NCBI RefSeq assembly: GCF_029360805.1 | Contig: NZ_JARKNC010000002.1 | Coordinates: forward strand, 227,978-291,977 | Origin: Daejeonella sp. JGW-45 | GTDB taxonomy: Bacteria > Bacteroidota > Bacteroidia > Sphingobacteriales > Sphingobacteriaceae | DNA: 64,000 bases | Direction: 5' to 3' | Part shown: positions 1-64,000 of the stretch, one piece after another | Layout of the letters: each line of letters starts with the position of its first letter | How positions within the stretch are numbered: position 1 is the first letter of the stretch | Program-made: the position numbers and the translations under genes | Notes under the pieces: model-generated | Database searches by the model: none | What the model saw: the letters and a program-made list of their open reading frames with translations, nothing else | Told to the model about the DNA's origin: nothing

Positions 1-579
1 AAAATTTATAGCTTTATCCAGGGATGGCTTAAAGGAAACATCCAGCTTTTCAAGATACATGCGTAAAAGGAAACGGGCTGCCTGGGAAGTAACTTCATCA
101 TCAAAAGTAGCATTGCCATAATAATGATTATGTTCTTCAAAACCCCAGGCATTCTTTCCGATAGTATTATACCAGTTTCTGTTAGAAGCATCACCGGCGA
201 AATCAATCATATAATTCCAGCCTCCTGAATCCTGCTGACCAAAAATCAGCGCTCCGGCTACCTTTTCTGCTGCTTTATAATAATATTCATCTTTGGTAAC
301 CTTATAAGCATCTAAAAAAACATGACCCATATCAACTGTTCCTGGATTTTGTACCCAGATCATCGTTTTATAGGCTTCGAGTTCGCCCCAGCGACGTGAA
401 AGGTCTTCAAGATATAATCCTACGTAACCTCCGTTTGTACTGACTTTTTCCACCATAAACTTAGTTGCATCCAGCATCTTCTGTTTGGCATTGGAAAGTT
501 GGGTGTTCTGACCCATTGCCGTAGAGGTAAAAATTAAACTAAAAAAAGCCAGGAATAATACAGTAATAGATCTTGTCAT
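1..579 (-). CDS. secreted lyase-like toroid protein, possible PL10 pectate lyase (3' end outside window)
   Basis: The gene starts at an ATG (579-577) and runs off the left edge, so only the first 193 residues are visible. The N-terminus is a signal peptide (about residues 1-23, ending AMGQ), so the product is exported. The rest has the look of an alpha/alpha toroid: repeated helices rich in aromatic residues, with segments such as GWNYMIDFAG and NATFDDEVTSQAARFL. The last segment resembles the N-terminal part of pectate lyases of family PL10, which cleave polygalacturonate by beta-elimination, but other toroid lyases or GH88/GH105-type hydrolases share the fold. The catalytic part is outside the window. 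It is co-oriented with the downstream polysaccharide locus and separated from it by 314 bp. The PL10 label is inference. Confidence 0.55.
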   Translation of the reverse strand, partial: MTRSITVLFLAFFSLIFTSTAMGQNTQLSNAKQKMLDATKFMVEKVSTNGGYVGLYLEDLSRRWGELEAYKTMIWVQNPGTVDMGHVFLDAYKVTKDEYYYKAAEKVAGALIFGQQDSGGWNYMIDFAGDASNRNWYNTIGKNAWGFEEHNHYYGNATFDDEVTSQAARFLLRMYLEKLDVSFKPSLDKAINF

Positions 580-893
580 GTGTGCTATTTATCGTTTTGA
601 AGTGTTTGTTTCAGTGCATAACCCGTTGCCCGGGAACATGAAGGTATGTGAATAATTGCAAGACAAGCCACAACTTTGCCAAGGCCTTGCTTGCCTGATC
701 GATCAATCAACCATTGTTAAAAGTATCAAAAATTAAAGTTCTTTGCCTTTTAAAATCATTTTCCTCATTCCCAAATATATCAGCAATGAAATTAATAAAC
801 CAATGCTGCCAAGGATGAATATAATCTAATGAGTATCTTTTTGCTGAGACATCGTCTATCGTTTCCTTCGTTGAGTATTTTCCAATGATAATA
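580..893. other. intergenic gap without a recognisable gene
   Basis: This 314-bp stretch separates the lyase-like gene from the transglutaminase-like gene; both are on the minus strand. It is A+T-rich, has no reading frame of note, and shows no strong hairpin with a T run. It presumably holds the promoter and leader of the lyase-like gene, but I cannot pick a promoter with confidence. Confidence 0.4.
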
Positions 894-3161
894 TTATTTC
901 ACACCGGGTAAATACTTAACATTTAAACTACTTAACGCTCCCGGGTTACCGAGTGCATCTATGCCACGGATCTCGAGGTTATTTAAACCCGGCGCCAGCT
1001 TCCATTGATAAGTTGAATCGCTGACTATTATCTTCTCACCATTGGCAATCAGCTCATAGTGCTTAAACCCGGGGCTGTCTGTTGCCATGGAAATCTTAAG
1101 CAAACCCTCTCTGACCGGGAATACAGCAAAATCGACAGTAAACAGTGAACCGTACATATCTGAGGCACGCCGGACAAAATAGCGGTGCTCGGGAGTCTCC
1201 GGCGTTTGATCATCGGTCCATGCATAATAGCCATCCCATCCCCAGTGTGTCCTCCCGTGGGTTACCGGCAAAGGTGATATCTGACTCAACCAGTTACTGC
1301 GGGGTAGCCAACGGACTTCAGCGGTATTATAGAAGCCGTATCCACCTGAATATCCCGGGTTTTCCTTGTTAGATGTTACTTTCCACCATGTATAATCCTG
1401 ATTAATTTTACCGGAAAAGGCATGGCCTCCGTTTTCCATGGCAATAGGAAGTGTAGCAGGATCAATTCGGCTTGCACGGCGGTCTCTGTCCTCGAACGAC
1501 CATTTATCCCGGTCGACAGGCTCTCCTCCCGGGTAATAGGTCTCCAGAAACAGATCATGTAATTCCAGAATATTTAATGGTATTCCCGTTTTCTTGTTAT
1601 AGAACATAGAGTCGAAATTTGGATCAGCCATGATCCATTTTTGGTACTCCCTTGACCAGACCTCAACTAATTCATGTCCTCCCCAGATGGCATAATTGGT
1701 ATTTACTATCCTTGCCGGAATACCAAAACTCTGGCAAGCCTGTGCGAAGACTATTGCATAATGAAGGCAGTTACCTCCTTTTTTTGACATATTCCCCGAA
1801 GCTGCCGGACCGCTGAGTATTTTAGCTGCATTCCAGCTTAACAGGTCTTCAAATTCGGAATTCGGCAGGAACCAATCCCAATAGCCAGCTGTCCATGCTC
1901 TCAGGCGCTTAATCTTTTCCCACTCGGTTTTTGCCCCCTCTACCACCTGATCGAGTTTATATTGCTTTCTGAATTCCTGAAGTTCGGGCAACGCAGGATT
2001 CTCATGAACAAAATCAAATGAGGATCGGGTAAGGGGGTAATTTTGCACTTCAGATATGAAGATATTCCGGGGGGATGAAGCCGTGCGCCATTGGCTTTTC
2101 AAATTAAGTCCCAGAATTTTGGGCTTGCTGTTTCCTGACCCGGGTTCAATGCGATATTCGAGCTGGACGAAGCGATGATTCATTCCATCAATTAATGACT
2201 CGTTCTCCATTTTCCTCCAGGGAGTCCATCCGCCTGCCTCGGGGATATGGGTATCCCCGCTTCTTATAAATGCTTGCCAATTAGAACCTTCAGAATCCCT
2301 GGTCTCAATTTTCATCTCTGCGGATTCCAAAACCACCGGAAGAAACATCACATTCCCCACGCCGTCTTCTGCCAGATTAATTACCGGGGTTTGCAGCCAT
2401 GCCTTTTTGCCAAAATCTTGTAATTTCAGGCGCAGAGGGTATTCTGCTAAATCCGACTTGTTACCCGCATACTTCCAGGTTTTTCCATTGTCCTGACTTC
2501 GTTCGCTATTACCCGTAGATGACGCTTTCGCTGCGTTGGAGGGCATGATAATAGAATTCAGAGCCATTGGGATCCTGAATTTTTCATTTTGATTGTGCAC
2601 ACTGACCTCGATAAGGTTTTTACCTTTTTTCAGGTAAGATGCCGGCACCGGAACACTGGTCCAGAAATGCAACAATTCATATACAATGGGCTTATTGCCG
2701 TTCACAACAAACACAAGTTTCCCTCCGCTCATGGGTTCAGCCGGTACCAATGGATAGATCAGCATACTAATCCAGGCATTCTCAGAAGGCTGCAGCGGCA
2801 GTTCGAGATGCTTCCTGATGATAACACCTTTCGACAGCGTATCCCAGGCTTCAGAACGAATAGAACCTAAACTTACCGCATCGTTTTCAATCAAAAGATT
2901 GTCCTCAGGCACAATGGCATTTCCTTCAAGTTTAAGGTTCTGAGAAATAGATTGGGACCATAATTCAGCGGCAGTCCATTTCGCTACCTTGCCTTTCAGG
3001 GTATCCTTTACTGACTTCGCATCGGAAAATTTCCAGTAGATCGGGGACCGAAGCGACCCTTCGCGTTCACTTTTTTTTACCAGGGAGCAAAAACTATCCT
3101 TAAGTCCAAAAAGAGACAGAAAGACAATAATGCTGATACTGAGATTGCGTTTTCTATCCAT
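894..3161 (-). CDS. secreted transglutaminase-like domain protein A
   Basis: The 755-residue product begins with a signal peptide or anchor (MDRKRNLSISIIVFLSLFG). The first 400 residues look like beta-rich domains. The second half carries a transglutaminase-like papain-fold core: Cys465 in GGNCLHYA, His496 in GGHELVEVW and Asp513 in ADPNFD form the usual Cys-His-Asp triad. In bacteria this fold mostly hydrolyses peptide, isopeptide or other amide bonds rather than forming crosslinks. A homologue with the same layout and the same triad spacing (31 and 17 residues) lies at 18075-20369. The gene sits at the promoter-distal end of the polysaccharide locus, after the heparinase-like gene, with 115 bp between them. 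An amidase or peptidase acting on a decorated glycan is plausible; the substrate is unknown. Confidence 0.8.
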   Translation of the reverse strand: MDRKRNLSISIIVFLSLFGLKDSFCSLVKKSEREGSLRSPIYWKFSDAKSVKDTLKGKVAKWTAAELWSQSISQNLKLEGNAIVPEDNLLIENDAVSLGSIRSEAWDTLSKGVIIRKHLELPLQPSENAWISMLIYPLVPAEPMSGGKLVFVVNGNKPIVYELLHFWTSVPVPASYLKKGKNLIEVSVHNQNEKFRIPMALNSIIMPSNAAKASSTGNSERSQDNGKTWKYAGNKSDLAEYPLRLKLQDFGKKAWLQTPVINLAEDGVGNVMFLPVVLESAEMKIETRDSEGSNWQAFIRSGDTHIPEAGGWTPWRKMENESLIDGMNHRFVQLEYRIEPGSGNSKPKILGLNLKSQWRTASSPRNIFISEVQNYPLTRSSFDFVHENPALPELQEFRKQYKLDQVVEGAKTEWEKIKRLRAWTAGYWDWFLPNSEFEDLLSWNAAKILSGPAASGNMSKKGGNCLHYAIVFAQACQSFGIPARIVNTNYAIWGGHELVEVWSREYQKWIMADPNFDSMFYNKKTGIPLNILELHDLFLETYYPGGEPVDRDKWSFEDRDRRASRIDPATLPIAMENGGHAFSGKINQDYTWWKVTSNKENPGYSGGYGFYNTAEVRWLPRSNWLSQISPLPVTHGRTHWGWDGYYAWTDDQTPETPEHRYFVRRASDMYGSLFTVDFAVFPVREGLLKISMATDSPGFKHYELIANGEKIIVSDSTYQWKLAPGLNNLEIRGIDALGNPGALSSLNVKYLPGVK

Positions 3162-3214
3162 GATTGCAAGAACGTCATTTCACATTGGTGGTACACAAAT
3201 CGGAATACCGCAGG

Positions 3215-3234
3215 GGCCGGTGTTACCACCGGCC
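3215..3234. other. intergenic hairpin
   Basis: A perfect 8-bp stem (GGCCGGTG with CACCGGCC) closes a 4-base loop between the heparinase-like gene and the transglutaminase-like gene. There is no T run on either side, so an mRNA-stability or processing hairpin is likelier than a Rho-independent terminator. Confidence 0.5.
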
Positions 3235-3276
3235 TCCCGGAATACCTGGATCCTGATCTGAAGACCCTGAAAAAAC

Positions 3277-6200
3277 TTAGTTATTTATTTTCAAAGGAAC
3301 TGTTCCTCCCGGCAATTTCACTGTCAGCATTTTTGTTGCTGCATCAAAGCCCCAGTCTTTAACCGCCTTTCCGCTAACTAAAACAGAGGAAGGTTTTCCA
3401 GACAATAAAACCTTTAAATTACATCCATTGGCTGATTTGATTTCAGCGTCTATTCCTCCAGGAACAATAGCCATAGTGCCTCTTACACCCACGTCTGAAC
3501 TTAATGACAGGCCGTTGCCGGATATCGAACTTCCTTCAAAATAAATTTTCTGAAGAGCACCTGACTTGTCATAACTGGCTGTGAATCGTTTCGCATCGGT
3601 TGTAAAACCGGCCGCTGCTCCGTTTTCAGCTCCAATTCTGAACAAACCAAGGTCGGAACCATTGCTGTGCACCATCTTCGCACCGATCCATCCCGGAGCT
3701 TCCACTTTAGTGGTTACCGGTGCGGCACCGGCGCTGCCTCCTGACTTGGATTCCGGAAGGATCACTGCCAGGAAGTTAACCTGGTTAAGATCCGGCTTAC
3801 TTGCAAGGTCGAGGAATGACTCATAGAACACTTTCCCAACGCCTTTATCATAGATCTTTGAAGCCTCAATCTCCGGACTAACGACATCCATTGTCAATTT
3901 TGCATTTGGGCGGTCAATGACCATCCGGCCTTTGTCATAAGTGATAGCAGTTTGATTATTCTCTCCCGGCGGAGCATGAAACAACCAATCGTAAACATGT
4001 CCCTGCGGTGATTTACTTTTTACTTCATCAAATAAGAAAAAAGGCCCGGTCTTGGTGTAAAGGATCGTACGCGAGTACTTTTCAAGTTTATCCTTGTATA
4101 CAGAACTCAACTCGCTTTCAATTCCATCAGCATCTTTCCCGTTGAATAAATGCAATACCTTTGGCCAGTCACGCAATGATTTGATACCATTATCGTAATG
4201 GGCCGGGGCCTGGCTTTCAGGATCATGATCCACAAGCATAACATTGTGAGCGTTAGCCTGAACGTGATAACTCAAGTACTCCAGGTTCGCATAATAGCCC
4301 AGGGGGCCATACGCCGGATCAGTTAATAGCGTCTCCCCATTTTTCATGATCTGGAAACTCCCCTGATCATAATGATAATGATTGGAATTTGGCCCAACGC
4401 GGGTACTCAACACCGTTGCTGCATCATCCCAGCCTGAACGCATGACCATGCCCTGTGCTGAAAAGAATTTTGATGGCGCTAAGGTTTCTCTTGATACAGG
4501 AGTGATATCGTCCCTGAACCATAGGTAACTTAAATATCCGCCTTTGCCCGCCTCCCAGAACGGCTTGACGTAACTGTACAACAATGGGTTTTTGGTCCTG
4601 TTCACCAGCCACCAGGAATGTATCTGACCGCCAAGATCCACTTTTGAACCCTTTGCACCCCCTCCATCGCCATAATCCTGCATCAAACCATTTGAATAAC
4701 TTGCCTGAACCAGGTATTTATAAAAATCTTTAAAGTTCGTGGTTGTCGTATAATCTACACCGAAATTCCGTTCCAGTGCCGGAAGTAATTCCCCCATATC
4801 CCGGCTTGCCATATTCATATAGCCGCTTTTTGGTTCACCATAGCTTCCGTCTTCATAATATGTCCGGTCAATAAAGGTTTTGGTTTTAGTCAGGATTCCG
4901 GAAATGTATGGTTCCAGATTCGGATTTGATGGATCATCCCCATAAATAGCGGTTGCAGCTAATCCCATACCACCTGCCAAAACTGCTATGTGATTGGTCT
5001 GGTTGGAAGGCATGCGGTTCATTTCAACCATATCACGGTGGAACATTTTCAATCCTTTTTCCATGATTGCTGTCCTTACCATAGCTCGTTCTGATTCAGA
5101 GAGCAGGTCATACAGCATATCGTAACCGTAAGCAACAGGCTTAATTGTATATCCTACGGGATAATAAGTCCAGAATTTACGTTCAAGCATCCAGTCAGCA
5201 TTCCATTTCTTGAATGAGCACAGTTTCAGCAAAGCCTTTTTTGCCTGCTCACCTGCAGCCCGGTCGCCGGTAAATGCATATTGAAAACTGCCTTCTTCGA
5301 TAACTTTCCCAAGTGTAGAATTTGGGTTATTCCAGACAGCATAGGAATTTAATCCCACTGAAGTCCGGGAATGAGGTCCGCCCACCAGGTTCTCTGCAGT
5401 ATAGTCTCTCCCCTCATTGATGGCATTCACATTGACTTTCATAAAAGCCTTATGCTCTAAGGCATTATCAAGTATACCTTTTGCGACCGGCGATTTTTCG
5501 TTCGCAAGTCTTTTCTTCAATTCATCAGCAGAGAAATATAGTCTCGGATGGCCGTTTACTTGTTTTCCAGGCATCAGAAAACGTAAAGCCCAACTCAGTT
5601 CTCCCCCCTGCTCATCTTCACCCTTTAATCTGATCTCCCACTGGCCCCGGGCATCCTTTTCAGACAGTTTATAAATAGAAGTATTGGCCCAATCATTACC
5701 GCTTTTGCTGAATGAAATATTATCCCTGACAATATTTCCTTTGCTGTCTACCAATGTTCCCTTTACTTGCTTAAGGTTTATATTTCCTTCCGGTGCCACT
5801 TTAAGATTAATGTTGTCACCATAGAAAAAGTGCTTATTCAAAATAGACACATCGAACATTTCCAGGTTGGTTGAGCTGGGTGAAGTAGCTATAAATTGTC
5901 TGTCACGCTCACCATTGATGCTGAAATCGTCCATCAGAATAGTGTAGGTGAACAAATAATTAACGATCGGATAAGTTCCTTTCAATGTGATCACCTGAAT
6001 GTGCTCATTCGCACCTAAAGATTGACCATTCAGCTTAAATGATGAAATTGGCAGATCCAGTTCTAGCCATGAATTTGCCTTTGGATTATTGATCTTATGG
6101 AAATAGCGCCTGCCATCAAAGGTTCCAAGAGAAAGCTCGAGAGACTCTGCATTCCGGTCACTCTGAAAATAAACAGCAGCTTTCACACGGCTATCTGAAA

Positions 6201-6495
6201 CCGTATAAAGATTTAAGCGTTTTGTAAAACCCTGGTATAACTCATTGACATCATGGGCTTTAAACGGACGGGCAAGTGCATACTTGCTATCTTTATAAGT
6301 CGGGGATTTAACTGCAAAATACAGCGCATCAAAGGCTATATCCTGTGCATAGGGATAAGTTTCCCAACCGAAAAGCTCGCCCGTTTCAAAATCATTAAAC
6401 AAGGTATAAGGAGTTCTGCCCACCTGATTCTGAGCATAGGCAAGATTAAAAATCATGCAAATAGCAAGAATTTGTAAAAGGAATTGTTTCTTCAT
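3277..6495 (-). CDS. secreted heparinase II/III-family protein A (DUF4962 type)
   Basis: The 1072-residue protein has a clean signal peptide (cleavage near AYA-QN, residues 19-23). An N-terminal beta domain of about 200 residues precedes NGHPRLYFSADEL (314-326), the typical entry to the DUF4962/heparinase N-terminal toroid. The toroid carries SNQTNH with His502. The C-terminal heparinase II/III beta domain contains NHYHYDQG (705-712), a hallmark with the metal and catalytic histidines of this superfamily. Such proteins depolymerise uronate-containing polysaccharides by beta-elimination (heparinase II of PL21, alginate and other lyases), in the periplasm or outside the cell. It is a paralogue of the gene at 11794-14985, with both His motifs at almost the same residue numbers. 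Exact PL family and substrate cannot be told from sequence alone. Confidence 0.85.
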   Translation of the reverse strand: MKKQFLLQILAICMIFNLAYAQNQVGRTPYTLFNDFETGELFGWETYPYAQDIAFDALYFAVKSPTYKDSKYALARPFKAHDVNELYQGFTKRLNLYTVSDSRVKAAVYFQSDRNAESLELSLGTFDGRRYFHKINNPKANSWLELDLPISSFKLNGQSLGANEHIQVITLKGTYPIVNYLFTYTILMDDFSINGERDRQFIATSPSSTNLEMFDVSILNKHFFYGDNINLKVAPEGNINLKQVKGTLVDSKGNIVRDNISFSKSGNDWANTSIYKLSEKDARGQWEIRLKGEDEQGGELSWALRFLMPGKQVNGHPRLYFSADELKKRLANEKSPVAKGILDNALEHKAFMKVNVNAINEGRDYTAENLVGGPHSRTSVGLNSYAVWNNPNSTLGKVIEEGSFQYAFTGDRAAGEQAKKALLKLCSFKKWNADWMLERKFWTYYPVGYTIKPVAYGYDMLYDLLSESERAMVRTAIMEKGLKMFHRDMVEMNRMPSNQTNHIAVLAGGMGLAATAIYGDDPSNPNLEPYISGILTKTKTFIDRTYYEDGSYGEPKSGYMNMASRDMGELLPALERNFGVDYTTTTNFKDFYKYLVQASYSNGLMQDYGDGGGAKGSKVDLGGQIHSWWLVNRTKNPLLYSYVKPFWEAGKGGYLSYLWFRDDITPVSRETLAPSKFFSAQGMVMRSGWDDAATVLSTRVGPNSNHYHYDQGSFQIMKNGETLLTDPAYGPLGYYANLEYLSYHVQANAHNVMLVDHDPESQAPAHYDNGIKSLRDWPKVLHLFNGKDADGIESELSSVYKDKLEKYSRTILYTKTGPFFLFDEVKSKSPQGHVYDWLFHAPPGENNQTAITYDKGRMVIDRPNAKLTMDVVSPEIEASKIYDKGVGKVFYESFLDLASKPDLNQVNFLAVILPESKSGGSAGAAPVTTKVEAPGWIGAKMVHSNGSDLGLFRIGAENGAAAGFTTDAKRFTASYDKSGALQKIYFEGSSISGNGLSLSSDVGVRGTMAIVPGGIDAEIKSANGCNLKVLLSGKPSSVLVSGKAVKDWGFDAATKMLTVKLPGGTVPLKINN

Positions 6496-6566
6496 ATGTC
6501 TATCATTTGTTTGTGATATCCGCCTGTGCGGGAGGTTTATAGCATGTTTCTATTTGGTCTTTGCGG

Positions 6567-7379
6567 TTAAATTCTCAGCATACGCAGGGCGTTGCCCGAC
6601 CATACTTTCTGTTTCTCGGTCTCGTTGATTGCTTTAAATGCTCCGAGCCTTAAAAACGGGGAGGTATAATCCACAAACGGAGTCTCTGTTCCGAAAGCCA
6701 GTTTATCAGCTCCGAAATTCTCCAGCAAATACGTTAAACTTTCACTGTTAGGGCCTTTTACAGCCACCCCGCTGCCTCTTGACGTGTCGAAAAGTACATC
6801 AGCGGCCTTCAGTATTTTAACAGATTCAGCTGTCGTTGGCTCCTGTCCGTCAGTAATCCTGGCTTCGAGGATCATATATTTTGCATCAGGCACTTTACTG
6901 ACTAAAGCAGCAATATCATTATAGCTGATCGCCTTATCCACATCCAGCCACGACCTTTCACGCAGATCCGTCATTCTGAGAGGAATTGAAACCGGCATGC
7001 CCAGATCTCTGGCTGCTTTAACCATTTCAATACAGGCTTCATCCGTCAGTTTGTAATGGTGATACAGCGGAAATATCCGTATCCCTTTCATTCCAAACTC
7101 TTTGCTGCAGGTCTCCAGTGCATCCCTCCACCAGGGCAGAATCGGATTTATAGTTGCAAAGGGAATAAAACGATCTTTAAATGATGCATCGGAATTCAGC
7201 TCAGCAAATAGCTCTTCATTTGCAATCTGCCCATCCACATAAAAAATACCATTCAGATTGGATACAATTGCTTTATCCACTCCATAAGTATTCATCCGCT
7301 TCAAAAGCTCTTTGAGATTATTTCCTCTCAGGTTTCTGAATGGCCAGTGACCAACGAATGCATTAATATCAACCAGCAT
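6567..7379 (-). CDS. amidohydrolase-2-family protein with degenerate metal motif
   Basis: The 270-residue product is a TIM-barrel protein of the amidohydrolase_2 (ACMSD-like) group, seen from the N-terminal strand MLVDINAFVGHWPFR, a C-terminal GTETPFVDY strand and the closing NALRML helix. Canonical members carry HxH after strand 1; here the equivalent is D4-x-N6 with GHW at 10-12, so the first metal-binding pair is lost. It has no signal peptide and overlaps the start of the preceding amidohydrolase gene by 11 bp, so the two are translationally coupled and may work as a pair. Close relatives with a DVN...GHWPFR start occur in other bacteria. It could be a non-canonical hydrolase, lyase or decarboxylase, or a partner subunit. 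Confidence 0.75.
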   Translation of the reverse strand: MLVDINAFVGHWPFRNLRGNNLKELLKRMNTYGVDKAIVSNLNGIFYVDGQIANEELFAELNSDASFKDRFIPFATINPILPWWRDALETCSKEFGMKGIRIFPLYHHYKLTDEACIEMVKAARDLGMPVSIPLRMTDLRERSWLDVDKAISYNDIAALVSKVPDAKYMILEARITDGQEPTTAESVKILKAADVLFDTSRGSGVAVKGPNSESLTYLLENFGADKLAFGTETPFVDYTSPFLRLGAFKAINETEKQKVWSGNALRMLRI

Positions 7380-8319
7380 GATTACCCGCCTTTCTTAATA
7401 AATTGTTAAAATTTTCGAAGAATACCTTTTTCCTGTCTTCTTCACTCAGGTCGGCCCATATAATCTTCCCAACCCCGGTTTCATAATTCATATCTGTAGC
7501 AAACAATAAGCGGTCTGCGCCAAGGTATTTAACAGCCATATCGATCATACCCTCATCACTTACACTGCCACTGGTATCCAGATATAATGTTGGAGCTTTC
7601 TTTAAAACCCGGCACATATATTCCCAGTTACCACCCCCGCCAATATGACCGCAAATAATCATAGCTTCGGGATAGCGGTTAGCTATTTCAACAAAATCTT
7701 CAGGGACAGATGAATTTGGAGGATTAGTTGGCAGGTATCCCGGACGCCAGTTTCCCAGGGTAGTAACACCATGAAGCATTAATGGAATTTTATGTTTGAT
7801 GCAGCGCTCTACAACCGGGTAATACAGCGGATCATTTATCTTAACTGCATCGTACAGTTCGCCAAGCATTACCATTCCATTATCCACGCAGCGATCAATT
7901 TCATCCAGTGCTTCCTTCTTGAACATAGGATTGATGTAACATTGCCCCATGATCCTTTTCGGATGCGATTTCATCGCCTGAATGATGATATCATTATTGG
8001 CGCGGATATCTGCCACAGTTTTCCCTCCCGGAATTGAACAGGCAGCTTTTGTAATACCCAGGGCTTCGCAGCTTTCGTCTACCTGGGCAGCATTACTGCC
8101 GTCCCAAACGTGATTATGAGCATCCAGTTTCGGATATTTCTTTGCCGATTCCATAATGGCTTTCCAGCCATCTTTCTGAAAGGTGTTCGCAGCTTTTTCA
8201 GATTCTTCCTTTGAAGGAACATTGCAAAGAACGCCCGACATGGAAGCACCCAAAAGCCCGAGACCTGTGGTACTTAAAAATGTTCTCCGGTTTAAACCAA
8301 AATCAGTCCGGTTTTTCAT
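7369..8319 (-). CDS. Tat-exported amidohydrolase-2-family metal enzyme
   Basis: The 316-residue protein begins with a twin-arginine signal (NRRTFLSTTGLGLLG), so a folded, metal-loaded enzyme is exported. The amidohydrolase_2 barrel follows: LDAHNHVWDG gives the metal pair His68 and His70, HGVTTLG and CGHIGGGG give further metal-ligand histidines, and LLFATDMNYE gives the acidic catalytic strand. Family members hydrolyse C-N or C-O bonds or decarboxylate small cyclic substrates; lactonases of sugar acids also belong here. It overlaps the metal-motif-deficient amidohydrolase downstream by 11 bp. In this locus it may process a sugar acid or an amide released by the lyases. That role is inference. 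Confidence 0.8.
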   Translation of the reverse strand: MKNRTDFGLNRRTFLSTTGLGLLGASMSGVLCNVPSKEESEKAANTFQKDGWKAIMESAKKYPKLDAHNHVWDGSNAAQVDESCEALGITKAACSIPGGKTVADIRANNDIIIQAMKSHPKRIMGQCYINPMFKKEALDEIDRCVDNGMVMLGELYDAVKINDPLYYPVVERCIKHKIPLMLHGVTTLGNWRPGYLPTNPPNSSVPEDFVEIANRYPEAMIICGHIGGGGNWEYMCRVLKKAPTLYLDTSGSVSDEGMIDMAVKYLGADRLLFATDMNYETGVGKIIWADLSEEDRKKVFFENFNNLLRKAGNHAG

Positions 8320-8401
8320 ATATTAAAGTATAATACAGTTTATTAACTCTTTACTTAGATGACCTCCAAAACCCGAAAAGCCCCATTCAGAAATTAAAAT
8401 A

Positions 8402-9754
8402 TTATTCCCTGGATCTTTTAACCAGTTCAGCCACCTTTTTACTGATCTGCTTTTCTACCGTTTCGGTATAGGGTGCGCGATGTCCGTATTCAGCCATTCC
8501 GGTTTCACCCTCGTATCCGCCTTCTTTCAATACCCGAAGGCTTGGAACATAACTTAAGAGATCATTATTATACCCAAAGACCCATGTATCGTTCCAGCCA
8601 TACAGGCCTTTAAATTTGAGGGAGTAATCGACTACGGTTTCTCCGGTTAAGGCGATAAAGGTAAATCCCGAGCCAAACCTCCAAACCTGAACCGGGTATC
8701 TCACCCGGTCTGGCGGAGCACCCAGAGTCTGATATTGATTGATCTGATGTTCAGTTTCAGTTTTTTCCATACCGCTCAGGCCCGGTAGTTTTTTCTGAAG
8801 TTCTGCAAGGGATAATCCCGGTTTAAGGTAGAGCTCCGTTTCACCCATAACCGCTTTCAGCGGACCGGTGACAGGTTTCATAGGAGCTGCAATCACTTGC
8901 TTAACGGACTCAGCAAGAATATGACCATACATCGAGGTAAGTTTTATTGCCTCACTCTCATTTCCACGTATCCTGGGCAGTGGATTTGCATCGCCGCCAC
9001 AATTCTGAACAAACATGGCGAGTGATCCCGGGTATTGTTTTTCCAGTTCAATCTGGGCGAACCCGGCATAATCGCCGCTGATGCTTAAGCCACCCAGAGC
9101 GGTGGTATGACATGAATAGCCGAAAAGGATAGCCCTGATCTGTTCCCCCGACTTTATTGTCAATACGGGGACATCCTGATCAACCTGTCCGCCGAATGAT
9201 CGTGTTTCCGCACCGCGAGATCTCCTGCGGTTCACAGCAATACCGGCGAGTCCCTGTTCAAAATTGATCTGTGCAGGAGAAAGATCCTTCAGTGCAGCAG
9301 CAATTACTTCATCATATCGCTGATAAACCATTTGGGTGTACCGGTCTTTCGCTGCCCGTTCCTGATCATTAAATTCATAATAGATCCATAATACATCTTC
9401 AGTAACCGGACAGGAATGATTATGAGAAGTATTTAAAATCAGGCGTTCTCTTGGCAGCTGATACTTTGCGAGTGCATTAGCCGCAATTATACCTACCATT
9501 TTATCACTCAGACCAACCAGGTCGGCAGTCACCATAACTGAAGTTTGTCCCGTTTCATCGCGAATGGCCATTGCCTTAAGCCAGATAGGATGCACAACCT
9601 CCTGCGACATACGGGTTTTGCCGCCATAACCTGCCAGCGGCACCGGTTCGGTAGGTGTGATGTCAGCTTTGGCTACACCAGCCTGCCATTCGGCCAAAGC
9701 AGGACTTGATAAGAGCATGCTTGCTATGAAAAGTCCCTTCATTAATCTCTTCAT
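8402..9754 (-). CDS. secreted neutral/alkaline ceramidase-like protein A
   Basis: The 450-residue protein has a signal peptide (about 1-21, ending ALA-EW). It then shows the start of the neutral/alkaline non-lysosomal ceramidase fold: GVAKADITPTEPVPLAGYGG, NTSHNHSCPV with zinc-type His111 and His113, and GYSCHTTALGG with His216. True ceramidases have a Ser nucleophile in GDVSPN; the matching stretch here is GGDANP (Asp255, Ala256, Asn257), so the usual Ser is missing. The C-terminal immunoglobulin-like domain of full-length ceramidases is also short or absent. The protein is therefore more likely a zinc-dependent amidase or esterase on another substrate than a ceramidase. A second, divergent copy lies at 15036-16517. 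Confidence 0.75.
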   Translation of the reverse strand: MKRLMKGLFIASMLLSSPALAEWQAGVAKADITPTEPVPLAGYGGKTRMSQEVVHPIWLKAMAIRDETGQTSVMVTADLVGLSDKMVGIIAANALAKYQLPRERLILNTSHNHSCPVTEDVLWIYYEFNDQERAAKDRYTQMVYQRYDEVIAAALKDLSPAQINFEQGLAGIAVNRRRSRGAETRSFGGQVDQDVPVLTIKSGEQIRAILFGYSCHTTALGGLSISGDYAGFAQIELEKQYPGSLAMFVQNCGGDANPLPRIRGNESEAIKLTSMYGHILAESVKQVIAAPMKPVTGPLKAVMGETELYLKPGLSLAELQKKLPGLSGMEKTETEHQINQYQTLGAPPDRVRYPVQVWRFGSGFTFIALTGETVVDYSLKFKGLYGWNDTWVFGYNNDLLSYVPSLRVLKEGGYEGETGMAEYGHRAPYTETVEKQISKKVAELVKRSRE

Positions 9755-9827
9755 TTCTTATAACAGTATTTAAACGACAGACCATCTGATCCGGCAATAG
9801 TTAATTTCATAAGCATTTCACCAATCA

Positions 9828-10556
9828 TTATTTGAACATCAGCGTTCCAAAATATTGCGGCAGATGAAACTGCGGCACCGGGTTCTGAACAACCGACCAG
9901 GTTATATAATGCGGATTAGTGCTTCTGCTTGATGTTTTATAAAAATTAGCTTTCCATTTAACACCCTTTTCCGGCTGCGTGTAATTACCATATTTTGCAA
10001 GCAAAGAAAGAGGCATTTTAAACTCGAGGAACCAGGTTACAGGTTCCGAAATTTCCTGGTCCAGTTTCTTTGGCAACGTATGTGCAACCTCTGCGACATT
10101 AAAATCCGCTTCGGTCACATTAGTCCTTTTTCCATCCTTATGGTAGGCCATAAGCGCCGTTCCGCCGGCATTGATCTCAATATTGAAGTATCTGAGCGGC
10201 CAGTCCTTATCCGGTGCGAAAAAGAACTCAACGCAGGCATCCGTTGAAACAGGGCTGTTAAATTTGGTATTCTGAATTCTTACATGACGATCTTCAACTT
10301 TATAGATCATGTAAATATTCCGGCTGTCATACATCATTTTTGCGACAACACGAGGTTGAAATGCGGGTATTTGACCCATAAAATTCTCGATCGGAATTTC
10401 CTTCACCTTCTTCCATTGCGCCTTATTCCAACTGGCATCGATTTTCATTGATCCCTGAAGTTTTTTGACTTTGTACATCGCAGGCTTTTCAGATGAGTGA
10501 GCTCCGGGAATCATAAAGACGCAGGCTAATAACAGTAATAATGATGTTTTTTTCAT
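9828..10556 (-). CDS. secreted CBM9-like carbohydrate-binding protein
   Basis: The 242-residue product has a signal peptide (1-21, ending AHS) and is otherwise a single beta-sandwich of the carbohydrate-binding family 9-like type: KIDASWNKAQWKKV, then YDSRNIYMIYKVED, then DACVEFFFAP, and a tail with NFYKTSS and ITWSVVQ. These domains bind glycans or cap enzymes; no catalytic residues are apparent. It lies between ceramidase-like A and the Kelch gene on the same strand. It most likely binds the substrate of the locus at the cell surface or in the periplasm. The segment between it and the Kelch gene is filled by two arrays of 7-bp repeats. Confidence 0.75.
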   Translation of the reverse strand: MKKTSLLLLLACVFMIPGAHSSEKPAMYKVKKLQGSMKIDASWNKAQWKKVKEIPIENFMGQIPAFQPRVVAKMMYDSRNIYMIYKVEDRHVRIQNTKFNSPVSTDACVEFFFAPDKDWPLRYFNIEINAGGTALMAYHKDGKRTNVTEADFNVAEVAHTLPKKLDQEISEPVTWFLEFKMPLSLLAKYGNYTQPEKGVKWKANFYKTSSRSTNPHYITWSVVQNPVPQFHLPQYFGTLMFK

Positions 10557-10570
10557 ACTTGTATTTTTTT

Positions 10571-10626
10571 GAGGTGTTGGGGATTAGGTTTTAGGGATTA
10601 GGTGTTAGGTATCAGGTATCAGATGT
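10571..10626. repeat. degenerate heptanucleotide tandem array 1
   Basis: Eight consecutive 7-base units fit a (T/C)AGG(N)(N)T-like pattern, for example TAGGTTT, TAGGGAT, TAGGTGT, TAGGTAT, CAGGTAT. The array starts 14 bp upstream of the CBM9-like start codon, that is, in its leader on the minus strand. Confidence 0.75.
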
Positions 10627-10648
10627 CTTAATGAAATAATTCCGTGTC

Positions 10649-10711
10649 CGATTCCCTATTTCCTAAACCCTATTCCCTATTCCCTATTCCCTATTCCCTA
10701 TTCCCTAAACC
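10649..10711. repeat. heptanucleotide tandem array 2 (CTATTCC unit)
   Basis: Nine 7-base units, five of them identical CTATTCC in a row (10670-10704) and flanked by CTATTTC and CTAAACC variants. The array runs into the 3' end of the Kelch gene: on the minus strand the stop codon TAG (10700-10698) and the last residues FRE are encoded by repeat units. Gain or loss of a unit would shift the frame beyond the array, though the first TAG would still stop translation. Confidence 0.85.
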
Positions 10712-11699
10712 ACCCCTTCGGCACTTTCAAACTCCATACCTGGCTGTCGAGCAAATAGTTTGGTTCTGCAGCACCGCCGGCAACCCAGATCTTATCATCA
10801 AATACAAACGCCGAGTGCTCATGGCGCTTTGACCAGATGAGATCCGACTTTAATTCAGTCCAGTTCTTGCCATCCCTGGAATACCATACGTCTCCCAAGT
10901 TTCCGGATTCTTCCCAGCCACCCAACACCCACATTCTATCTCTATAGACTAGTGTCGAAAACCACATCCTCGGCTTCCAGGCAGCCGAGCCTGTCACTTG
11001 CGTCCAGTTAATGCCATCTTCAGAACACCATACGTCATTCATGGCCTTAGGGTGCGGGTTTCTGTTACCGCCGCCCAGTATCCAGATCTTATTGTCAAAC
11101 ACGAGTGCCTGTCCATGGGTTCTTTTCGACCAGGGCGCATTAGCCAGTTCAAGCTTCCATTCTTTGCCGTCGGCAGATGACCACACGTCATTGAATACAG
11201 TTGTGTCATTGTTCTTATAAAAGTCGCTGGTACCACCCATTATCCACATACGGTCTTTAAAAACGACGAAGCCGGGCGCTAATCTCGGGCTCCATCCCGC
11301 GTTAGGTGTCTCCAGCACCCAGTCCGTGCCATCTTTTGACGACCAAACCTGATTACTGGTATTGGTACCGGGGAGCTTACGTCCCCCCATCATCCACATT
11401 CTGTCTTTAAAAACCACTGCCGCAGGCAGATCGCTATGCTGCCAGGGTGCTGTTTCGATTACACGGGTCCAGTTCTTTCCATCAGGTGATTTCCAGACAT
11501 CCCTTGGGTTGGGTAACTGAGGCGTAAACCATCCGCCAAGAATCCACATCTGGCCTTTGAACACAAACTCACCCTGAGAATCCCGGGCCTGCCAGGCCGC
11601 TTCCTTACTTTCCTGCACCCAATTCAGGGTACCTTTCTGAGCATACGATTCTAAACTTAGTACAGTCAGGCACGCGATAATTAACACTGTAAATTTCAT
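10698..11699 (-). CDS. secreted Kelch-repeat protein
   Basis: I chose the ATG at 11699, which gives MKFTVLIIACLTVLSLESYAQ, a good signal peptide. A start at 11792 would put about 30 unlikely residues, encoded by a 7-bp repeat array, in front of it. The mature part is about six Kelch-type blades repeating a W(S/T)-K-D-G-x-x-W theme alternating with (V/K)-F-K-D-(R/K)-(M/I)-W-(I/V)-x-G-G. This folds as a beta-propeller, used for binding or as a scaffold; sialate mutarotases such as NanM also use it, but nothing here points to sialate. It is flanked by heptamer arrays on both sides and its stop codon is inside one. The role in the polysaccharide locus is unknown. Confidence 0.8.
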   Translation of the reverse strand: MKFTVLIIACLTVLSLESYAQKGTLNWVQESKEAAWQARDSQGEFVFKGQMWILGGWFTPQLPNPRDVWKSPDGKNWTRVIETAPWQHSDLPAAVVFKDRMWMMGGRKLPGTNTSNQVWSSKDGTDWVLETPNAGWSPRLAPGFVVFKDRMWIMGGTSDFYKNNDTTVFNDVWSSADGKEWKLELANAPWSKRTHGQALVFDNKIWILGGGNRNPHPKAMNDVWCSEDGINWTQVTGSAAWKPRMWFSTLVYRDRMWVLGGWEESGNLGDVWYSRDGKNWTELKSDLIWSKRHEHSAFVFDDKIWVAGGAAEPNYLLDSQVWSLKVPKGWFRE

Positions 11700-11717
11700 C
11701 TGTTTTATTTTTATTGA

Positions 11718-11766
11718 GCTGTGGGCTGTGAGCTGTGAGCTATCAGCTATCAGCTGTGAGCTAAAA
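11718..11766. repeat. heptanucleotide tandem array 3 (GCTGTGA/GCTATCA unit)
   Basis: Seven 7-base units: GCTGTGG, GCTGTGA twice, GCTATCA twice, GCTGTGA, GCTAAAA. It lies just upstream of the Kelch signal-peptide start on the minus strand and downstream of heparinase-like B, so it is in the intercistronic spacer. Confidence 0.85.
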
Positions 11767-11793
11767 AAATTCTTGTTATCACTTTCTAACACA

Positions 11794-14700
11794 TTATTCT
11801 ATTGCGATTTTCGATTGCCCGGCCGGCAGGCTCACTGTTAAAGTTTTTGAATCCTGATCGTACTTCCAGTTCTTTATACTAACTCCGTTCCGAACAACAG
11901 AAGATGGCTTTACCGGGCTTGCCATACTGAGTTCATAAGGGTTATCCGACTTTATTTCAAGGGCTGTACCCGAAGCCGAAAGTGTAATTGAAGCGTTCAC
12001 AGGAACAGTGAATCTGAATCCGGAGCCGTAGCCTTCAAAAGTCTTCCCTTCAAAATAGGCCTCTTTTAGCTGATCTCCTGAAACGACTGCGGTAAGCCTC
12101 GATGCATCGGTCTTAAAACCTTCAATGCCGGCGCCTGAACTTTGGTTCACCCTGAAAAATCCGTAATAATTAGTATTGCCTTCATTTAATACAGCACCGG
12201 TCCAGCCATTTGAATCAATTCGCGTAGGTTTTGGCCTTGCTGCATAATCACCACTGGCGGGCTTGCCTTCAGGTACCATTACAGCAAGAAAATCGGCCTC
12301 CTTCAGCTTCGCAGATGATAGGGCGATAAAACTTTCATCACGGTCGGAGTTACGAATTACGCCCGTTAATGGCTGGGGTGAAAGCACATCCAGGGTAAGG
12401 CGAGCTTTGGGGCGGTTTATACTCACTCGATTATCCGCATAAGAAATTGAACTCTTACCATTCGTATGTTCGGCATGAAAAAGCCAGTTGTAGGAATGTG
12501 CATCAGGGCTTTTCACCCGGTCAAACAAAAAAACTGGTCCATTTTTAATGCTGAGTAACGTGCGGGTATAACTTGACACCGCTCCCTTGTAAACGCTTGT
12601 CAGGTCGCTGGCCACCCCGCTGAATCTGTCGCCTGCAAACGAACTGGTAATTTCAGGCCAGGTCTTCAGAGATGCAATCCCATTATTAAAATCACCGGGT
12701 GCCTGACTTTCGGCATTCATATCCACCAGCATCACATTATGACCTATGGCCTGTGTATAATACCCCGGGAAGTAAAGGTTTGCATAATAGCTGCTGCTAT
12801 GTCCGGCATCACTTAAAAGCTCTTCTCCATTATGAGTCAGCAGTATGGTACCCTGATCATAATGATAATGATTTCCGTTAGGACCCGCTTTATAGATCAG
12901 GATACTACCTGAATCATCCCAGTTGGAACGAATTACCATGTGACCCTTGCCTTCAAAATGTTTAGATGTAGGCAGAGTCTCCCTGCTGACTGGCGTAATG
13001 CCTTCAGTATACCAGAGATAGGGTAATATACCTCCCCTGCCTGCCCCCGAATCCCATGAGGGCTTAACATATTTATACATGAAGGGATCTTTCATCTTAT
13101 AAACAAGCCATTGCATGGGTTGTTGAGTGAAATTATAGGTAGGTGAAACATCACCCAGATCCTGATATTTTCCCCGGTTATTCTGTGTTACATACAATGG
13201 GTATTGATAAAACTCTTTTAAATAGGTAGTTGAAGTATAATCTATCCCATAGTTTTTTTCAAGAGAAAACAGGAATTCAACAAACTCCCGGTAGCCCATC
13301 TCCTGATACGTGTATGGCTCATTATAACTTCCTTCAGGCAGCATCGTACGGTCTATAAACTGCTTCGATTTTGCGAGGATGCCTGAGAGATAAGGTTCAA
13401 GACCCGGTAATTCCGGATCATCATTGGCAATTGCCATTGCAGCAAGCCCCACCCCGGAAAGTATTACCCCAATGTGATTCGAATTGCTGGTTGGCATACG
13501 ATTTAGTTCAACCATATCGCGATAAAAAGGCTTAATCGAATTATCCATTATTCCTTTGCGGATAGTTTTGCGCTCCTGCTCTGATAATATTTGAAAAAGA
13601 AGATCATATCCCAAAGCTGCGGCCATTGCGGCAGGAGCTCCGGGGTAATAGGTATGGTTTCCATTTGCTTCCATCCATGGGTGATTCCAGGATGGCATGG
13701 TACAAAGTTTATAGAGTGCTGCTTTAGCTTTTTCTCCAGCCTCCGTATTGCCGGTCAGGTAAAATTGCCAGGCTTCGCTGTTAATAATCCTCGCAAGGGT
13801 ATTCTGGGTGTTATACCAGCCGCCCATACTTGCACTCGCATAAGGCCCGCCGGTCACAGATTCAGGTGCTTCAGAAAAAGGCTGAGCCAGGGTATTGATA
13901 TCAAGGGTCGACGGCTTGTAGTTATTTATAAAATTCTCTAAGAGCTTTTTTGCAGGTGCAGGTTCAGCCCCGGCTCTCCTGGCAGCAAGCTCAGCGCCAG
14001 TAAAAAAGATCCTGGGATGGCCTTTTGCACCCGGAAGCTGGATGATAAAGCTCAGATCCGATGTAAAACCTTGTGCCCCTTCGGCCGTAAATCTTGCTTT
14101 CCATTGTCCACGGGGATCTCCGGCTTTCACCGTATGCACCGCATTATTAGACCAGATACCATCGCCGGCCCGGAAATCGCCGTGACTTCCATCATCATAA
14201 AATCTGACTTTCTTTATCCTGGTCAGCCCATCCGGACCAATAAGATCAGCGCTTACTGCAACAGGTTTTGCCCCCTGTTCCGGACTAACGCTCAATGATA
14301 TGGTCTGTCCGGTAGTATAATGACTGTGTATTACTGACTGACCGAATTGCTCGAACCAGGTCGATCCTGGCTGGGTTGAAATAAACTGTCTGGCTCTCTC
14401 TCCATTTAGCCGGAACTCATCCATCAGCATGGAATAGCTTGGCAGATGGTTCACCACGGGATAAAAGGCTTTCATAACCACAACCTGGAGATGCTCCCCT
14501 GCACTCAAAGACTTACCCGAAGACTTGAAATCCTCTATCGGCAGGTCTACTTCTACCCAGGTATTTGCTTTTGGTGAACTGATCGTATGGGTATACAATG
14601 TCCCCTGGAAAGTCCCGAGAGATACCTCCAGGCTGGCAGGTTTCCGGTCACTCATAAAAAAGAAAGCAAACTTCAGCCGTGTGGATTGATTGGCATACAT

Positions 14701-14985
14701 ATCAATTCGCTTGGTGAATCCCTGGGTAAGATCATTGGCATCATTAGGTTTGGTTAAGCGCCAGAGCGAACTTCCTTTTCCGCCATACGCAGGCTCCTTC
14801 TTCGTAGTGAATAAGGGATCATAACCCGTATCCTGCTGATATGGATAAGGCTCCCAGGTGAACATTTCACCCGTATCGAAATTATCATAAATGACATAAG
14901 GCACCCTGCTTCCTGATGTTTGTGCATTTAGCGCAATAACAAAAAGGAAAAGTGACACAAAAGGTAGGATTGCTTTTACTTTCAT
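11794..14985 (-). CDS. secreted heparinase II/III-family protein B (DUF4962 type)
   Basis: The 1063-residue protein is a paralogue of the gene at 3277-6495 with the same architecture. It has a signal peptide (cleavage after ALNA, near residue 21), an N-terminal beta domain, and the DUF4962 entry KGHPRIFFTG with His323. The toroid carries SNSNH with His504, and the C-terminal heparinase II/III domain has NHYHYDQG at 705-712. All signature residues are present, so it should be an active polysaccharide lyase or a close relative. Two divergent lyases in one locus suggest cleavage at different linkages or at different stages, outside and then in the periplasm. It is followed by the Kelch gene and preceded by ceramidase-like B, mirroring the order around copy A. 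Confidence 0.85.
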   Translation of the reverse strand: MKVKAILPFVSLFLFVIALNAQTSGSRVPYVIYDNFDTGEMFTWEPYPYQQDTGYDPLFTTKKEPAYGGKGSSLWRLTKPNDANDLTQGFTKRIDMYANQSTRLKFAFFFMSDRKPASLEVSLGTFQGTLYTHTISSPKANTWVEVDLPIEDFKSSGKSLSAGEHLQVVVMKAFYPVVNHLPSYSMLMDEFRLNGERARQFISTQPGSTWFEQFGQSVIHSHYTTGQTISLSVSPEQGAKPVAVSADLIGPDGLTRIKKVRFYDDGSHGDFRAGDGIWSNNAVHTVKAGDPRGQWKARFTAEGAQGFTSDLSFIIQLPGAKGHPRIFFTGAELAARRAGAEPAPAKKLLENFINNYKPSTLDINTLAQPFSEAPESVTGGPYASASMGGWYNTQNTLARIINSEAWQFYLTGNTEAGEKAKAALYKLCTMPSWNHPWMEANGNHTYYPGAPAAMAAALGYDLLFQILSEQERKTIRKGIMDNSIKPFYRDMVELNRMPTSNSNHIGVILSGVGLAAMAIANDDPELPGLEPYLSGILAKSKQFIDRTMLPEGSYNEPYTYQEMGYREFVEFLFSLEKNYGIDYTSTTYLKEFYQYPLYVTQNNRGKYQDLGDVSPTYNFTQQPMQWLVYKMKDPFMYKYVKPSWDSGAGRGGILPYLWYTEGITPVSRETLPTSKHFEGKGHMVIRSNWDDSGSILIYKAGPNGNHYHYDQGTILLTHNGEELLSDAGHSSSYYANLYFPGYYTQAIGHNVMLVDMNAESQAPGDFNNGIASLKTWPEITSSFAGDRFSGVASDLTSVYKGAVSSYTRTLLSIKNGPVFLFDRVKSPDAHSYNWLFHAEHTNGKSSISYADNRVSINRPKARLTLDVLSPQPLTGVIRNSDRDESFIALSSAKLKEADFLAVMVPEGKPASGDYAARPKPTRIDSNGWTGAVLNEGNTNYYGFFRVNQSSGAGIEGFKTDASRLTAVVSGDQLKEAYFEGKTFEGYGSGFRFTVPVNASITLSASGTALEIKSDNPYELSMASPVKPSSVVRNGVSIKNWKYDQDSKTLTVSLPAGQSKIAIE

Positions 14986-15035
14986 AATCTGTTTTTGTTG
15001 TCGTCAACCTAAAGCTATCGGTTGTCTGTTGGCCC

Positions 15036-16517
15036 TCATTTTACCCTCTCTATCAGTTCCATCGACGCGTCGATCAATGCCTGCTCTGCCTGTGGTGCAT
15101 ACGGACTTCCATTAACCGCATAACCGCCCTCAATATATTCAGCGGCGGTGGCGATATACCCATTAAATCCGCCCGCAACGCCCAATATAAACGTGTTTGG
15201 GAAGGGAGATTTCTGTTTAACGCTTAAACCGATTTCAGTAAAAACTTCAGCCGGGAAGGTTACAAATACTGTTGTTCCGATCCTTATCGCCTGCATAGGC
15301 ATTAAAAAGGGTGCAGGATTAGCCGGCATTGCTTCGATCCGCTTCGATTGGTTGACCGCCTGGGTGGCCAGCCAGTAATCAACTTTGTATTTATCCAGAG
15401 TTCTGGGCCCGATGGTTTTCCCTATACTTCCTTTCGCCACCAGGTCACGGGCAGCTTCGTTGAGCCGTGCAACACCTTCAAGATCTTTGGGATAATAAAT
15501 GACCAGCTTTTCCTTTTCATCTAAAGTCTTTTTGGCCTGCTCCTGCCAGCGAAGAGCTTCTTCATGTGTGTATGGAAAAGTTGTACGGATCGGGATCTTG
15601 AATTTATCATAAGTAACCTTTACGTCCAGGTCGGCAGAAGTTTTGATCTCCGGCAATACCTTGAGAACCGCATCAGAGAGAACAAGGCCTTTCTTCTCGG
15701 CAAATTCAAAGCTTCTTATTCCCTGCATGAAAGCCCCTACCGCAGATAGCTCGGCCTGATATCCCACCTTGGCATCACCCTGTGCCGATTGAAAATAACC
15801 AACGATAACACCCTTTGGCAATTTTTCTTTGATCCCCTTGATCGAAAAATACGGCCAGTCTTCTGTAAATTTCAGATTATGAAGGTCTAAAGCAGAAGGA
15901 TGACAGCCATAATTGAAAAACACCCCGATCAATTTACCCTGGACATTTTCAACCTTAATAACAGCTGCTTCAGGGTCAGGTGGAACGCCTCCATGCTCCA
16001 TTCTCCTGTCATTCATGGCCATTCCAAACACTTCTGTTGAGCCTGCTCCGATCTTTCCGTAAACTCTGCTATTCCACGCGTTCACCGCACTCTGTACAGT
16101 CCTGCTGACGAAAAATTTAATGTATTCATCCTCCGGACTGCCCATAACCGGGCCTGAATGGGTATGAGTAGAAGAAACGATCACATTTTTGAACGGAATC
16201 CCGGTCTCCCTATTCACCCCGGTGCGGATCTGGTCCATCACCGGTTCAGACATATTAACCACTGCAACAGTGATCATGGCAGAACTGGTTCCATCGGCAG
16301 CTTCAACAACAAGGCTTCGGGCGTAGAGATCGTCATGTACGCCGGTAGAGGTATTGGCCCCCCTGTCGTATCCGGCCATCCTGACACCGATTGGATTAGG
16401 AGGTGTAATTATGGTCTCGGCAACCCCTACTTTTATTTTCGCTGAAAGACTGTCAAATGAACTGACCAAAGCAATCAGAGTAAACAAAGATACTTTTAAA
16501 TAAGTCGATTTTTTCAT
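15036..16517 (-). CDS. secreted neutral/alkaline ceramidase-like protein B
   Basis: The 493-residue protein has a signal peptide (about 1-26, ending LSA-KI). The ceramidase N-terminal domain follows: GVAETIITPPNPIGVRMAGY, SSTHTHSGPVMG with His118 and His120, and NYGCHPSALD with His206, the expected zinc set. Where a ceramidase has GDVSPN this protein has QGDAKVG (Asp248, Ala249, Lys250), so the Ser nucleophile is absent, as in copy A. The two copies share the fold but are clearly divergent. It could hydrolyse an amide or ester in a decorated glycan or glycolipid. A structured inverted-repeat element lies about 23 bp upstream of its start codon. Confidence 0.75.
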   Translation of the reverse strand: MKKSTYLKVSLFTLIALVSSFDSLSAKIKVGVAETIITPPNPIGVRMAGYDRGANTSTGVHDDLYARSLVVEAADGTSSAMITVAVVNMSEPVMDQIRTGVNRETGIPFKNVIVSSTHTHSGPVMGSPEDEYIKFFVSRTVQSAVNAWNSRVYGKIGAGSTEVFGMAMNDRRMEHGGVPPDPEAAVIKVENVQGKLIGVFFNYGCHPSALDLHNLKFTEDWPYFSIKGIKEKLPKGVIVGYFQSAQGDAKVGYQAELSAVGAFMQGIRSFEFAEKKGLVLSDAVLKVLPEIKTSADLDVKVTYDKFKIPIRTTFPYTHEEALRWQEQAKKTLDEKEKLVIYYPKDLEGVARLNEAARDLVAKGSIGKTIGPRTLDKYKVDYWLATQAVNQSKRIEAMPANPAPFLMPMQAIRIGTTVFVTFPAEVFTEIGLSVKQKSPFPNTFILGVAGGFNGYIATAAEYIEGGYAVNGSPYAPQAEQALIDASMELIERVK

Positions 16518-16539
16518 CAGAGCATAATTGTCTTTTAAT

Positions 16540-16638
16540 GGCTATGAAGCCCGTCCGAACGGCTTTGGCCGGGCGGGCTTGCATGAGCTTATATTCATGT
16601 CGTTGTGTGAGCGGTAAGCTCATGCAGGTTTCATAGCC
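16540..16638. other. three-way-junction inverted-repeat element
   Basis: Three nested or adjacent perfect or near-perfect stems fit one cloverleaf. The outer stem is GGCTATGAA (16540-16548) with TTCATAGCC (16630-16638). Hairpin 1 is 16549-16557 with 16570-16578, 9 bp with one G.T. Hairpin 2 is TGCATGAGCTTA (16580-16591) with TAAGCTCATGCA (16615-16626), 12 perfect bp. It fills most of the spacer between the DUF4861 gene and ceramidase-like B, so the minus-strand mRNA would carry it. Hairpin 1 matches the 30-bp module found inside hairpins at 28156-28200, 28514-28558 and around 56.7-57.0 kb. It may be a mobile palindromic element or a regulatory RNA. Confidence 0.7.
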
Positions 16639-16672
16639 TGATACTTCTCCTGACCGGGAAATCCCATTTATA

Positions 16673-18019
16673 TTATTTGGCTTTTGTTTCCAGGGAATGG
16701 ACCATTATCTGGGGAGGATTATTGTATTTCAAAGTCTCGTCTTCCACGTACTTTACAAAATCCTTTTCGTTATTATTCACTTCACCAAAACTCCATGCAC
16801 CAAATATCATGTACTCATAAGTCAGGTCGCTGGTTACCGGCATTTTAAAAACATGGTTACCACCAAAACTTTTAATAGCTTGATATTGAGGTTTATATTT
16901 ATCCCTTATGGCTATACCGATTCCCTGCCAAGGCACCATCAGCACTTCATCACCGATATCCTCATCGGGAATCCTGGCCTCGACATCTTTACCCATGGAA
17001 ATGGCGATCCCCTTTTTATTTACTGAAGTATATTCATTCATTATCCGGCGGATACCGGCACCGAACATTGCATTTGCATTCGGAGCATTAAACTCACTGA
17101 ATTTAGTTTCAACGGTACTCCAGCTTTTGCCGGCATACGCGGTATAATACTGATCCAGTTCATAGAAACCTTGACCTGAATTCCAGTTTGTGGTCCTAAC
17201 CTTGATCATGCTGCGAAGCGGACCGTTATAAACCAGATCGAATGCAAAGCGGCTGTCATTTAAGGGACCCTTGTTCTTGAACGGAGAATGGTAAGCCCGT
17301 GCCGGATTCTCCATATCCATTGGATTTTCAAACACACACATACCTCCTGCACCGAAAGTACTGGCAACGGTCATAATATCAGTCCCCATTTCCCAAGGCA
17401 TATAATAACCAGACTTATTAGTTGAATACTCATAATATGCAGTCAGCATCGGCGCTCTTTTACCGTGAAGGTCAACCTCATGCGGATACCATAATTTCCA
17501 ACCCATGTCCTTTGATTCCCATAGCGGCACAGTGTGGCGGCCATAATTGGCTATCGATCCATGAACCTGATGCTCATACATTCCCCGTTCGTAATGATCG
17601 ATATAGATGTAGAAATCTCTGGATTCTTTAGCTGCAAGATCTGACATGAAAAATATCTCATCCCAAATGCCGTCTTTATTCTTATCGTCTACCTGAAGTT
17701 CCACGTAATGGCCATTGGTTTCCTTCCTTCTTACATACCCGCTATTGGTCTTAAGCTGTTCAACCGTAGGCTCAGGATCGGATGGAAGTTTGGGGTCTAC
17801 AATACCTATCCAGCGCTCAGGAATGTTCTGCATTGGTAAAATAGTGCGTGGGACAACGATCGGACACCCTTTGACCGGTACATTTAAAGGATTGGTTACT
17901 GTGATCTTTATTCTTCGCGTGGGAGCATAATCCTTCCCCTCTGTGTACCAGCCAGAACCCGTTTGGGCATTGGCCATTCCGGCTGTAAAAAGTAATGCAG
18001 CAAATACGGCAATTTTCAT
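16673..18019 (-). CDS. secreted DUF4861-domain protein
   Basis: The 448-residue product has a signal peptide (1-18, ending ANA-Q) and then a DUF4861-type sequence: KITVTNPLNVPVKGCPIVV near the start, GHYVELQVDDKNKDGIWDEIFF, and a WYPHEVDLHGKR segment. DUF4861 proteins are found in Bacteroidota polysaccharide loci, often near uronate or pectin-type lyases. Their exact chemistry is not something I can state. It lies between the second transglutaminase-like gene (56 bp upstream) and ceramidase-like B. The aromatic-rich beta-structure suits glycan binding or hydrolysis of unsaturated oligouronides, which is inference. Confidence 0.7.
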   Translation of the reverse strand: MKIAVFAALLFTAGMANAQTGSGWYTEGKDYAPTRRIKITVTNPLNVPVKGCPIVVPRTILPMQNIPERWIGIVDPKLPSDPEPTVEQLKTNSGYVRRKETNGHYVELQVDDKNKDGIWDEIFFMSDLAAKESRDFYIYIDHYERGMYEHQVHGSIANYGRHTVPLWESKDMGWKLWYPHEVDLHGKRAPMLTAYYEYSTNKSGYYMPWEMGTDIMTVASTFGAGGMCVFENPMDMENPARAYHSPFKNKGPLNDSRFAFDLVYNGPLRSMIKVRTTNWNSGQGFYELDQYYTAYAGKSWSTVETKFSEFNAPNANAMFGAGIRRIMNEYTSVNKKGIAISMGKDVEARIPDEDIGDEVLMVPWQGIGIAIRDKYKPQYQAIKSFGGNHVFKMPVTSDLTYEYMIFGAWSFGEVNNNEKDFVKYVEDETLKYNNPPQIMVHSLETKAK

Positions 18020-18074
18020 GTTATTCTAGTTAAATTATATGGTCTGTTATTATTTATGTTTTAATTGTTCGTTT

Positions 18075-20369
18075 TCAGGGATTGTACATAACCTGCAGTT
18101 CACTGACCGGGCCAAGTATTCCCCTGCTATTTTTTGTACGGACCTTTATGCTGTTCAGCCCGCTCTGAAGTTCCCAATTCCATAGATTCTCCTTTCTGCT
18201 TATCCATTCACCATCATTGCTTGCAACAAGGAAACTGTCGAAACCTCCGGGAGTAAAATTGTCAACTTCTACTTTCAGAGTTCCGGCTTTTTGGGTTTCA
18301 GTAAGATAGACTTTCGCCTGGTTAAGCGGTTGATAAAAATCTGATGCACGATTCGTATATCGTTGATATTCATCCCGTTTTGGAAAAACGTTATCGTACC
18401 AGTTTAAAAAGCCGTCCCATCCCCACATGGTAAAACCGGTACGGACTGGCACTGGCAAAGGGTTCGAGAGAAAGTCATTCCGCGGTATGATCCGGAAGTG
18501 TCCCATAATTTCCAGAAGATGGTTGCCGCCGCCACTTTGTATAGGAAAGGGGTTATTACCCTGACGCTGTCCGACTTTTAATCTGGCGACGAGCTCCTCT
18601 CCTATTTCAGGTGCAAATGGGCGTTGCCAGGTTTCAACCCGCGGCATCTGTTCAGCAAGAAGATTATGGATTTCCAGCAGATTAAATGGTACGCCGGTCT
18701 TCGGATCATAGTAATAATAATCACGGGTGGAATCCATATATATCCATTTATTCAGCTGATTGGACCATACTTCTGTTACTTCATGGCCGCTTTCACCTTC
18801 GCTATGAATGTTTATATGCCGTGCCTGATATCCCATTGAAAGAAGCGCACCTATTAAAGCCTGATTGGGGTAAAGACACATTCCCACCATACGTCTTCCC
18901 TTGAAAACCGGGCCGTTCAGCTGGGGCATTCCGCTCCCCTCTGCAATCACCGGAGTTACAGTGACGTCATTCCAGTTCCATGAATATCCTTCGCTCGTGA
19001 GAGGCACGCGGTACGACCAGTTTAGAAGGCGCATCATTACTTCGAATTCGTTCCTTGCTCCCTTCACAATCTGGTCGAGCTTATGATCCGTTCTGTACTT
19101 TGCAAGGTCCAGGTGGTTTAAATTCTCATATGAGAATGGGTACGAAGGTTCTATAATTTTTCCGTTATTGATCACGCGGGCCTCAATACCGGCATTTGCA
19201 TTTGTGGAAAGGTCTTCCCATCTGATCTTTATCCTGAGTCCTCTGATTACCGGAGTAGCTAAAGGATCAGTCGTTGAAAGTTCTGCCTTCCATTGTATGT
19301 AACGCTTATCGGAAAGAGAATATTCATGTCCCTTTTCGAGCGGCTGCCACTTTGTCCATGATTCATCTCCGATAAACGGGCTGGAGCCAAAACGAACATA
19401 GGATTTTAAACTGGTTTGGGCAGGCACATCGAAGTCGGGCCAAAAAGTAGCTGCAATCTTCCCCGAATTCCGTTTAAGCGGATCATCCTCGTTCACGAGA
19501 TCCATTAAGGGAGAGAGGTACTCTCCGGAGGGGAGAAAACGATCAAGACTAAGTCGTATGGAGTACTCGCCATCTATCAGATTCATGGCGCCAAGCCTTG
19601 AGTCACTCCAGGATCCGCCGTTGTTAAGGCTTTTCATCGAACGGTTCGGACTTGTACGCGTTAAAGATCCCCGTTTAAACTCGTTTATATGTGCAATTAG
19701 TACCCGCCACGAGGTTGAATCAGACTCCGTCCACATAAGGATCTCATTATTCCCCTTTCTTAACTTTTCATGCGGAAGATCGATGTAATACCATCGGTCG
19801 AGACCAGCCATGTCAATGTATTGACGCGCATGAGGATATGCAATTACAGAAGCCTGCCTGATAAGCTTTTCCCCATTCAGGGACAAATGAAGGGGCTCTC
19901 TATTACCTTGAACCTCCATTCCTTTAAATACCAGTCTGGCGGAAGCAACAGCAGGATTATCAACTACAAGAATTTTCTTAATAACAATCCCTTTTTTTAA
20001 ATCCTCAACCCATTCTACCGGGCCCTTATCGTAGTATTTATACCCCTGGGGAAGACCAGCAGCAGGTGCGTCATCTTCAATAAGTTCCATATCCTGCAGC
20101 CTGATGATCCCCCTGGCCTGGTCAAACTTCAGTTTGATCAATCGCGCATCCTTCTCAATACCGGCAGCATTTAAATCAGCTTCCTTAAATCTGAGGCTTG
20201 AAATGTCTTTCGGGTCCTCCGGTCTTACCATACCGGCAAGTTCCATGAACCCTGACCTTCGTTCTTCTTTAACCTGCACAGATTGTGAAAACACCGCAAA
20301 ACAGTCAATTACTAACAATGCCAGAAGAGATAACGATTTTCTCATTTTTTCTTGATTAGAGTTAAACAC
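18075..20369 (-). CDS. secreted transglutaminase-like domain protein B
   Basis: The 764-residue protein is a divergent paralogue of the one at 894-3161. A hydrophobic signal lies at about residues 9-28 (start MFNSNQEKMRKSLSLLALL; the internal Met at residue 9 is an alternative start). The triad of the transglutaminase-like core is visible: Cys498 in GMCLYPN, His529 in SGHEVTEVW and Asp546 in YMDSTRD, with exactly the same spacing as in copy A. Both copies share a conserved region after the core (PFNLLEIHNL and a W-G-W-D-G motif near residue 650). This is the first gene after the terminator behind SusD, so it may have its own promoter in 20370-20548. Probably an exported amidase or peptidase; substrate unknown. 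Confidence 0.8.
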   Translation of the reverse strand: MFNSNQEKMRKSLSLLALLVIDCFAVFSQSVQVKEERRSGFMELAGMVRPEDPKDISSLRFKEADLNAAGIEKDARLIKLKFDQARGIIRLQDMELIEDDAPAAGLPQGYKYYDKGPVEWVEDLKKGIVIKKILVVDNPAVASARLVFKGMEVQGNREPLHLSLNGEKLIRQASVIAYPHARQYIDMAGLDRWYYIDLPHEKLRKGNNEILMWTESDSTSWRVLIAHINEFKRGSLTRTSPNRSMKSLNNGGSWSDSRLGAMNLIDGEYSIRLSLDRFLPSGEYLSPLMDLVNEDDPLKRNSGKIAATFWPDFDVPAQTSLKSYVRFGSSPFIGDESWTKWQPLEKGHEYSLSDKRYIQWKAELSTTDPLATPVIRGLRIKIRWEDLSTNANAGIEARVINNGKIIEPSYPFSYENLNHLDLAKYRTDHKLDQIVKGARNEFEVMMRLLNWSYRVPLTSEGYSWNWNDVTVTPVIAEGSGMPQLNGPVFKGRRMVGMCLYPNQALIGALLSMGYQARHINIHSEGESGHEVTEVWSNQLNKWIYMDSTRDYYYYDPKTGVPFNLLEIHNLLAEQMPRVETWQRPFAPEIGEELVARLKVGQRQGNNPFPIQSGGGNHLLEIMGHFRIIPRNDFLSNPLPVPVRTGFTMWGWDGFLNWYDNVFPKRDEYQRYTNRASDFYQPLNQAKVYLTETQKAGTLKVEVDNFTPGGFDSFLVASNDGEWISRKENLWNWELQSGLNSIKVRTKNSRGILGPVSELQVMYNP

Positions 20370-20548
20370 TAGGATTTATCAGGGCGCTTCTGCATCAGTG
20401 ATAGCGTCCGGCGATTTTAAGGAACTTGTAAGTTCTTAATTAGAATCCTGTTTATTTAAATGATCGCTCTACCCTGAATCGCAGTACGGGTGATAAATGG
20501 AAAAATCTTCTTTATAAGAACCAGTAATAAACCTTACAGGTGAGTAAA

Positions 20549-20584
20549 ATAGCAGTTATTGGTTGTCAGGCCAATAACTGCTAT
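20549..20584 (-). terminator. Rho-independent-type terminator after SusD
   Basis: A 14-bp perfect stem (20549-20562 with 20571-20584) and 8-base loop lies 8 bp after the SusD stop codon on the minus strand and is followed by TTTTA. It should end or attenuate the SusC-SusD transcript before the enzyme genes, giving higher expression of the uptake pair. Confidence 0.75.
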
Positions 20585-20592
20585 TAACAACA

Positions 20593-22260
20593 TCAATCTG
20601 TTGGTGTCGGGTACGATGCCAAAGGCTTCGCATCCCACCAAAGCCGGGTAGCATACGTATCCGGGCCACCCAATAGCGCCAGTGCAGCTTCTGTTGCTGT
20701 CTTATTGGTAGAATAAGAGTTTGGAGGGTAGATCAATCTTCTTGCTAACTGAGTCCGGGTAAGAGCGGTGTTATCAGACTGAATAATTGCATATCCTCTA
20801 GGGTAACCTGTCCTGCGGCGTTCAGCCCATGCTTCCGTATCATTCATTGGGAAAAGGGCAAGCCATTTCTGGGTGATGATCTGCTCCAGCTGCCTTTCAA
20901 AACTTCCACCTGTTTCATAAAGAACGGGAATATCTGTTACCGGCGGACTATTCCGGGCATCCGGGTTACCAAACCTGTCTAATGGTTTTGATGGCTTCTT
21001 GGTACTGTTAACGTAAGCATCAATTACAGCATCAGAAGCCGTTGTCCTGAATTTAAGGGACGCTTTGATTCCTTCGTTATAAAGATTTTGTGCCGTTCCG
21101 CCCATATTCCATCCCCGGAGAGCTCCTTCAGCTCTAAGGAAAAATACCTCTGCAGCCTCCATTATATGATCAGGTTCATTGGCGCCGCCATTATTTATAG
21201 GCAACCATTTTTTTCCAACATAGGAATATTGCAGATCAAGGTTGGTACCTCTTTGAGCGGCCGGATACCCGTTTCGGAATCCTACCAGTCCGCCGAATAC
21301 TGCAGTAGACGGGGTTAGGCGTCCGCAGCATGGTTGGGTATAAACCGGAATCCTGGGATCCTCATAACCATTCATAAGACTTGCAACAGTAGAGCTAAGT
21401 ACGAATTCGCTTATATAAGTGATCGTACTTAACTTATTAACGTTTGTACCGTCAACCTTAACCTTCGAAAGCGCATTATCAGCATTGCTTACAATAAAAC
21501 CTTCAGGAGCCGCTGCAGCTTTTTCAGCCTCTTGTTTTGCCTTTGCAGGTTCAACATAAGAAATCCGCATAGCGAGTCTCAAACGTAAAGAGTTCAAAAA
21601 TTTAAGGTTCTTTAACACATCTCCGTCGTAAACCAGGTCGTGAGAACTACCACTGATAGAAAAGATCTTTACCGCCTTATTAGCTGCCCTCAGGTCTGCT
21701 GCTGCCTCATCCAATATCTTAAAGAAATCATAATAAATGTCCTTTTGAGAATCAAATGCAACACTGGTCTTACCGTTACCAAATTCCGAATAGATAATTG
21801 GTCCCCAGTAATCAGTCTGACGGTGATAAAGAGCTACTTTCCAGATCTTAGCAAGCGCATTTTCAGGTTTAAGATTTTTTTCCGCTGTACTTTTAAGCAC
21901 CAGATCAAGCTGGTTGGCTGCCGCTCCATAAGTGGTGTTCGAATAAAACCCTTCCATTAACAGGTTTGCCCAGCTGCCTGGCCCGTTAAAATTGGAGGAA
22001 GCGAAGTTAGGATGGATGGTAGCGTGAAACTGTGAGTACTCACCTGCGAACAGGTTATTCCCCTGGTACCAGGACCTCATGCCGAAATGCTGAGCCTGGG
22101 CGAATGCAAATCCAATCATACTCGCGTCCATCTGTTCTACCGTAAGCGCTGCCCTGGGCGTGTTGAGATCATCGAAGTGGTCGGTGCAGGAAGAAGTACC
22201 GATAGTAAGAAGGACTGCCGTAACGGCTATGCTTCTTTGTATATAATGAGTTATTTTCAT
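20593..22260 (-). CDS. SusD/RagB-family nutrient-binding outer-membrane lipoprotein
   Basis: The 555-residue protein has a lipoprotein signal with the lipobox at TSSC (Cys25), followed by acidic residues (TDHFDD) that fit the Bacteroidota surface-export rule. The early sequence (FDDLNTPRAALT, then a long helical region) and the C-terminal RRLIYPPNSYS and WWDAKP motifs are typical of the SusD superfamily. SusD forms the lid on the SusC porin and binds the glycan at the cell surface. It starts 38 bp after susC and ends at a strong terminator. The glycan cannot be read from sequence. Confidence 0.92.
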   Translation of the reverse strand: MKITHYIQRSIAVTAVLLTIGTSSCTDHFDDLNTPRAALTVEQMDASMIGFAFAQAQHFGMRSWYQGNNLFAGEYSQFHATIHPNFASSNFNGPGSWANLLMEGFYSNTTYGAAANQLDLVLKSTAEKNLKPENALAKIWKVALYHRQTDYWGPIIYSEFGNGKTSVAFDSQKDIYYDFFKILDEAAADLRAANKAVKIFSISGSSHDLVYDGDVLKNLKFLNSLRLRLAMRISYVEPAKAKQEAEKAAAAPEGFIVSNADNALSKVKVDGTNVNKLSTITYISEFVLSSTVASLMNGYEDPRIPVYTQPCCGRLTPSTAVFGGLVGFRNGYPAAQRGTNLDLQYSYVGKKWLPINNGGANEPDHIMEAAEVFFLRAEGALRGWNMGGTAQNLYNEGIKASLKFRTTASDAVIDAYVNSTKKPSKPLDRFGNPDARNSPPVTDIPVLYETGGSFERQLEQIITQKWLALFPMNDTEAWAERRRTGYPRGYAIIQSDNTALTRTQLARRLIYPPNSYSTNKTATEAALALLGGPDTYATRLWWDAKPLASYPTPTD

Positions 22261-22298
22261 AATATTTTATTATCTCTGTTTAAACATTATTATAAATC

Positions 22299-25200
22299 CT
22301 AAAAATCAACCTTCAGGTTTAACCCAAAAGTTCTTTCAGTAGGCTGAACATAGGTTTGAAAACCCGCTGATGCAGTACCGGCTCCCGAAAGAATTTCCGG
22401 ATCCCAGTTACCTGTCTTCTTCAGGAAGAACAAGTTTCTTCCAACTAAGGATAACTTAACGCCGGAAATAAACCCGATTTTGTTCAGCATCGATTTAGGA
22501 AACGTAAAACCAAGTGTGGCCTCTCTGACCCGGGTATTGGTGGCACTTGTAATAAATGCTTCACCGATCGGCGCATTCCTTCCCCCAATTAATCTCCAAA
22601 AAGCCTGTGACGTTATTGCTGTAGTATTAGGAGCGCCGCTGGCAAGAACTCCTGTCTCGTTTGGAAACAGATTCTCTCCGAACACCAATCCGCCATCTCT
22701 TCCGGCAAGCGTTTCCCTGGTAATCCCTTCTCCATAAAGAAGTCCATCGGTTATGGAAACCATACTGCCACCCTGACGGTGCTCTATCAGGAAACCAAAA
22801 TCGAAGTTCTTATATGAAAAATTATTGGTGATGGCACCCATCCAGTCCGGGTTAAAATTGGCAGCTAACACGGTTCTTCCCGCAGTAAGGGTTGGAATAC
22901 CGTTTGCTCCGACAATTACCTGCCCTTGCGCATTTCTTGCCCATCCTCTTGTATAAATATTTCCGAATTCCTGTCCCTGAGCAACAACGAAATCAGACAT
23001 ATACGAATCCCCGCCAACGATAATGCGCGGACGATCATCAGATATCTTATTAACCCAGTTTCTGTTCTTTCCGAAATTACTGCTGATATCCCAGGTTAAG
23101 CCATTTGCATTCTGGACTGGTGTGGCCGATAAAACAACCTCAATACCTGTATTCTGAACATCTCCTCCATTAGTGAAGAATGAGGCAGCACCAGAACCTG
23201 ATGGCAGGCTGATTGTGAATAGCTGGTCGAAGGTATTTGTTTTGTAGGCGGTGATATCAAGTCCTAAACGACTATTAAACAAGCGGGTATCGAGCCCGAT
23301 CTCATATCCTTCAGTGGTTTCAGGTTTCAGGTTTGCATTAGGCAAAGTAGCCCCGAGAGTTATGAATCCAAAGTTTCCTCCCGTTCCTGCAAATGTAGCA
23401 GAGCGGCTTAATTGATAAGGTGAAGCACCGCTTCCTACCTTTGCATACGATGCTCTGAGTTTGGAATATGAAAACACGTCCGGAAGACCAGGGATCAAAT
23501 CCGTAAGGATCGTGGAAATACCCACCGACGGATAAAAATATGACCGGCTGTTTGCAGGAAGGGTTGAACTCCAGTCATTCCGGCCTGTAACATCCAGGTA
23601 AAGGAGATTCTTCCATCCAAAATTAGCAGAAAAATAAACTGATTGTAATTCTTCCCTGGTACTTGGATTAAATGCCCCTTGTGTAAGAGGGGTATTACCG
23701 AATGAGAAGAAGTTAGGAATGGTCAATCCTTGCTGGGTACTTGCACTGATGCTGCCTGAACCATTATACTTTCTCAGCGTACCGCCGGCCAGCGCTGAGA
23801 CATTCAGGTTCTTTGTAATGTCATCATTAAAAGACAGGATAGCATCATGGTTCCAAACCTGGCCAGGTCCGGAGATGCTCGCGCTGTAACTGCCGAAATT
23901 GTCCTGGCCCCCGCCGTACGAATCAATCCATGCTTTTCTCTCATTTGTGCCTGATCCGCCATCAAATGATGAACGCGCCATAAGTTTAAGATTAGGCGTA
24001 AAATCAATAGTCGCTGAAGCTAATGCGATAATACGATCAGTTGTTGCATAATTAACAACCCGGTTCATAATCCAGAAAGGGTTCCTTCCAATTGTAGAAC
24101 CCGGATTCCAGTAATTTTGCTTGTTATTACCAGCCGCGTCGGTATATTCAAATTGTCTGAGATCCCCGATCGCAATGTTGCGGGGCATCCGATAGATATT
24201 CATAAACGGATTATTAGCCGCATTATCACCTGTACCGTTTTGATTATCTATTTCGTTCCTGATATAGTTTAGCTTGGTATCCAGAGAAAGCCATGATTTC
24301 AGCTTGCTGGTCACTCTGACCGTTGCGTTATCCCTCCTTAATTCATTAGTTTCGAGCATTCCTTTTGCGTCTTCCCTGGTATAAGAAAATGCCGTTTGTG
24401 TAGTCGCTGAGCCTACGGTAGCGTTAACGTTATGAGTTAAATAAGTAGAGTTCCGGAGAGCATCCCTATAGTTATTTGACTGCGGTAAAAATGCATACTG
24501 GGTTCCTGCTAAACCAGGAGCTGCCGACCAGTGAGGAACCATTTGACCGGTCATTTTCGGGCCCCATGATTCTTCAGACGTAGGGTTATAAACTCCGGAA
24601 ACTCCCTGTCCGTACTCATTCTGCGGCTCAAAATAAAGCAGCGGCCTTCCTGTCTGGAATGTTTCATTCACACTGATTTGAACCTGCCCTTCTTTTCCTT
24701 TCTTGGTTTCGATAATAATAACACCATTCTGAGCAGCACTGCCATATAAAGCCGCGGCATTCGGACCTTTCAGCACGTTGATAGATTCAATGTTATCCGG
24801 ACTGAAGTTCGATATTGCCGTGGTCATTGGAACTCCGTCAACAACATAAAGGGGGCCACTGCCGCCGGATATGGAACGGTTTCCTCTCAGAACAACCCGG
24901 GCTGTGCCGCCCAAACCTGTACCGGCAGTTTCAATGGACATACCGGCCACTTTGCCCTGTAAGGCATTCACAACATTCAGTGTACGTGTTTCTGTGAGTT
25001 CTTCTGCGTTAACACCTTGTGTGGCATAGGTCAGCGATTTTGATTCCCGTTTTATACCTAAGGCAGTCACCACTACTTCATTTAAAGAAGTGGAAGACTG
25101 ATCTAAAGTGACGTTGATCATTTCCTGGTTGTTTACCGCAACCTCTTTCGTGTTATAGCCAATATAGGTAAATACCAGGGTCGCATTTTCAGGAACACTT

Positions 25201-25691
25201 AAAGAAAATCTTCCATCCGCATCAGATGATGCTCCAATCTCAGTCCCTTTTACCTTAACGCTAACTCCGGGAAGCGTCTCCCCTTTTGCATCCTTTATCT
25301 GACCTCTGACAACAATGTCCAGTAACCTGGTAACATCATTTTCTGTTAATCGATGAACGTCTAAGCCCTTTTGACTATTAACTATCATTATTCTGTTATC
25401 CACCTGTTTAAAATCAAGCGAGGTATTCGATAACAATTCTTTCAACACATTTGCAACAGACATCTTTTCTGCAGTCATCTCCAGTTTATTGACATCCTTT
25501 ACATCGGCATAACGATACATAAATTGAAATGGACTTTGCTTTTCAATTTTTTGAAATGCCTTTATTAAGGACTCGCTTTTAAGCTCAAGTTTTATTTCAA
25601 CTTTATCGATTGCCTGGCTCTTTACCGGAGGGGCAGAGAACAATTGAATCGAGGTTGTTAAAACAATAAAAAATGCTAATCGGAGTTGCAT
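22299..25691 (-). CDS. SusC/RagA-family TonB-dependent outer-membrane transporter with STN domain
   Basis: I chose the ATG at 25691 (MQLRLAFFIVLTTSIQLFSA, a signal peptide); an upstream in-frame ATG at 25784 would add 31 poor residues. Of 1130 residues, 40-105 form the STN (secretin/TonB N-terminal) domain, which marks SusC proteins that signal through FecR. Residues 127-195 are the carboxypeptidase-like repeat (DAKGETLPGVSVKVKGT), 205-220 carry EVVVTALGIKRE, and 225-345 are the plug (VLRGNRSISGGSGPLYVVDGVPM region). The remainder is the 22-strand barrel ending in VDF. It imports oligosaccharides using TonB energy, capped by SusD. The FecR and sigma-factor genes lie directly upstream, giving a full trans-envelope signalling set. 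Confidence 0.93.
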   Translation of the reverse strand: MQLRLAFFIVLTTSIQLFSAPPVKSQAIDKVEIKLELKSESLIKAFQKIEKQSPFQFMYRYADVKDVNKLEMTAEKMSVANVLKELLSNTSLDFKQVDNRIMIVNSQKGLDVHRLTENDVTRLLDIVVRGQIKDAKGETLPGVSVKVKGTEIGASSDADGRFSLSVPENATLVFTYIGYNTKEVAVNNQEMINVTLDQSSTSLNEVVVTALGIKRESKSLTYATQGVNAEELTETRTLNVVNALQGKVAGMSIETAGTGLGGTARVVLRGNRSISGGSGPLYVVDGVPMTTAISNFSPDNIESINVLKGPNAAALYGSAAQNGVIIIETKKGKEGQVQISVNETFQTGRPLLYFEPQNEYGQGVSGVYNPTSEESWGPKMTGQMVPHWSAAPGLAGTQYAFLPQSNNYRDALRNSTYLTHNVNATVGSATTQTAFSYTREDAKGMLETNELRRDNATVRVTSKLKSWLSLDTKLNYIRNEIDNQNGTGDNAANNPFMNIYRMPRNIAIGDLRQFEYTDAAGNNKQNYWNPGSTIGRNPFWIMNRVVNYATTDRIIALASATIDFTPNLKLMARSSFDGGSGTNERKAWIDSYGGGQDNFGSYSASISGPGQVWNHDAILSFNDDITKNLNVSALAGGTLRKYNGSGSISASTQQGLTIPNFFSFGNTPLTQGAFNPSTREELQSVYFSANFGWKNLLYLDVTGRNDWSSTLPANSRSYFYPSVGISTILTDLIPGLPDVFSYSKLRASYAKVGSGASPYQLSRSATFAGTGGNFGFITLGATLPNANLKPETTEGYEIGLDTRLFNSRLGLDITAYKTNTFDQLFTISLPSGSGAASFFTNGGDVQNTGIEVVLSATPVQNANGLTWDISSNFGKNRNWVNKISDDRPRIIVGGDSYMSDFVVAQGQEFGNIYTRGWARNAQGQVIVGANGIPTLTAGRTVLAANFNPDWMGAITNNFSYKNFDFGFLIEHRQGGSMVSITDGLLYGEGITRETLAGRDGGLVFGENLFPNETGVLASGAPNTTAITSQAFWRLIGGRNAPIGEAFITSATNTRVREATLGFTFPKSMLNKIGFISGVKLSLVGRNLFFLKKTGNWDPEILSGAGTASAGFQTYVQPTERTFGLNLKVDF

Positions 25692-25783
25692 AATTATTAA
25701 ATATATTTTATCAAAAAATAGCCTTAGATGATAGGCAAACAAGTTTTTTTGCTGGCGTTCAGCAGGAAGAGTAAAAAAAATCA

Positions 25784-25926
25784 TAATTTTACATCGTTTT
25801 AAAAGTAATCAAAATGTCTGCGATTAATAGCAGACAGGATTTAAAACACAAATTGATGTGCGATGGCAGTCGGACAACAATTCTCCCCTCTGAATGCTCT
25901 CGAAAGAAATTCAGAGGGTTTTTTTT
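25784..25926 (+). ncRNA. candidate antisense small RNA opposite the susC leader
   Basis: All genes here are on the minus strand, yet the plus strand carries a textbook terminator at 25886-25926: a 10-bp stem (CCCTCTGAAT with ATTCAGAGGG) followed by eight T. On the minus strand no T run follows the hairpin. Upstream on the plus strand are a TAATTTTA box at 25784-25791 resembling the Bacteroidota -7 element, and a small hairpin (GTCTGC with GCAGAC). A plus-strand RNA of about 120-130 bases would be antisense to the susC 5' leader. Cis-antisense RNAs of this kind are known for Bacteroides polysaccharide loci. The 5' end is a guess. Confidence 0.4.
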
Positions 25927-25958
25927 ATGGTGGTAATCGTTTCTTCATATTTCTTTGA

Positions 25959-26933
25959 TTATTTACTACTTAAGATCACTTTAGCCTCTTGTTTATCATA
26001 CGTGTAGACGGCGTCATTAAATTCACAGATACTCTTTAGCACCTGCTCCAGGCTTTCGCCTTTCAGAAAAGTGGTTGTAAAGCGCTTGATCCGGACCGGC
26101 TCCTCGGTAATGGAGATACTAACCCTGAAACGGTCTTCCAGAATTTTAGCCGCTTCCAAAACCGTAACATTATCCAGGAGAAGGTCTTCCTGCTTCCAGG
26201 AAAGATATTCGGCAGCCTGGACATGGCGTTTTACTACGTCCGCTTTATGCTTATTGTAAGTAATCTGTTGGTTAGGTGTAAGTATACCCAGGGTATTCCG
26301 GCCGGCAGCTAAGCGAACCTTTCCCCTGTTAACAGTAACCGTAATATCTTCATCCAGCGGCCAGGCTTTGATATTAAAGGCTGTACCCAAAACCGTCGTA
26401 GCGACCTTTCCCGTGCGGACAATGAACGGTTTGCTGGCATTATGCTGAATATCGAAATAGGCTTCCCCCTCTAAATAAACCTCTCGTGTTGCGAAGCCAT
26501 CAAAAGAAGAAGGATAATTCAATTTACTGCCCGCAGCTACAATAACTGTACTGCCGTCCGGTAAATTGATAAGGCGGTGTTCTTTGTTTTGGTAGGATTG
26601 GGTGATGCGGCCCGCGTTTACAGAAGGGATCTGCGGATAGAAATATAATCCCGCACTGACAACGATCAATATCGCCGCGGCCAGTGAGAACCATAATTTA
26701 TGACGCCCTGGGTCCGGAGCATCCTGCCTGGCCTCCAACCTGTCTATTTCATTCCATATATTGCCGCGTACCTGATCCTTAATCTGCTGGCCCTTACCTG
26801 TATCAGACAAGTCCGGAACTTCCGGGTCAGCATCAAACAGCTCATAATAACTGAACAACAAACGACGCTCCTCCGGGGTCGCAGTTCCATTATTATACTT
26901 ATGAAGAAGGTGAATAAAAAATTTCTTATCCAT
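25959..26933 (-). CDS. FecR-family anti-sigma factor
   Basis: I chose the ATG at 26933 (MDKKFFIHLLHKYNNGTATPEERRLL), which fits the family; a start at 26972 adds 13 residues. The 324-residue protein has an N-terminal cytoplasmic helical domain that holds the sigma factor (1-75), one membrane span (about 81-99) and a periplasmic FecR domain (about 110-210, with EVYLEGEAYFDIQHN and PFIVRTGKV). A C-terminal DUF4974 domain (about 250-320) touches the STN domain of SusC. It follows the sigma gene by 120 bp and precedes susC. Ligand binding by SusCD is expected to release the sigma factor. Confidence 0.92.
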   Translation of the reverse strand: MDKKFFIHLLHKYNNGTATPEERRLLFSYYELFDADPEVPDLSDTGKGQQIKDQVRGNIWNEIDRLEARQDAPDPGRHKLWFSLAAAILIVVSAGLYFYPQIPSVNAGRITQSYQNKEHRLINLPDGSTVIVAAGSKLNYPSSFDGFATREVYLEGEAYFDIQHNASKPFIVRTGKVATTVLGTAFNIKAWPLDEDITVTVNRGKVRLAAGRNTLGILTPNQQITYNKHKADVVKRHVQAAEYLSWKQEDLLLDNVTVLEAAKILEDRFRVSISITEEPVRIKRFTTTFLKGESLEQVLKSICEFNDAVYTYDKQEAKVILSSK

Positions 26934-27053
26934 ATAGAGGCCGGGCCGTATAAGGACATGACCCGCGATCAAAAAAAAATCCCACCCCGGCAGATATTTT
27001 TTTGATTAAATATAAAAAAAGTAAAAGAGACCTGCAGGAGACGCAGGAATAAT

Positions 27054-27626
27054 TTATAGAAGAAGGTAATAAGGATTAAAACCGGTAGAAGACCCGATAC
27101 GTAACTGATCTACAGCTTTTCCCAATTGATTCTGAACCGTTTTCCGTGAGATCCCCATTTGATCGGCAATGGCTTTCGTACTCAGGTCGTTGTGGTACCT
27201 CATCCGGAATATCATCTGACGTTTTGGTGGAAGAGTCTCAATAAGCGATTCATAAGCAGCATAAAACTCCTGATATAAGAGCTTGCTGTCCGCCTGGCTG
27301 TGTAATTCAGGGATCTTCTCGATCCAATCGAAAAACGGAGAATTATTTTTCTGCTTTTCAGCCAGCTTGAAAACACGGTTCCGGACCGCGACATTAAGAT
27401 AGGCCGGAAAATTCCCGATGATTGCGTCCTTTTTCAACCAGATATTCACAAATATTTCCTGAACAATATCCTTGGCCTGATCTTCATCTTTTAAACGCTT
27501 ATAAGCTGCCGAGTAGGCTATGTCCCAGTATCGCTCATACAGAATACTAAACGCCTGCTTATTTCCTTTCAGGATATCCGCAAAAAGCGTTGAGTCGTCG
27601 GAAGACTGAGATATATGGTTACTCAT
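27054..27626 (-). CDS. ECF RNA polymerase sigma factor, FecI-like
   Basis: The 190-residue protein has sigma region 2 at about 25-90 (QAFSILYERYWDIAYSAAYKRL and KDIVQEIFVNIW) and sigma region 4 at about 130-180 (LPPKRQMIFRMRYHNDLSTKAIADQMGISRKTVQNQL, a helix-turn-helix). No region 3 is present, as is usual for ECF factors of the Bacteroidota family linked to FecR and SusC. It is the first gene of the minus-strand locus and should drive susC-susD and perhaps the enzymes when the FecR partner is switched off. Confidence 0.93.
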   Translation of the reverse strand: MSNHISQSSDDSTLFADILKGNKQAFSILYERYWDIAYSAAYKRLKDEDQAKDIVQEIFVNIWLKKDAIIGNFPAYLNVAVRNRVFKLAEKQKNNSPFFDWIEKIPELHSQADSKLLYQEFYAAYESLIETLPPKRQMIFRMRYHNDLSTKAIADQMGISRKTVQNQLGKAVDQLRIGSSTGFNPYYLLL

Positions 27627-27785
27627 CAGGTTAATTTAGTAAGGTGTTGCCGATGCAACGGGCATATTCTAATACAGGTTAAAGCAAAAATCTCAAAGTC
27701 TAATATAAAAAAAAACAACGTTATTCAAATTCCACTACCTAAAAAATAAATAGAATTCCCATCTGGTTCCATTGTCGATAAAGTA

Positions 27786-28670
27786 TTTATCACATGCGAC
27801 CACCTTCAGGGTCGGGTAACGCATTAAATAATTTTCTATAAACATTCGACTCCTTCGGAGTCAGCGAACTGCCTTAAGATATTGCATTAACAAAAGGACA
27901 TCAAATTCCTTAAATATCAAATTCCTTGAATAACGACATTGCCCGAAAGTGGTCACATGTTTATAGATGAAATCATTATAATCCTTTTTTCCGACCCCCG
28001 AAGGCGGTCACGTGTTTATAGATGAAATCATTACAATCCTTTTTCCGACCCCGAAGGTGGTCACATGTTTATAGATGAAATCATTATAATCCTTTTACCC
28101 GACCCCGAAGGTGGTCGTATCTGCCGGATTGAATGATAAGGTGTTTATCACATGCGACCCCGACCGAACGGTGTTCTCCCGGCGGGCTCCTTCGGGGGTC
28201 GGGAAAACGCACTAAATAATTTTCTATAAACATTCGACTCCTTCGGAGTCAGCGAACTGCCTTAAGATATTGCATTTAACAAAAGGACATCAAATTCCTT
28301 AAATATCAAATTCCTTAAATAATGACATTGCCCGAAGGTGGTCATACGTGCCTGACAATTTACATGCGATCGTCTTTGGGCAATGTCATTAAGTTGTCTA
28401 CCCACTTATGTCAGCGAAAAATTGGAATCTCTGTAAATATGTTCTATGCTTTGCATTGATGCATTGCCAACTTAAAAAAAAAAACGTCCCTCTGTTAAAA
28501 TACAAGCAGGTTTGACCCCGAAGGTGCCCGCCCGGATGAACGCCGTTCGGACGGGGTCACATGTTTATAGATGAAATCATTATAATCCATTTTTCCGACC
28601 CCGAAGGTGGTCGCATGTTTATAGATGAAATCATCATTATCCTTTTTTCCGACCCCGAAGGTGGTCGCAT
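27786..28670. repeat. hairpin-repeat cluster 1 (GACCCCGAAGG...GGTC + ATGTTTATAG family)
   Basis: The 1106-bp gap 27627-28732 contains no convincing gene and is mostly repeats. Units of about 54 bp, each a GACCCCGAAGGTGGTC-like hairpin plus CATGTTTATAGATGAAATCATTA, repeat with hairpin ends starting at 27951, 28006, 28059 and 28113, and again at 28555, 28609 and 28663. A larger block (27786-27950) recurs diverged at 28144-28343. A 45-bp composite hairpin occurs forward at 28514-28558 and inverted at 28156-28200. A long imperfect hairpin spans 28321-28390 (13-bp perfect ends). Base changes in the stems tend to be paired. No transposase is nearby. Confidence 0.85.
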
Positions 28671-28675
28671 GTTTT

Positions 28676-28703
28676 CAGCTTTCAGTTTTCAGTTTTCAGT
28701 TTT
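28676..28703. repeat. heptanucleotide tandem array 4 (CAGTTTT unit)
   Basis: Four 7-base units, CAGCTTT then CAGTTTT three times, lie downstream of the FAD-oxidoreductase stop codon, between it and repeat cluster 1. Confidence 0.75.
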
Positions 28704-28705
28704 CC

Positions 28706-28723
28706 ACCCGATAGCTATCGGGT
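28706..28723. other. 18-bp perfect palindrome
   Basis: ACCCGATAGCTATCGGGT is a perfect palindrome 10 bp beyond the stop of the FAD-oxidoreductase gene. A sister copy with a paired change, ATCCGATAGCTATCGGAT, is at 30568-30585. Possible protein-binding site or remnant of a dispersed palindromic repeat. Confidence 0.6.
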
Positions 28724-28732
28724 CTCACCCCC

Positions 28733-30334
28733 CTAGTTCCCCAAAATCTGCTCATCCTTCAGCAGCTGCTCCTTCAGCCTCTCATAACTGATATCCTGAA
28801 CCGCCTTATTTTCATCGATAGCATGAACTGCTGCCGTTGCCGCGCTCTGTCCCAGGATCATGAATACCGGCTCCATCCGTATCGATCCAAATGCGATGTG
28901 CGATGAGGACAAGGATACCGGAACCAGTAAGTTGCTGCATTCGGCCTTTTTAGGAGTAATTGACTTATATGAAATCGGGTACGGCTTAAAACCGCCGATC
29001 TCGACATTACCCTCGTTCTTTACCATCCCGTTCACTACGATACGCTGAATGTTATGGCTGTCCATGGTATAGGCCGCCATGCCTACCGGGTCTTCTATAA
29101 CCCTTTTACCGGTAACATTGTGCTCGGTCATTACATACTCCCCGATCATCCGTCTTCCCTCGCGCACATAGAGCTGCGGGGTGAAGTTTTTATTGCCCAC
29201 GTACTCATCCTTCGGGTAACCCCATTTAGCGACAAAGTTGCGAAGGGTATCCGGTACCCGCTTATCGCTCACAAAGAAATACAGCAGGCCCTTCGTATAG
29301 GTCAGGTGATCATTAAAGATCCTCCGGCGCTCTTCAAAGCTAGCCTCAGGCCAGCTGAAGTTCATCCCGATCATGTCGGTCGAGAAGCCTCCCCGGTTAT
29401 TGATATCGGTTTTTCGCCCGGGCATGTTGCTCCATATAAAGTAATCGTTGATCTTTCTCATGTTAGGCTGGGCATCAAACAAGCGTACCAGCAGCTCGTA
29501 TTTAGAAGCGTCGTACCCCTTTGGCTTTTTGATCGGGATTCTGTTCGCGGGATCATCCGTCAGACAGATCCTGAAATTATAAGCCTGCACCTTTTTATCG
29601 CCCTCGCCCTGAGGCCGGGCCGTATCAGTACTTATGCCCCAGACCAAACCGCTGGCGGGATCTCCGGGAATCTTATAAGGGCTCACATTGTCCGGGAACT
29701 GGTGGAACCCGGAACGTTTATGGTATTCAGGCAGCTGAAAGCCGCTGTGATTCTCGTTGTAAACACGGTTATCTTCGCGGCCTACGGTGTAAGAAACCCC
29801 TGCAAGCGCCAGGAGATCGCCTTCATAGGTGCAATCCAGAAACACTTTAGCGCTGATGATCTGGCTTTGCTTTGCCGGGCCATAGGTATTTACCAGCTTA
29901 ACCTGGGTGATCTTCGCGCCATCCTTGACCACTTCAGAGATCCGCCGGTTATAGATCACCGGCATATTGCCCTCCTTAATATAACCGGCAAACAGCTTCG
30001 AAGCCGCACTGGGTTCAAACACCCAGGATTCGTCCTCACCGTAAAACTTGCCCAGCTGCCGGTAGAACTGCCGGGAAAGGCCGCCAATTACCTGCTTGTT
30101 GCCGATGTCGGTTTGCCCCAGCCCCCCGGATGAGAGTCCGCCTATATGGCTGTCGGGAGCAATGATGACCACCGTTTTACCCATTTTCCGGGCAGTGTGA
30201 GCAGCAATCACTCCTGCAGAGGTGCCCCCGTAAATGGCAATGTCGTAGGTGAGGTTATTTTCTTTAGGCTGGCTGCTGGCAGGAGAGATGAAGCAGCAGG
30301 TTATTAGCGCGATTAAAATGGTTCTCTTCATCAT
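28733..30334 (-). CDS. secreted FAD-dependent oxidoreductase
   Basis: The 533-residue protein has a signal peptide (about 1-21, ending ASS-Q) followed at once by a Rossmann FAD-binding motif (YDIAIYGGTSAGVIAA, with the glycines at 36, 37 and 41) and the family's GGLSSGGLGQTD segment. This matches the FAD_oxidored group, exported flavoproteins common in Bacteroidota and Planctomycetota polysaccharide loci. Some oxidise or dehydrogenate sugars, but the substrate is unknown here. Two ATGs stand side by side at the start (30334 and 30331). It is isolated between repeat regions and transcribed toward repeat cluster 1, so it may or may not belong to the polysaccharide locus. Confidence 0.85.
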   Translation of the reverse strand: MMKRTILIALITCCFISPASSQPKENNLTYDIAIYGGTSAGVIAAHTARKMGKTVVIIAPDSHIGGLSSGGLGQTDIGNKQVIGGLSRQFYRQLGKFYGEDESWVFEPSAASKLFAGYIKEGNMPVIYNRRISEVVKDGAKITQVKLVNTYGPAKQSQIISAKVFLDCTYEGDLLALAGVSYTVGREDNRVYNENHSGFQLPEYHKRSGFHQFPDNVSPYKIPGDPASGLVWGISTDTARPQGEGDKKVQAYNFRICLTDDPANRIPIKKPKGYDASKYELLVRLFDAQPNMRKINDYFIWSNMPGRKTDINNRGGFSTDMIGMNFSWPEASFEERRRIFNDHLTYTKGLLYFFVSDKRVPDTLRNFVAKWGYPKDEYVGNKNFTPQLYVREGRRMIGEYVMTEHNVTGKRVIEDPVGMAAYTMDSHNIQRIVVNGMVKNEGNVEIGGFKPYPISYKSITPKKAECSNLLVPVSLSSSHIAFGSIRMEPVFMILGQSAATAAVHAIDENKAVQDISYERLKEQLLKDEQILGN

Positions 30335-30396
30335 TTTGTTTTCAGGAGTCTAGGTTGTTTGTGCAGAGGAAGATAGGAAATATTTTTAATTAGTTG

Positions 30397-30998
30397 TTCC
30401 CGCTCGTGCCGCGGGAGGGGCACCTACTTTTTTCTGCAGGCAAAAAAGTAAGCAAAAAGCCCGCGCCTTCCTGATATTTGTTGTAAATGCACGCTTTCTC
30501 CTGTGGGTGCAATCCGAGCCGTGTCAGTGTTGGTGCAGAAGCGAACGAATGTACAACACTTCTCCGGATCCGATAGCTATCGGATGCTTGACCGCAGTGG
30601 AAATTTGAATGTTTGTGCAAGGATAAAGCGCACCTTTACTGCCAAATCTCAGGAGGGCGAGTTCTGCAACCTGCAGTGACAGAAGATGAATTAATGTTAG
30701 CTACCCACCGTACCCACCGTAAGCTCCCAGATATCCACATCGTTATATCTTGATTCGCATGCTCGTTTCCAGAGCGGGCCGCAGGCCGGCCCCATCTACA
30801 CCAGCCAACGCCATGTACGTTTCTAAGGCCTCAGCACTAAATCCCCGTTCAGCTCTCGTTCCGCATCGGCTGGTGCGGCAACTTCAGGCCAAGCCCCAGC
30901 AGAAACTTCCAAAGCATCAGGCGCAGCGGTGGGGTTTTGGTCCTTTTGACCTACAGCAAAAGGACTAGGCCCTCCCGCGGCTATGAGCGGGGCGGGAA
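30397..30998. mobile_element. about 600-bp element with inverted ends and hairpins, no gene (MITE-like)
   Basis: The 787-bp gap before the ABC locus holds a symmetric element. The left end has TTCCCGC (30397-30403) and CCGCGGGAGGG (30409-30419); the right end has the inverted forms CCCTCCCGCGG (30970-30980) and GCGGGAA (30992-30998). Just inside each end is a hairpin of the same shape: 9-bp stem at 30425-30450 and 9-bp stem at 30940-30965, with different bases. The middle carries an 18-bp palindrome (30568-30585) and no credible reading frame. It resembles a non-autonomous mobile or dispersed element. I cannot see a target-site duplication with certainty. Confidence 0.5.
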
Positions 30999-31127
30999 TT
31001 AGATTTTAGTACCGCCGGCACGAGCCGGGCATTCCATCACATTATTCCCCCCTTTCATCACAATTTAATGCTAATTTTCCCTCAAGCCTTTATTCTTGTT
31101 CCTTCGTAGAGAAACACTGTATTGAAT

Positions 31128-32054
31128 ATGGAATATCCCAAAATAAGCTTGTCCATCCGTAATGTTTCAAAGACCTATTCCAATGGAATAAAAGCATTAA
31201 CGGATATCTCCCTTCAGATCCCGGCAGGCATGTACGGACTGCTGGGCCCGAACGGCGCGGGCAAATCTACACTCATGCGCACCCTGGCCACCTTGCAGGA
31301 CCCGGATGAAGGGCAGATCTTCCTGGGTGATGTGGATGTAGTGAACCAGAAAGATGAACTGCGCAAGACCCTGGGCTACCTTCCTCAGGATTTCGGACTG
31401 ATCAGAAATGTAAGTGCGGAGAAGCTGCTCGATCATTTTGCCATCCTCAAAGGGATCACCCAAAGCGCATCGCGCAGGGAAGTGGTGGAACACCTCCTCA
31501 AACAGACCAACCTCTGGGATAAGCGGAAGCAGCAACTGAACGGCTTTTCCGGCGGCATGAAACAGCGTTTCGGTGTGGCTGTGGCGCTGCTCGGCGATCC
31601 TAAACTGCTTATTGTCGATGAGCCTACCGCGGGCCTTGACCCGGCCGAGCGCGTCCGCTTTCTGAACCTGCTGAGCGAGCTGGGTGAAAACAGCGTGGTG
31701 ATCCTGTCGACGCACATCGTGGAGGACGTTTCCGAACTGTGCACCCGCATGGCCATTATTGATAAAGGCAGGATCCTGCTGGAAGCCGAACCGCTGCAGG
31801 CTGTCCGCGAATTAAGAGGCAAGGTTTGGCGCCGCCTGATCGATAAAAGCCAGCTTAAAGAGCTCGAACAGAATCACCAGGTCATCTCCACCAAACTCCT
31901 GAGCGGACAGACGGTGGTTCATGCCTTCAGTGATACCGCCCCCGGACCCGGCTTTGAAGCAGTAGGGCCCGACCTGGAGGATGTTTATTTTAGCACCATG
32001 TCGGGGTACTACCCTTCACCGGGCAGCCGTGCAGGGAAGGAGCAGCAGCCATGA
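31128..32054 (+). CDS. ABC transporter ATP-binding protein
   Basis: I chose the ATG at 31128; a TTG at 31122 would add two residues. Numbered from 31122, the Walker A motif GPNGAGKST is at 42-50, the signature FSGGMKQR at 142-149, Walker B LLIVDEP at 162-168, and a switch His in LSTHIVED follows. The C-terminal part is typical of ABC-2 exporter ATPases. It overlaps the following permease/peptidase gene by 4 bp (ATGA), so the two form one transporter of unknown substrate. G+C content and codon choice are clearly higher here than in the polysaccharide locus. Confidence 0.93.
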   Translation: MEYPKISLSIRNVSKTYSNGIKALTDISLQIPAGMYGLLGPNGAGKSTLMRTLATLQDPDEGQIFLGDVDVVNQKDELRKTLGYLPQDFGLIRNVSAEKLLDHFAILKGITQSASRREVVEHLLKQTNLWDKRKQQLNGFSGGMKQRFGVAVALLGDPKLLIVDEPTAGLDPAERVRFLNLLSELGENSVVILSTHIVEDVSELCTRMAIIDKGRILLEAEPLQAVRELRGKVWRRLIDKSQLKELEQNHQVISTKLLSGQTVVHAFSDTAPGPGFEAVGPDLEDVYFSTMSGYYPSPGSRAGKEQQP

Positions 32055-35000
32055 TCTTTCGTGAGATCTTCCGCTTCGAGATCTGGTACCAGTTAAGGCG
32101 GCCCTCCACCTGGATATTTTTCCTTGCCCTTACCGGCCTTAACTTCATGGTAATTGGAGACCTGGCAGATTCGGTGCGTTCCGTGGAGAACCAGTTGTTC
32201 ACCGCTCCCATCATTATCGCCCAGTTTTCCGCTTACTCTGGCAATATCGGCCTCCTGCTGATCGCCGCCCTGACTGGCGATGGTGCGATGCGCGATATTA
32301 ATGCACGCATCGATCCCCTGATCTACACCACCCCCATTTCAAAACCCGCGTATTTAGGCGGCCGCTTTCTCGGCACGGCATGCCTCTCCGCGGGACTGAT
32401 CATTGTCGCCGGATGGCTCAGCCTATGGCTGGCCGCCTGCACCAAAACGATCGACGCGGAAAGCATCGGTCCGTTTATTCCATCCGCATACCTCCAGGCT
32501 GCGCTCTTTATCGCCCTGCCGAATGTGATAATAGCCACCGCGGCGATGTATACCAGCGCGCTGCTTAGCAGGCAGGCCATGGCTGCCTACCTGGGCGCCC
32601 TGCTGATCGTAATTTTGAGCACCTTCAGCATGGAACTCTCAGGAAATAACCGGGAGGTAGCGCGACTGATCGACCCATCGGGGATCGTTATACTGGAAGC
32701 GTTTGGCAAGACCCTCACGCCACAGAATATGAATACAGAAGAGCTGTCAGTCGGCACGCCGCTGTTCGGTAACAGGATACTCTGGCTGGCGATATCCCTG
32801 ATGACAGCGGTTTTCACATTCCGGCAATTCCGGTTTTCAAACAGGCGCGGCAGAAGGAGAAATAAAGCCGCAGCATTGGCCGATGAAGACCTGCGCGGTA
32901 AAATAAAGCCGCTGGCAGCGATGTCAGAGCCCGTTCGCAGCCTTGATCTTCGGGCCAGGATCTACCAGGTGCGCGCACTGTCCTGGAGTTTTTTTATGGA
33001 ATTCCTGAAAAGCCCCATGGTACTGATCCTCCCGGTGATCGGCATTTACGCCTTTATCCTCATCCCAAACATTTCCGCCGGTCCGATGATGGTCCCTATC
33101 CTGCCCACCACCGGGCGCATGAACTTTTTCCTGAATCATTCAGCGCTGCAGATCATCCTGGTGATCCCGGTATCCTTTCTCGCCGGACAACTGGTTTGGC
33201 GGGAGCGTGATTCACGGAGCAGCGAAATCTCGGATGCCTTGCCGGTTCCCAACGCGGTCATCATTCTGAGCAAGTATGCAGGGCTGATCCTGATCCTGCT
33301 CAGCATCCAGCTGACCTTACTGCTTGCGGCGATGGCACTGCAGGCATCGCAGGGATATTACGAATTCGAAATCGCAGCCTATCTCAGGGAGCTCTTTGTG
33401 TTCCAGCTGGCGGAGCACCTGACCATCGCCGCAGCGATAGTCTTCATCCATGTGCTGATCAACCAGAAATATGTTGCGCACCTGGTGGTCTTTATCTTTT
33501 ATCTGTATACCGCCATTCCCCGGCGCTTCGGCATCGAACATAAACTCCTGATCTTTAATTCCGACAGCGGCTTAGCCCATTCTGCCTTCTATGACCAGAG
33601 CCCTTTCCTCCCGGGATGGATACTCTTTAAACTCTACTGGATCGCATGGGGCATCCTCCTGCTCATCGTGGCAACACATCTTTTGCCGAGGGGCCGCGAG
33701 CTGAACTATTCCCGCCGGCTATCGCAGTCATGGACCGGCATGAGAACATCGCGGCTCAGCCGGCTTGCCCTGGTCCTGCTGATCAGCACGGGAGGCCTCC
33801 TGTTTTATAATACCAATATCCTGCACGACTATGTGACGCGCAAAGAAAAGATCGCCGCGCAGGCCAGCTATGAGCGTCAATACGCGCAGTATAAGCAAGT
33901 ACCCCAGCCCTACCACACCGCCACCAAACTGGATATTGAGATCTATCCGCGGAAGCAGGAAGCCGTCATCTCGGGCCATTACCTGCTAAAAAATGGCAGC
34001 AAGAACGAAATGGATTCGATCCACATTGTACCCGCACCGGAAGTAAGCACCAGCGGCATCCGTTTCAACAGAACAGCCCGCCTCCTGCTGAACGATAAAA
34101 AGCAGGGCTACCTGATCTACCTGCTCGAAGAACCGCTGCAGCCGGGCGAGCTGCTGCAGATGAATTTTACGGTACGTTATACGCAGTCAGGCTTTTCTAA
34201 TGAGGGGATTAAGACCGATGTGCTCCCTAACGGCAGCTATTTCGGCAGCTCGGACTGGCTGCCGGCGATCGGCTACCAGGAAAGCCGGGAGATCACTGAT
34301 GCCGCTGCGCGGGAAGACCATGGACTGCCAAAGCTGCAGCCGGCATTAAGCATCGCGCAGGATCCCGCTGCCCGGTACGACCGAAGTGGTATGGAGAAGA
34401 TTAGCTTTGAGGCAACGATCGGCACCGCCGCCGGGCAGCTCGCCCTGGCACCGGGCTCGCTGAAACGCACCTGGTCTGAAAATGACCGGCGATACGCGCA
34501 TTATGTAAGCGAGAAGCCCATCCGGAACGCCTATCATATTTACTCCGCAGATTACCGGGTCCGGAATTCCAGCTGGCAGTCTAAGGAACTGAATATTTTC
34601 CATCATCCTTCCAGCACACTGAATCTCGGCCAGATCGGGAAGGCAATGAGTGCTTCCCTGGACTACTATTCCAGGAACTTTAGTCCCTATGAGTTTAGCG
34701 AGCTGCGGATGGTTGAGTACGCCGATCCCGGAACAGGGGGCATATCGCTGCCCGGGTCCATTGGCTACTCCACGAATTTCGCCTTGCTGAACACCGCGAA
34801 CGACGTGCGGGGCTTCGACCTCCCGTTTGCCGTGACAGCGCATGAGATCGCCCATCAATGGTGGCCTCACCAACTGGGTGCCGCCCGGGTGGCAGGCAGG
34901 GCGCTCATCACCGAAAGCCTGGCCTGGTACAGCGCCCTGGGAGTGGTGGAACAAACCTATGGATCTCAGCATCTCCGGAACCTGCTGGATGCCATGAGAA

Positions 35001-35602
35001 CGGCATACCTGGCGCCAAGGAGCAGGGCCGGCGTGCCGCTTCTCGAGTCGGCCGACAGCTTTGACGCCTACCGCCGGGGACCCTTTGCCATGTATGCCCT
35101 AAGGGAATATATCGGTGAAGAACAAATGAACCTGGCGCTGAGAAAGCTGCTGTACAATTTCCGGTCGGGCGAGCCGCCCTACGCCACTTCACAGGATTTA
35201 TATTCAGAAGTCCGGGCAGTGACTCCCGACTCGGTCCAATACCTGTTGAAAGACCTTTTTGAAACCAACACCTTCTGGGACCTGGCGACCAGGCGTGCCG
35301 CTGCGCGGAAGACCAACAAGGGGAACTGGCAGCTTACCCTGGACGTGACGGCAAAAAAGTCGAAAGTTGATCCGGCCGGGGCCGAAACCGCCCTGCCCAT
35401 GAACGACCTGATCGAGATTGGCGTCTTCGCACGCGGCAAAGAGGGTCGCCGAACACCCCTGTACCTGAAAAAGCACCGTATCCGTACCGGCGCAAACCGC
35501 ATTATCATAAACGTAGCCGCCCGGCCCGCTGAAGCCGGCATCGATCCGAGGCATTTGCTGGTGGATACGGATATGGGGGATAATGTTGGGGAGGTGAAGT
35601 GA
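32051..35602 (+). CDS. fused ABC-2-type permease / M1-family aminopeptidase
   Basis: The 1183-residue protein has a membrane half (about 1-590) with two blocks of spans resembling duplicated ABC-2 permeases, then an exported-side M1 peptidase half (about 610-1070). The zinc site is HEIAH (His931, Glu932, His935) with the third ligand Glu955 in ITESLAWYSALG, one residue further away than the usual 18-residue gap; this seems normal for this fused subfamily. With the overlapping ATPase it makes an ABC system with a peptidase attached. Such fusions are known in Bacteroidota, but their substrate is not established to my knowledge. A heptamer array starts 2 bp after the stop codon. Confidence 0.9.
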   Translation: MIFREIFRFEIWYQLRRPSTWIFFLALTGLNFMVIGDLADSVRSVENQLFTAPIIIAQFSAYSGNIGLLLIAALTGDGAMRDINARIDPLIYTTPISKPAYLGGRFLGTACLSAGLIIVAGWLSLWLAACTKTIDAESIGPFIPSAYLQAALFIALPNVIIATAAMYTSALLSRQAMAAYLGALLIVILSTFSMELSGNNREVARLIDPSGIVILEAFGKTLTPQNMNTEELSVGTPLFGNRILWLAISLMTAVFTFRQFRFSNRRGRRRNKAAALADEDLRGKIKPLAAMSEPVRSLDLRARIYQVRALSWSFFMEFLKSPMVLILPVIGIYAFILIPNISAGPMMVPILPTTGRMNFFLNHSALQIILVIPVSFLAGQLVWRERDSRSSEISDALPVPNAVIILSKYAGLILILLSIQLTLLLAAMALQASQGYYEFEIAAYLRELFVFQLAEHLTIAAAIVFIHVLINQKYVAHLVVFIFYLYTAIPRRFGIEHKLLIFNSDSGLAHSAFYDQSPFLPGWILFKLYWIAWGILLLIVATHLLPRGRELNYSRRLSQSWTGMRTSRLSRLALVLLISTGGLLFYNTNILHDYVTRKEKIAAQASYERQYAQYKQVPQPYHTATKLDIEIYPRKQEAVISGHYLLKNGSKNEMDSIHIVPAPEVSTSGIRFNRTARLLLNDKKQGYLIYLLEEPLQPGELLQMNFTVRYTQSGFSNEGIKTDVLPNGSYFGSSDWLPAIGYQESREITDAAAREDHGLPKLQPALSIAQDPAARYDRSGMEKISFEATIGTAAGQLALAPGSLKRTWSENDRRYAHYVSEKPIRNAYHIYSADYRVRNSSWQSKELNIFHHPSSTLNLGQIGKAMSASLDYYSRNFSPYEFSELRMVEYADPGTGGISLPGSIGYSTNFALLNTANDVRGFDLPFAVTAHEIAHQWWPHQLGAARVAGRALITESLAWYSALGVVEQTYGSQHLRNLLDAMRTAYLAPRSRAGVPLLESADSFDAYRRGPFAMYALREYIGEEQMNLALRKLLYNFRSGEPPYATSQDLYSEVRAVTPDSVQYLLKDLFETNTFWDLATRRAAARKTNKGNWQLTLDVTAKKSKVDPAGAETALPMNDLIEIGVFARGKEGRRTPLYLKKHRIRTGANRIIINVAARPAEAGIDPRHLLVDTDMGDNVGEVK

Positions 35603-35603
35603 G

Positions 35604-35631
35604 GGTATGAGGTATGAGGTATGAGGCTGGG
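35604..35631. repeat. heptanucleotide tandem array 5 (GGTATGA unit)
   Basis: Three GGTATGA units and a degenerate fourth (GGCTGGG) begin 2 bp after the stop codon of the permease/peptidase gene. Confidence 0.75.
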
Positions 35632-35654
35632 CGGAGAGGGTTCTCCCCCGATAG

Positions 35655-35675
35655 GTCCCGGGTCGAGCCCGGGAC
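35655..35675. terminator. possible stem-loop terminator
   Basis: GTCCCGGG pairs with CCCGGGAC around a 5-base loop, about 50 bp after the ABC/M1 stop codon. No T run follows, so it may only protect the 3' end of the mRNA. Confidence 0.4.
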
Positions 35676-35876
35676 AGGTCTCGTCATGGGCATGCGTAGC
35701 ATATGCCTGGTGATATATCCATTTTACTTGAATTCAAACGTCCAGCACAGCTTTACCCTATCAGTTACGTCCGTAGAAGCTCGCTGCTCAATTCTCGCTT
35801 CTCAAAAAAAACTTTTAGCAGAGTCTTCATATTACCGCCTATTTCGCGTTCGGTGCTTTTGTTGCCTGGTATATGA

Positions 35877-36208
35877 TCATTTGAGCTCGTCGTATTTTTT
35901 TGCTGTGCCTTTTGATTTATCAATGGGATACTTGGCGGCGTTCTTTTCAATCTTGGTGTTGACTATTTCCTCAATATCCAAATCATATTTTCTGCCAGAA
36001 GCAAAGCGTAGGCAAAAACATCGGCTAGTTCTTCTTTTACTTTTTCGAGGTCTGCATCCTCTGAGTTTTTCCATAGAAATAACTCGTTGAGTTCTGCGGC
36101 CTCTATAGATAGTGCAAGTGCTAGATCTTTTGGGTTGTGGAGCTGGGCCCAGTCGCGGTCGTTTCGGAATTTGATGAGTTTTGCTTGGAGGGATTGCCAG
36201 GTGTTCAT
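35877..36208 (-). pseudogene. MazG-like nucleotide pyrophosphohydrolase, frameshifted
   Basis: Starting at the ATG 36208, the frame reads MNTWQSLQAKLIKFRNDRDW, then the MazG-type helices SIEAAELNELFLW and KEELADVFAYALLLAE with the EExx(12)Exx D acidic pattern. The expected continuation, KYDLDIEEIVNTKIEKNAAKYP and a GTAKKY tail, is present but in another frame. The break is at a run of four T on the plus strand (35988-35991); one extra base there would restore a 110-residue protein. The family hydrolyses non-canonical or excess NTPs. A homopolymer sequencing error, a real recent mutation or slippage could each explain it. As read, the protein ends early after 81 residues. Confidence 0.8.
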
Positions 36209-36390
36209 GATGCAATATAAATGTTTTGAAATTACACGCAAACTTTAGGAATGATCTTAATACCCACCCCAATTCCTGCCCGTCGTATTGAGTGTCCTTA
36301 AAAATGTAAAGTAGGTTAAACAGTAAATTCCTAACAATATGCGGCCTAGCTTACAGTTTAGAACATGTAATACAAGCCAATAGGAGATGA

Positions 36391-36867
36391 GCCAGGACAA
36401 CCATCACTGAACACATACAAAACACATTTACTGAAGGGGAACTGGATGAAAATGTGGTATGTCGGAATTTCCGACATACCACTCCCCATGGTGCTATTGC
36501 AGGGAAGACTCAGGATAAAGAAGTAAAATATTATAACCTGGATGTGATAATCTCAGTAGGCTATCGTGTAAAATCCGTCCAGGGCACTCAATTTCGTATC
36601 TGGGCTACGCAGCGGCTTAAAGAATACATTATTAAAGGATTTGCGCTGAACGATGATCGCTTCAAGTCGGGCAGTTCTATGATTTATTTTAATGAGCTGC
36701 AGGATCGCATCCGGGAGATCCGGATTTCGGAACGTTTCTTCTATCAGAAGATCAAAGATATTTACACCACCAGCATTGATTGCGATCCCAAAGATGAAAA
36801 GACCCTGGAGTTTTTTAAAAAAGAGGCTGCTCTCCTGAGACAGCCTCTTCAAGCTACACCTGATTAA
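36391..36867 (+). pseudogene. RhuM-family protein remnant, truncated at both ends
   Basis: The open stretch after a TGA at 36388 reads ARTTITEHIQNTFTEGELDE, then VVCRNFRHTTPHGAIAGKTQ and VKYYNLDVIISVGYRVKS, a close match to the core of RhuM proteins (about 330 residues in full). No start codon or N-terminal segment is present, although a GTG at 36454 is open. At the 3' end homology stops after the SIDCDP motif and the frame runs into the terminator of the opposing GNAT gene. RhuM genes are often found in restriction-modification and mobile islands, so this is probably a relic of such an element. Function unlikely. Confidence 0.75.
36821..36849 (-). terminator. terminator of the GNAT gene, inside the RhuM remnant
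   Basis: A 9-bp stem (AAGAGGCTG with CAGCCTCTT) is followed on the minus strand by six T. It begins 20 bp after the GNAT stop codon and overlaps the end of the RhuM remnant frame. Confidence 0.8.
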
Positions 36868-36869
36868 TT

Positions 36870-37385
36870 TCAACTGGTGACGTTGAAACTATCATCATAT
36901 TCCACAGTTCCCTCCGGTATATTTCCTGTAAATGACTGTACCTGGAAATATTCGGCAGGAGCATGCAGGTACTGCAAACGGGCATCGCTGCTGAATCCGA
37001 ACCGGCCATAATAGGAAGGCTCGCCCAGCACCACACAGCCGGCTGCATGCAGCTCCTTCAATGCGTCAATGGCGGCCCTGATCAGGCCGGAGCCTACTCC
37101 TGATCCCTGTTTCGAAGGGATCACCGATACAGGCCCTAAGCCAAACCAGCCTTCATTTCCTGATGAAATGATTACAGCCGACATAGCAACATGTCCTATC
37201 AATACTCCCTCCTCTTCTGCTACCAGAGAAACGGCCAGTTGACCATTTTCGCGCAGGGATCTTATGATGAACGATTCCGTTCCGCTGCTGTATGCTGCGG
37301 AGGCAAATGCAGCCTTTGTTACCTGATCGATAGCCTCGATATCAGAAGGCATTTCCCTCCTGATAGTATAATTGTGTTTGTGCAT
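36870..37385 (-). CDS. GNAT-family N-acetyltransferase (YhbS-like)
   Basis: The 171-residue protein reads as a single GNAT domain: N-terminal REMPSDIEAIDQVTKAAF, core strand VGLGPVSVIPSKQGSGVGSGLI with the acetyl-CoA pyrophosphate loop (Q-x-x-G-x-G), and VLGEPSYYGRFGF, a signature of the YhbS-like group. Members transfer an acetyl group from acetyl-CoA to an amine; the acceptor is unknown. It ends on a strong terminator and faces the RhuM remnant convergently. Confidence 0.85.
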   Translation of the reverse strand: MHKHNYTIRREMPSDIEAIDQVTKAAFASAAYSSGTESFIIRSLRENGQLAVSLVAEEEGVLIGHVAMSAVIISSGNEGWFGLGPVSVIPSKQGSGVGSGLIRAAIDALKELHAAGCVVLGEPSYYGRFGFSSDARLQYLHAPAEYFQVQSFTGNIPEGTVEYDDSFNVTS

Positions 37386-37465
37386 TACTAAGAATTAAAT
37401 AAAAATAGGAGACCTTACCTCTGCTGAAGACGCAGAAGTCATGAATAAAATTATCAGCTGAAGAT

Positions 37466-37488
37466 GTAATTACCCGAACGGTAATTAC
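37466..37488. promoter_or_regulatory. 9-bp inverted repeat in the GNAT/araC intergenic gap
   Basis: GTAATTACC and GGTAATTAC flank a 5-base centre. It lies in the 375-bp gap between the divergent GNAT and AraC-family genes, about 80 bp from the GNAT start codon. It could be an operator or a hairpin; there is no T run for a terminator. Confidence 0.45.
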
Positions 37489-37492
37489 TGTA

Positions 37493-37612
37493 ATGCAATA
37501 TCCATCATACGCTCAAGTGAAGAAATTGGACTTCGTGCCGAAAATAAAGAAAAACTATGATAAACCCTTCATGACAAGAGGCCGCCCCTTAAGCGAAGAT
37601 CAACGCAGCTGA
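37493..37612 (+). other. 39-codon open frame, possible relic of a TetR-type regulator
   Basis: ATG at 37493 opens a short frame whose end reads MTRGRPLSEDQRS before a stop. After the stop, in another frame, the sequence continues REIINSIAKNFQES, so together they resemble the first 25 residues of a TetR helix-turn-helix protein broken by a frameshift. No later homology is visible. It is probably a decayed fragment or chance. Confidence 0.25.
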
Positions 37613-37760
37613 ATCGGGAGATTATAAACTCTATTGCTAAAAACTTTCAAGAATCCTAACTACTCAAAAAAAGTTTCGATATTCGATCCATTATCTCCAC
37701 CTGCTATGTCTAAGGATACCAAAGCGCAGATGATATTGTAACCTTCCCATGAGCTTATAG

Positions 37761-38621
37761 ATGAATAAACACGAAAGTAATAGTTCAATATCGGTGATTG
37801 GCATCCAGGGATTCAGGGAAGGTCAGTTCGCCGGCCGTGAAGAGCTTTTATTCAACGAACTGCACGGGGAAAGAAGCATTGAGAAGCCCCATGCACATGA
37901 TTTCTTCACGATCAATCTCTTTGACCGGGCCAAGGGCGTACATTCAATCGATTCCATAGATTATCCTATCGGCAATCACCAGGTCCATGTTTTGTTTCCC
38001 GGACAGCTGCACAAATGGGACATCAAGGCAGAAACGATCGGCTACCAGCTCATGATCGAACGGACATTCTTTGAAAAGTTCGCCCCTTATTTCAGGTTTT
38101 CTTTTACCAACTACCAAAATCACCCGGTCATACAATTGTCAGACAGCGCATTCGAGATGCTGCATTATGAATTCGATGCGATCAGAAACGAACTGGAACG
38201 AGCGGATTCCCTGGCACACCTGATCAGCGCCCGTTCAGCGGTCATCGCGTCCATTTTGAGCAGGGAGGCAGAACAAGCTTTTACGGAATTCAAGGTTTAC
38301 CAGTCCAATGCAAGATTAGCTGCTTTCAACATGTTGATAGATGAATTCTTCCGGCAGCAGCAATCTGTGACATTCTATGCGGACAGGCTGAATATTTCTG
38401 CCAACTACCTCAACGTCCTTTGCAAAAAACACCTGAAAATATCTGCAACACAGCTGATACAACTACGTGTAAGTACAGAAGCCAAAAGACTGCTGCAAAG
38501 CACCTCGCTATCCATCAAAGAAATCGCTTTTAAACTAGGTTTTGCGGATCACGCCTATTTTTCTAATTTTTTCAAAAGCCGGACAGGAATATCTCCTACT
38601 GAATTCAGGGAAAAGAAATAA
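37761..38621 (+). CDS. AraC-family transcriptional regulator
   Basis: The 286-residue protein has an N-terminal cupin-like sensing domain (about 15-160, with EKPHAHDFFTINLFDRAKGVH and HVLFPGQLHKW) and a C-terminal pair of helix-turn-helix motifs (about 190-284), ending in the family pattern IKEIAFKLGFADHAYFSNFFKSRTG. Regulators of this type bind a small ligand and activate nearby genes. The next gene, 121 bp downstream on the same strand, is an exported cytosine-deaminase-like enzyme and is the likeliest target. Confidence 0.92.
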   Translation: MNKHESNSSISVIGIQGFREGQFAGREELLFNELHGERSIEKPHAHDFFTINLFDRAKGVHSIDSIDYPIGNHQVHVLFPGQLHKWDIKAETIGYQLMIERTFFEKFAPYFRFSFTNYQNHPVIQLSDSAFEMLHYEFDAIRNELERADSLAHLISARSAVIASILSREAEQAFTEFKVYQSNARLAAFNMLIDEFFRQQQSVTFYADRLNISANYLNVLCKKHLKISATQLIQLRVSTEAKRLLQSTSLSIKEIAFKLGFADHAYFSNFFKSRTGISPTEFREKK

Positions 38622-38742
38622 ATTCTTCAAGTAACGGCAGGAATCCCACAAGCCTTATGCCAGGCAGGTTGGGTACATTTGTGATCAATCCCTCGCTTTC
38701 CCTTAAAGCGGGGCGACTTGTCAAAATCAATGCGCAAAAACG

Positions 38743-40074
38743 ATGAAAAAGTCAGATATATCACGTAAAGATTTCCTCAAAAGCACTGGATTGAGTCTTG
38801 CAGGCCTGGCTTTTGTCCCGGGACTGCTCCATACACAAACTGGCGGAACACAAGAATCCAAAACCATAACATCAGGCAATATGTACACATTGAAAAACGT
38901 TCGTTTGGAAACCGGCTTTGACTATGAGGCCGATGAGATAGTCGCCACCAATACAGAGCTTTTCTGCGTAGAAATTGAAGGCGGAACAATAAAAAGAATA
39001 ATCCCAAACCAGCCGGGAGCAAATGCCATAGATGCCCGGGGAATGCTTATGCTTCCTTCTTTCAGGGATATGCACATCCATTTGGACAAAACCCTTTATG
39101 CAGATAAATGGCGTGCAGTACGCCGCTCGGGGGGAATAAAGGGAATGATAGCACTGGAGCAAAGAACATTACGGGAAATGTTGAAAAACTCCACCTATAA
39201 GGCTGAAAGGCTGATAGAACTATTGCAGTCACAAGGAACCGGGTTCGCCCGCAGCCACGTCAATATAGAACCGACATCCAGACTTGATTCGCTTAAAAAC
39301 CTGGAAATAGCCCTGGCCAATAAAAAAGATGTCTTCGGTGCGGAATTAGTCGCCTTTCCGCAACATGGTCTCTATTATACGGATTCGCTTCCCTATATGA
39401 AGGAAGCCGCAAAAATGGACATTGATTTTATCGGAGGTTTAGACCCTACCAACGTAGACGGCTCGATCGAAAGAACATTAGATACCACTGTTCAGCTCGC
39501 CCTGGACAATAACAAAGGAATTGATATCCACTTACACGAATCGGGGAAATCAGGTCTTGACACCATCGAATACCTGATCGCCAAAGTGAATGAAAACCCC
39601 GTCCTAAAAGGAAAAACCTTTGTCAGTCATGCTTTTGCACTGGGAACTTTAGAAAAGAACAAACAAGAAGCCATAGCTGAACGGCTGGCCGCAGCCCGGA
39701 TCGGCATTGCTTCCACTATTCCATTCGGAGGATTGATTATGCCGGTTCCCGCACTGTTAAAACACGGTGTAGATGTGATAACGGGGAATGACAGCATTGT
39801 GGATTACTGGAGCACCATGGGAACCGGAAGTGTATTGCAGAAAGCCAATCTCGCAGCGCAATTGTATGGCCAGGTTTCAGAATTCGGATTATCCCGGATG
39901 TTGAAACTGGCAACGGCGGGGCCTATTCCCCTGGATGACAAAGGTGTACAACAATGGCCCAAAGCAGGAGACGATGCCAATATCGTGCTGATCGATGCAA
40001 GCTGTTCGGCAGAAGCAGTTTCCCGGGTATCGCCTGTGAAATCGCTGATATATAAAGGGAATATTGTTTATTAA
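38743..40074 (+). CDS. Tat-exported cytosine-deaminase-like amidohydrolase
   Basis: The 443-residue protein has a twin-arginine-type signal with RK in place of RR (SRKDFLKSTGLSLAGLAFVPG). The catalytic domain has MHIHLDK with metal ligands His111 and His113, HLHESG and FVSHAFALG with further histidines, and GNDSIVDYW with the catalytic Asp. This is the pattern of the CodA-like branch, which deaminates cytosine or related heterocycles, or hydrolyses cyclic ureas. Export to the periplasm suggests scavenging of an external heterocycle; the substrate is not predictable. It follows an AraC regulator. Confidence 0.82.
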   Translation: MKKSDISRKDFLKSTGLSLAGLAFVPGLLHTQTGGTQESKTITSGNMYTLKNVRLETGFDYEADEIVATNTELFCVEIEGGTIKRIIPNQPGANAIDARGMLMLPSFRDMHIHLDKTLYADKWRAVRRSGGIKGMIALEQRTLREMLKNSTYKAERLIELLQSQGTGFARSHVNIEPTSRLDSLKNLEIALANKKDVFGAELVAFPQHGLYYTDSLPYMKEAAKMDIDFIGGLDPTNVDGSIERTLDTTVQLALDNNKGIDIHLHESGKSGLDTIEYLIAKVNENPVLKGKTFVSHAFALGTLEKNKQEAIAERLAAARIGIASTIPFGGLIMPVPALLKHGVDVITGNDSIVDYWSTMGTGSVLQKANLAAQLYGQVSEFGLSRMLKLATAGPIPLDDKGVQQWPKAGDDANIVLIDASCSAEAVSRVSPVKSLIYKGNIVY

Positions 40075-40086
40075 AAGTTGAGGCTT

Positions 40087-40758
40087 ATGAAAATTTTCTT
40101 TTTGATATTAACAATGATGACTATAGCATCTTCATGCTTTTCAACTCCGGCAGAAGATCCAAATACAGACAATATGAATGGACACGATATTTTAAAAGCT
40201 GTAGAAAACAACGATCTGCCGGCTGTAGAAAGAGCTTTGAACAATGGAGCGGACGTCAACACAACAGATAAAAACAAGCGTTCCCTGTTGTTGCTCGCCA
40301 CAAATAACAGGCAAACCGAGATGGCCAAGCTTTTGGTAGAGCACGGCGCGGATGTCAATCAGCAGGCAGAAAACAGAGACAGTCCCTTTTTATATGCAGG
40401 GGCCAGCGGGCAAACGGAATTGGTAGCGTTATTCTTAAACAATGGCGCACGCTTTGACATTTTCAACCGTTACAACGGATCGGCACTCATACCCGCTTGC
40501 GAACGTGGCCATGTAGAGACGGTCAGGTTGTTGGCGAATACCAGGGATTATCCGGTTGACCATATTAACCGTTTGGGTTGGACAGCTTTAATGGAAGCCA
40601 TTGTACTGGGAGATGGAAGCGAAAAATACCAGCAGATTGTTCGAATTTTAAAAAATGCAGGGGCGAAAATGGATATTCCTGACCACGATGGGATCACACC
40701 ATTACAACATGCCCGGGCAAAGGGGTTTAAAGCAATCGTAGATATTATAAAATCATAG
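40087..40758 (+). CDS. ankyrin-repeat lipoprotein
   Basis: I chose the ATG at 40087; a TTG at 40078 would add three residues. The short signal MKIFFLILTMMTIASSC has a lipobox with Cys at residue 17. The remaining 200 residues are ankyrin repeats (for example DLPAVERALNNGADVNTTDKN, then AKLLVEHGADVNQQ and PLQHARAKGFKAIVDII), a protein-binding scaffold. The start codon is 13 bp after the stop of the deaminase-like gene, so it is probably in the same operon and may tether or inhibit a partner in the periplasm. Confidence 0.85.
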   Translation: MKIFFLILTMMTIASSCFSTPAEDPNTDNMNGHDILKAVENNDLPAVERALNNGADVNTTDKNKRSLLLLATNNRQTEMAKLLVEHGADVNQQAENRDSPFLYAGASGQTELVALFLNNGARFDIFNRYNGSALIPACERGHVETVRLLANTRDYPVDHINRLGWTALMEAIVLGDGSEKYQQIVRILKNAGAKMDIPDHDGITPLQHARAKGFKAIVDIIKS

Positions 40759-40803
40759 AAACCGGGGTCGGGATTAGCTGACAATATGATCCTATAAAGA
40801 TGT

Positions 40804-41059
40804 GACCCCTTCGGGGTCTGTAATCTGCTTTAAGACACTACATTTAACAAGCAAAAGAACGTCAAAACGCTGCATTAACCCTATTACTCCGATTACAAAC
40901 GTATTTCTTGAACCCCGAAGGGGTTATATGTTTATAGAAAATCAACGTTGCCTTTTTTCCCGAACCCGAAGGCGGTCACATATTTATAGTAACCGGTGTT
41001 CCCGGGCAAATCGACCCCAAGGTGGTCGCATGTGTCGTTTTGTTACATGCGACCACCTT
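40804..41059. repeat. hairpin-repeat cluster 2
   Basis: Between the ankyrin gene and the toxin-antitoxin pair are perfect 6-bp-stem hairpins GACCCCTTCGGGGTC (40804-40818) and AACCCCGAAGGGGTT (40911-40925), a degraded one at 40962-40977, and conserved ATGTTTATAG or ATATTTATAG tails. Two units face each other at 41019-41059, giving a perfect 15-bp stem (AAGGTGGTCGCATGT with its complement) and an 11-base loop. Same family as clusters 1 and 3. The gap 40759-41494 holds no gene besides these elements. Confidence 0.85.
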
Positions 41060-41178
41060 CCTATACAGGTTATGAAATGACCTATTCCAACCTTGCGAAT
41101 GAAAGCAGCCGTTCAAAGGGAGCAGCTGACCTGTTCAAATGCACTTTGGGATATTGGAATACCAGTATGGGTATAAAA

Positions 41179-41210
41179 AAGGGAGACAACTAACGTATAG
41201 TGTCTCCCTT
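41179..41210 (-). terminator. minus-strand terminator at the end of repeat copy 1
   Basis: A 10-bp stem (AAGGGAGACA with TGTCTCCCTT) with a 12-base loop is followed on the minus strand by six T. No minus-strand gene ends here; it sits directly after the tRNA-end-like start of the direct repeat at 41212, as a tRNA terminator would. Confidence 0.7.
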
Positions 41211-41211
41211 A

Positions 41212-41302
41212 GTGACCCCTTGGGACTCCCCGTTCTGCAACGGGGTGAACTTCTCGTCCCGGAGAAGAAAATAACTCACGTGCTGCGCACCATTAAATGT
41301 GA
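41212..41302. repeat. direct repeat copy 1 (tRNA-Lys 3' end plus 70-bp unit)
   Basis: This 91-bp segment matches 42131-42222 except for one indel and one substitution. It begins with a near-copy of the last 18 bases of tRNA-Lys (GTGACCCC...GGGACTC), followed by two hairpins and a constant GTGCTGCGCACC stretch. Confidence 0.85.
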
Positions 41303-41444
41303 ACTTGATGGTACAGAAATAGTTATATAAAACATCATGAAAATTACGGCGTTAAAAAGAACTTAAATTAATGGCTATTGAAATTACCAAGAAAATAAAG
41401 AACAGTTTCGTAACGCTCTGGTAAATGGAATACTCCTATTAACA

Positions 41445-41475
41445 TTGTTTATTATATTGGAATTGACTAATTTTG
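41445..41475 (+). promoter_or_regulatory. Bacteroidota-type promoter of the toxin-antitoxin pair
   Basis: A TAATTTTG box (41468-41475) fits the Bacteroidota -7 consensus TAnnTTTG, with a TTG 20 bp upstream (41445-41447) in the -33 position. The antitoxin ATG is 19 bp downstream. Confidence 0.55.
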
Positions 41476-41494
41476 TATTTAATAGAGTGTTATT

Positions 41495-41704
41495 ATGACA
41501 ACAATAGACTCGGCATTACAAGAGATCATGCGAATGGATTATAATTCCAGGGAAATGCTATTGGAGATATTGCAAAAACGTCAGATAGAAGCTCGTCGTA
41601 ATGATGTTGCTAAATCAGCTAAGCAGTCTTTAAAAGATTATCATTCTGGCAGGATCACTCCGGCTACTGCGGATGAAGTGAAAACCAGGTTAAATTCTCT
41701 TTAA
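41495..41704 (+). CDS. antitoxin of a RelBE/YafQ-like pair
   Basis: The 69-residue protein is short and charged, rich in helix-formers, with a C-terminal ITPATADEVKTRLNSL segment. It precedes the toxin gene by 5 bp, the usual order for type II modules. It should bind and neutralise the RelE-like toxin and repress the shared promoter. The N-terminal DNA-binding fold cannot be named with confidence. Confidence 0.75.
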   Translation: MTTIDSALQEIMRMDYNSREMLLEILQKRQIEARRNDVAKSAKQSLKDYHSGRITPATADEVKTRLNSL

Positions 41705-41709
41705 AACGG

Positions 41710-42006
41710 ATGCTGCCGGAACGTAAACTGGTTTTATCAAAAGCCTTCGAAAAATCATATAAAAAGTTTACGAATAATAACAACACGTTAAAGGCTGCCA
41801 TTTTCAAAACTTTGGATAAGTTGCAGGTCGATGCATTTAATCCGTCACTGAAAACTCATAAACTTAGCGGCAAGTTGGCTTCTTATTTGGCTTGTTCATG
41901 TGGTTATGATTGCAGGATTATCTTTGTGATAGAAAAAGATCTATTGAATCCCGAATTAGAAAATATCGTCTTGTTAGATATTGGCACTCATAATGATGTT
42001 TATTAA
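41710..42006 (+). CDS. RelE/YafQ-like mRNA-interferase toxin
   Basis: The 98-residue protein has the RelE-superfamily layout: SKAFEKSYKKFT at the start, helices with LDKLQ, then LKTHKLSGKL, a strand with YDCRIIFVIEKD and the end ENIVLLDIGTHNDVY. That ending, with its GTH-x-x-VY, is typical of YafQ-type and related ribosome-dependent endoribonucleases. It directly follows its antitoxin and ends 83 bp before a bidirectional terminator. The module lies between two direct repeats carrying the tRNA-Lys end, which suggests a mobile cassette. Confidence 0.82.
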   Translation: MLPERKLVLSKAFEKSYKKFTNNNNTLKAAIFKTLDKLQVDAFNPSLKTHKLSGKLASYLACSCGYDCRIIFVIEKDLLNPELENIVLLDIGTHNDVY

Positions 42007-42088
42007 ACCTAACGACCTGACGAGTATCGAACTCAAAAAGTGACTTCTGTGGATGGAAATGCAGTCTCTACCAAAGAGTCTAAAATAC

Positions 42089-42121
42089 AAAACCGCCCTA
42101 AATGTATCTAGAAGCGGTTTT
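42089..42121. terminator. bidirectional terminator between toxin and tRNA-Lys
   Basis: AAAACCGC (42089-42096) pairs with GCGGTTTT (42114-42121). T-rich stretches follow on both strands, so it can end the toxin transcript and the tRNA transcript, which converge here. Confidence 0.7.
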
Positions 42122-42130
42122 TGTGATTTT

Positions 42131-42222
42131 GTGACCCCTCTGGGACTCCCCGTTCTGCAACGGGGTGAACTTCTCGTCCCGGAGAAGAAAATAACTCCCG
42201 TGCTGCGCACCATTAAATGTGA
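42131..42222. repeat. direct repeat copy 2, abutting tRNA-Lys
   Basis: A copy of the last 18 bases of tRNA-Lys (42131-42148) is followed by a 70-bp unit and then by the real tRNA 3' end (from 42219), so the period is 88 bp. Inside are two hairpins: CCCCGTT with AACGGGG (42148-42165) and CTTCTC with GAGAAG (42170-42187). It looks like the scar of an insertion at the tRNA 3' end. Confidence 0.85.
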
Positions 42223-42293
42223 CCCCTCTGGGACTCGAACCCAGGACCTACTGATTAAGAGTCAGTAGCTCTAACCAACTGAGCTAAGGAGTC
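42220..42293 (-). tRNA. tRNA-Lys (anticodon CTT)
   Basis: The minus strand folds into a complete 74-base cloverleaf. The acceptor stem GACTCCT pairs with AGGGGTC, the D arm is GCTC/GAGC, and the anticodon loop CTCTTAA has anticodon CTT at 42259-42257. The T arm is TGGGTTCGAGTCCCA. The 3' CCA is not encoded, as is common in Bacteroidota. Its 3' end is duplicated downstream in direct repeat copy 2. Confidence 0.95.
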
Positions 42294-42441
42294 ATGTGAT
42301 CAGGTTGCAAAGAAACAAAATTCCTATCACAAATCCAATCAATACCAGGCTAATCAATGAACGTTGATTTCATTTTTTCAATGTCTCCCCGCTTCCTCGT
42401 CCCTTGTATTCTGAGAGATTTCCGGCATCGCTTCAAAAAAC

Positions 42442-42882
42442 CTATAACGTCACCCCTGCCCCTATGATCCAGGTACCGGGCTGCTTCAATTCTAACTCAA
42501 GCAAGGGACGGTCGGCAATTGTAAGTCTTAATCTTAGCGGGTACACCACATCCAGCAGCTGCAGTTTTACTGCGCGGCCGGTTCTGGAGACTTCATTTTT
42601 TCTCCCATAACTTCCGGCAACAACTTCCATACTGGTTATCTCTACAGTTGGGACATCGCCTTGCAAAAGGGTTGCAGAACCGCCGGTTACACTTTGGGTT
42701 TCTATCTCGACCACGTTCGCCGTGGCCTTTGCATTTCTGCGTATATCCAACCGCGTTATCTGGCGGCTTCTCTCATACACAACATATTGCTTTTCAGGCT
42801 TTGATTTTTCTTTTTCCTGGGCCTGAACGCTAAAGGCTGAAAGTGAAACAATCAGCAGGAATACAAGTTTAAAATTCTTCAT
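42442..42882 (-). CDS. small secreted protein of unknown function
   Basis: I do not recognise this 146-residue protein. It has a good signal peptide (MKNFKLVFLLIVSLSAFSVQAQ, residues 1-22), a charged linker (EKEKSKPEK) and a beta-rich remainder with VTGGSATLL and VVYPLRLRLTIADRPLLELEL. No cysteines or metal motifs are present. It lies 71 bp after the hexosaminidase gene on the same strand and is probably the last gene of that operon. Confidence 0.7.
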   Translation of the reverse strand: MKNFKLVFLLIVSLSAFSVQAQEKEKSKPEKQYVVYERSRQITRLDIRRNAKATANVVEIETQSVTGGSATLLQGDVPTVEITSMEVVAGSYGRKNEVSRTGRAVKLQLLDVVYPLRLRLTIADRPLLELELKQPGTWIIGAGVTL

Positions 42883-42953
42883 TTTATTATTTTAGTTAAG
42901 GTACCGGTTTATAAACATTCTGTCTGACCGTTGCGGCAGTCTGCCGGGCTGAT

Positions 42954-45521
42954 CTATCTGTTCTCCACCTCCACAACCCTTCCCCTTCTTCCCCTTACAT
43001 CAAATGCAGCAAAGCGGATCAGGCCCCTCTCAGATACCGGTCCGCTGTAAAGTTTACTTGCCGCTGAAGGCTCCGAGCCGTCGGCAGTATACCTGATATC
43101 CAGCCCCGGGTATTGTATTTTGGCAGTAATACGGCCATTTTCTGCTTTCAGTCCCGGTTCAGGAATACGATAAGAATATCCCTTATTATAATAGCTTAAG
43201 CGCGGAAGTTCGCGTTTACCCAGAAGGTTTGCAAACTGGTTCCATGACTTTGCATACAGCTCATCCGACCTGGCCTTGTCAGCGCTTGCAGCCCACTCAG
43301 GATCTTTAGCCCATGCCCGTTCGGCCAGGCCTAATAATTTGGGTAGCAGCATATATTCCACCCGGTTGGTGTCCACATTATTTTCGGACCATAGCAGTCC
43401 CTGTATGCCCACGATATTGGACTTGCCGTAATCGGTGAGCCTGATCTTCCCGGTTTGGTCGAGCTTGCCAATGGGATTACCCTGTCCATTTTCCTTTACA
43501 TTTTTGAGCATATCAAACGGGATCAGGTAGAAGGGCTTATCGGTATCAACAAATCCGCCCCATTTGTAACCCGGCTCGTAGTATGAATTGTTATAAGCAA
43601 GATCAAAATATTGGTTCGACACGGGGGACAGAACTACTTTATACCCACCGTTGGCCAAACGGTAAGCAAGATCCTCGGAACCGGAGCCGATGGTATTATT
43701 CCAAACGTTGAGCTGGAAATGGTCATCCGCAAAATCCGGATTGGAAATATAATGAGGCCTGCCGTCGAGAATGGTCTTCCGCATACCCGCCTCTTCCCAA
43801 CCGGAAAGATACAGGCCCCGCTTTTTTACCATCTCATTCAGTTTCCCAAAGTAATAATACCAGAGGTCGTCAGTATTTTTTATGGATGAATTTGTTTTTC
43901 TTAACTGGAGATATGCCGGGGACCTTTCCCAAACACCTGCAGGAACCTCATCGCCGCCAAAATGAATGGTCTTAAGAGGTGCATTAGCTTCCTTATACAT
44001 CAGGATCAGATCGTCGGTAACCCGCTCCATGAAATTGTAGGCCGATGGCAAAGCAACGCTGATCACATTATCATCCCAGCCCTGTACAGAGCGGTATTTC
44101 GAGGAGTCTGCCGGTTCGGTCAGGCGATACCTGCTTGCTTCGGCCGGTTTACCGGCTTTCATCAGTTTATGATAGCGGTTCTCCATCGATTTTATTGCGG
44201 CGCGCGCATGGCCGGGCGATTCGATCTCGGGGATCACGCTGATGTGCCGGCCGGCAGCATACCTGAGTATTTCGATAAAGTCAGAACGGCTGTAATGACC
44301 GCTGCCGGGAAGCACCTTTGTTGCCCCGCCAGACCCGAATGATGGCTGGATATTGTTTCTGTTGTCAACAGTATGCCCCCTGACACTTCCTACCTGGGTC
44401 AGTTCCGGTAATGAAGGGATCTCAATGCGCCAGCCTTCATCATCCGAAAAATGAAGGTGCAAAGTATTTAGTTTATACAGGCTCATCACATCCAGTATCT
44501 TGATCACTTCGCTTTTGGGCTGAAAATTGCGTGATACATCCAGCATCAGGCTGCGGTAGCCAAAACGGGGTGCATCCACAACCTCTACTCCCTGGAGCGG
44601 GATAGCCTTTTGTTTTTCCTTCCAGCTGGAGGGAGGCAACAGAGTTTTTAAGGACTGTATACCATAGAAGGCTCCTGCCGGTGTGGAAGCAGAAATAACA
44701 ACTCCATTAGGCGAAACCTTAAGGGAATAGCCTTCGGGAACGATCCGCATATTTTTTTGAAGGACAATGGAATTACCTGTAGGTACAAGTTTAACAATAC
44801 CGGGTTTTAAAAACAGTACCTTACCCAGTTCGGACGAGAGATAGGCAGCCTCTCTAGCAAAAGCAGGGTCAGCATAAATGCGGGTACCGGCGTAAAGTGA
44901 GAATTCTCCGCTCCCGGTATTATATGATACGGGACTTGGAAACACTTTAACCAGCTCACTTTCATCAATATCCTTTACAGCGGCACTTTTTGCAAAAATA
45001 TTAACCGGATTCATTGAACTGTTAGGAGCCGATGCCAGACTTTGAAGAAAGGCCCTATCGGGGTCGGGATAGGTTGCAGGTACCACAATAGCCTTTGCAG
45101 GTTCTTTGTCAAACACCAGGTAAAACCCCATGGGTGCCATCGTGATATTGTCGATCGTTCCGCCTCTGACCATCTGATAATTCAGGCTGCTATTTGCCGC
45201 AATACCCGCAAAGGTTGTATCAGGCCGGATCTTGTAAAGGTCGCCGTTTATATATGACATGTGCAGGCCGTGGCTCTCAGGTTTGGGGAAGCTGCCGCTG
45301 TAGTTAAAATACAGCGTCCATCCCCCGGACGGCAAGTCGATAGCCGAGTCATTTATGATCCTCAGGGTCGAAAGCGACTGGTTGTTACCCTCGAAATTAT
45401 TCCGGGCCGGCTGCCACTCTACTCTGAGTTTATAATCCGGGCTCTGACTATACGCAAAGGCAGAAACCTGCAGAATTAATAACAGAAGAAACGCGGTTTT
45501 AAAGAAGACAGATCTGTTCAT
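42954..45521 (-). CDS. beta-N-acetylhexosaminidase, glycoside hydrolase family 20
   Basis: The 855-residue protein has a signal peptide (about 1-25, ending AYS-Q). An N-terminal carbohydrate-binding domain of hexosaminidases (about 30-170) comes first, then the GH20b domain (about 190-310). The GH20 barrel follows, with MLDVSRNFQP, HLHFSDDEGWRIEIP and the catalytic pair Asp524-Glu525 in HFGGDEVPAGVW. A C-terminal chitobiase-type domain closes it. It removes terminal GlcNAc or GalNAc from chito-oligosaccharides, glycoproteins or murein fragments by the neighbouring-group mechanism. It follows the MG2-protein gene by 55 bp in the same direction. Confidence 0.93.
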   Translation of the reverse strand: MNRSVFFKTAFLLLLILQVSAFAYSQSPDYKLRVEWQPARNNFEGNNQSLSTLRIINDSAIDLPSGGWTLYFNYSGSFPKPESHGLHMSYINGDLYKIRPDTTFAGIAANSSLNYQMVRGGTIDNITMAPMGFYLVFDKEPAKAIVVPATYPDPDRAFLQSLASAPNSSMNPVNIFAKSAAVKDIDESELVKVFPSPVSYNTGSGEFSLYAGTRIYADPAFAREAAYLSSELGKVLFLKPGIVKLVPTGNSIVLQKNMRIVPEGYSLKVSPNGVVISASTPAGAFYGIQSLKTLLPPSSWKEKQKAIPLQGVEVVDAPRFGYRSLMLDVSRNFQPKSEVIKILDVMSLYKLNTLHLHFSDDEGWRIEIPSLPELTQVGSVRGHTVDNRNNIQPSFGSGGATKVLPGSGHYSRSDFIEILRYAAGRHISVIPEIESPGHARAAIKSMENRYHKLMKAGKPAEASRYRLTEPADSSKYRSVQGWDDNVISVALPSAYNFMERVTDDLILMYKEANAPLKTIHFGGDEVPAGVWERSPAYLQLRKTNSSIKNTDDLWYYYFGKLNEMVKKRGLYLSGWEEAGMRKTILDGRPHYISNPDFADDHFQLNVWNNTIGSGSEDLAYRLANGGYKVVLSPVSNQYFDLAYNNSYYEPGYKWGGFVDTDKPFYLIPFDMLKNVKENGQGNPIGKLDQTGKIRLTDYGKSNIVGIQGLLWSENNVDTNRVEYMLLPKLLGLAERAWAKDPEWAASADKARSDELYAKSWNQFANLLGKRELPRLSYYNKGYSYRIPEPGLKAENGRITAKIQYPGLDIRYTADGSEPSAASKLYSGPVSERGLIRFAAFDVRGRRGRVVEVENR

Positions 45522-45576
45522 ATTCTTAAATTACAAAAAATCATCCGGAGGTGCTCCTCATATCACGGATCTCAGG

Positions 45577-48000
45577 CTATTTAACCTCCAGTATAAGTTC
45601 GCCGGTCCCAACTCTCCCCGCAGCCGATATGCCCTGCAATTCAACCCTGTATTTCCCTTTTTTATCGGAAGTATAAAAACTGATAGTCTTTTTGCCGGAA
45701 CTGTCAATGCTTATATCCGGCGACCAGTATAGTAAATTTCTGAAGTCCGGCATACGGTCGGCCATCTGCTCCGCAGTTTCATAGGCCGGCGCATAAAACT
45801 CCCGTCTTAGCTGCGTGCCTTCATAATCCTGGACAGTAGCCCTGTGGTCCAGCTGGAAGTCGGGCAGGTTGCTCTTATACGACTTGAACTGGATTATGCT
45901 GTTAAAGATCACCGGGCCGTGGTAATATTTCTTGTCGAGGATCTCAACGGTTTTAACCTTCTTTGGATCATATCTGACCATCCTGGTACCACGGTCGAAT
46001 ACAGGAACCCCGTCATACACCAGCAGCGGCTCGACATTTCTATAGGGGTCATTATAATGCCGCTTAAAGGCTACCCAGAGACTAAATTCATCCCGCTGCC
46101 GGGTTACCGGCACCTCGGTAACATACTCCCTCAACACTTCTTCCATGGTATTGAACCGTACAAAATTATCGAGCAGGTAGCTTTTCACAGGCTGGAGGTA
46201 AAAGGAGCCGCTGTCTGTTACGGCAGGATAGAATGTTCGCAGCTTGTTGCCAAGGAACACATTCTGAACCTGGTTACCCACACTTTGTCCGAGCAGCGAT
46301 TCCCGGAAGCCCTCAGACAGGCTAAAGGCGGGAAGGGGGCTTTGAGAAAACTTGCCGGCGAAAGGGCTTGACAGTTCAATGGTATATGTCGAATCCCGCC
46401 TGAAGTCGGTTTGGGCTATCAGTTCCGATGGACCTGCGATGTCGTGGGTATAGAATGTAAGCTTACCTGAATTATCACTGCGCGCCGCGTATAGCTGGAA
46501 GTTCTTGCCGGGCACCGACAGATAGCTGACAATATCGCTGACCGGCGAGTTTGAGCGGATATCTTTAAGGCTTCCGGTGATGATGTGCCCCTGGATCTCG
46601 GGCAGATATTCAGTGGCCGGAGCTTTCCGCCCCAGAACGTCATCCCAAACAAACCGCCGCCAGCCATGTGTCAGCATCAGGTTATCGAGGTCTGCGTCTC
46701 CCTGCGCGTTTTTATTCCTGAAATAATAGCCCGGGTCTTCTACATTCCCTTTCAGCTCGGATTTCAGCCAGAGATAGTTTACAATGTCTAAACCCGGCAG
46801 CAAGCCGTCATGCGTATAGACAGAAACCGAAGCATTAACATCAGAAGCTTCGTTCTTTTCGTTAGTGGCTTCCAGGCTGATTGTTACCTTCTTACGGCTT
46901 CCATACTGCTCCTGGTCGGGCTGTATCCTGAACCTGAGTTCGGCTGATGGTCTTTTAAAATAGAGGCGCTCGCACACCGGCTGGCCGGCGCTGTTAAAAA
47001 CAGTTATATGCGATATCCCGTCGCCCAACCGGTCCTTATCCAGTTCAAAACTGCCCATGCCCGCGGCGAGGCTGATCTTTTCTGAAATCTTAGTCTCCTG
47101 CCTTGTATGGACCAGCAGCAGCGCCTGCTCTGAACCCTTCCCCTTAGAAGAGAGGGAAAGTTTCAGTTTATTGCCGCCCAGCTCCTGAACGGCCAGAACA
47201 TAGCCGCTCTCCCTGACTGCGGGTAGCTGCGTGGTGAAAGCTTGTTTACCAGGAATGCTGATCACTGCACGATAGGTTTTGCCTGCCTCGGGCTTAAACA
47301 TAAAGCTTCCGATACCAAACCGCTCGGGCCGGAAGGTTACAAGGGTATTATTATTCTCGTCTGTAACCGAGCCGCTGAATACGATGCCTTTGCCCCTTTC
47401 ATCGATGGCGCGATAGGCAATTTTAGAAGTCAGGCCCGCTACCAGCTCCCCGCCTTCGGGGAAGAATTGAATATCATGACCAGGGCTCAGCTCCGCAGGC
47501 ACCGCCGGCTTAGCCAGGGTGTTGACAATATAAAGGGGTTTCTCAAAGAAATAGCCGGGACTAAAGTTCTTCATCCAATTGGTGTACGACCTGATGCGGT
47601 AGGTCCCCGAGGCAAGATCAGCAGGCAATTGGAAGGAGCCGTTTCCGCTGCCGCCTGCGATAGCATTTTTGGCCTGGAAAATTGCTTTGTTATCCTTGTC
47701 GAGGATTTCGGTATAAACGATCTCGCTAAAATCGATCGGAGTATTGTTTGCGGCTCCGACATGGTAGGCTTTAAACCACACGATCTCACCCGGCAGGTAC
47801 ATACTCTTGTCGGTATGCAGGTAGATCTTTTCCTGCAGGCTCTTTTTTGCATAGCTGTTAAACCGTGCTGTCACTGTATCAAGTACGGCAGACTGCGCCA
47901 GCAAAGTTTGAGCGGAAAGCAGCAGTACCAGGAAGCAGGCGCAGCTTGCTGTTAATAACCGGGCTTTCAGTTTATATCCTGGCGTTGTTCTCATCTTCAT
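45577..48000 (-). CDS. MG2-domain secreted or outer-membrane protein
   Basis: The 807-residue protein has a signal peptide (about 1-35, ending LLA-Q), then EKIYLHTDKSMYLPGEIVWFKAY, the entry to an MG2 (alpha-2-macroglobulin-type) domain. Several immunoglobulin-like domains follow. A short plug-like segment in the last third (VEPLLVYDGVPVFDRG and VKTVEILDKKYY) recalls TonB-receptor plugs, but there is no barrel. Such proteins recur next to DUF4249 and TonB-receptor genes in Bacteroidota; their task is not established. It starts 1 bp after the DUF4249 gene, so the operon is tight. Confidence 0.78.
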   Translation of the reverse strand: MKMRTTPGYKLKARLLTASCACFLVLLLSAQTLLAQSAVLDTVTARFNSYAKKSLQEKIYLHTDKSMYLPGEIVWFKAYHVGAANNTPIDFSEIVYTEILDKDNKAIFQAKNAIAGGSGNGSFQLPADLASGTYRIRSYTNWMKNFSPGYFFEKPLYIVNTLAKPAVPAELSPGHDIQFFPEGGELVAGLTSKIAYRAIDERGKGIVFSGSVTDENNNTLVTFRPERFGIGSFMFKPEAGKTYRAVISIPGKQAFTTQLPAVRESGYVLAVQELGGNKLKLSLSSKGKGSEQALLLVHTRQETKISEKISLAAGMGSFELDKDRLGDGISHITVFNSAGQPVCERLYFKRPSAELRFRIQPDQEQYGSRKKVTISLEATNEKNEASDVNASVSVYTHDGLLPGLDIVNYLWLKSELKGNVEDPGYYFRNKNAQGDADLDNLMLTHGWRRFVWDDVLGRKAPATEYLPEIQGHIITGSLKDIRSNSPVSDIVSYLSVPGKNFQLYAARSDNSGKLTFYTHDIAGPSELIAQTDFRRDSTYTIELSSPFAGKFSQSPLPAFSLSEGFRESLLGQSVGNQVQNVFLGNKLRTFYPAVTDSGSFYLQPVKSYLLDNFVRFNTMEEVLREYVTEVPVTRQRDEFSLWVAFKRHYNDPYRNVEPLLVYDGVPVFDRGTRMVRYDPKKVKTVEILDKKYYHGPVIFNSIIQFKSYKSNLPDFQLDHRATVQDYEGTQLRREFYAPAYETAEQMADRMPDFRNLLYWSPDISIDSSGKKTISFYTSDKKGKYRVELQGISAAGRVGTGELILEVK

Positions 48001-48001
48001 C

Positions 48002-49156
48002 TTACCAAAAAGCCGGTTTATTATTGTTCCCTCCGCGGCTCCTGCAGTCCATACAGTTAATACTTAGGCCTTCCCAGGCTTCTATTCCCCCTCCAGCGCT
48101 GATAATCGGGGTACGGGGTATCAGCTGTCCCGAATTAAATGCTACCAGGCTGTCCGCATTATTCTTCACTATAGGATTTACACAGCTTAACCGAAATCCC
48201 CACGACTGAAGCTCGTTCCTTTCAATAAAGATCCGCTTTTCCTGGACAGATGCGATGCCGATAAAACCGATCGCAATATCTTTCGGGTCATTTATATTCC
48301 TGATGTTACCGATCAGCTCTGATGGCTGAGCGTCAAAGAATGATCCTAATTGTTCCGAATTCCTTTTCATCATACTCAAGTATTCAAATGCTTCAAAAGG
48401 CAGCGCATACTGTCTTACAAGGACGCTATATCTCACCGCCAGTTTTTCTGAATTATCAGGAATAAACACCACCCGGTGCTTTGATACTACGTCACTTGTA
48501 AGCGGAGCGGTTGAAAATATATCAATATTGGTGGAACGGCCGGATTTATAACAGGTTAACATAAGCGGCGTCTCCTTTGGGTCTCTGGACACGACACTGC
48601 CCTTCCCGTTGGATAAGGGCATTCCTTTGTACAGGGATTCATCAAGAGACCGCAGCTCCCAATCTTCCTCGTAATCCCACTGATAATACCGGGTGTTGTT
48701 TTGACTATCATGCGCATCTACATAGATTCCCACACCACCCGGTTCTCTTACCCATGCCAAATTATCGATCAGAGGCGTATTTTTTACGCCCATAGGATCT
48801 GACATGTATTCGGCGCCGGCGGCGGTTTTGATCTTTAACCGGTATTTTTGGGCGCTATTAAGGCTTAGTTGGGGAATTGAGTAAAGCCCGTTCCCTTTTT
48901 CTGTTAATGTAAATGCCGCGTTATTTTCAGCGAGCACCTGAACAGATGCCTTTAATTCAGCCTTAACCGCGACTTTATCATCAAGATCAAGCGTACGGCT
49001 TAAATAGATATTAGTTACTCCTGAAGGATTTATCACTCCCTCAACGATCAATGCACTTGAAAAACCCTTAATGGTTTCGGGATTAAATGGCTTCCTGCAT
49101 CCGGGCGACGTTAGGAGAGTTGAAAATAAAGACAGAATTAATAACTTCCTGATCAT
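48002..49156 (-). CDS. DUF4249-family lipoprotein
   Basis: The 384-residue protein begins MIRKLLILSLFSTLLTSPGC, with the lipid-attached Cys at residue 20. The first strands (LIVEGVINPSGVTNIYLSRT, then ASVQVLAENNAAFTLTEKG) are the standard DUF4249 opening. DUF4249 proteins are encoded directly after TonB-dependent receptors and presumably sit at the outer membrane as their partners, in a way like SusD. It starts 4 bp after the receptor gene and is followed after 1 bp by the MG2 gene. Confidence 0.85.
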   Translation of the reverse strand: MIRKLLILSLFSTLLTSPGCRKPFNPETIKGFSSALIVEGVINPSGVTNIYLSRTLDLDDKVAVKAELKASVQVLAENNAAFTLTEKGNGLYSIPQLSLNSAQKYRLKIKTAAGAEYMSDPMGVKNTPLIDNLAWVREPGGVGIYVDAHDSQNNTRYYQWDYEEDWELRSLDESLYKGMPLSNGKGSVVSRDPKETPLMLTCYKSGRSTNIDIFSTAPLTSDVVSKHRVVFIPDNSEKLAVRYSVLVRQYALPFEAFEYLSMMKRNSEQLGSFFDAQPSELIGNIRNINDPKDIAIGFIGIASVQEKRIFIERNELQSWGFRLSCVNPIVKNNADSLVAFNSGQLIPRTPIISAGGGIEAWEGLSINCMDCRSRGGNNNKPAFW

Positions 49157-49160
49157 GTAT

Positions 49161-51947
49161 TTAAAATCTAATATTATAATTCACGTAGGGTATCGCATTG
49201 CCAAAAACGGATAACCGATAGCCTTTTATCATCCCCTGTTCAGAAGTAAAATAGGTAGAATATGGATTATCCCGGCCGGTTAAATTATATACTCCGACAG
49301 TCCAGGAGCTATGTGTAAGCTGATGAATTTTGTGGTTGCCCTCAATGTTCATGGAGACATCTGTCCGGAAATAATCCGGAATACGAAGTTCGTTCCTTCC
49401 GGAATAACGTGCTCTAAGTGAGCCGGCATAAAAATATTTGCCAACGGGTACTGTTATCGGCCTGCCTGTGCTGTACGTTGTATTCAGCGACATGCTGAAC
49501 CTGTGAGAGAAACGGTAATTGCCCACCAGGGTGAAATCATGAGGCTTGTCGAAATTCGAGGGATAATAATCGCCATTATTAATCAACTGGGCAGCAGTGG
49601 GATCATTCATACGAAGCAGTGTCCGCGACCAGGTATAGCCCAGCCAGCCATTAAGCTTACCGGTGAGCTTTTTCACTAAAAACTCTAACCCATAGGCCTT
49701 TCCGTTAGTGTTGATCACGTCCCGTTCTATGTTATGGTTCATGACCAGGATAGCGCCGTTCTTATAGTCCAGGTAGTCTTTAATACGCTTATAGTAGCCT
49801 TCAACAGAGGTTTCGATGGTGTTGGATTTAAAGTTCTTATAAAGTCCCAGCGAAACCTGGTCGCCATACTGCGGCCTGATATTAGGATCGCTGAGTTTCC
49901 AGATATCTGTAGGAGCCATAGCTACCGTATTGGAAAGCACGTGAATGTATTGGCGGAGGGTGTTATACCCGGTCTTGACCGACAGGTCTTCGCTGATCTG
50001 GTAGCGGGCCGAAAATCGCAGCTCGGGTCCGTGGTAAGTTTTAATAAAATCACCTTTGTTAAAGGCGGTCGTTCCTGTCAGGTTAGCTTCCGACCGCGGC
50101 AGGCCTGGTGCGTAGGAGTCAATGTCTTGCGGGCCCTGGTAATTAAACATCGAATACCTCACTCCCAGATCAAAAGAAAGACTCGGGGTAAGATCAAAGC
50201 GGTCGCCAAAGTACACAGCACTTTCCAGGGCCTGCTCGGTGTCTATTATATCCCGCGCAATCAGCGACTCTCCGCCGACAGGCGTAAACGACCCTGGCTG
50301 GAGCCTGTATTGAATAGTGCTCACACCGAAATCCAGGGTATGCTTAGGGCTCAGGTAATAATTAAAATCGGCTTTGGCGTTCAGCTGTTTAATATCGAAG
50401 CCAAGCTTGTAGGCGTTGACCGGATTAACATCCGAACGGGTATTATACTGGTACCCGCTAAAGCCGCCTACAAGGACACTGGTGAATTTATTGTTAAACA
50501 CATGCTTCCATTTTACTGACAGGGCTTTATTGCTGTACGCGTATGAAGTATCGCTGTTCAGGTTGGAATCATCATTGCTTAGGTAGCCGGTAATATACAG
50601 ATTGCTCTTTTCGCTGATCTTATGGCTAAGTCTCACGTTTGCATCGTAAAAAGAAGCTTTGCTGTTTTTATAATTCGAGTCTTCCGGAAGCAGCTTTAAC
50701 AGCCAGTTCGAATAGGTAGTTCGCCCGCCCAGAATAAACGAGGTCTTATCTTTAACGATCGGGCCTTCCACATTCAGACGGCTTGTAAGCAGTCCTATAC
50801 CGGCAGTACCGGCCAGTTTTTTGGTATTCCCGTCTTTACTGTTTGCATCCAGCACAGCCGAAAGACGCCCGCCGTAACGCGCCGGGATACTGCTTTTATA
50901 CAGTTCCACGTCTTTTACGACATCGGGGTTAAAGGCAGAAAAGAAGCCAAAAAAGTGAGAAGGGTTATATATCGTGAGATCGTCAAACAGGATGAGGTTC
51001 TGGTCTACCGCACCGCCCCTGACATTGAAGCCGCTGGCAGCTTCGCCCACGGTCTTAACACCAGGAAGAGTGAGCATCACCCGCACCACGTCAGCTTCGC
51101 CAAACACCACCGGCACCTGTTTGATGGTAGCGATGTTTAGCTTTTCGACTCCCATCTGCACATTTCTTACGTTGGCCGAGCTTTCTGCAGAGATCACTAC
51201 CTCGCGCAGCGACAGCACCTGGGTTTTGATCTCAATATCCAGTTTTCCTTCGGAATAAAGCATGATCCTTCGTTTGGAATCGGTAATGCCCAGCGCCTTA
51301 ATGTTCAGGTTATGAGCTCCGCGCGGCAGTATCAGGGAATAATAGCCGAACTGGTCGGTATATGTTCCAATACGCGGGTTTTCCGTAAATACGGCAGCGC
51401 CGATGATCGCTGCGCCATTAGCCGCATCCCTTACATATCCTGCAAGGGAAACGCTTCCCCCCTGGCCCGCAGCGGATTTATTTCCGATCTCTACAAGTTT
51501 ATTCTCCTGCGAAGATGTTACGCTCCCCTGTTCGTCCTGGTTATACAGCTGGGCCAGAGCTGAAGGTTCCTTCTGGCTCGCTATCCGGGCTGCATCGCGT
51601 TCCGCATCGAATAGTCCGTAAGGAAGTGAGGCAAATATTTCCCTGCCTTTTGTAAGGAAGACATTCCCCCCGGGGTCGATGGTGAATTTAACCGGTGTCT
51701 TTTCAAATGCTTTCTTCAGCACCACAGCAAGCGGTTCGGAGTCGACCCTGGCAGTTATGCGAATACTGTCCAGTTGTTTCACATCGAAATAGAAGCGTAC
51801 GCTGGTTTTTGACTCGATGTCAGTTGCCAGCTGCGTTATGGTAGCGTTAGACAGGTCTATGCTCAGGACCCGCGGCGGTACCTGCGCGCCGGCGCTAATG
51901 GCGACAAACAAGCAGCAGATCAGGATCAGGTTGCGAATGGCTCTCAT
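49161..51947 (-). CDS. TonB-dependent outer-membrane receptor with STN-like and carboxypeptidase-like domains
   Basis: The 928-residue protein has a signal peptide (1-21). An STN-like domain (about 25-97, ATITQLATDIESKTSVRFYFD) and a carboxypeptidase-like repeat (about 165-245) come next. The plug (about 260-370, with NVRGGAVDQNLILFDDLTIYNPSHFFGFFSAF) and a 22-strand barrel follow. It takes up a large or scarce nutrient with TonB energy, but it is not of the SusC branch and has no SusD partner; DUF4249 takes that place. Its start overlaps the preceding 244-residue gene by 4 bp (ATGA). No FecR or sigma gene is nearby. Confidence 0.9.
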   Translation of the reverse strand: MRAIRNLILICCLFVAISAGAQVPPRVLSIDLSNATITQLATDIESKTSVRFYFDVKQLDSIRITARVDSEPLAVVLKKAFEKTPVKFTIDPGGNVFLTKGREIFASLPYGLFDAERDAARIASQKEPSALAQLYNQDEQGSVTSSQENKLVEIGNKSAAGQGGSVSLAGYVRDAANGAAIIGAAVFTENPRIGTYTDQFGYYSLILPRGAHNLNIKALGITDSKRRIMLYSEGKLDIEIKTQVLSLREVVISAESSANVRNVQMGVEKLNIATIKQVPVVFGEADVVRVMLTLPGVKTVGEAASGFNVRGGAVDQNLILFDDLTIYNPSHFFGFFSAFNPDVVKDVELYKSSIPARYGGRLSAVLDANSKDGNTKKLAGTAGIGLLTSRLNVEGPIVKDKTSFILGGRTTYSNWLLKLLPEDSNYKNSKASFYDANVRLSHKISEKSNLYITGYLSNDDSNLNSDTSYAYSNKALSVKWKHVFNNKFTSVLVGGFSGYQYNTRSDVNPVNAYKLGFDIKQLNAKADFNYYLSPKHTLDFGVSTIQYRLQPGSFTPVGGESLIARDIIDTEQALESAVYFGDRFDLTPSLSFDLGVRYSMFNYQGPQDIDSYAPGLPRSEANLTGTTAFNKGDFIKTYHGPELRFSARYQISEDLSVKTGYNTLRQYIHVLSNTVAMAPTDIWKLSDPNIRPQYGDQVSLGLYKNFKSNTIETSVEGYYKRIKDYLDYKNGAILVMNHNIERDVINTNGKAYGLEFLVKKLTGKLNGWLGYTWSRTLLRMNDPTAAQLINNGDYYPSNFDKPHDFTLVGNYRFSHRFSMSLNTTYSTGRPITVPVGKYFYAGSLRARYSGRNELRIPDYFRTDVSMNIEGNHKIHQLTHSSWTVGVYNLTGRDNPYSTYFTSEQGMIKGYRLSVFGNAIPYVNYNIRF

Positions 51948-52678
51948 AGCTGACTATTTAATTCATCATAATAAGCGACCATTATAATAATGGCTTTTTC
52001 GCGTTCTTTATTGAACCTGATCTTAGTTTGTTTAAGATCGGCCTGGATCTCCTTTTGATATTTGCCGAGCGCCTGCAGCACCGACTTCTGGCTCGAAACC
52101 TGTTTATATTCTGTACCGGTGCGAATAAACACCGCGTTCTTCTCATTTGAAAAGCTTACCCATACGCCGTCTATGTTGGTGTTGATCAGGAAGTCTTTAG
52201 ACCGCCTGACAAGCACTTCCGATTTTTTGTGATACAGCTGATCATAAAAGCCTTTTGCAAGTCCGGTGCGCCCGGATGCCGTCTCGTCTATTTTAATATA
52301 ATGATGACCTGAAATGGAAAAGTCCCTGATCCTTTCCGGATGCAGGCTTATCCTGGAAAAATTATCGTAACGCTGGATAATAACCTCATTCTTCGCAAGA
52401 TCATACCACATAGGGATATCCTTATACTGTATCCCATCATAATATATTTCTCCTTTAAATGGCTCCGCTGATAAAAAGAAAGGGTGACCATCTTTTACCG
52501 GATGAGGGTATCCTAAATAATCAGGTCCGCTGTAAATGCCTGCCTGCTGCGACAGGCTGTTGACATACAGCTGCCGTGCGTGCTGCAATGCGCTTGTTTC
52601 GTTAGCACCACCGGACTGACAATAGGATATCTTGAAAAATGAGCAAAGGAATAAGACCGCAAGAAGGCATTTGCTCAT
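51944..52678 (-). CDS. secreted protein of unknown function, first gene of the receptor operon
   Basis: I do not recognise a named domain in this 244-residue protein. It has a signal peptide (MSKCLLAVLFLCSFFKISYC, residues 1-20) and a beta-rich body with GEIYYDGIQYKDIPMWYDLAKNEVIIQ, then FLINTNIDGVW, and a charged helical C-terminus (KEIQADLKQTKIRFNKEREKAIIIM). The YYDG...Y-D-L pattern is seen in many small Bacteroidota secreted proteins beside TonB receptors. Translation is coupled to the receptor by a 4-bp overlap. Confidence 0.75.
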   Translation of the reverse strand: MSKCLLAVLFLCSFFKISYCQSGGANETSALQHARQLYVNSLSQQAGIYSGPDYLGYPHPVKDGHPFFLSAEPFKGEIYYDGIQYKDIPMWYDLAKNEVIIQRYDNFSRISLHPERIRDFSISGHHYIKIDETASGRTGLAKGFYDQLYHKKSEVLVRRSKDFLINTNIDGVWVSFSNEKNAVFIRTGTEYKQVSSQKSVLQALGKYQKEIQADLKQTKIRFNKEREKAIIIMVAYYDELNSQL

Positions 52679-52851
52679 AAATGATCGTATAGTTCGTTCA
52701 TAAAGTTTTTATAATACAGGATAGATCAGGGCACAATTCATAAATGTAATATAAATCATACAAATTGTAAAATACTTATGATCAGGTATTTTAAAAAGGA
52801 CGATTTAAAACACTTTGATCAGGCTTACTGTTAATAAGCAAAAACGCGATT

Positions 52852-53625
52852 ATGATTTTAGAAGAAATAACCGGTAAGTTGAAGGAGAAGGTAGATTTTT
52901 CTTCAATTCAATCACAGCATCCAAATGTCGACCTTGCCGAACGGGTTTTATCTGTTCTGGGAGGAGTATTCCTCACATACCAAGGTCTTAAGCAGATAAG
53001 GAAGCATCCCTTTCTGGCCTTACAGGAAGCAGCGGCCGGCGGGCTGATGTTATACCGTGCGGCTACCGGATTTTGCCCGGTATATGCCGTTCTGGATAAA
53101 GATGGTACAGACCCTGGGGCAATTAACATTACGGAAAGTTTTATTGTAGACCGGCCGCGGACAGAGGTCTATGCTTTCTGGCGAAAACTGGAGAACCTTC
53201 CACGATTTATGAAACACCTGGCTTCGGTCGACGAGCACGACCGCACCCGCTCGCACTGGCGTGCCAACCTCCCGGGCGAGATACTAAAGCTGAACTGGAA
53301 CGCCGAGATCACCCGCGAGGATGAAAATAACTATATCGGCTGGCAATCTGTTGAAGGATCGATGGTAGAGAACGCCGGGAAAGTCACGTTCCATGATGCG
53401 CTTAATGGCTCAGGTACGGAACTAACTGTAGACATCAGCTATTTCCCCCCTGCAGGGAGCCTGGGTCAGGGCATTGCCCGCCTGTTAAACGGATTATTCG
53501 AGAAAATGGTGCGCAGCGATGTGACCAATTTCAAACATTACATCGAAGGCGAAGAGTACAAAACCTACGATCACAAGCCGGGTATACTCGAAAAGGTTGA
53601 AGATGTAGTGAATACGTTTAAATAG
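52852..53625 (+). CDS. DUF2892-like membrane segment fused to SRPBCC domain
   Basis: The 257-residue protein has an N-terminal segment (about 25-75, AERVLSVLGGVFLTYQGL and GFCPVYAVL) of the YgaP-like DUF2892 kind, with one or two membrane helices. An SRPBCC/polyketide-cyclase-like lipid-binding fold follows (about 95-235; IVDRPRTEVYAFWRKLENLPRFMKHL, then ITREDENNYIGWQSVEGS). Such proteins are common and largely uncharacterised; many are stress-related. It is a single gene that converges on the YhhN gene. Confidence 0.8.
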   Translation: MILEEITGKLKEKVDFSSIQSQHPNVDLAERVLSVLGGVFLTYQGLKQIRKHPFLALQEAAAGGLMLYRAATGFCPVYAVLDKDGTDPGAINITESFIVDRPRTEVYAFWRKLENLPRFMKHLASVDEHDRTRSHWRANLPGEILKLNWNAEITREDENNYIGWQSVEGSMVENAGKVTFHDALNGSGTELTVDISYFPPAGSLGQGIARLLNGLFEKMVRSDVTNFKHYIEGEEYKTYDHKPGILEKVEDVVNTFK

Positions 53626-53649
53626 ACCAGCTAACCTTAGATTCCAGCC

Positions 53650-54351
53650 TCATTTCGCGTTTTGCCGGGGTGTAACCACAACCCGCTCCGCAACCCCCAT
53701 GATGATCAGGTACTGTGCCAGCATATAGGTGCCCACAACCGCTACTCCGGACAGGGGAAATGGTTCGACAAACTTGTTATAAGCCAGCAATGAATCTGAT
53801 GCTATAAAAAATATCGCCCCCAAAAAGATCAGCCTGAAGCTTAGCAGGTTTACGCGCCTGTACCTGTAGCCCGCAAGGATTGCCATGATGGAAATGACAA
53901 ACATATACGCCATCACGGGGATCCGCAGCTCGTTGAGATAATCACGAATCCAGGAATAATAACTCATTGAAAATACACCCATCAGGAATAGCATAAGGTG
54001 GCCGTAAGTTTTGGGTGCCTCCGGGTTATTCTTAAAATCGCGGACAAAAGCAAGCGAGTACAGTATGTGAGCGGTTAAAAATGAGAGCAGGCCTATAATA
54101 AAGAAATGGCTGGCTTTACCGGCAAAAAGCAGGAAACAATCTCCAAGAAAACAGAAAACCAAGGCAGCAAACACCAGGCGGTTGAAACCCGCATTCATGT
54201 TCGCTTTCATTACCAGGTAAGTGGCCAGGGATATACAGATCAGCGGTTTTGCGAACAGCTTCAAGCCGGGTACAAAATCGAACTCCGCAAAAATATTGGC
54301 ACTGGCAATGATCAGGAAGATGAGCGTAAAGGCAAGGTGGCGTTTTAGCAT
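53650..54351 (-). CDS. YhhN-family membrane protein (lysoplasmalogenase-like)
   Basis: The 233-residue protein is almost all membrane helix (about eight spans). It carries the family pattern with GAIFFIASDSLLAYNKF near residue 180 and a matching CFLGDCFLLF near residue 70, each with an Asp in the helix. Family members hydrolyse the vinyl-ether bond of lysoplasmalogens (TMEM86B type) or are of unknown function. It lies 24 bp from the convergent SRPBCC gene. Confidence 0.82.
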   Translation of the reverse strand: MLKRHLAFTLIFLIIASANIFAEFDFVPGLKLFAKPLICISLATYLVMKANMNAGFNRLVFAALVFCFLGDCFLLFAGKASHFFIIGLLSFLTAHILYSLAFVRDFKNNPEAPKTYGHLMLFLMGVFSMSYYSWIRDYLNELRIPVMAYMFVISIMAILAGYRYRRVNLLSFRLIFLGAIFFIASDSLLAYNKFVEPFPLSGVAVVGTYMLAQYLIIMGVAERVVVTPRQNAK

Positions 54352-54527
54352 AGGTTTAATTTCTGCATGCGGTAGAACCGGTGAGTGAGATCAGTACCGG
54401 AACCGGGAGGCTATATAGTTATCTTCCATATTCCAAATTAAGGTTTATTCGCGAAACAAAAAACAGCCTGCCGTAGTTCTTATTTAATTTAGCTTTCTAT
54501 ATTAGCGCCCTCATTAAATATAGAGCT

Positions 54528-55277
54528 ATGAAAAGGATCCTGATAATGCTTGCCCTGACTGCAAGTTATACCTATGCAAACGCGCAGACCAAGCCCGCAA
54601 CTGCGGTTAAGAAGCCCGCGAGCACGCAAGCTAAACCAGCCGCTGCTGCACATCCGAAGCCTGTTACCGCACCTTCGATGAAAACGCAGGTAGATTCGGC
54701 CAGCTACGCATTCGGCTTAAGCATCGCGGGCGACATCAAGTCACGGGGTGTTACCGCCTTGAACTACTCGCTGTTAGCTAAGGCGATGAGCGATACCTTC
54801 GAGGGAAAAGCCACTATGATAAGCCCTGAGAAATCACAGGAACTCATTATGGCTTTCCTGGGATCTATAGAAAAAAAGAAATATGAAGGAACTATCAGCG
54901 ATGGAGCTAAGTTCTTGAGCGACAATTCTAAGAAGCCGGGGATAGTTACCCTTGCCAGCGGCCTGCAATATGAGGTCTTGACCGCTGGCACTGGCGAAAA
55001 GCCAAAGGCTACAGACGAGGTAACGGTGAATTACAAAGGCACCCTGCTGAACGGCAAACAGTTCGACAGCTCTTACGACCGTGGCGAGCCTGCCACCTTT
55101 GTACTGAATCAGGTTATTCCCGGCTGGACGGAAGGTTTACAGCAGATGCCTGTCGGCTCAAAGTACCGCTTCTTTATACCCTACGCCCTGGCTTACGGGG
55201 ACAGAGCTGCCGGCCCTGATATCACGCCTTACAGTACATTGATATTTGAAGTCGAGCTGATCAAGATCGGGAAGTAA
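54528..55277 (+). CDS. FKBP-type peptidyl-prolyl cis-trans isomerase (Mip-like)
   Basis: The 249-residue protein has a signal peptide (about 1-20, ending ANA-Q) and an Ala/Lys/Pro-rich linker (about 21-50). An FKBP N-terminal dimerisation domain follows (about 53-130, QVDSASYAFGLSIAGDI) and then the FKBP catalytic domain (about 140-249). The latter shows VTVNYKGTLLNGKQFDSSYDR and VIPGWTEGLQQMPVGSKYRFFIP, with the usual aromatic pocket residues. It folds proteins in the periplasm. It is a single gene with its own promoter region, divergent from YhhN. Confidence 0.95.
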   Translation: MKRILIMLALTASYTYANAQTKPATAVKKPASTQAKPAAAAHPKPVTAPSMKTQVDSASYAFGLSIAGDIKSRGVTALNYSLLAKAMSDTFEGKATMISPEKSQELIMAFLGSIEKKKYEGTISDGAKFLSDNSKKPGIVTLASGLQYEVLTAGTGEKPKATDEVTVNYKGTLLNGKQFDSSYDRGEPATFVLNQVIPGWTEGLQQMPVGSKYRFFIPYALAYGDRAAGPDITPYSTLIFEVELIKIGK

Positions 55278-55300
55278 TCTGTTCCCGCCGGATCCGGTAA

Positions 55301-56425
55301 TTACAGGTACTTCCCGAACCATTCTACCATTTCGATCTTCATATCATCGGTATACACGTGGCCGGTGTTGGGATAAATAATACTCCGGAATTTATCCTGC
55401 TCCTTGTAAAGCGAATAAACCTGGCCCAGCTTTTTCTCCAGGGTCCTCATCCCGCTAAGGGGTGAGCCTGCATCACTGTCGCCGGTAAGGGCCAGAAAGG
55501 GCCGCGGTGCCAGAAGTCCCATTACGGCTTCAGTATCGAAATGCTTAAGCATGCCCGGCACAAAATAATAGATCCCATGGGCCTTTAATTCGCGCTGGGC
55601 TATGAGCTCTTCGTACCGCGTAAAACAGGCCACCCCTACAACGGCCTTAACGCGTTTATCGATTGCCGCCAGCCACCATGCACGGGTACTTCCCATACTC
55701 ATACCTTGCGCTCCTATCCGTTCAGAGTCGATCTCCTGGCGCGTATTCAGGTAATCCAGGGCGATCTGCTCGTCCCGAAGCTGCATGCCCCATAAAGAAC
55801 GCCCAAACCAAAGATTCATCTTGAAAAGAGAGTTCTCCTGGTCTGCTCCCCGGGCCTGGGTCTCGCGCTCACCCGCCGGACCTGTACCGCGTCGTTCGCC
55901 ATTAAAATAGCTGTCAATAGCCATAACTGCATATCCCTTGGAAATGAGCAGCGCAAGCACATCCTGAGCAGTGGTTGAACTGGAACCGAAAATATTGTCT
56001 TTGCTGCTGCCATGCCCATGCATACTCAGGATGACCGGTACTTTCCCCCTGACATTCGTAGGTATGGCCAGGTAAGCGGGTATCCGGCTGTCGACACCAT
56101 TATCGATGAGTAATTTTTCGATCGTGTAACCGTTCATCTGCTTTTTAAAGACCGTTTCTACTTTCAGGTTCCGCGGCCGTGCCGGAATATCGCCCAGCAA
56201 CTTCACCAGGGTGCTTTCAACGTTCTTGCGCTCGCTGGTCCAGGCCGCTAAGCTGGATGGAAAGTTAAAATCAGGGAATTTCCATTTCTGATAGGGTTCG
56301 GGAACCCCCTCCCAGGGAGTTTGTTCTTTCCACAGCGTTTCCTGTGCGGATGATGGTTCAGAATAAAAACAAGAGCCGCTTATTAAAAGGGTTGCGGTTA
56401 GGGCTGCAAGATAATTGCGCTTCAT
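55301..56425 (-). CDS. secreted alpha/beta-hydrolase (esterase/dienelactone-hydrolase-like)
   Basis: The 374-residue protein starts with a signal that could also be a lipoprotein signal (LLISGSC, Cys at about 20). The alpha/beta-hydrolase core has HGHGSSKDN as the oxyanion region, nucleophile Ser243 in GMSMGS, Asp316 in LTGDSDAG and His356 in NTGHVY. The layout is that of prolyl-oligopeptidase-like acetyl-esterases (for example acetyl-xylan or 4-O-methyl-glucuronoyl esterases). The substrate is not shown. Its start codon faces repeat cluster 3. Confidence 0.85.
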   Translation of the reverse strand: MKRNYLAALTATLLISGSCFYSEPSSAQETLWKEQTPWEGVPEPYQKWKFPDFNFPSSLAAWTSERKNVESTLVKLLGDIPARPRNLKVETVFKKQMNGYTIEKLLIDNGVDSRIPAYLAIPTNVRGKVPVILSMHGHGSSKDNIFGSSSTTAQDVLALLISKGYAVMAIDSYFNGERRGTGPAGERETQARGADQENSLFKMNLWFGRSLWGMQLRDEQIALDYLNTRQEIDSERIGAQGMSMGSTRAWWLAAIDKRVKAVVGVACFTRYEELIAQRELKAHGIYYFVPGMLKHFDTEAVMGLLAPRPFLALTGDSDAGSPLSGMRTLEKKLGQVYSLYKEQDKFRSIIYPNTGHVYTDDMKIEMVEWFGKYL

Positions 56426-56534
56426 GGATCGTGATTTAAATTAATAGGGTTTTTATGTTCGCCCGGGATGCCATTAAGTTAAGGATTTTCTATGTCCTTC
56501 TGCTTGTTGAATGCAACATCTTAAGACAAAATTC

Positions 56535-57040
56535 GCCGACTCCGAAGGAGTCGCATGTGTATAGATGAATTTCGTGCGTTTGTCCGACCCCGAAGGCGGT
56601 CGCATGTTTATAGAAATTATTCAACGCGTTTCCCGACCCCGAAGGAGGTCGCATGTTTATAGGTGGATGTCATGATCTTGTTTCGACCCCGAAGGTGCCC
56701 GCCCGGATGAACACCGCTCGGACGGGGTCGCATGTTTATAGAAATTATTCCATGCGTTCCCGACTCCGAAGGAGTCGCATGTGTATAGATAAATTCAGCG
56801 CGTTTGTCCGACCCCGAAGGCGGTCGCATGTTTATAGGTGGATGTCATGATCTTGTTTCGACCCCGAAGGTGCCCGCCCGGATGAACACCGCTCGGACGG
56901 GGTCGCATGTTTATAGAAATTATTCCATGCGTTCCCGACTCCGAAGGAGTCGCATGTGTATAGATAAATTCAGCGCGTTTGTCCGACCCCGAAGGCGCCC
57001 GCCCGGATGAACACCGTTCGGACGGGGTCGCATGTTTATA
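56535..57040. repeat. hairpin-repeat cluster 3, with a 175-bp perfect tandem duplication
   Basis: The 670-bp gap between the esterase and the queuosine transporter has no gene. Nine hairpin units, each followed by GCATGTTTATAG or GCATGTGTATAG, repeat with spacings of about 47-49 bp, or 78-79 bp where the hairpin is the 45-bp composite (56685-56729, 56860-56904, 56985-57029). The blocks 56647-56821 and 56822-56996 read as identical. Simple hairpins alternate between GACCCCGAAGG...GGTC and GACTCCGAAGGAGTC, a paired base change that keeps the stem. Confidence 0.9.
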
Positions 57041-57095
57041 GAAAATTATTCAACCTACGTCAACCAGAAATTCCCTAACAAATTGACAGTGGACC

Positions 57096-57863
57096 TTACC
57101 TGCCCGCTTCAGCAACGAGCTTTGCCGACAAGCCCTTACCCAGGTAGCCGTCTATAATTTTATGAACTCCATATAATAAGGGAGTCATCACAATGGCAAC
57201 AACAAACTTATAAGTATAGTTGACCAGGCCAATTGCTGCCACCATCTGCCAGCTCCAATTATACTGGGGATTAATGTAAAACGCGATAAAGATGACTACA
57301 AAGCTGTCAATAAACTGTGACACCAGGGTGGAACCTGTAGCGCGCAGCCATAACAGACGCTCGCCTGTGCTTTTTTTGATCCGGTGAAAGATGATCACAT
57401 CGGCCATTTGACCGATCAGAAATGCCACGATGGAACCAGCAATGATCCACATGCCCTGGCCAAAAATGCCGTTAAAGGCTGCGTTCATATTTAGCGACTG
57501 TCCATCCACGGTTTGGGTGATCCAGAAATCGGACGGTACCAGCCCCATAGCGAAGCCAACCACTAAAAAGGCATAGGAAATTAATATCGCCGCCAGTATA
57601 GAAAGGAAACGAACCTGCTTTATACCGAAATATTCGTTAATGATATCGGTCATAATGAAGATAATAGGCCAGGTTACCACGCCGGCCGACATATTGAATG
57701 AGAGGTCCCTTACACCAAACATATTGATGTCAAATTTGGGGATCCCCAGCGAGCCTTCTACCGTAAAGATCTTAACACCAATAAATTCAGCCAAAATAGC
57801 ATTTGCTACAAAAAAAGATCCCAGGACTAGCAGTAAGCGGCTTTCTTTGGTTTTGAAGGTCAT
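57096..57863 (-). CDS. yhhQ: queuosine-precursor transporter, YhhQ/VUT family
   Basis: The 255-residue protein is an integral membrane protein of about six spans. Family marks are NAILAEFIGVKIF, then VVTWPIIFIMTDIINEYFG, GSIVAFLIGQMADVIIFHRIKKSTG, and RATGSTLVSQFIDSFVVIFIAF. Members import preQ0 or preQ1 (or queuine) for tRNA queuosine synthesis. It sits alone, facing repeat cluster 3 at its 3' end and the divergent aminotransferase at its 5' end. Confidence 0.9.
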   Translation of the reverse strand: MTFKTKESRLLLVLGSFFVANAILAEFIGVKIFTVEGSLGIPKFDINMFGVRDLSFNMSAGVVTWPIIFIMTDIINEYFGIKQVRFLSILAAILISYAFLVVGFAMGLVPSDFWITQTVDGQSLNMNAAFNGIFGQGMWIIAGSIVAFLIGQMADVIIFHRIKKSTGERLLWLRATGSTLVSQFIDSFVVIFIAFYINPQYNWSWQMVAAIGLVNYTYKFVVAIVMTPLLYGVHKIIDGYLGKGLSAKLVAEAGR

Positions 57864-58017
57864 TTCGTTGGCTTAGAGAGGATGAAATTAGCAAATAAAA
57901 TGAATCCTGCAACCGGGTCATCCCTGCTAATCCTTTGCTTTATTCCCTTATACTGACAGCGCGCCTTCACTGTCATTGTGAGTGAAACGACGCAAAAATA
58001 CCTATTTTAGTGGCATT

Positions 58018-59160
58018 ATGTTGTTAAAATCAAAGTTACCCAAGGTTGGGACAACCATTTTCACCGTCATGTCCCAACTGGCAGTTCAATATAGCGCTAT
58101 AAATCTCTCGCAAGGTTTTCCTGACTACGATTCCCCGCCCGAGCTAATCGGCCTGGTGGATAAGTATATGAAGGAAGGATATAATCAATATGCCCCAATG
58201 GCCGGGTTAATGAAGCTTCGAGAGCGGATTGCAGAAAAGCAGCTGCTGCTGCACCAGTCAGACTATAACCCCGATACCGAGATCACTATTACAGCCGGGG
58301 GCACCCAGGCGATCTTTACAGCCCTGGCCTGTGTGATCAGGCCCGGTGATGAAGTGATCATTTTCGAGCCTGCCTATGATTCATACGCTCCCACTGTTAC
58401 ACTTCTTGGCGGAGTTGTTAAGCCGGTCGAACTAAGTCCGCCGCATTACGCAATAAACTGGAATGAAGTAAAGGATCTTCTGAGCCCCAGGACCAGGATG
58501 ATCATGATCAATTCGCCTAACAACCCTACGGGGATCACACTGAGCGACGAAGATATGCAGGAGCTGCTCTCTCTTATAAAGAATACTGAGATCCTGATCC
58601 TCAGCGATGAGGTTTACGAGCATCTCATATACGACGGAAAGCAGCATTTAAGCGTTTCCCGCTATCCCGGGTTAAAAGAAAGGAGTTTTATTACGGTATC
58701 TTTTGGCAAACTGTTCCATACAACCGGCTGGAAGGTGGGATACTGCCTGGCTCCTGAATGGCTTATGACCGAATTCCGTAAGGTGCACCAGTTCCTGGTT
58801 TTCAGCGTTAATACCCCCGTCCAATATGCAATTGCAGATTTCCTGGGAAATGCAGAAAACTATTCCGGGTTGAATAATTTCTTTCAGGTTAAGAAAGATT
58901 TTTTCTCTAACTTGCTGAAAGATACCAGATTTGACCTTCTGCCCTGCTTTGGCTCATACTTTCAATCGGTTCAGTACACCCGCATCAGCGACGAGAAGGA
59001 CACAGATCTGGCTAAACGGCTTATAACAGAATTCGGCGTTGCCAGTATACCTGTATCGGCATTTTACGGCAATGGCACCGATCACCGTGTTCTGAGGTTT
59101 TGTTTTGCGAAAAAGCAAGAAACCCTCGAAAAAGCCGTTGATAGATTATCCGGGGTATAA
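58018..59160 (+). CDS. ybdL: methionine (2-oxo acid) aminotransferase, YbdL-like
   Basis: I chose the ATG at 58018 (MLLKSKLPKVGTTIFTVMSQLA); an upstream GTG at 57982 adds 12 weak residues. The 380-residue protein is a class I fold-type I aminotransferase. It has INLSQGFPDYDSPPELI at the start, NSPNNPTG for PLP binding, SDEVYEHLIYDG, and the PLP-lysine Lys231 in SFGKLFHTTGWK. It transfers the amino group between methionine or glutamine and 2-oxo acids. The next gene, 39 bp downstream, is the matching omega-amidase, and the pair serves methionine salvage and glutamine transamination. Confidence 0.92.
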   Translation: MLLKSKLPKVGTTIFTVMSQLAVQYSAINLSQGFPDYDSPPELIGLVDKYMKEGYNQYAPMAGLMKLRERIAEKQLLLHQSDYNPDTEITITAGGTQAIFTALACVIRPGDEVIIFEPAYDSYAPTVTLLGGVVKPVELSPPHYAINWNEVKDLLSPRTRMIMINSPNNPTGITLSDEDMQELLSLIKNTEILILSDEVYEHLIYDGKQHLSVSRYPGLKERSFITVSFGKLFHTTGWKVGYCLAPEWLMTEFRKVHQFLVFSVNTPVQYAIADFLGNAENYSGLNNFFQVKKDFFSNLLKDTRFDLLPCFGSYFQSVQYTRISDEKDTDLAKRLITEFGVASIPVSAFYGNGTDHRVLRFCFAKKQETLEKAVDRLSGV

Positions 59161-59199
59161 TAGAAACCTTTGCCTTATTTAACCGTATGAGTATCAAAA

Positions 59200-59982
59200 A
59201 TGAATACACTTAAAGTAACTACCTTCCAGGCCTACCTGTTCTGGGAGAATATTGAGAAGAACCTTCAAAACCTGGGATTGCGGCTATCGTCGATACGTGA
59301 AAAGACGGACCTTATCGTTTTGCCTGAAATGTTCAACACAGGATTTTCTATGAACCCGGAAAAACTTGCAGAAGATATGGGCGGCAGGTCTATGAAATGG
59401 ATGCTGGAACAGGCCAAAAAATTCAACAGCGTAGTTACCGGCAGCCTCATCATTAAAGAAGATGGTAAATATTATAACCGGCTTATATGGATGCGTCCTG
59501 ACGGCTCTCATGAATGGTATGATAAGCGGCATTTATTTGGTCTGGGCGATGAAGACCAGCATTATACAGGCGGGAATAAAAAGCTTTTCGTTGAGCTGAA
59601 TGGATGGAAGATCTGTCCGGTAATCTGCTACGATCTTCGTTTCCCCGTTTGGCTGAGAAATAAAAACGAAGAATATGATATCCTTCTGGTGGTGGCCAAC
59701 TGGCCGGAGAAGCGTTCCTTACACTGGCGCACCCTGATCCCCGCGAGGGCTGTCGAAAATCAGGCTTTTGTCATTGCAGTTAACCGCGTTGGCCATGATG
59801 GTAATGAAGTTTACCATTCGGGGGATTCGATGTGCATAGATCCTAACGGGAAAGTGGTGTATTATAAACCAAACGACGAGGATTTATATACGTTCAGTAT
59901 TAATAAAGAAGAGGTGGAGAATGCCCGCACTCATCATCCTTTCCTTAAAGATGCAGATGGCTTTAAGATCTGCAGCGAATAA
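59200..59982 (+). CDS. yafV: omega-amidase of the nitrilase superfamily, YafV-like
   Basis: The 260-residue protein has the nitrilase triad: Glu43 in LPEMFNTGFS, Lys109 in YDKRHLFGLG and Cys143 in VICYDLRFPVW. The GFSMNPE and SGDSMCIDPNGK segments are typical of the YafV group, which hydrolyses 2-oxoglutaramate and 2-oxosuccinamate. It follows a YbdL-like aminotransferase by 39 bp, the classical transaminase/omega-amidase pair, and should pull glutamine-dependent transamination forward. Confidence 0.93.
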   Translation: MNTLKVTTFQAYLFWENIEKNLQNLGLRLSSIREKTDLIVLPEMFNTGFSMNPEKLAEDMGGRSMKWMLEQAKKFNSVVTGSLIIKEDGKYYNRLIWMRPDGSHEWYDKRHLFGLGDEDQHYTGGNKKLFVELNGWKICPVICYDLRFPVWLRNKNEEYDILLVVANWPEKRSLHWRTLIPARAVENQAFVIAVNRVGHDGNEVYHSGDSMCIDPNGKVVYYKPNDEDLYTFSINKEEVENARTHHPFLKDADGFKICSE

Positions 59983-60010
59983 ATACTATCTGCGGGTTCG
60001 GTTTGTATTT

Positions 60011-60892
60011 CTATTTCTCGTTCATCAACTCCGTCCTGCATTTGTCCAGCATTCCTTTTTCCTCATCAGATAGTTCCGGAACTGAGAGCTTTAATTCCTT
60101 GAGGGTGTTGATAATAACTTTTGAGACCGCTATCCGGGTAAACCACTTTTTATCAGCCGGGATGACGTACCAGGGCGCCTGTTCAACGGAAGTTTCCTTT
60201 ATTGCCTGCTCGTATACATCCATATAGTCGTTCCACTTTTTTCGCTCCTCGATATCTCCTGATGAAAATTTCCAATACTTAGCGCTATCATCGATGCGCT
60301 CAAGAAAGCGTTCCTTCTGCTCTTCCTTTGACACATTCAGGAAGAACTTTATGATCACCGTTCCATTGTCATGGATGTGCTTCTCGAAGCTTCGTATGCT
60401 TTCATACCGCGCATCCCAGAATTTACTATCGATGTTTTCTACCGAATCAACCGAAGCGATATTCTCATTCAGGATATATTCCGGGTGCACTTTGCAGACA
60501 ATAACATTCTCGTAATGCGACCGATTATGAATACCTATCCTGCCCCTCTCTGGTAAGGCTTTGGCATGTCTCCATAAAAAATCATGATCGAGTTCTTCGG
60601 CGCTGGGCTGCTTAAAGCTGAACACCTGGCAGCCCTGTGGGTTCAGACCGCTCATAGTATGTTTGATCGCGCTGTCCTTGCCCGCAGCATCCATGGCCTG
60701 AAAAATGATAAGCACTGAATATTTGTTGGCGGCATACAGTTTTTCCTGCAGCTCGCTCATCTCCCCCCTGAGCTCATTCAGAATAGCCTCTGCATCGTCC
60801 TTCTTGTACTTTCCGGTAAACCCGGGATCGAAATCTGCTATCCTGAACTCTTTCGGATTAACAACTTTAAATAGTTCTATCTCGTCTTTCAT
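60011..60892 (-). CDS. ppk2: polyphosphate kinase 2 family protein
   Basis: The 293-residue protein is a single-domain PPK2. The Walker A motif is AMDAAGKDS (66-74); HNRSHYENVIVCKVHPE is the lid region; the Walker B-type strand is in IIKFFLNVSKEEQKERF. The end with RAW-like PWYVIPADKKWFTRIA fits the family. PPK2 enzymes phosphorylate AMP, ADP or GDP at the cost of polyphosphate; the subclass is not decided from sequence. It converges on the YafV gene with 28 bp between stop codons and is divergent from PBP1A. Confidence 0.92.
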   Translation of the reverse strand: MKDEIELFKVVNPKEFRIADFDPGFTGKYKKDDAEAILNELRGEMSELQEKLYAANKYSVLIIFQAMDAAGKDSAIKHTMSGLNPQGCQVFSFKQPSAEELDHDFLWRHAKALPERGRIGIHNRSHYENVIVCKVHPEYILNENIASVDSVENIDSKFWDARYESIRSFEKHIHDNGTVIIKFFLNVSKEEQKERFLERIDDSAKYWKFSSGDIEERKKWNDYMDVYEQAIKETSVEQAPWYVIPADKKWFTRIAVSKVIINTLKELKLSVPELSDEEKGMLDKCRTELMNEK

Positions 60893-60972
60893 AATGAAAA
60901 CATTAGAGTGAAAGGCAATTTAAAAATTTTTCAGGCGGGATTACGTTAAATCCATGAAATTCTAAAAATCCA

Positions 60973-60980
60973 TAATTTTG
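60973..60980 (+). promoter_or_regulatory. candidate -7 element of the PBP1A gene
   Basis: TAATTTTG matches the Bacteroidota -7 consensus TAnnTTTG and lies 34 bp before the PBP1A start codon. I see no convincing -33 TTG at the right distance, so support is partial. Confidence 0.4.
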
Positions 60981-61014
60981 CAGATATTACTTACGTTTTC
61001 CTCATCTTTACCGC

Positions 61015-63480
61015 ATGTTCAGAAGAATAAAAAATAAGCCGCTTCGCTACTCTGTCATAACTTTATACTTCATTATCTTATTTTTTTGTGCGCTTGAATT
61101 AAACTTCCTCTGGCTCTTTGGCTACTCGCCGACTGTTAAGGACATCAGGACACCAAGTATGAACATTGTGTCTGAACTATACACTTCAGACGGTAAATTG
61201 ATTGGAAAATATTTTACAGAAAACCGTACGCCCGTAGAATATGACCGTATCTCACCGGCAGTGATCGATGCACTTATAGCAACCGAGGACATTCGCTTTT
61301 ACCAGCATGGCGGAGTGGATTTCAGATCGTTCATTTCAAGCATGATCTCTACCGCGACGGGTGATAGACGCGGGGCCAGTACGATTACCCAACAGTTAGC
61401 TAAAAATCTTTACAGTACCCGGAACAAGAAATCCCAGGGAGCGGTAAAATACATACCTCTCGTCAGGACGCTGGTCTATAAGTTGAAAGAGTGGATGACG
61501 GCTTATAAACTTGAAAGCCATTATACGAAAAATGAGATCCTGACTCTTTACCTGAATACGGTTCCCTTCAGCAGCAATACTTTCGGCATAAAGACTGCCG
61601 CGAAGACCTATTTTGATAAAGATGCGAATAACCTGAATGTGGAAGAAGCGGCTTTGCTTGTGGGGATGCTCAAAGCAACAACCACTTACAATCCTTTCAG
61701 GAATCCCGAAAAATCAGTCGAAAGGCGAAACACAGTGCTTTCCCAGATGGAAAAGTATGAATACCTGACTCCGGCAGAGTTTAAGAAGTACAGCCAGAGG
61801 CCGCTCAAGTTAAAAGAGGGAAAATTTGACAAAGGAAGTGACGGCGGTTCGTACCTGCGCTCTGCCGTATCCCGCTATCTCGAGAAATGGTGTGAGGAAA
61901 ACGATTACGACCTGTATACCGACGGTCTTAAGATCTATACAACCATAGATTCAAGGATGCAACAGTATGCGGAAGAAGCCGTTAACAGCCAGATGAAGAT
62001 CCTGCAAAAGAGGCTTGAAAATGCCTGGGGAAATGAGAATCCATGGCGAACATCGGATGGGAAGGAGATACTTGATTTTCCGCAGAAAGCTGCCCAGAGA
62101 CTTCCCTACTACCAGGCTTTAAAGAAAAAATATCCGGCAAACCAGGATTCGATTGACTTCTACCTGAATAAGCCTAAAAAAATGACTGTCTTTAACTGGG
62201 GCGGCGAGAAAGATGTCGAATTTTCTACGATAGATTCTATAAAATACTATGCTAAGATCCTGAATACGGGGATGATGACCCTTGACCCCTTTAATGGCCA
62301 CATCAAGGTCTGGATTGGCGGGATCGATCATAATTACTTCAATTACGACCATGTAAATCAGGCGAAAAGACAGGCTGGTTCAACATTTAAGCCTTTCGCC
62401 TACCTGGCAGCCCTGGAGTCTGGAATGACTCCATGTGATAAATTTGTGGATAAAGCCGTAAGTATTCCGTATGGGAATAAGGGAAAAACCGAATACTGGG
62501 AGCCAAAGAATGCTGACTGGAATTTCTCAGGCAGGGAAATGTCATTGCGATGGGCGATGGGTAAATCGGTGAATTCGATTACAGCTCAGATCACCGAAAA
62601 AGTGGGTGCAGAAAACGTAGTAAAATACGCGCACCTGAGCGGTATTGAGAGCGACCTCAAAGCGGTGCCATCGGTCAGTCTGGGGCCAAATGATGTCAGT
62701 GTATTTGAGATGGTGAGGGCCTATGGCACCTTTTTAAACAAAGGGGTCCGCTCAGACCCTATTTTGGTTGAGAAGATCACCGACCAGGATGGACGGCTGA
62801 TCGAAGAATTTAGCGCGAAGCAGGAAAGAACTCTTAGCGAGGAAATAGCCTGGCTGATGCTCTACATGTTACGCGGAGGAATGGAAGAGCCAGGCGGAAC
62901 ATCCCAGGCATTATGGGAATGGGATCTTTGGAAGAAAAACAATCAGATCGGTGGCAAAACCGGTACTTCATCCGATTATGTGGACGGCTGGTATATGGGT
63001 GTGACCAAAGACCTTGTAACCGGTGTCTGGGTTGGCTGTGACGAAAGAAGCGTACACTTTAAAACCTCGGAAACCGGCGAAGGTTCGCGGACAGCGCTGC
63101 CGATCTTCGCTAAATTTATGGAGAAGGTATACCGCGATCCCTCCCTGGGCATCACACTGGGGCCCTTCCCGAAATCGACAGTAAAAATATCAAGGGAATA
63201 TCAGTGCCCGACGCCACGGTATCAGGCAGATACTTTATCGGTCGACAGTATGTTCCTTGATTCTCTGAGTGTTCCTGATTTAAATACTGACAGCGCCGTA
63301 TTACCCCTGCCGGAACCAATTAATATCAATACCCCAAAAGACCAGGAAAACAAGGCGAATCAACAACCTGCCAACCGTCCGCCGGCTCCGGTAAAAACCG
63401 AACCAGTCATCGAAGAAAAGAAGACCAGGAAACAATTACGCGAGGAAAGAAGAGAAAATAAAGCCAAACAAAACAATTGA
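61015..63480 (+). CDS. penicillin-binding protein 1A (transglycosylase/transpeptidase)
   Basis: The 821-residue protein has a short cytoplasmic tail and one N-terminal membrane span (about 12-38). The GT51 transglycosylase domain has the catalytic Glu91 in ATEDIRFYQHGG and RGASTITQQLAKNL. The transpeptidase domain has S456-TFK, S518-V-N520 and K648-TGT. The C-terminus is a low-complexity, Pro- then Lys/Arg-rich tail (about 750-821). It builds and crosslinks peptidoglycan at the inner membrane. Spacing and length are normal for Bacteroidota class A PBPs. Confidence 0.95.
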   Translation: MFRRIKNKPLRYSVITLYFIILFFCALELNFLWLFGYSPTVKDIRTPSMNIVSELYTSDGKLIGKYFTENRTPVEYDRISPAVIDALIATEDIRFYQHGGVDFRSFISSMISTATGDRRGASTITQQLAKNLYSTRNKKSQGAVKYIPLVRTLVYKLKEWMTAYKLESHYTKNEILTLYLNTVPFSSNTFGIKTAAKTYFDKDANNLNVEEAALLVGMLKATTTYNPFRNPEKSVERRNTVLSQMEKYEYLTPAEFKKYSQRPLKLKEGKFDKGSDGGSYLRSAVSRYLEKWCEENDYDLYTDGLKIYTTIDSRMQQYAEEAVNSQMKILQKRLENAWGNENPWRTSDGKEILDFPQKAAQRLPYYQALKKKYPANQDSIDFYLNKPKKMTVFNWGGEKDVEFSTIDSIKYYAKILNTGMMTLDPFNGHIKVWIGGIDHNYFNYDHVNQAKRQAGSTFKPFAYLAALESGMTPCDKFVDKAVSIPYGNKGKTEYWEPKNADWNFSGREMSLRWAMGKSVNSITAQITEKVGAENVVKYAHLSGIESDLKAVPSVSLGPNDVSVFEMVRAYGTFLNKGVRSDPILVEKITDQDGRLIEEFSAKQERTLSEEIAWLMLYMLRGGMEEPGGTSQALWEWDLWKKNNQIGGKTGTSSDYVDGWYMGVTKDLVTGVWVGCDERSVHFKTSETGEGSRTALPIFAKFMEKVYRDPSLGITLGPFPKSTVKISREYQCPTPRYQADTLSVDSMFLDSLSVPDLNTDSAVLPLPEPININTPKDQENKANQQPANRPPAPVKTEPVIEEKKTRKQLREERRENKAKQNN

Positions 63481-63510
63481 TCTCATTATTAACTTATAGT
63501 AGAAAAAACA

Positions 63511-63540
63511 TTTGTGGTGAAAACTGAAATCATAAATTTT
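63511..63540 (+). promoter_or_regulatory. candidate promoter of the last, partial gene
   Basis: TTTG (63511-63514) and TAAATTTT (63533-63540) are 18 bp apart, close to the Bacteroidota -33/-7 arrangement, and lie 32 bp upstream of the ATG at 63573. The last base of the -7 box differs from consensus. Confidence 0.4.
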
Positions 63541-63572
63541 ACGTAGTTTAGTTAATACATTCCGCACTTATA

Positions 63573-64000
63573 ATGAGAGAAAATACTAACGTCCCGAAGA
63601 AACCATTATTCTGGCTTGTTTCGTCTTTGTTTTTGGTTATTTTTTTCAGCCTGGCAAGCGATGCCCAGGCACAATACTTTGGACAAAATAAAGTAAGATA
63701 CAAGAACCTTAAGTTCAAGGTTTATGAAACACCTCACTTCGAGCTTTACTATTATCTGAAAAACGATAGCCTGGTAAAGAGGTTTGCGAAGGAAGCCGAG
63801 GTTTGGTATGACCTGCATCAGCAGGTTTTCCGGGATACATTCTCTAAAAAGAATCCATTTATTCTTTATTCCAATCATCCCGACTTTCAGCAAACGACTG
63901 CGCTCGATGGCGAGATAGGTGTGGGAACAGGAGGGGTTACTGAGGGGATGAAAAACCGGGTTATTATGCCAATCTCTCAGCTGAATCATCAAACAAGGCA
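63573..64000 (+). CDS. secreted peptidase-MA/propeller-type protein, 5' part only
   Basis: From the ATG at 63573 the frame stays open to the window end, giving 142 residues. The N-terminus has a signal sequence (about 12-32, ending DAQA-Q). The following FGQNKVRYKNLKFKVYETPHFELYYY and NHPDFQQTTALDGEIGVGTGGVTEG resemble the large Bacteroidota secreted proteins that join a peptidase-MA-like domain to a TolB-type propeller. The zinc motif, if any, is beyond the edge. It follows PBP1A by 92 bp with its own promoter-like boxes. Confidence 0.7.
   Translation, partial: MRENTNVPKKPLFWLVSSLFLVIFFSLASDAQAQYFGQNKVRYKNLKFKVYETPHFELYYYLKNDSLVKRFAKEAEVWYDLHQQVFRDTFSKKNPFILYSNHPDFQQTTALDGEIGVGTGGVTEGMKNRVIMPISQLNHQTR

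Follow-up and report, generated by a model that had tools for sequence, protein, structure and literature searches.

Seven-nucleotide tandem arrays beside genes in Daejeonella appear to keep their place and period while their unit sequences are replaced

The window analysed here, a 64,000-nt stretch of the Daejeonella sp. JGW-45 genome, carries five arrays of 7-nt tandem repeats beside genes. At three loci compared between species (the atpD-atpC spacer, an insert in mnmE and the spacer that holds window arrays 1 and 2), position and 7-nt step have been kept while the letters were replaced. Constancy of place and step with changing letters speaks for DNA copying that is still under way and not for a fixed signal. 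The best explanation, to which we give about an even chance, is that the arrays are heptamer minisatellites, often quasi-palindromic, generated and maintained by a process acting at the DNA level.

Heptamer arrays of the window

All five arrays of the original prediction were recovered by Tandem Repeats Finder, their coordinates shifted by a few bases, and their units were read from the sequence. Array 1 (10572-10622, + strand; Tandem Repeats Finder span 10572-10619) consists of degenerate AGGTGTT, AGGTATC and AGGGATT heptamers with a G-rich + strand, and lies 15 nt upstream of the ATG of a CBM9-domain gene (9828-10556, − strand). Array 2 (10651-10707, − strand) is built of ATTCCCT heptamers, AGGGAAT on the − strand, and overlaps the terminal bases of a Kelch-domain gene (10698-11792, − strand). 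Array 3 (11715-11762, + strand; AGCTGTG and AGCTATC) precedes the likely ATG (11699) of the same Kelch-domain gene by 15 nt. Array 4 (28671-28704, − strand; GTTTTCA) lies 28 nt 3′ of the stop codon of an FAD-dependent oxidoreductase gene (28733-30334, − strand) and adjoins the palindrome CCCGATAGCTATCGGG (28707-28722), and array 5 (35604-35626, + strand; GGTATGA) begins 1 nt past the stop codon of an ABC-2/M1 peptidase-domain gene (32051-35602, + strand) and is followed by CTGGGCGGA. Two weak period-7 arrays lie at 23316-23334 (+ strand; GGTTTCA, 2.7 copies, inside an ORF at 22299-25784 on the − strand) and at 62547-62561. Read on the G-rich strand, the units of the five arrays are AGGTGTT/AGGTATC, AGGGAAT, AGCTGTG/AGCTATC, AGTTTTC and AGGTATG.

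Arrays 1 and 2 are likely the left and right arms of one loose inverted pair, with an inverted similarity of 0.64 vs a direct similarity of 0.44 and a partner score of 13.7. The match is loose in that 18% of random array pairs reach a similarity of 0.6, and an ungapped inverted-repeat search at this locus found nothing. Searches for an inverted partner of arrays 3, 4 and 5 found none.

Genome-wide excess of period 7

The window and 40 further 20-kb stretches, 864 kb in all (21% of the 4.1-Mb genome), were scanned at score 12. This detected 50 arrays of period 7, whereas every other period between 4 and 13 gave 0-2; periods 14 and 21 also score, as multiples of 7, and one Markov-1 shuffle yielded no array at periods 4-24. 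Samples of 400 kb from two congeners gave 59 arrays of period 7 vs 0-7 for other periods (G018) and 24 vs 0-2 (G012). The original prediction had proposed a process that makes heptamer repeats and had tied its fate to a genome-wide excess of this period; the excess is confined almost entirely to 7 and supports such a process, placing the arrays within the general class of heptameric simple sequence repeats. Array density across the sampled species of the genus ranges from 0 (in 60-80 kb) to 148 per Mb, in G018. Among partly overlapping congener and family loci, eight arrays of period 8 were observed beside 50 of period 7.

Placement at gene ends and polarity

Placement and polarity were assessed for 138 arrays from samples of nine genomes, 119 of them in or at called intergenic gaps, with genes called as longest ORFs and starts consequently rough. 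Of these 119, 56 lie within 10 nt of a gene end vs 22.2 ± 3.3 under random placement, so that the predicted location at gene ends holds statistically. Among the 50 arrays of the 864-kb sample, 40 lie between called ORFs, a mostly intergenic distribution; the other ten include three at stretch ends outside called genes and array 3, which falls inside an over-long ORF call. Of 51 arrays near 3′ ends, 27 touch or overlap the gene end. Stop codons are weak candidates for seeds of the repeats, a stop triplet being present in 30/51 of the near-3′-end units on the coding strand vs 20/51 on the other strand.

Arrays close to genes also share a polarity. The G-rich strand is directed away from the gene in 59 of 64 arrays within 30 nt and in only 24 of 44 farther off, a count that leaves out 11 arrays with balanced G and C. 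Array-free gaps show no skew at 3′ ends (103 vs 104; 108 vs 111) and a moderate one at 5′ ends (366 vs 199); background composition is thus ruled out as the cause at 3′ ends and partly possible at 5′ ends. In the window, arrays 1, 2 and 4 obey the rule, array 4 narrowly; array 5 is an exception as scored, relative to an ORF at 35614, and obeys relative to the gene preceding it, and array 3 was left out of the scoring. Three Dyadobacter loci appear, by eye, to have the reverse (C-first) polarity, which is therefore not universal.

Conserved positions with changing units

The first locus compared is the atpD-atpC spacer. An atpC match was found in 19 of the 20 genus genomes, all 19 of which were used, and 18 of these congeners show a period-7 identity of at least 0.43, the mean of six other periods being 0.19-0.28. 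A hairpin z of at least 3.8 is reached in 15 of the 19, with differing units. Close congeners differ by whole heptamers, as in the five vs four copies of ATACTCA in G006 and G017, which is what slippage predicts. A search of 61 family genomes gave matches in 57 and 26 new loci, of which 10 were unparsed, four had spacers of at most 23 nt and 12 were analysed; nine of the 12, spread over five other genera, carry the heptamer period, and the array could be useful there. The spacer itself is dispensable, since in four other family members it measures only 1-23 nt as parsed.

The second locus lies inside a conserved gene. In mnmE, readable at the insert site in 13 of the 20 genomes, an in-frame insert of 20-79 residues is present in all nine readable members of a 14-genome group and absent in all four readable genomes outside it, with units AGTTATC, AAGTCTG and AGGTATC/AAGTATC. 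The insert maps to one change on a midpoint-rooted tree of AtpD/AtpC residues, in which three of 16 inner branches are strongly supported and the 14-genome fork has 91/98. By eye, the two arms are poorly matched in G000, G001 and G018. The insert-free sites of the four congeners are too diverged for reading a target-site duplication, the hallmark looked for in a MITE.

At the third locus, the CBM9 spacer of arrays 1 and 2, comparison of 11 of 20 loci (G003 and G017 having another upstream gene) shows a conserved array position with different units across congeners; in G019 the arms carry, by eye, unlike units. The FAD gene beside array 4 has orthologues of 51-53% identity in six congeners.

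Inverted pairing and the RNA hairpin explanation

An inverted partner (score >13, within 160 nt) was found for 17 of the 50 arrays vs 5, 3 and 1 with direct, complement and reverse control profiles, respectively, leaving two thirds of the arrays without a strong inverted partner. Of 15 pairs of neighbouring arrays, 11 are inverted-like and three direct-like. The best hairpins, present in 32 of 82 array-bearing gaps, are G-first in 28 cases and C-first in one, with three ties; among the 22 with the period in both arms, 20 are G-first and two are ties, and the 10 of 32 without the period in at least one arm include the single C-first case. Across 28 spacers, nine of them selected for showing the period, arms match their own partners better than arms of other genomes (0.637 vs 0.514, 0 of 5000 permutations), the own arm being the best match in eight. 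The order of variant units is not mirrored between arms in any of 14 cases at p ≤0.05 (mean p 0.82), and copying of one whole arm onto the other is accordingly not supported.

These pairs could be read as mRNA stem-loops under selection for operon spacing, mRNA stability or tuning of translation, with the heptamer process supplying only raw material. The atpD-atpC array position, conserved in the genus and five other genera, is consistent with this reading, as are the C-rich arm that adjoins the start codon in atp spacers and the greater complementarity of own arms despite the change of unit. A transcribed stem would be expected to tolerate G-U, yet G-T mismatches are not in excess over A-C in 31 spacers (11 vs 19), in 18 codirectional hairpins (13 vs 24) or in 14 codirectional hairpins with the period in both arms (9 vs 12), all counts that are non-independent owing to the repeats. 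In gaps where the strand is arbitrary, the corresponding counts are 13 vs 7 (convergent) and 9 vs 0 (divergent). The absence of a G-U excess on the transcribed strand argues against selection for an mRNA hairpin. So do the near-absent atpD-atpC spacers of four family members, the occurrence of pairs between convergent genes, between divergent genes and inside mnmE, and an Rfam scan of the window, which found no family at the arrays and only a tRNA at 42220-42293. Selected stem-loops are thus an unlikely explanation, and we infer that the hairpin is mainly a by-product of the heptamer process and not a conserved RNA signal.

Unit sharing, mobile elements and binding proteins

The 50 arrays reduce to 28 distinct consensus units. 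Identical units at different loci make up 3.5% of pairs vs 0.2% after base shuffling; the expectation of one period with different sequences is therefore borne out as to the many units and fails as to their being unrelated, and by this measure the units are related, not arbitrary. A run of GGG or CCC occurs in only four of the 50, array 2 among them, and G-quadruplexes were rejected as a general cause on this ground.

Unit sharing speaks for a different account, in which the arrays belong to dispersed mobile elements, or a dedicated enzyme writes them and determines the unit in trans. Within genomes, 2.5-9.7% of pairs are identical vs 0.2% shuffled, and AGGTATC dominates in G012, where its threefold pattern has 213 overlapping matches (the control pattern, AGGTATC reversed, is absent from G000 but present in a few relatives, G014 and G023 among them). 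Near ACGT-type arrays a spacer core, CTGGGCGGATARCASAGCGTTTAGA, is found repeatedly (10 matches in G000, seven in G018, one in G006), and the single change to which the mnmE insert maps would also fit. However, G000 and G018 share units with each other as often (2.5%) as loci of G018 do among themselves, so that sharing is not genome-specific, and units are replaced in place at orthologous positions. The count of Y1 (REP-type) transposases does not follow array density: a search for a cognate enzyme (PF01797) gave no match in G018, the densest genome, and one in G000, and REP/RAYT mobility was rejected on these counts. We consider mobility or a trans-acting enzyme quite unlikely. Very improbable is selection of the period by a factor with a 7-nt footprint, e.g. 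a cold-shock-type protein as discussed for TAACTGA repeats (PMC4679880), for although the strict period, the polarity relative to genes and the uneven variability among unit positions (by eye) would suit it, 28 units among 50 arrays and their replacement between species are difficult to reconcile with a single motif, and of the 258 codirectional gaps of 25-400 nt in this genome just 27 hold an array.

A proposed DNA-level heptamer process

In the preferred explanation, a DNA-level heptamer process, slippage or tandem duplication beside stop and start codons would add and remove copies seven nucleotides at a time, perhaps through realignment of the replication machinery by that distance. Copies would be homogenised such that the unit drifts as a whole, and an altered unit may sometimes cross to the opposite arm, e.g. 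by short fold-back (template-switch) copying, with the result that both arms often have a common unit while the order of variants is not kept. Coding sequence would limit growth, so that arrays fill gaps up to gene boundaries, the MnmE loop being one tolerated exception. Slippage, as originally proposed, is favoured by the whole-heptamer differences at atpD-atpC and is insufficient when acting array by array, because it leaves inverted pairing, gene-relative polarity and conserved positions with changing units unexplained. Local slippage alone likewise accounts neither for unit sharing far above chance between loci nor for the polarity rule. The period-8 arrays count against the preferred explanation, as do the many arrays that lack a strong partner, the poorly matched mnmE arms, the unlike CBM9 arms of G019 and the possible usefulness of the atpD-atpC array in other genera.

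A broader and more speculative proposal, which we think rather unlikely, is that the arrays are a self-renewing DNA form, present in this genus, in five or more further genera of its family and perhaps in other phyla. DNA next to genes would be written or repaired seven nucleotides at a time by a process that also maintains the likeness of facing arrays, such that position, period and polarity are inherited and sequence is not. The possible extension across phyla rests on the same layout and polarity published for Xanthomonas.

Relation to known repeat systems

The original prediction likened the arrays to short tandem repeats of cyanobacteria; as far as the published descriptions go, GGGAATC repeats of Xanthomonas and Nostoc and TAACTGA repeats of Beggiatoaceae are closer parallels. 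According to passages citing Mrazek and co-workers (2007), heptamers are the commonest long simple sequence repeat unit in many bacterial genomes, for which a polymerase-contact explanation was proposed; that work is cited as a genome-wide census, and inverted pairing, polarity and unit replacement are absent from the citing passages (PMC4692102, PMC4679880). Template switching between the arms of quasipalindromes is a DNA-level route to homogenisation of inverted repeats (PMC8604942, PMC7202029); as far as found here it has no tie to a 7-nt period, and its arm-order signature was absent from the arrays.

TAACTGA direct repeats are described from marine Beggiatoaceae, cyanobacteria and five Bacteroidetes, most adjoining start codons; some of these genomes also contain other heptamers, and two close cyanobacterial strains differ at the repeats mostly in 7-nt steps (PMC4679880). 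The unit, TCAGTTA on the other strand, also occurs in mnmE of G001, G002, G003 and G007, and it is not a unit of any window array. That system, as described, has one unit and, in the genome mainly examined, a single inverted case, whereas units here are diverse and inverted pairs common.

GGGAATC and GGGGA(C/T)T heptamers in Xanthomonas and Nostoc are reported to be mostly intergenic and near ORFs, with two repeat sites convergent in 70 and 75 cases in two Xanthomonas genomes (PMC4692102). The arrays here resemble this type in period, in intergenic location and in convergent inverted pairs, whose G-rich strand leads away from the gene. They differ from it in that the GGGAATC type is described as having a single consensus unit per genome with quadruplex-capable G-tracts (PMC4692102), whereas many units occur here, few with such a run, and the unit differs at orthologous places. 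Convergent inverted heptamer pairs being already known from Xanthomonas (PMC4692102), what is apparently new is replacement of the unit in place. In these two published accounts, TAACTGA and GGGAATC are single motifs, discussed via protein binding, quadruplexes and horizontal spread (PMC4679880, PMC4692102); here close species retain the layout but have exchanged the motif, even within a conserved gene, which makes motif-specific explanations unlikely to be general. The question shifts to the cause of 7-nt DNA additions next to bacterial genes and to the origin of their polarity, and with such a range of array densities within one genus, it can be tested by comparing species.

Period-7 arrays and their units

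All five heptamer arrays of the original prediction were recovered by repeat finding and sequence inspection, at 10572-10622, 10651-10707, 11715-11762, 28671-28704 and 35604-35626 of the window (arrays 1-5). The excess of period 7 over other periods, on which that prediction turned, is pronounced: scanning for exact-period segments in the window together with 40 stretches, each of 20 kb (864 kb in all, or 21% of the 10-contig, 4.1-Mb genome, G000), yielded 50 arrays at score 12; no other period between 4 and 13 gave more than 2, and one Markov-1 shuffle gave none at any period from 4 to 24. Matches to three copies of AGGTATC with at most two mismatches number 34 in G000, and the same pattern read backward has none. 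Density among sampled genomes of the genus ranges from 148 arrays per Mb in G018 through 60 in G012, 58 in G000 and 38 in G009 to 33 in G003; samples of 60-80 kb from G001, G004, G013 and G015 contained no arrays. In 80 named loci (580 kb, mostly Bacteroidota), 10 period-7 arrays were found and no other period between 4 and 13 occurred more than once; the hosts of the 10 are Dyadobacter, Terrimonas and MAGs labelled Bacteroidales and Chitinophagaceae.

The claim that the arrays differ in unit holds in part. Several units are indeed in use, with 28 distinct in 50 arrays, but they form a related set: consensus units are identical in 3.5% of locus pairs in G000, 9.7% in G012 and 2.5% in G018, compared with 0.2% after base shuffling.

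Position, pairing and polarity

Arrays abut genes and often face one another. A gene end lies within 10 nt of 56 of the 119 intergenic arrays (expected, 22.2 +/- 3.3), and when a profile was built from each of the 50 arrays, 17 proved to have an inverted partner with a score >13, whereas the control orientations gave 5 (direct), 3 (complement) and 1 (reverse). This tally counts each pair from both sides and thus exceeds the number of pairs. Eleven of 15 neighbouring array pairs are inverted-like and three direct-like. The sole such facing pair in the window, arrays 1 and 2, matches loosely (inverted similarity 0.64), and an ungapped inverted-repeat search found nothing there. The clearest pair occupies the atpD-atpC gap, where three copies of AGGTATC are followed by a 3-base centre and GATACCT repeats.

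The best hairpin scores at least 24 in 32 of 82 array-bearing gaps, with the 5' arm G-richer in 28, C-richer in one and tied in three; where both arms are periodic (n=22), 20 are G-first and two tied, across all gene arrangements. For single arrays, excluding 11 with balanced G and C, the G-rich strand points away from the adjacent gene in 59 of 64 lying within 30 nt of it and in just 24 of 44 farther off. In array-free gaps, 3' ends lack comparable skew and 5' ends are moderately skewed. An exception, judged by eye, is seen at Dyadobacter loci of three species (L054 5040-5143, L056 5036-5105, L061 5086-5229), where GC-rich heptamer arrays of the form GACCGCC ... GGCGGTC place the C-rich arm first, approximately 400-500 nt past one FAD gene common to all three.

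Other repeats were also noted. Two clusters of 49-54 bp repeats (window 27942-28674 and 56536-57051, 28 kb apart; core CCGACCCCGAAGG(T)GGTCGCATGTTTATAG) consist of a short palindrome and a constant tail, a class distinct from the heptamers; array 4 begins right where one cluster ends. At two separate loci (window 28707-28722; L050, approximately 19685-19700), a TTTCAGT-type array is followed by the palindrome CCCGATAGCTATCGGG or a close variant of it. Between or beside ACGT-type arrays (L043 7126-7202, L049 4884-5090) lies a spacer core, CTGGGCGGATARCASAGCGTTTAGA, with 10 matches in G000, 7 in G018 and 1 in G006, whose initial bases, CTGGGCGGA, also come after array 5 (window 35627).

Histories of three loci

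Three loci, chosen non-randomly (atpD-atpC and mnmE for their recognisable genes, the third as the window's own), were followed across genomes. In the atpD-atpC spacer, period-7 identity is at least 0.43 in 18 of 19 congeners (six other periods average 0.19-0.28) and hairpin z at least 3.8 in 15; G013 has neither signal. The unit is AGGTATC in one congener and TTAGGCA in its nearest tree relative, with TTGAGTA or GAGATAT in others, and ATACTCA copies number five in G006 and G019 and four in G017, whole-heptamer steps between close species. Arms match within a genome better than across genomes (0.637 versus 0.514; 28 spacers, 0 of 5000 permutations), the own arm ranking first in 8 of 28. Beyond the genus, the period appears in 9 of 12 analysed spacers, those nine coming from five genera; four members of the family have a spacer of just 1-23 nt.

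In the MnmE GTPase region (L199-L211), a heptamer-derived in-frame insert of 20-79 residues varies in sequence between close species, an unusual tolerance for a conserved protein. Within a 14-genome group, whose fork has 91/98 support under midpoint rooting, all nine members readable at the site carry the insert, and the four readable genomes outside the group all lack it; a single gain accounts for this most simply. The insert is built of AGTTATC, AAGTCTG or AGGTATC/AAGTATC units, and its two sides, compared by eye, match poorly in G000, G001 and G018.

At the array 1/2 spacer, beside a CBM9-domain gene, units unlike the window's form a heptamer pair in G009 and arrays on both sides in G019. 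The gene start has heptamer-derived reading frames in G006 and G007, G010 has a short, degenerate, one-sided array, and G002, G008 and G016 are without arrays. For array 4, close orthologues were not found among congeners.

Mechanism

Hairpins maintained as RNA would be expected to carry more G-U than A-C mismatches on the transcribed strand. No such excess is present there (G-U versus A-C, 11 versus 19 and 13 versus 24, and 9 versus 12 with both arms periodic; counts non-independent because units repeat), which suggests a process acting on DNA. Arrays that grow 7 nt at a time and are homogenised would show both copy-number steps and drift of the array as a whole, and coding sequence, by limiting growth, would leave arrays abutting genes. 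Many facing arms share a unit; mirrored variant order was seen in 0 of 14, so any fold-back copying would have to be short and piecemeal. For the strict length of 7, polymerase contact length has been suggested by others, as cited in PMC4679880 and PMC4692102.

Room is left for a mobile element or trans-acting factor that sets the units, given that these are drawn from a common stock across loci and that a spacer core recurs near ACGT-type arrays. Identical units between genomes make up 0.8% of pairs for G000-G012, 0.1% for G012-G018 and 2.5% for G000-G018, the last, however, equal to sharing within G018. Y1 transposases as the cause were rejected, the densest sampled genome (G018, 148 per Mb) having no match.

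Comparison with known heptamer systems

According to PMC4692102, GGGAATC heptamers of Xanthomonas form convergent inverted pairs, have the same polarity relative to ORFs as the arrays described here, and occupy positions common to two species, varying there in length and sequence. TAACTGA repeats, with other heptamers beside them, have been reported from hosts including five Bacteroidetes (PMC4679880), and PMC4853749 cites the TAACTGA heptamer and counts it in one genome; AGTTATC of the mnmE insert is TAACTGA on the opposite strand. A literature search covering few subscription papers found no account of arrays that change unit while keeping their position, nor of the whole class in Sphingobacteriaceae. 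The array class, its pairing and its polarity are thus already known in another phylum; what appears to be new is that units are exchanged at a fixed position, so that the arrays do not depend on any single motif.
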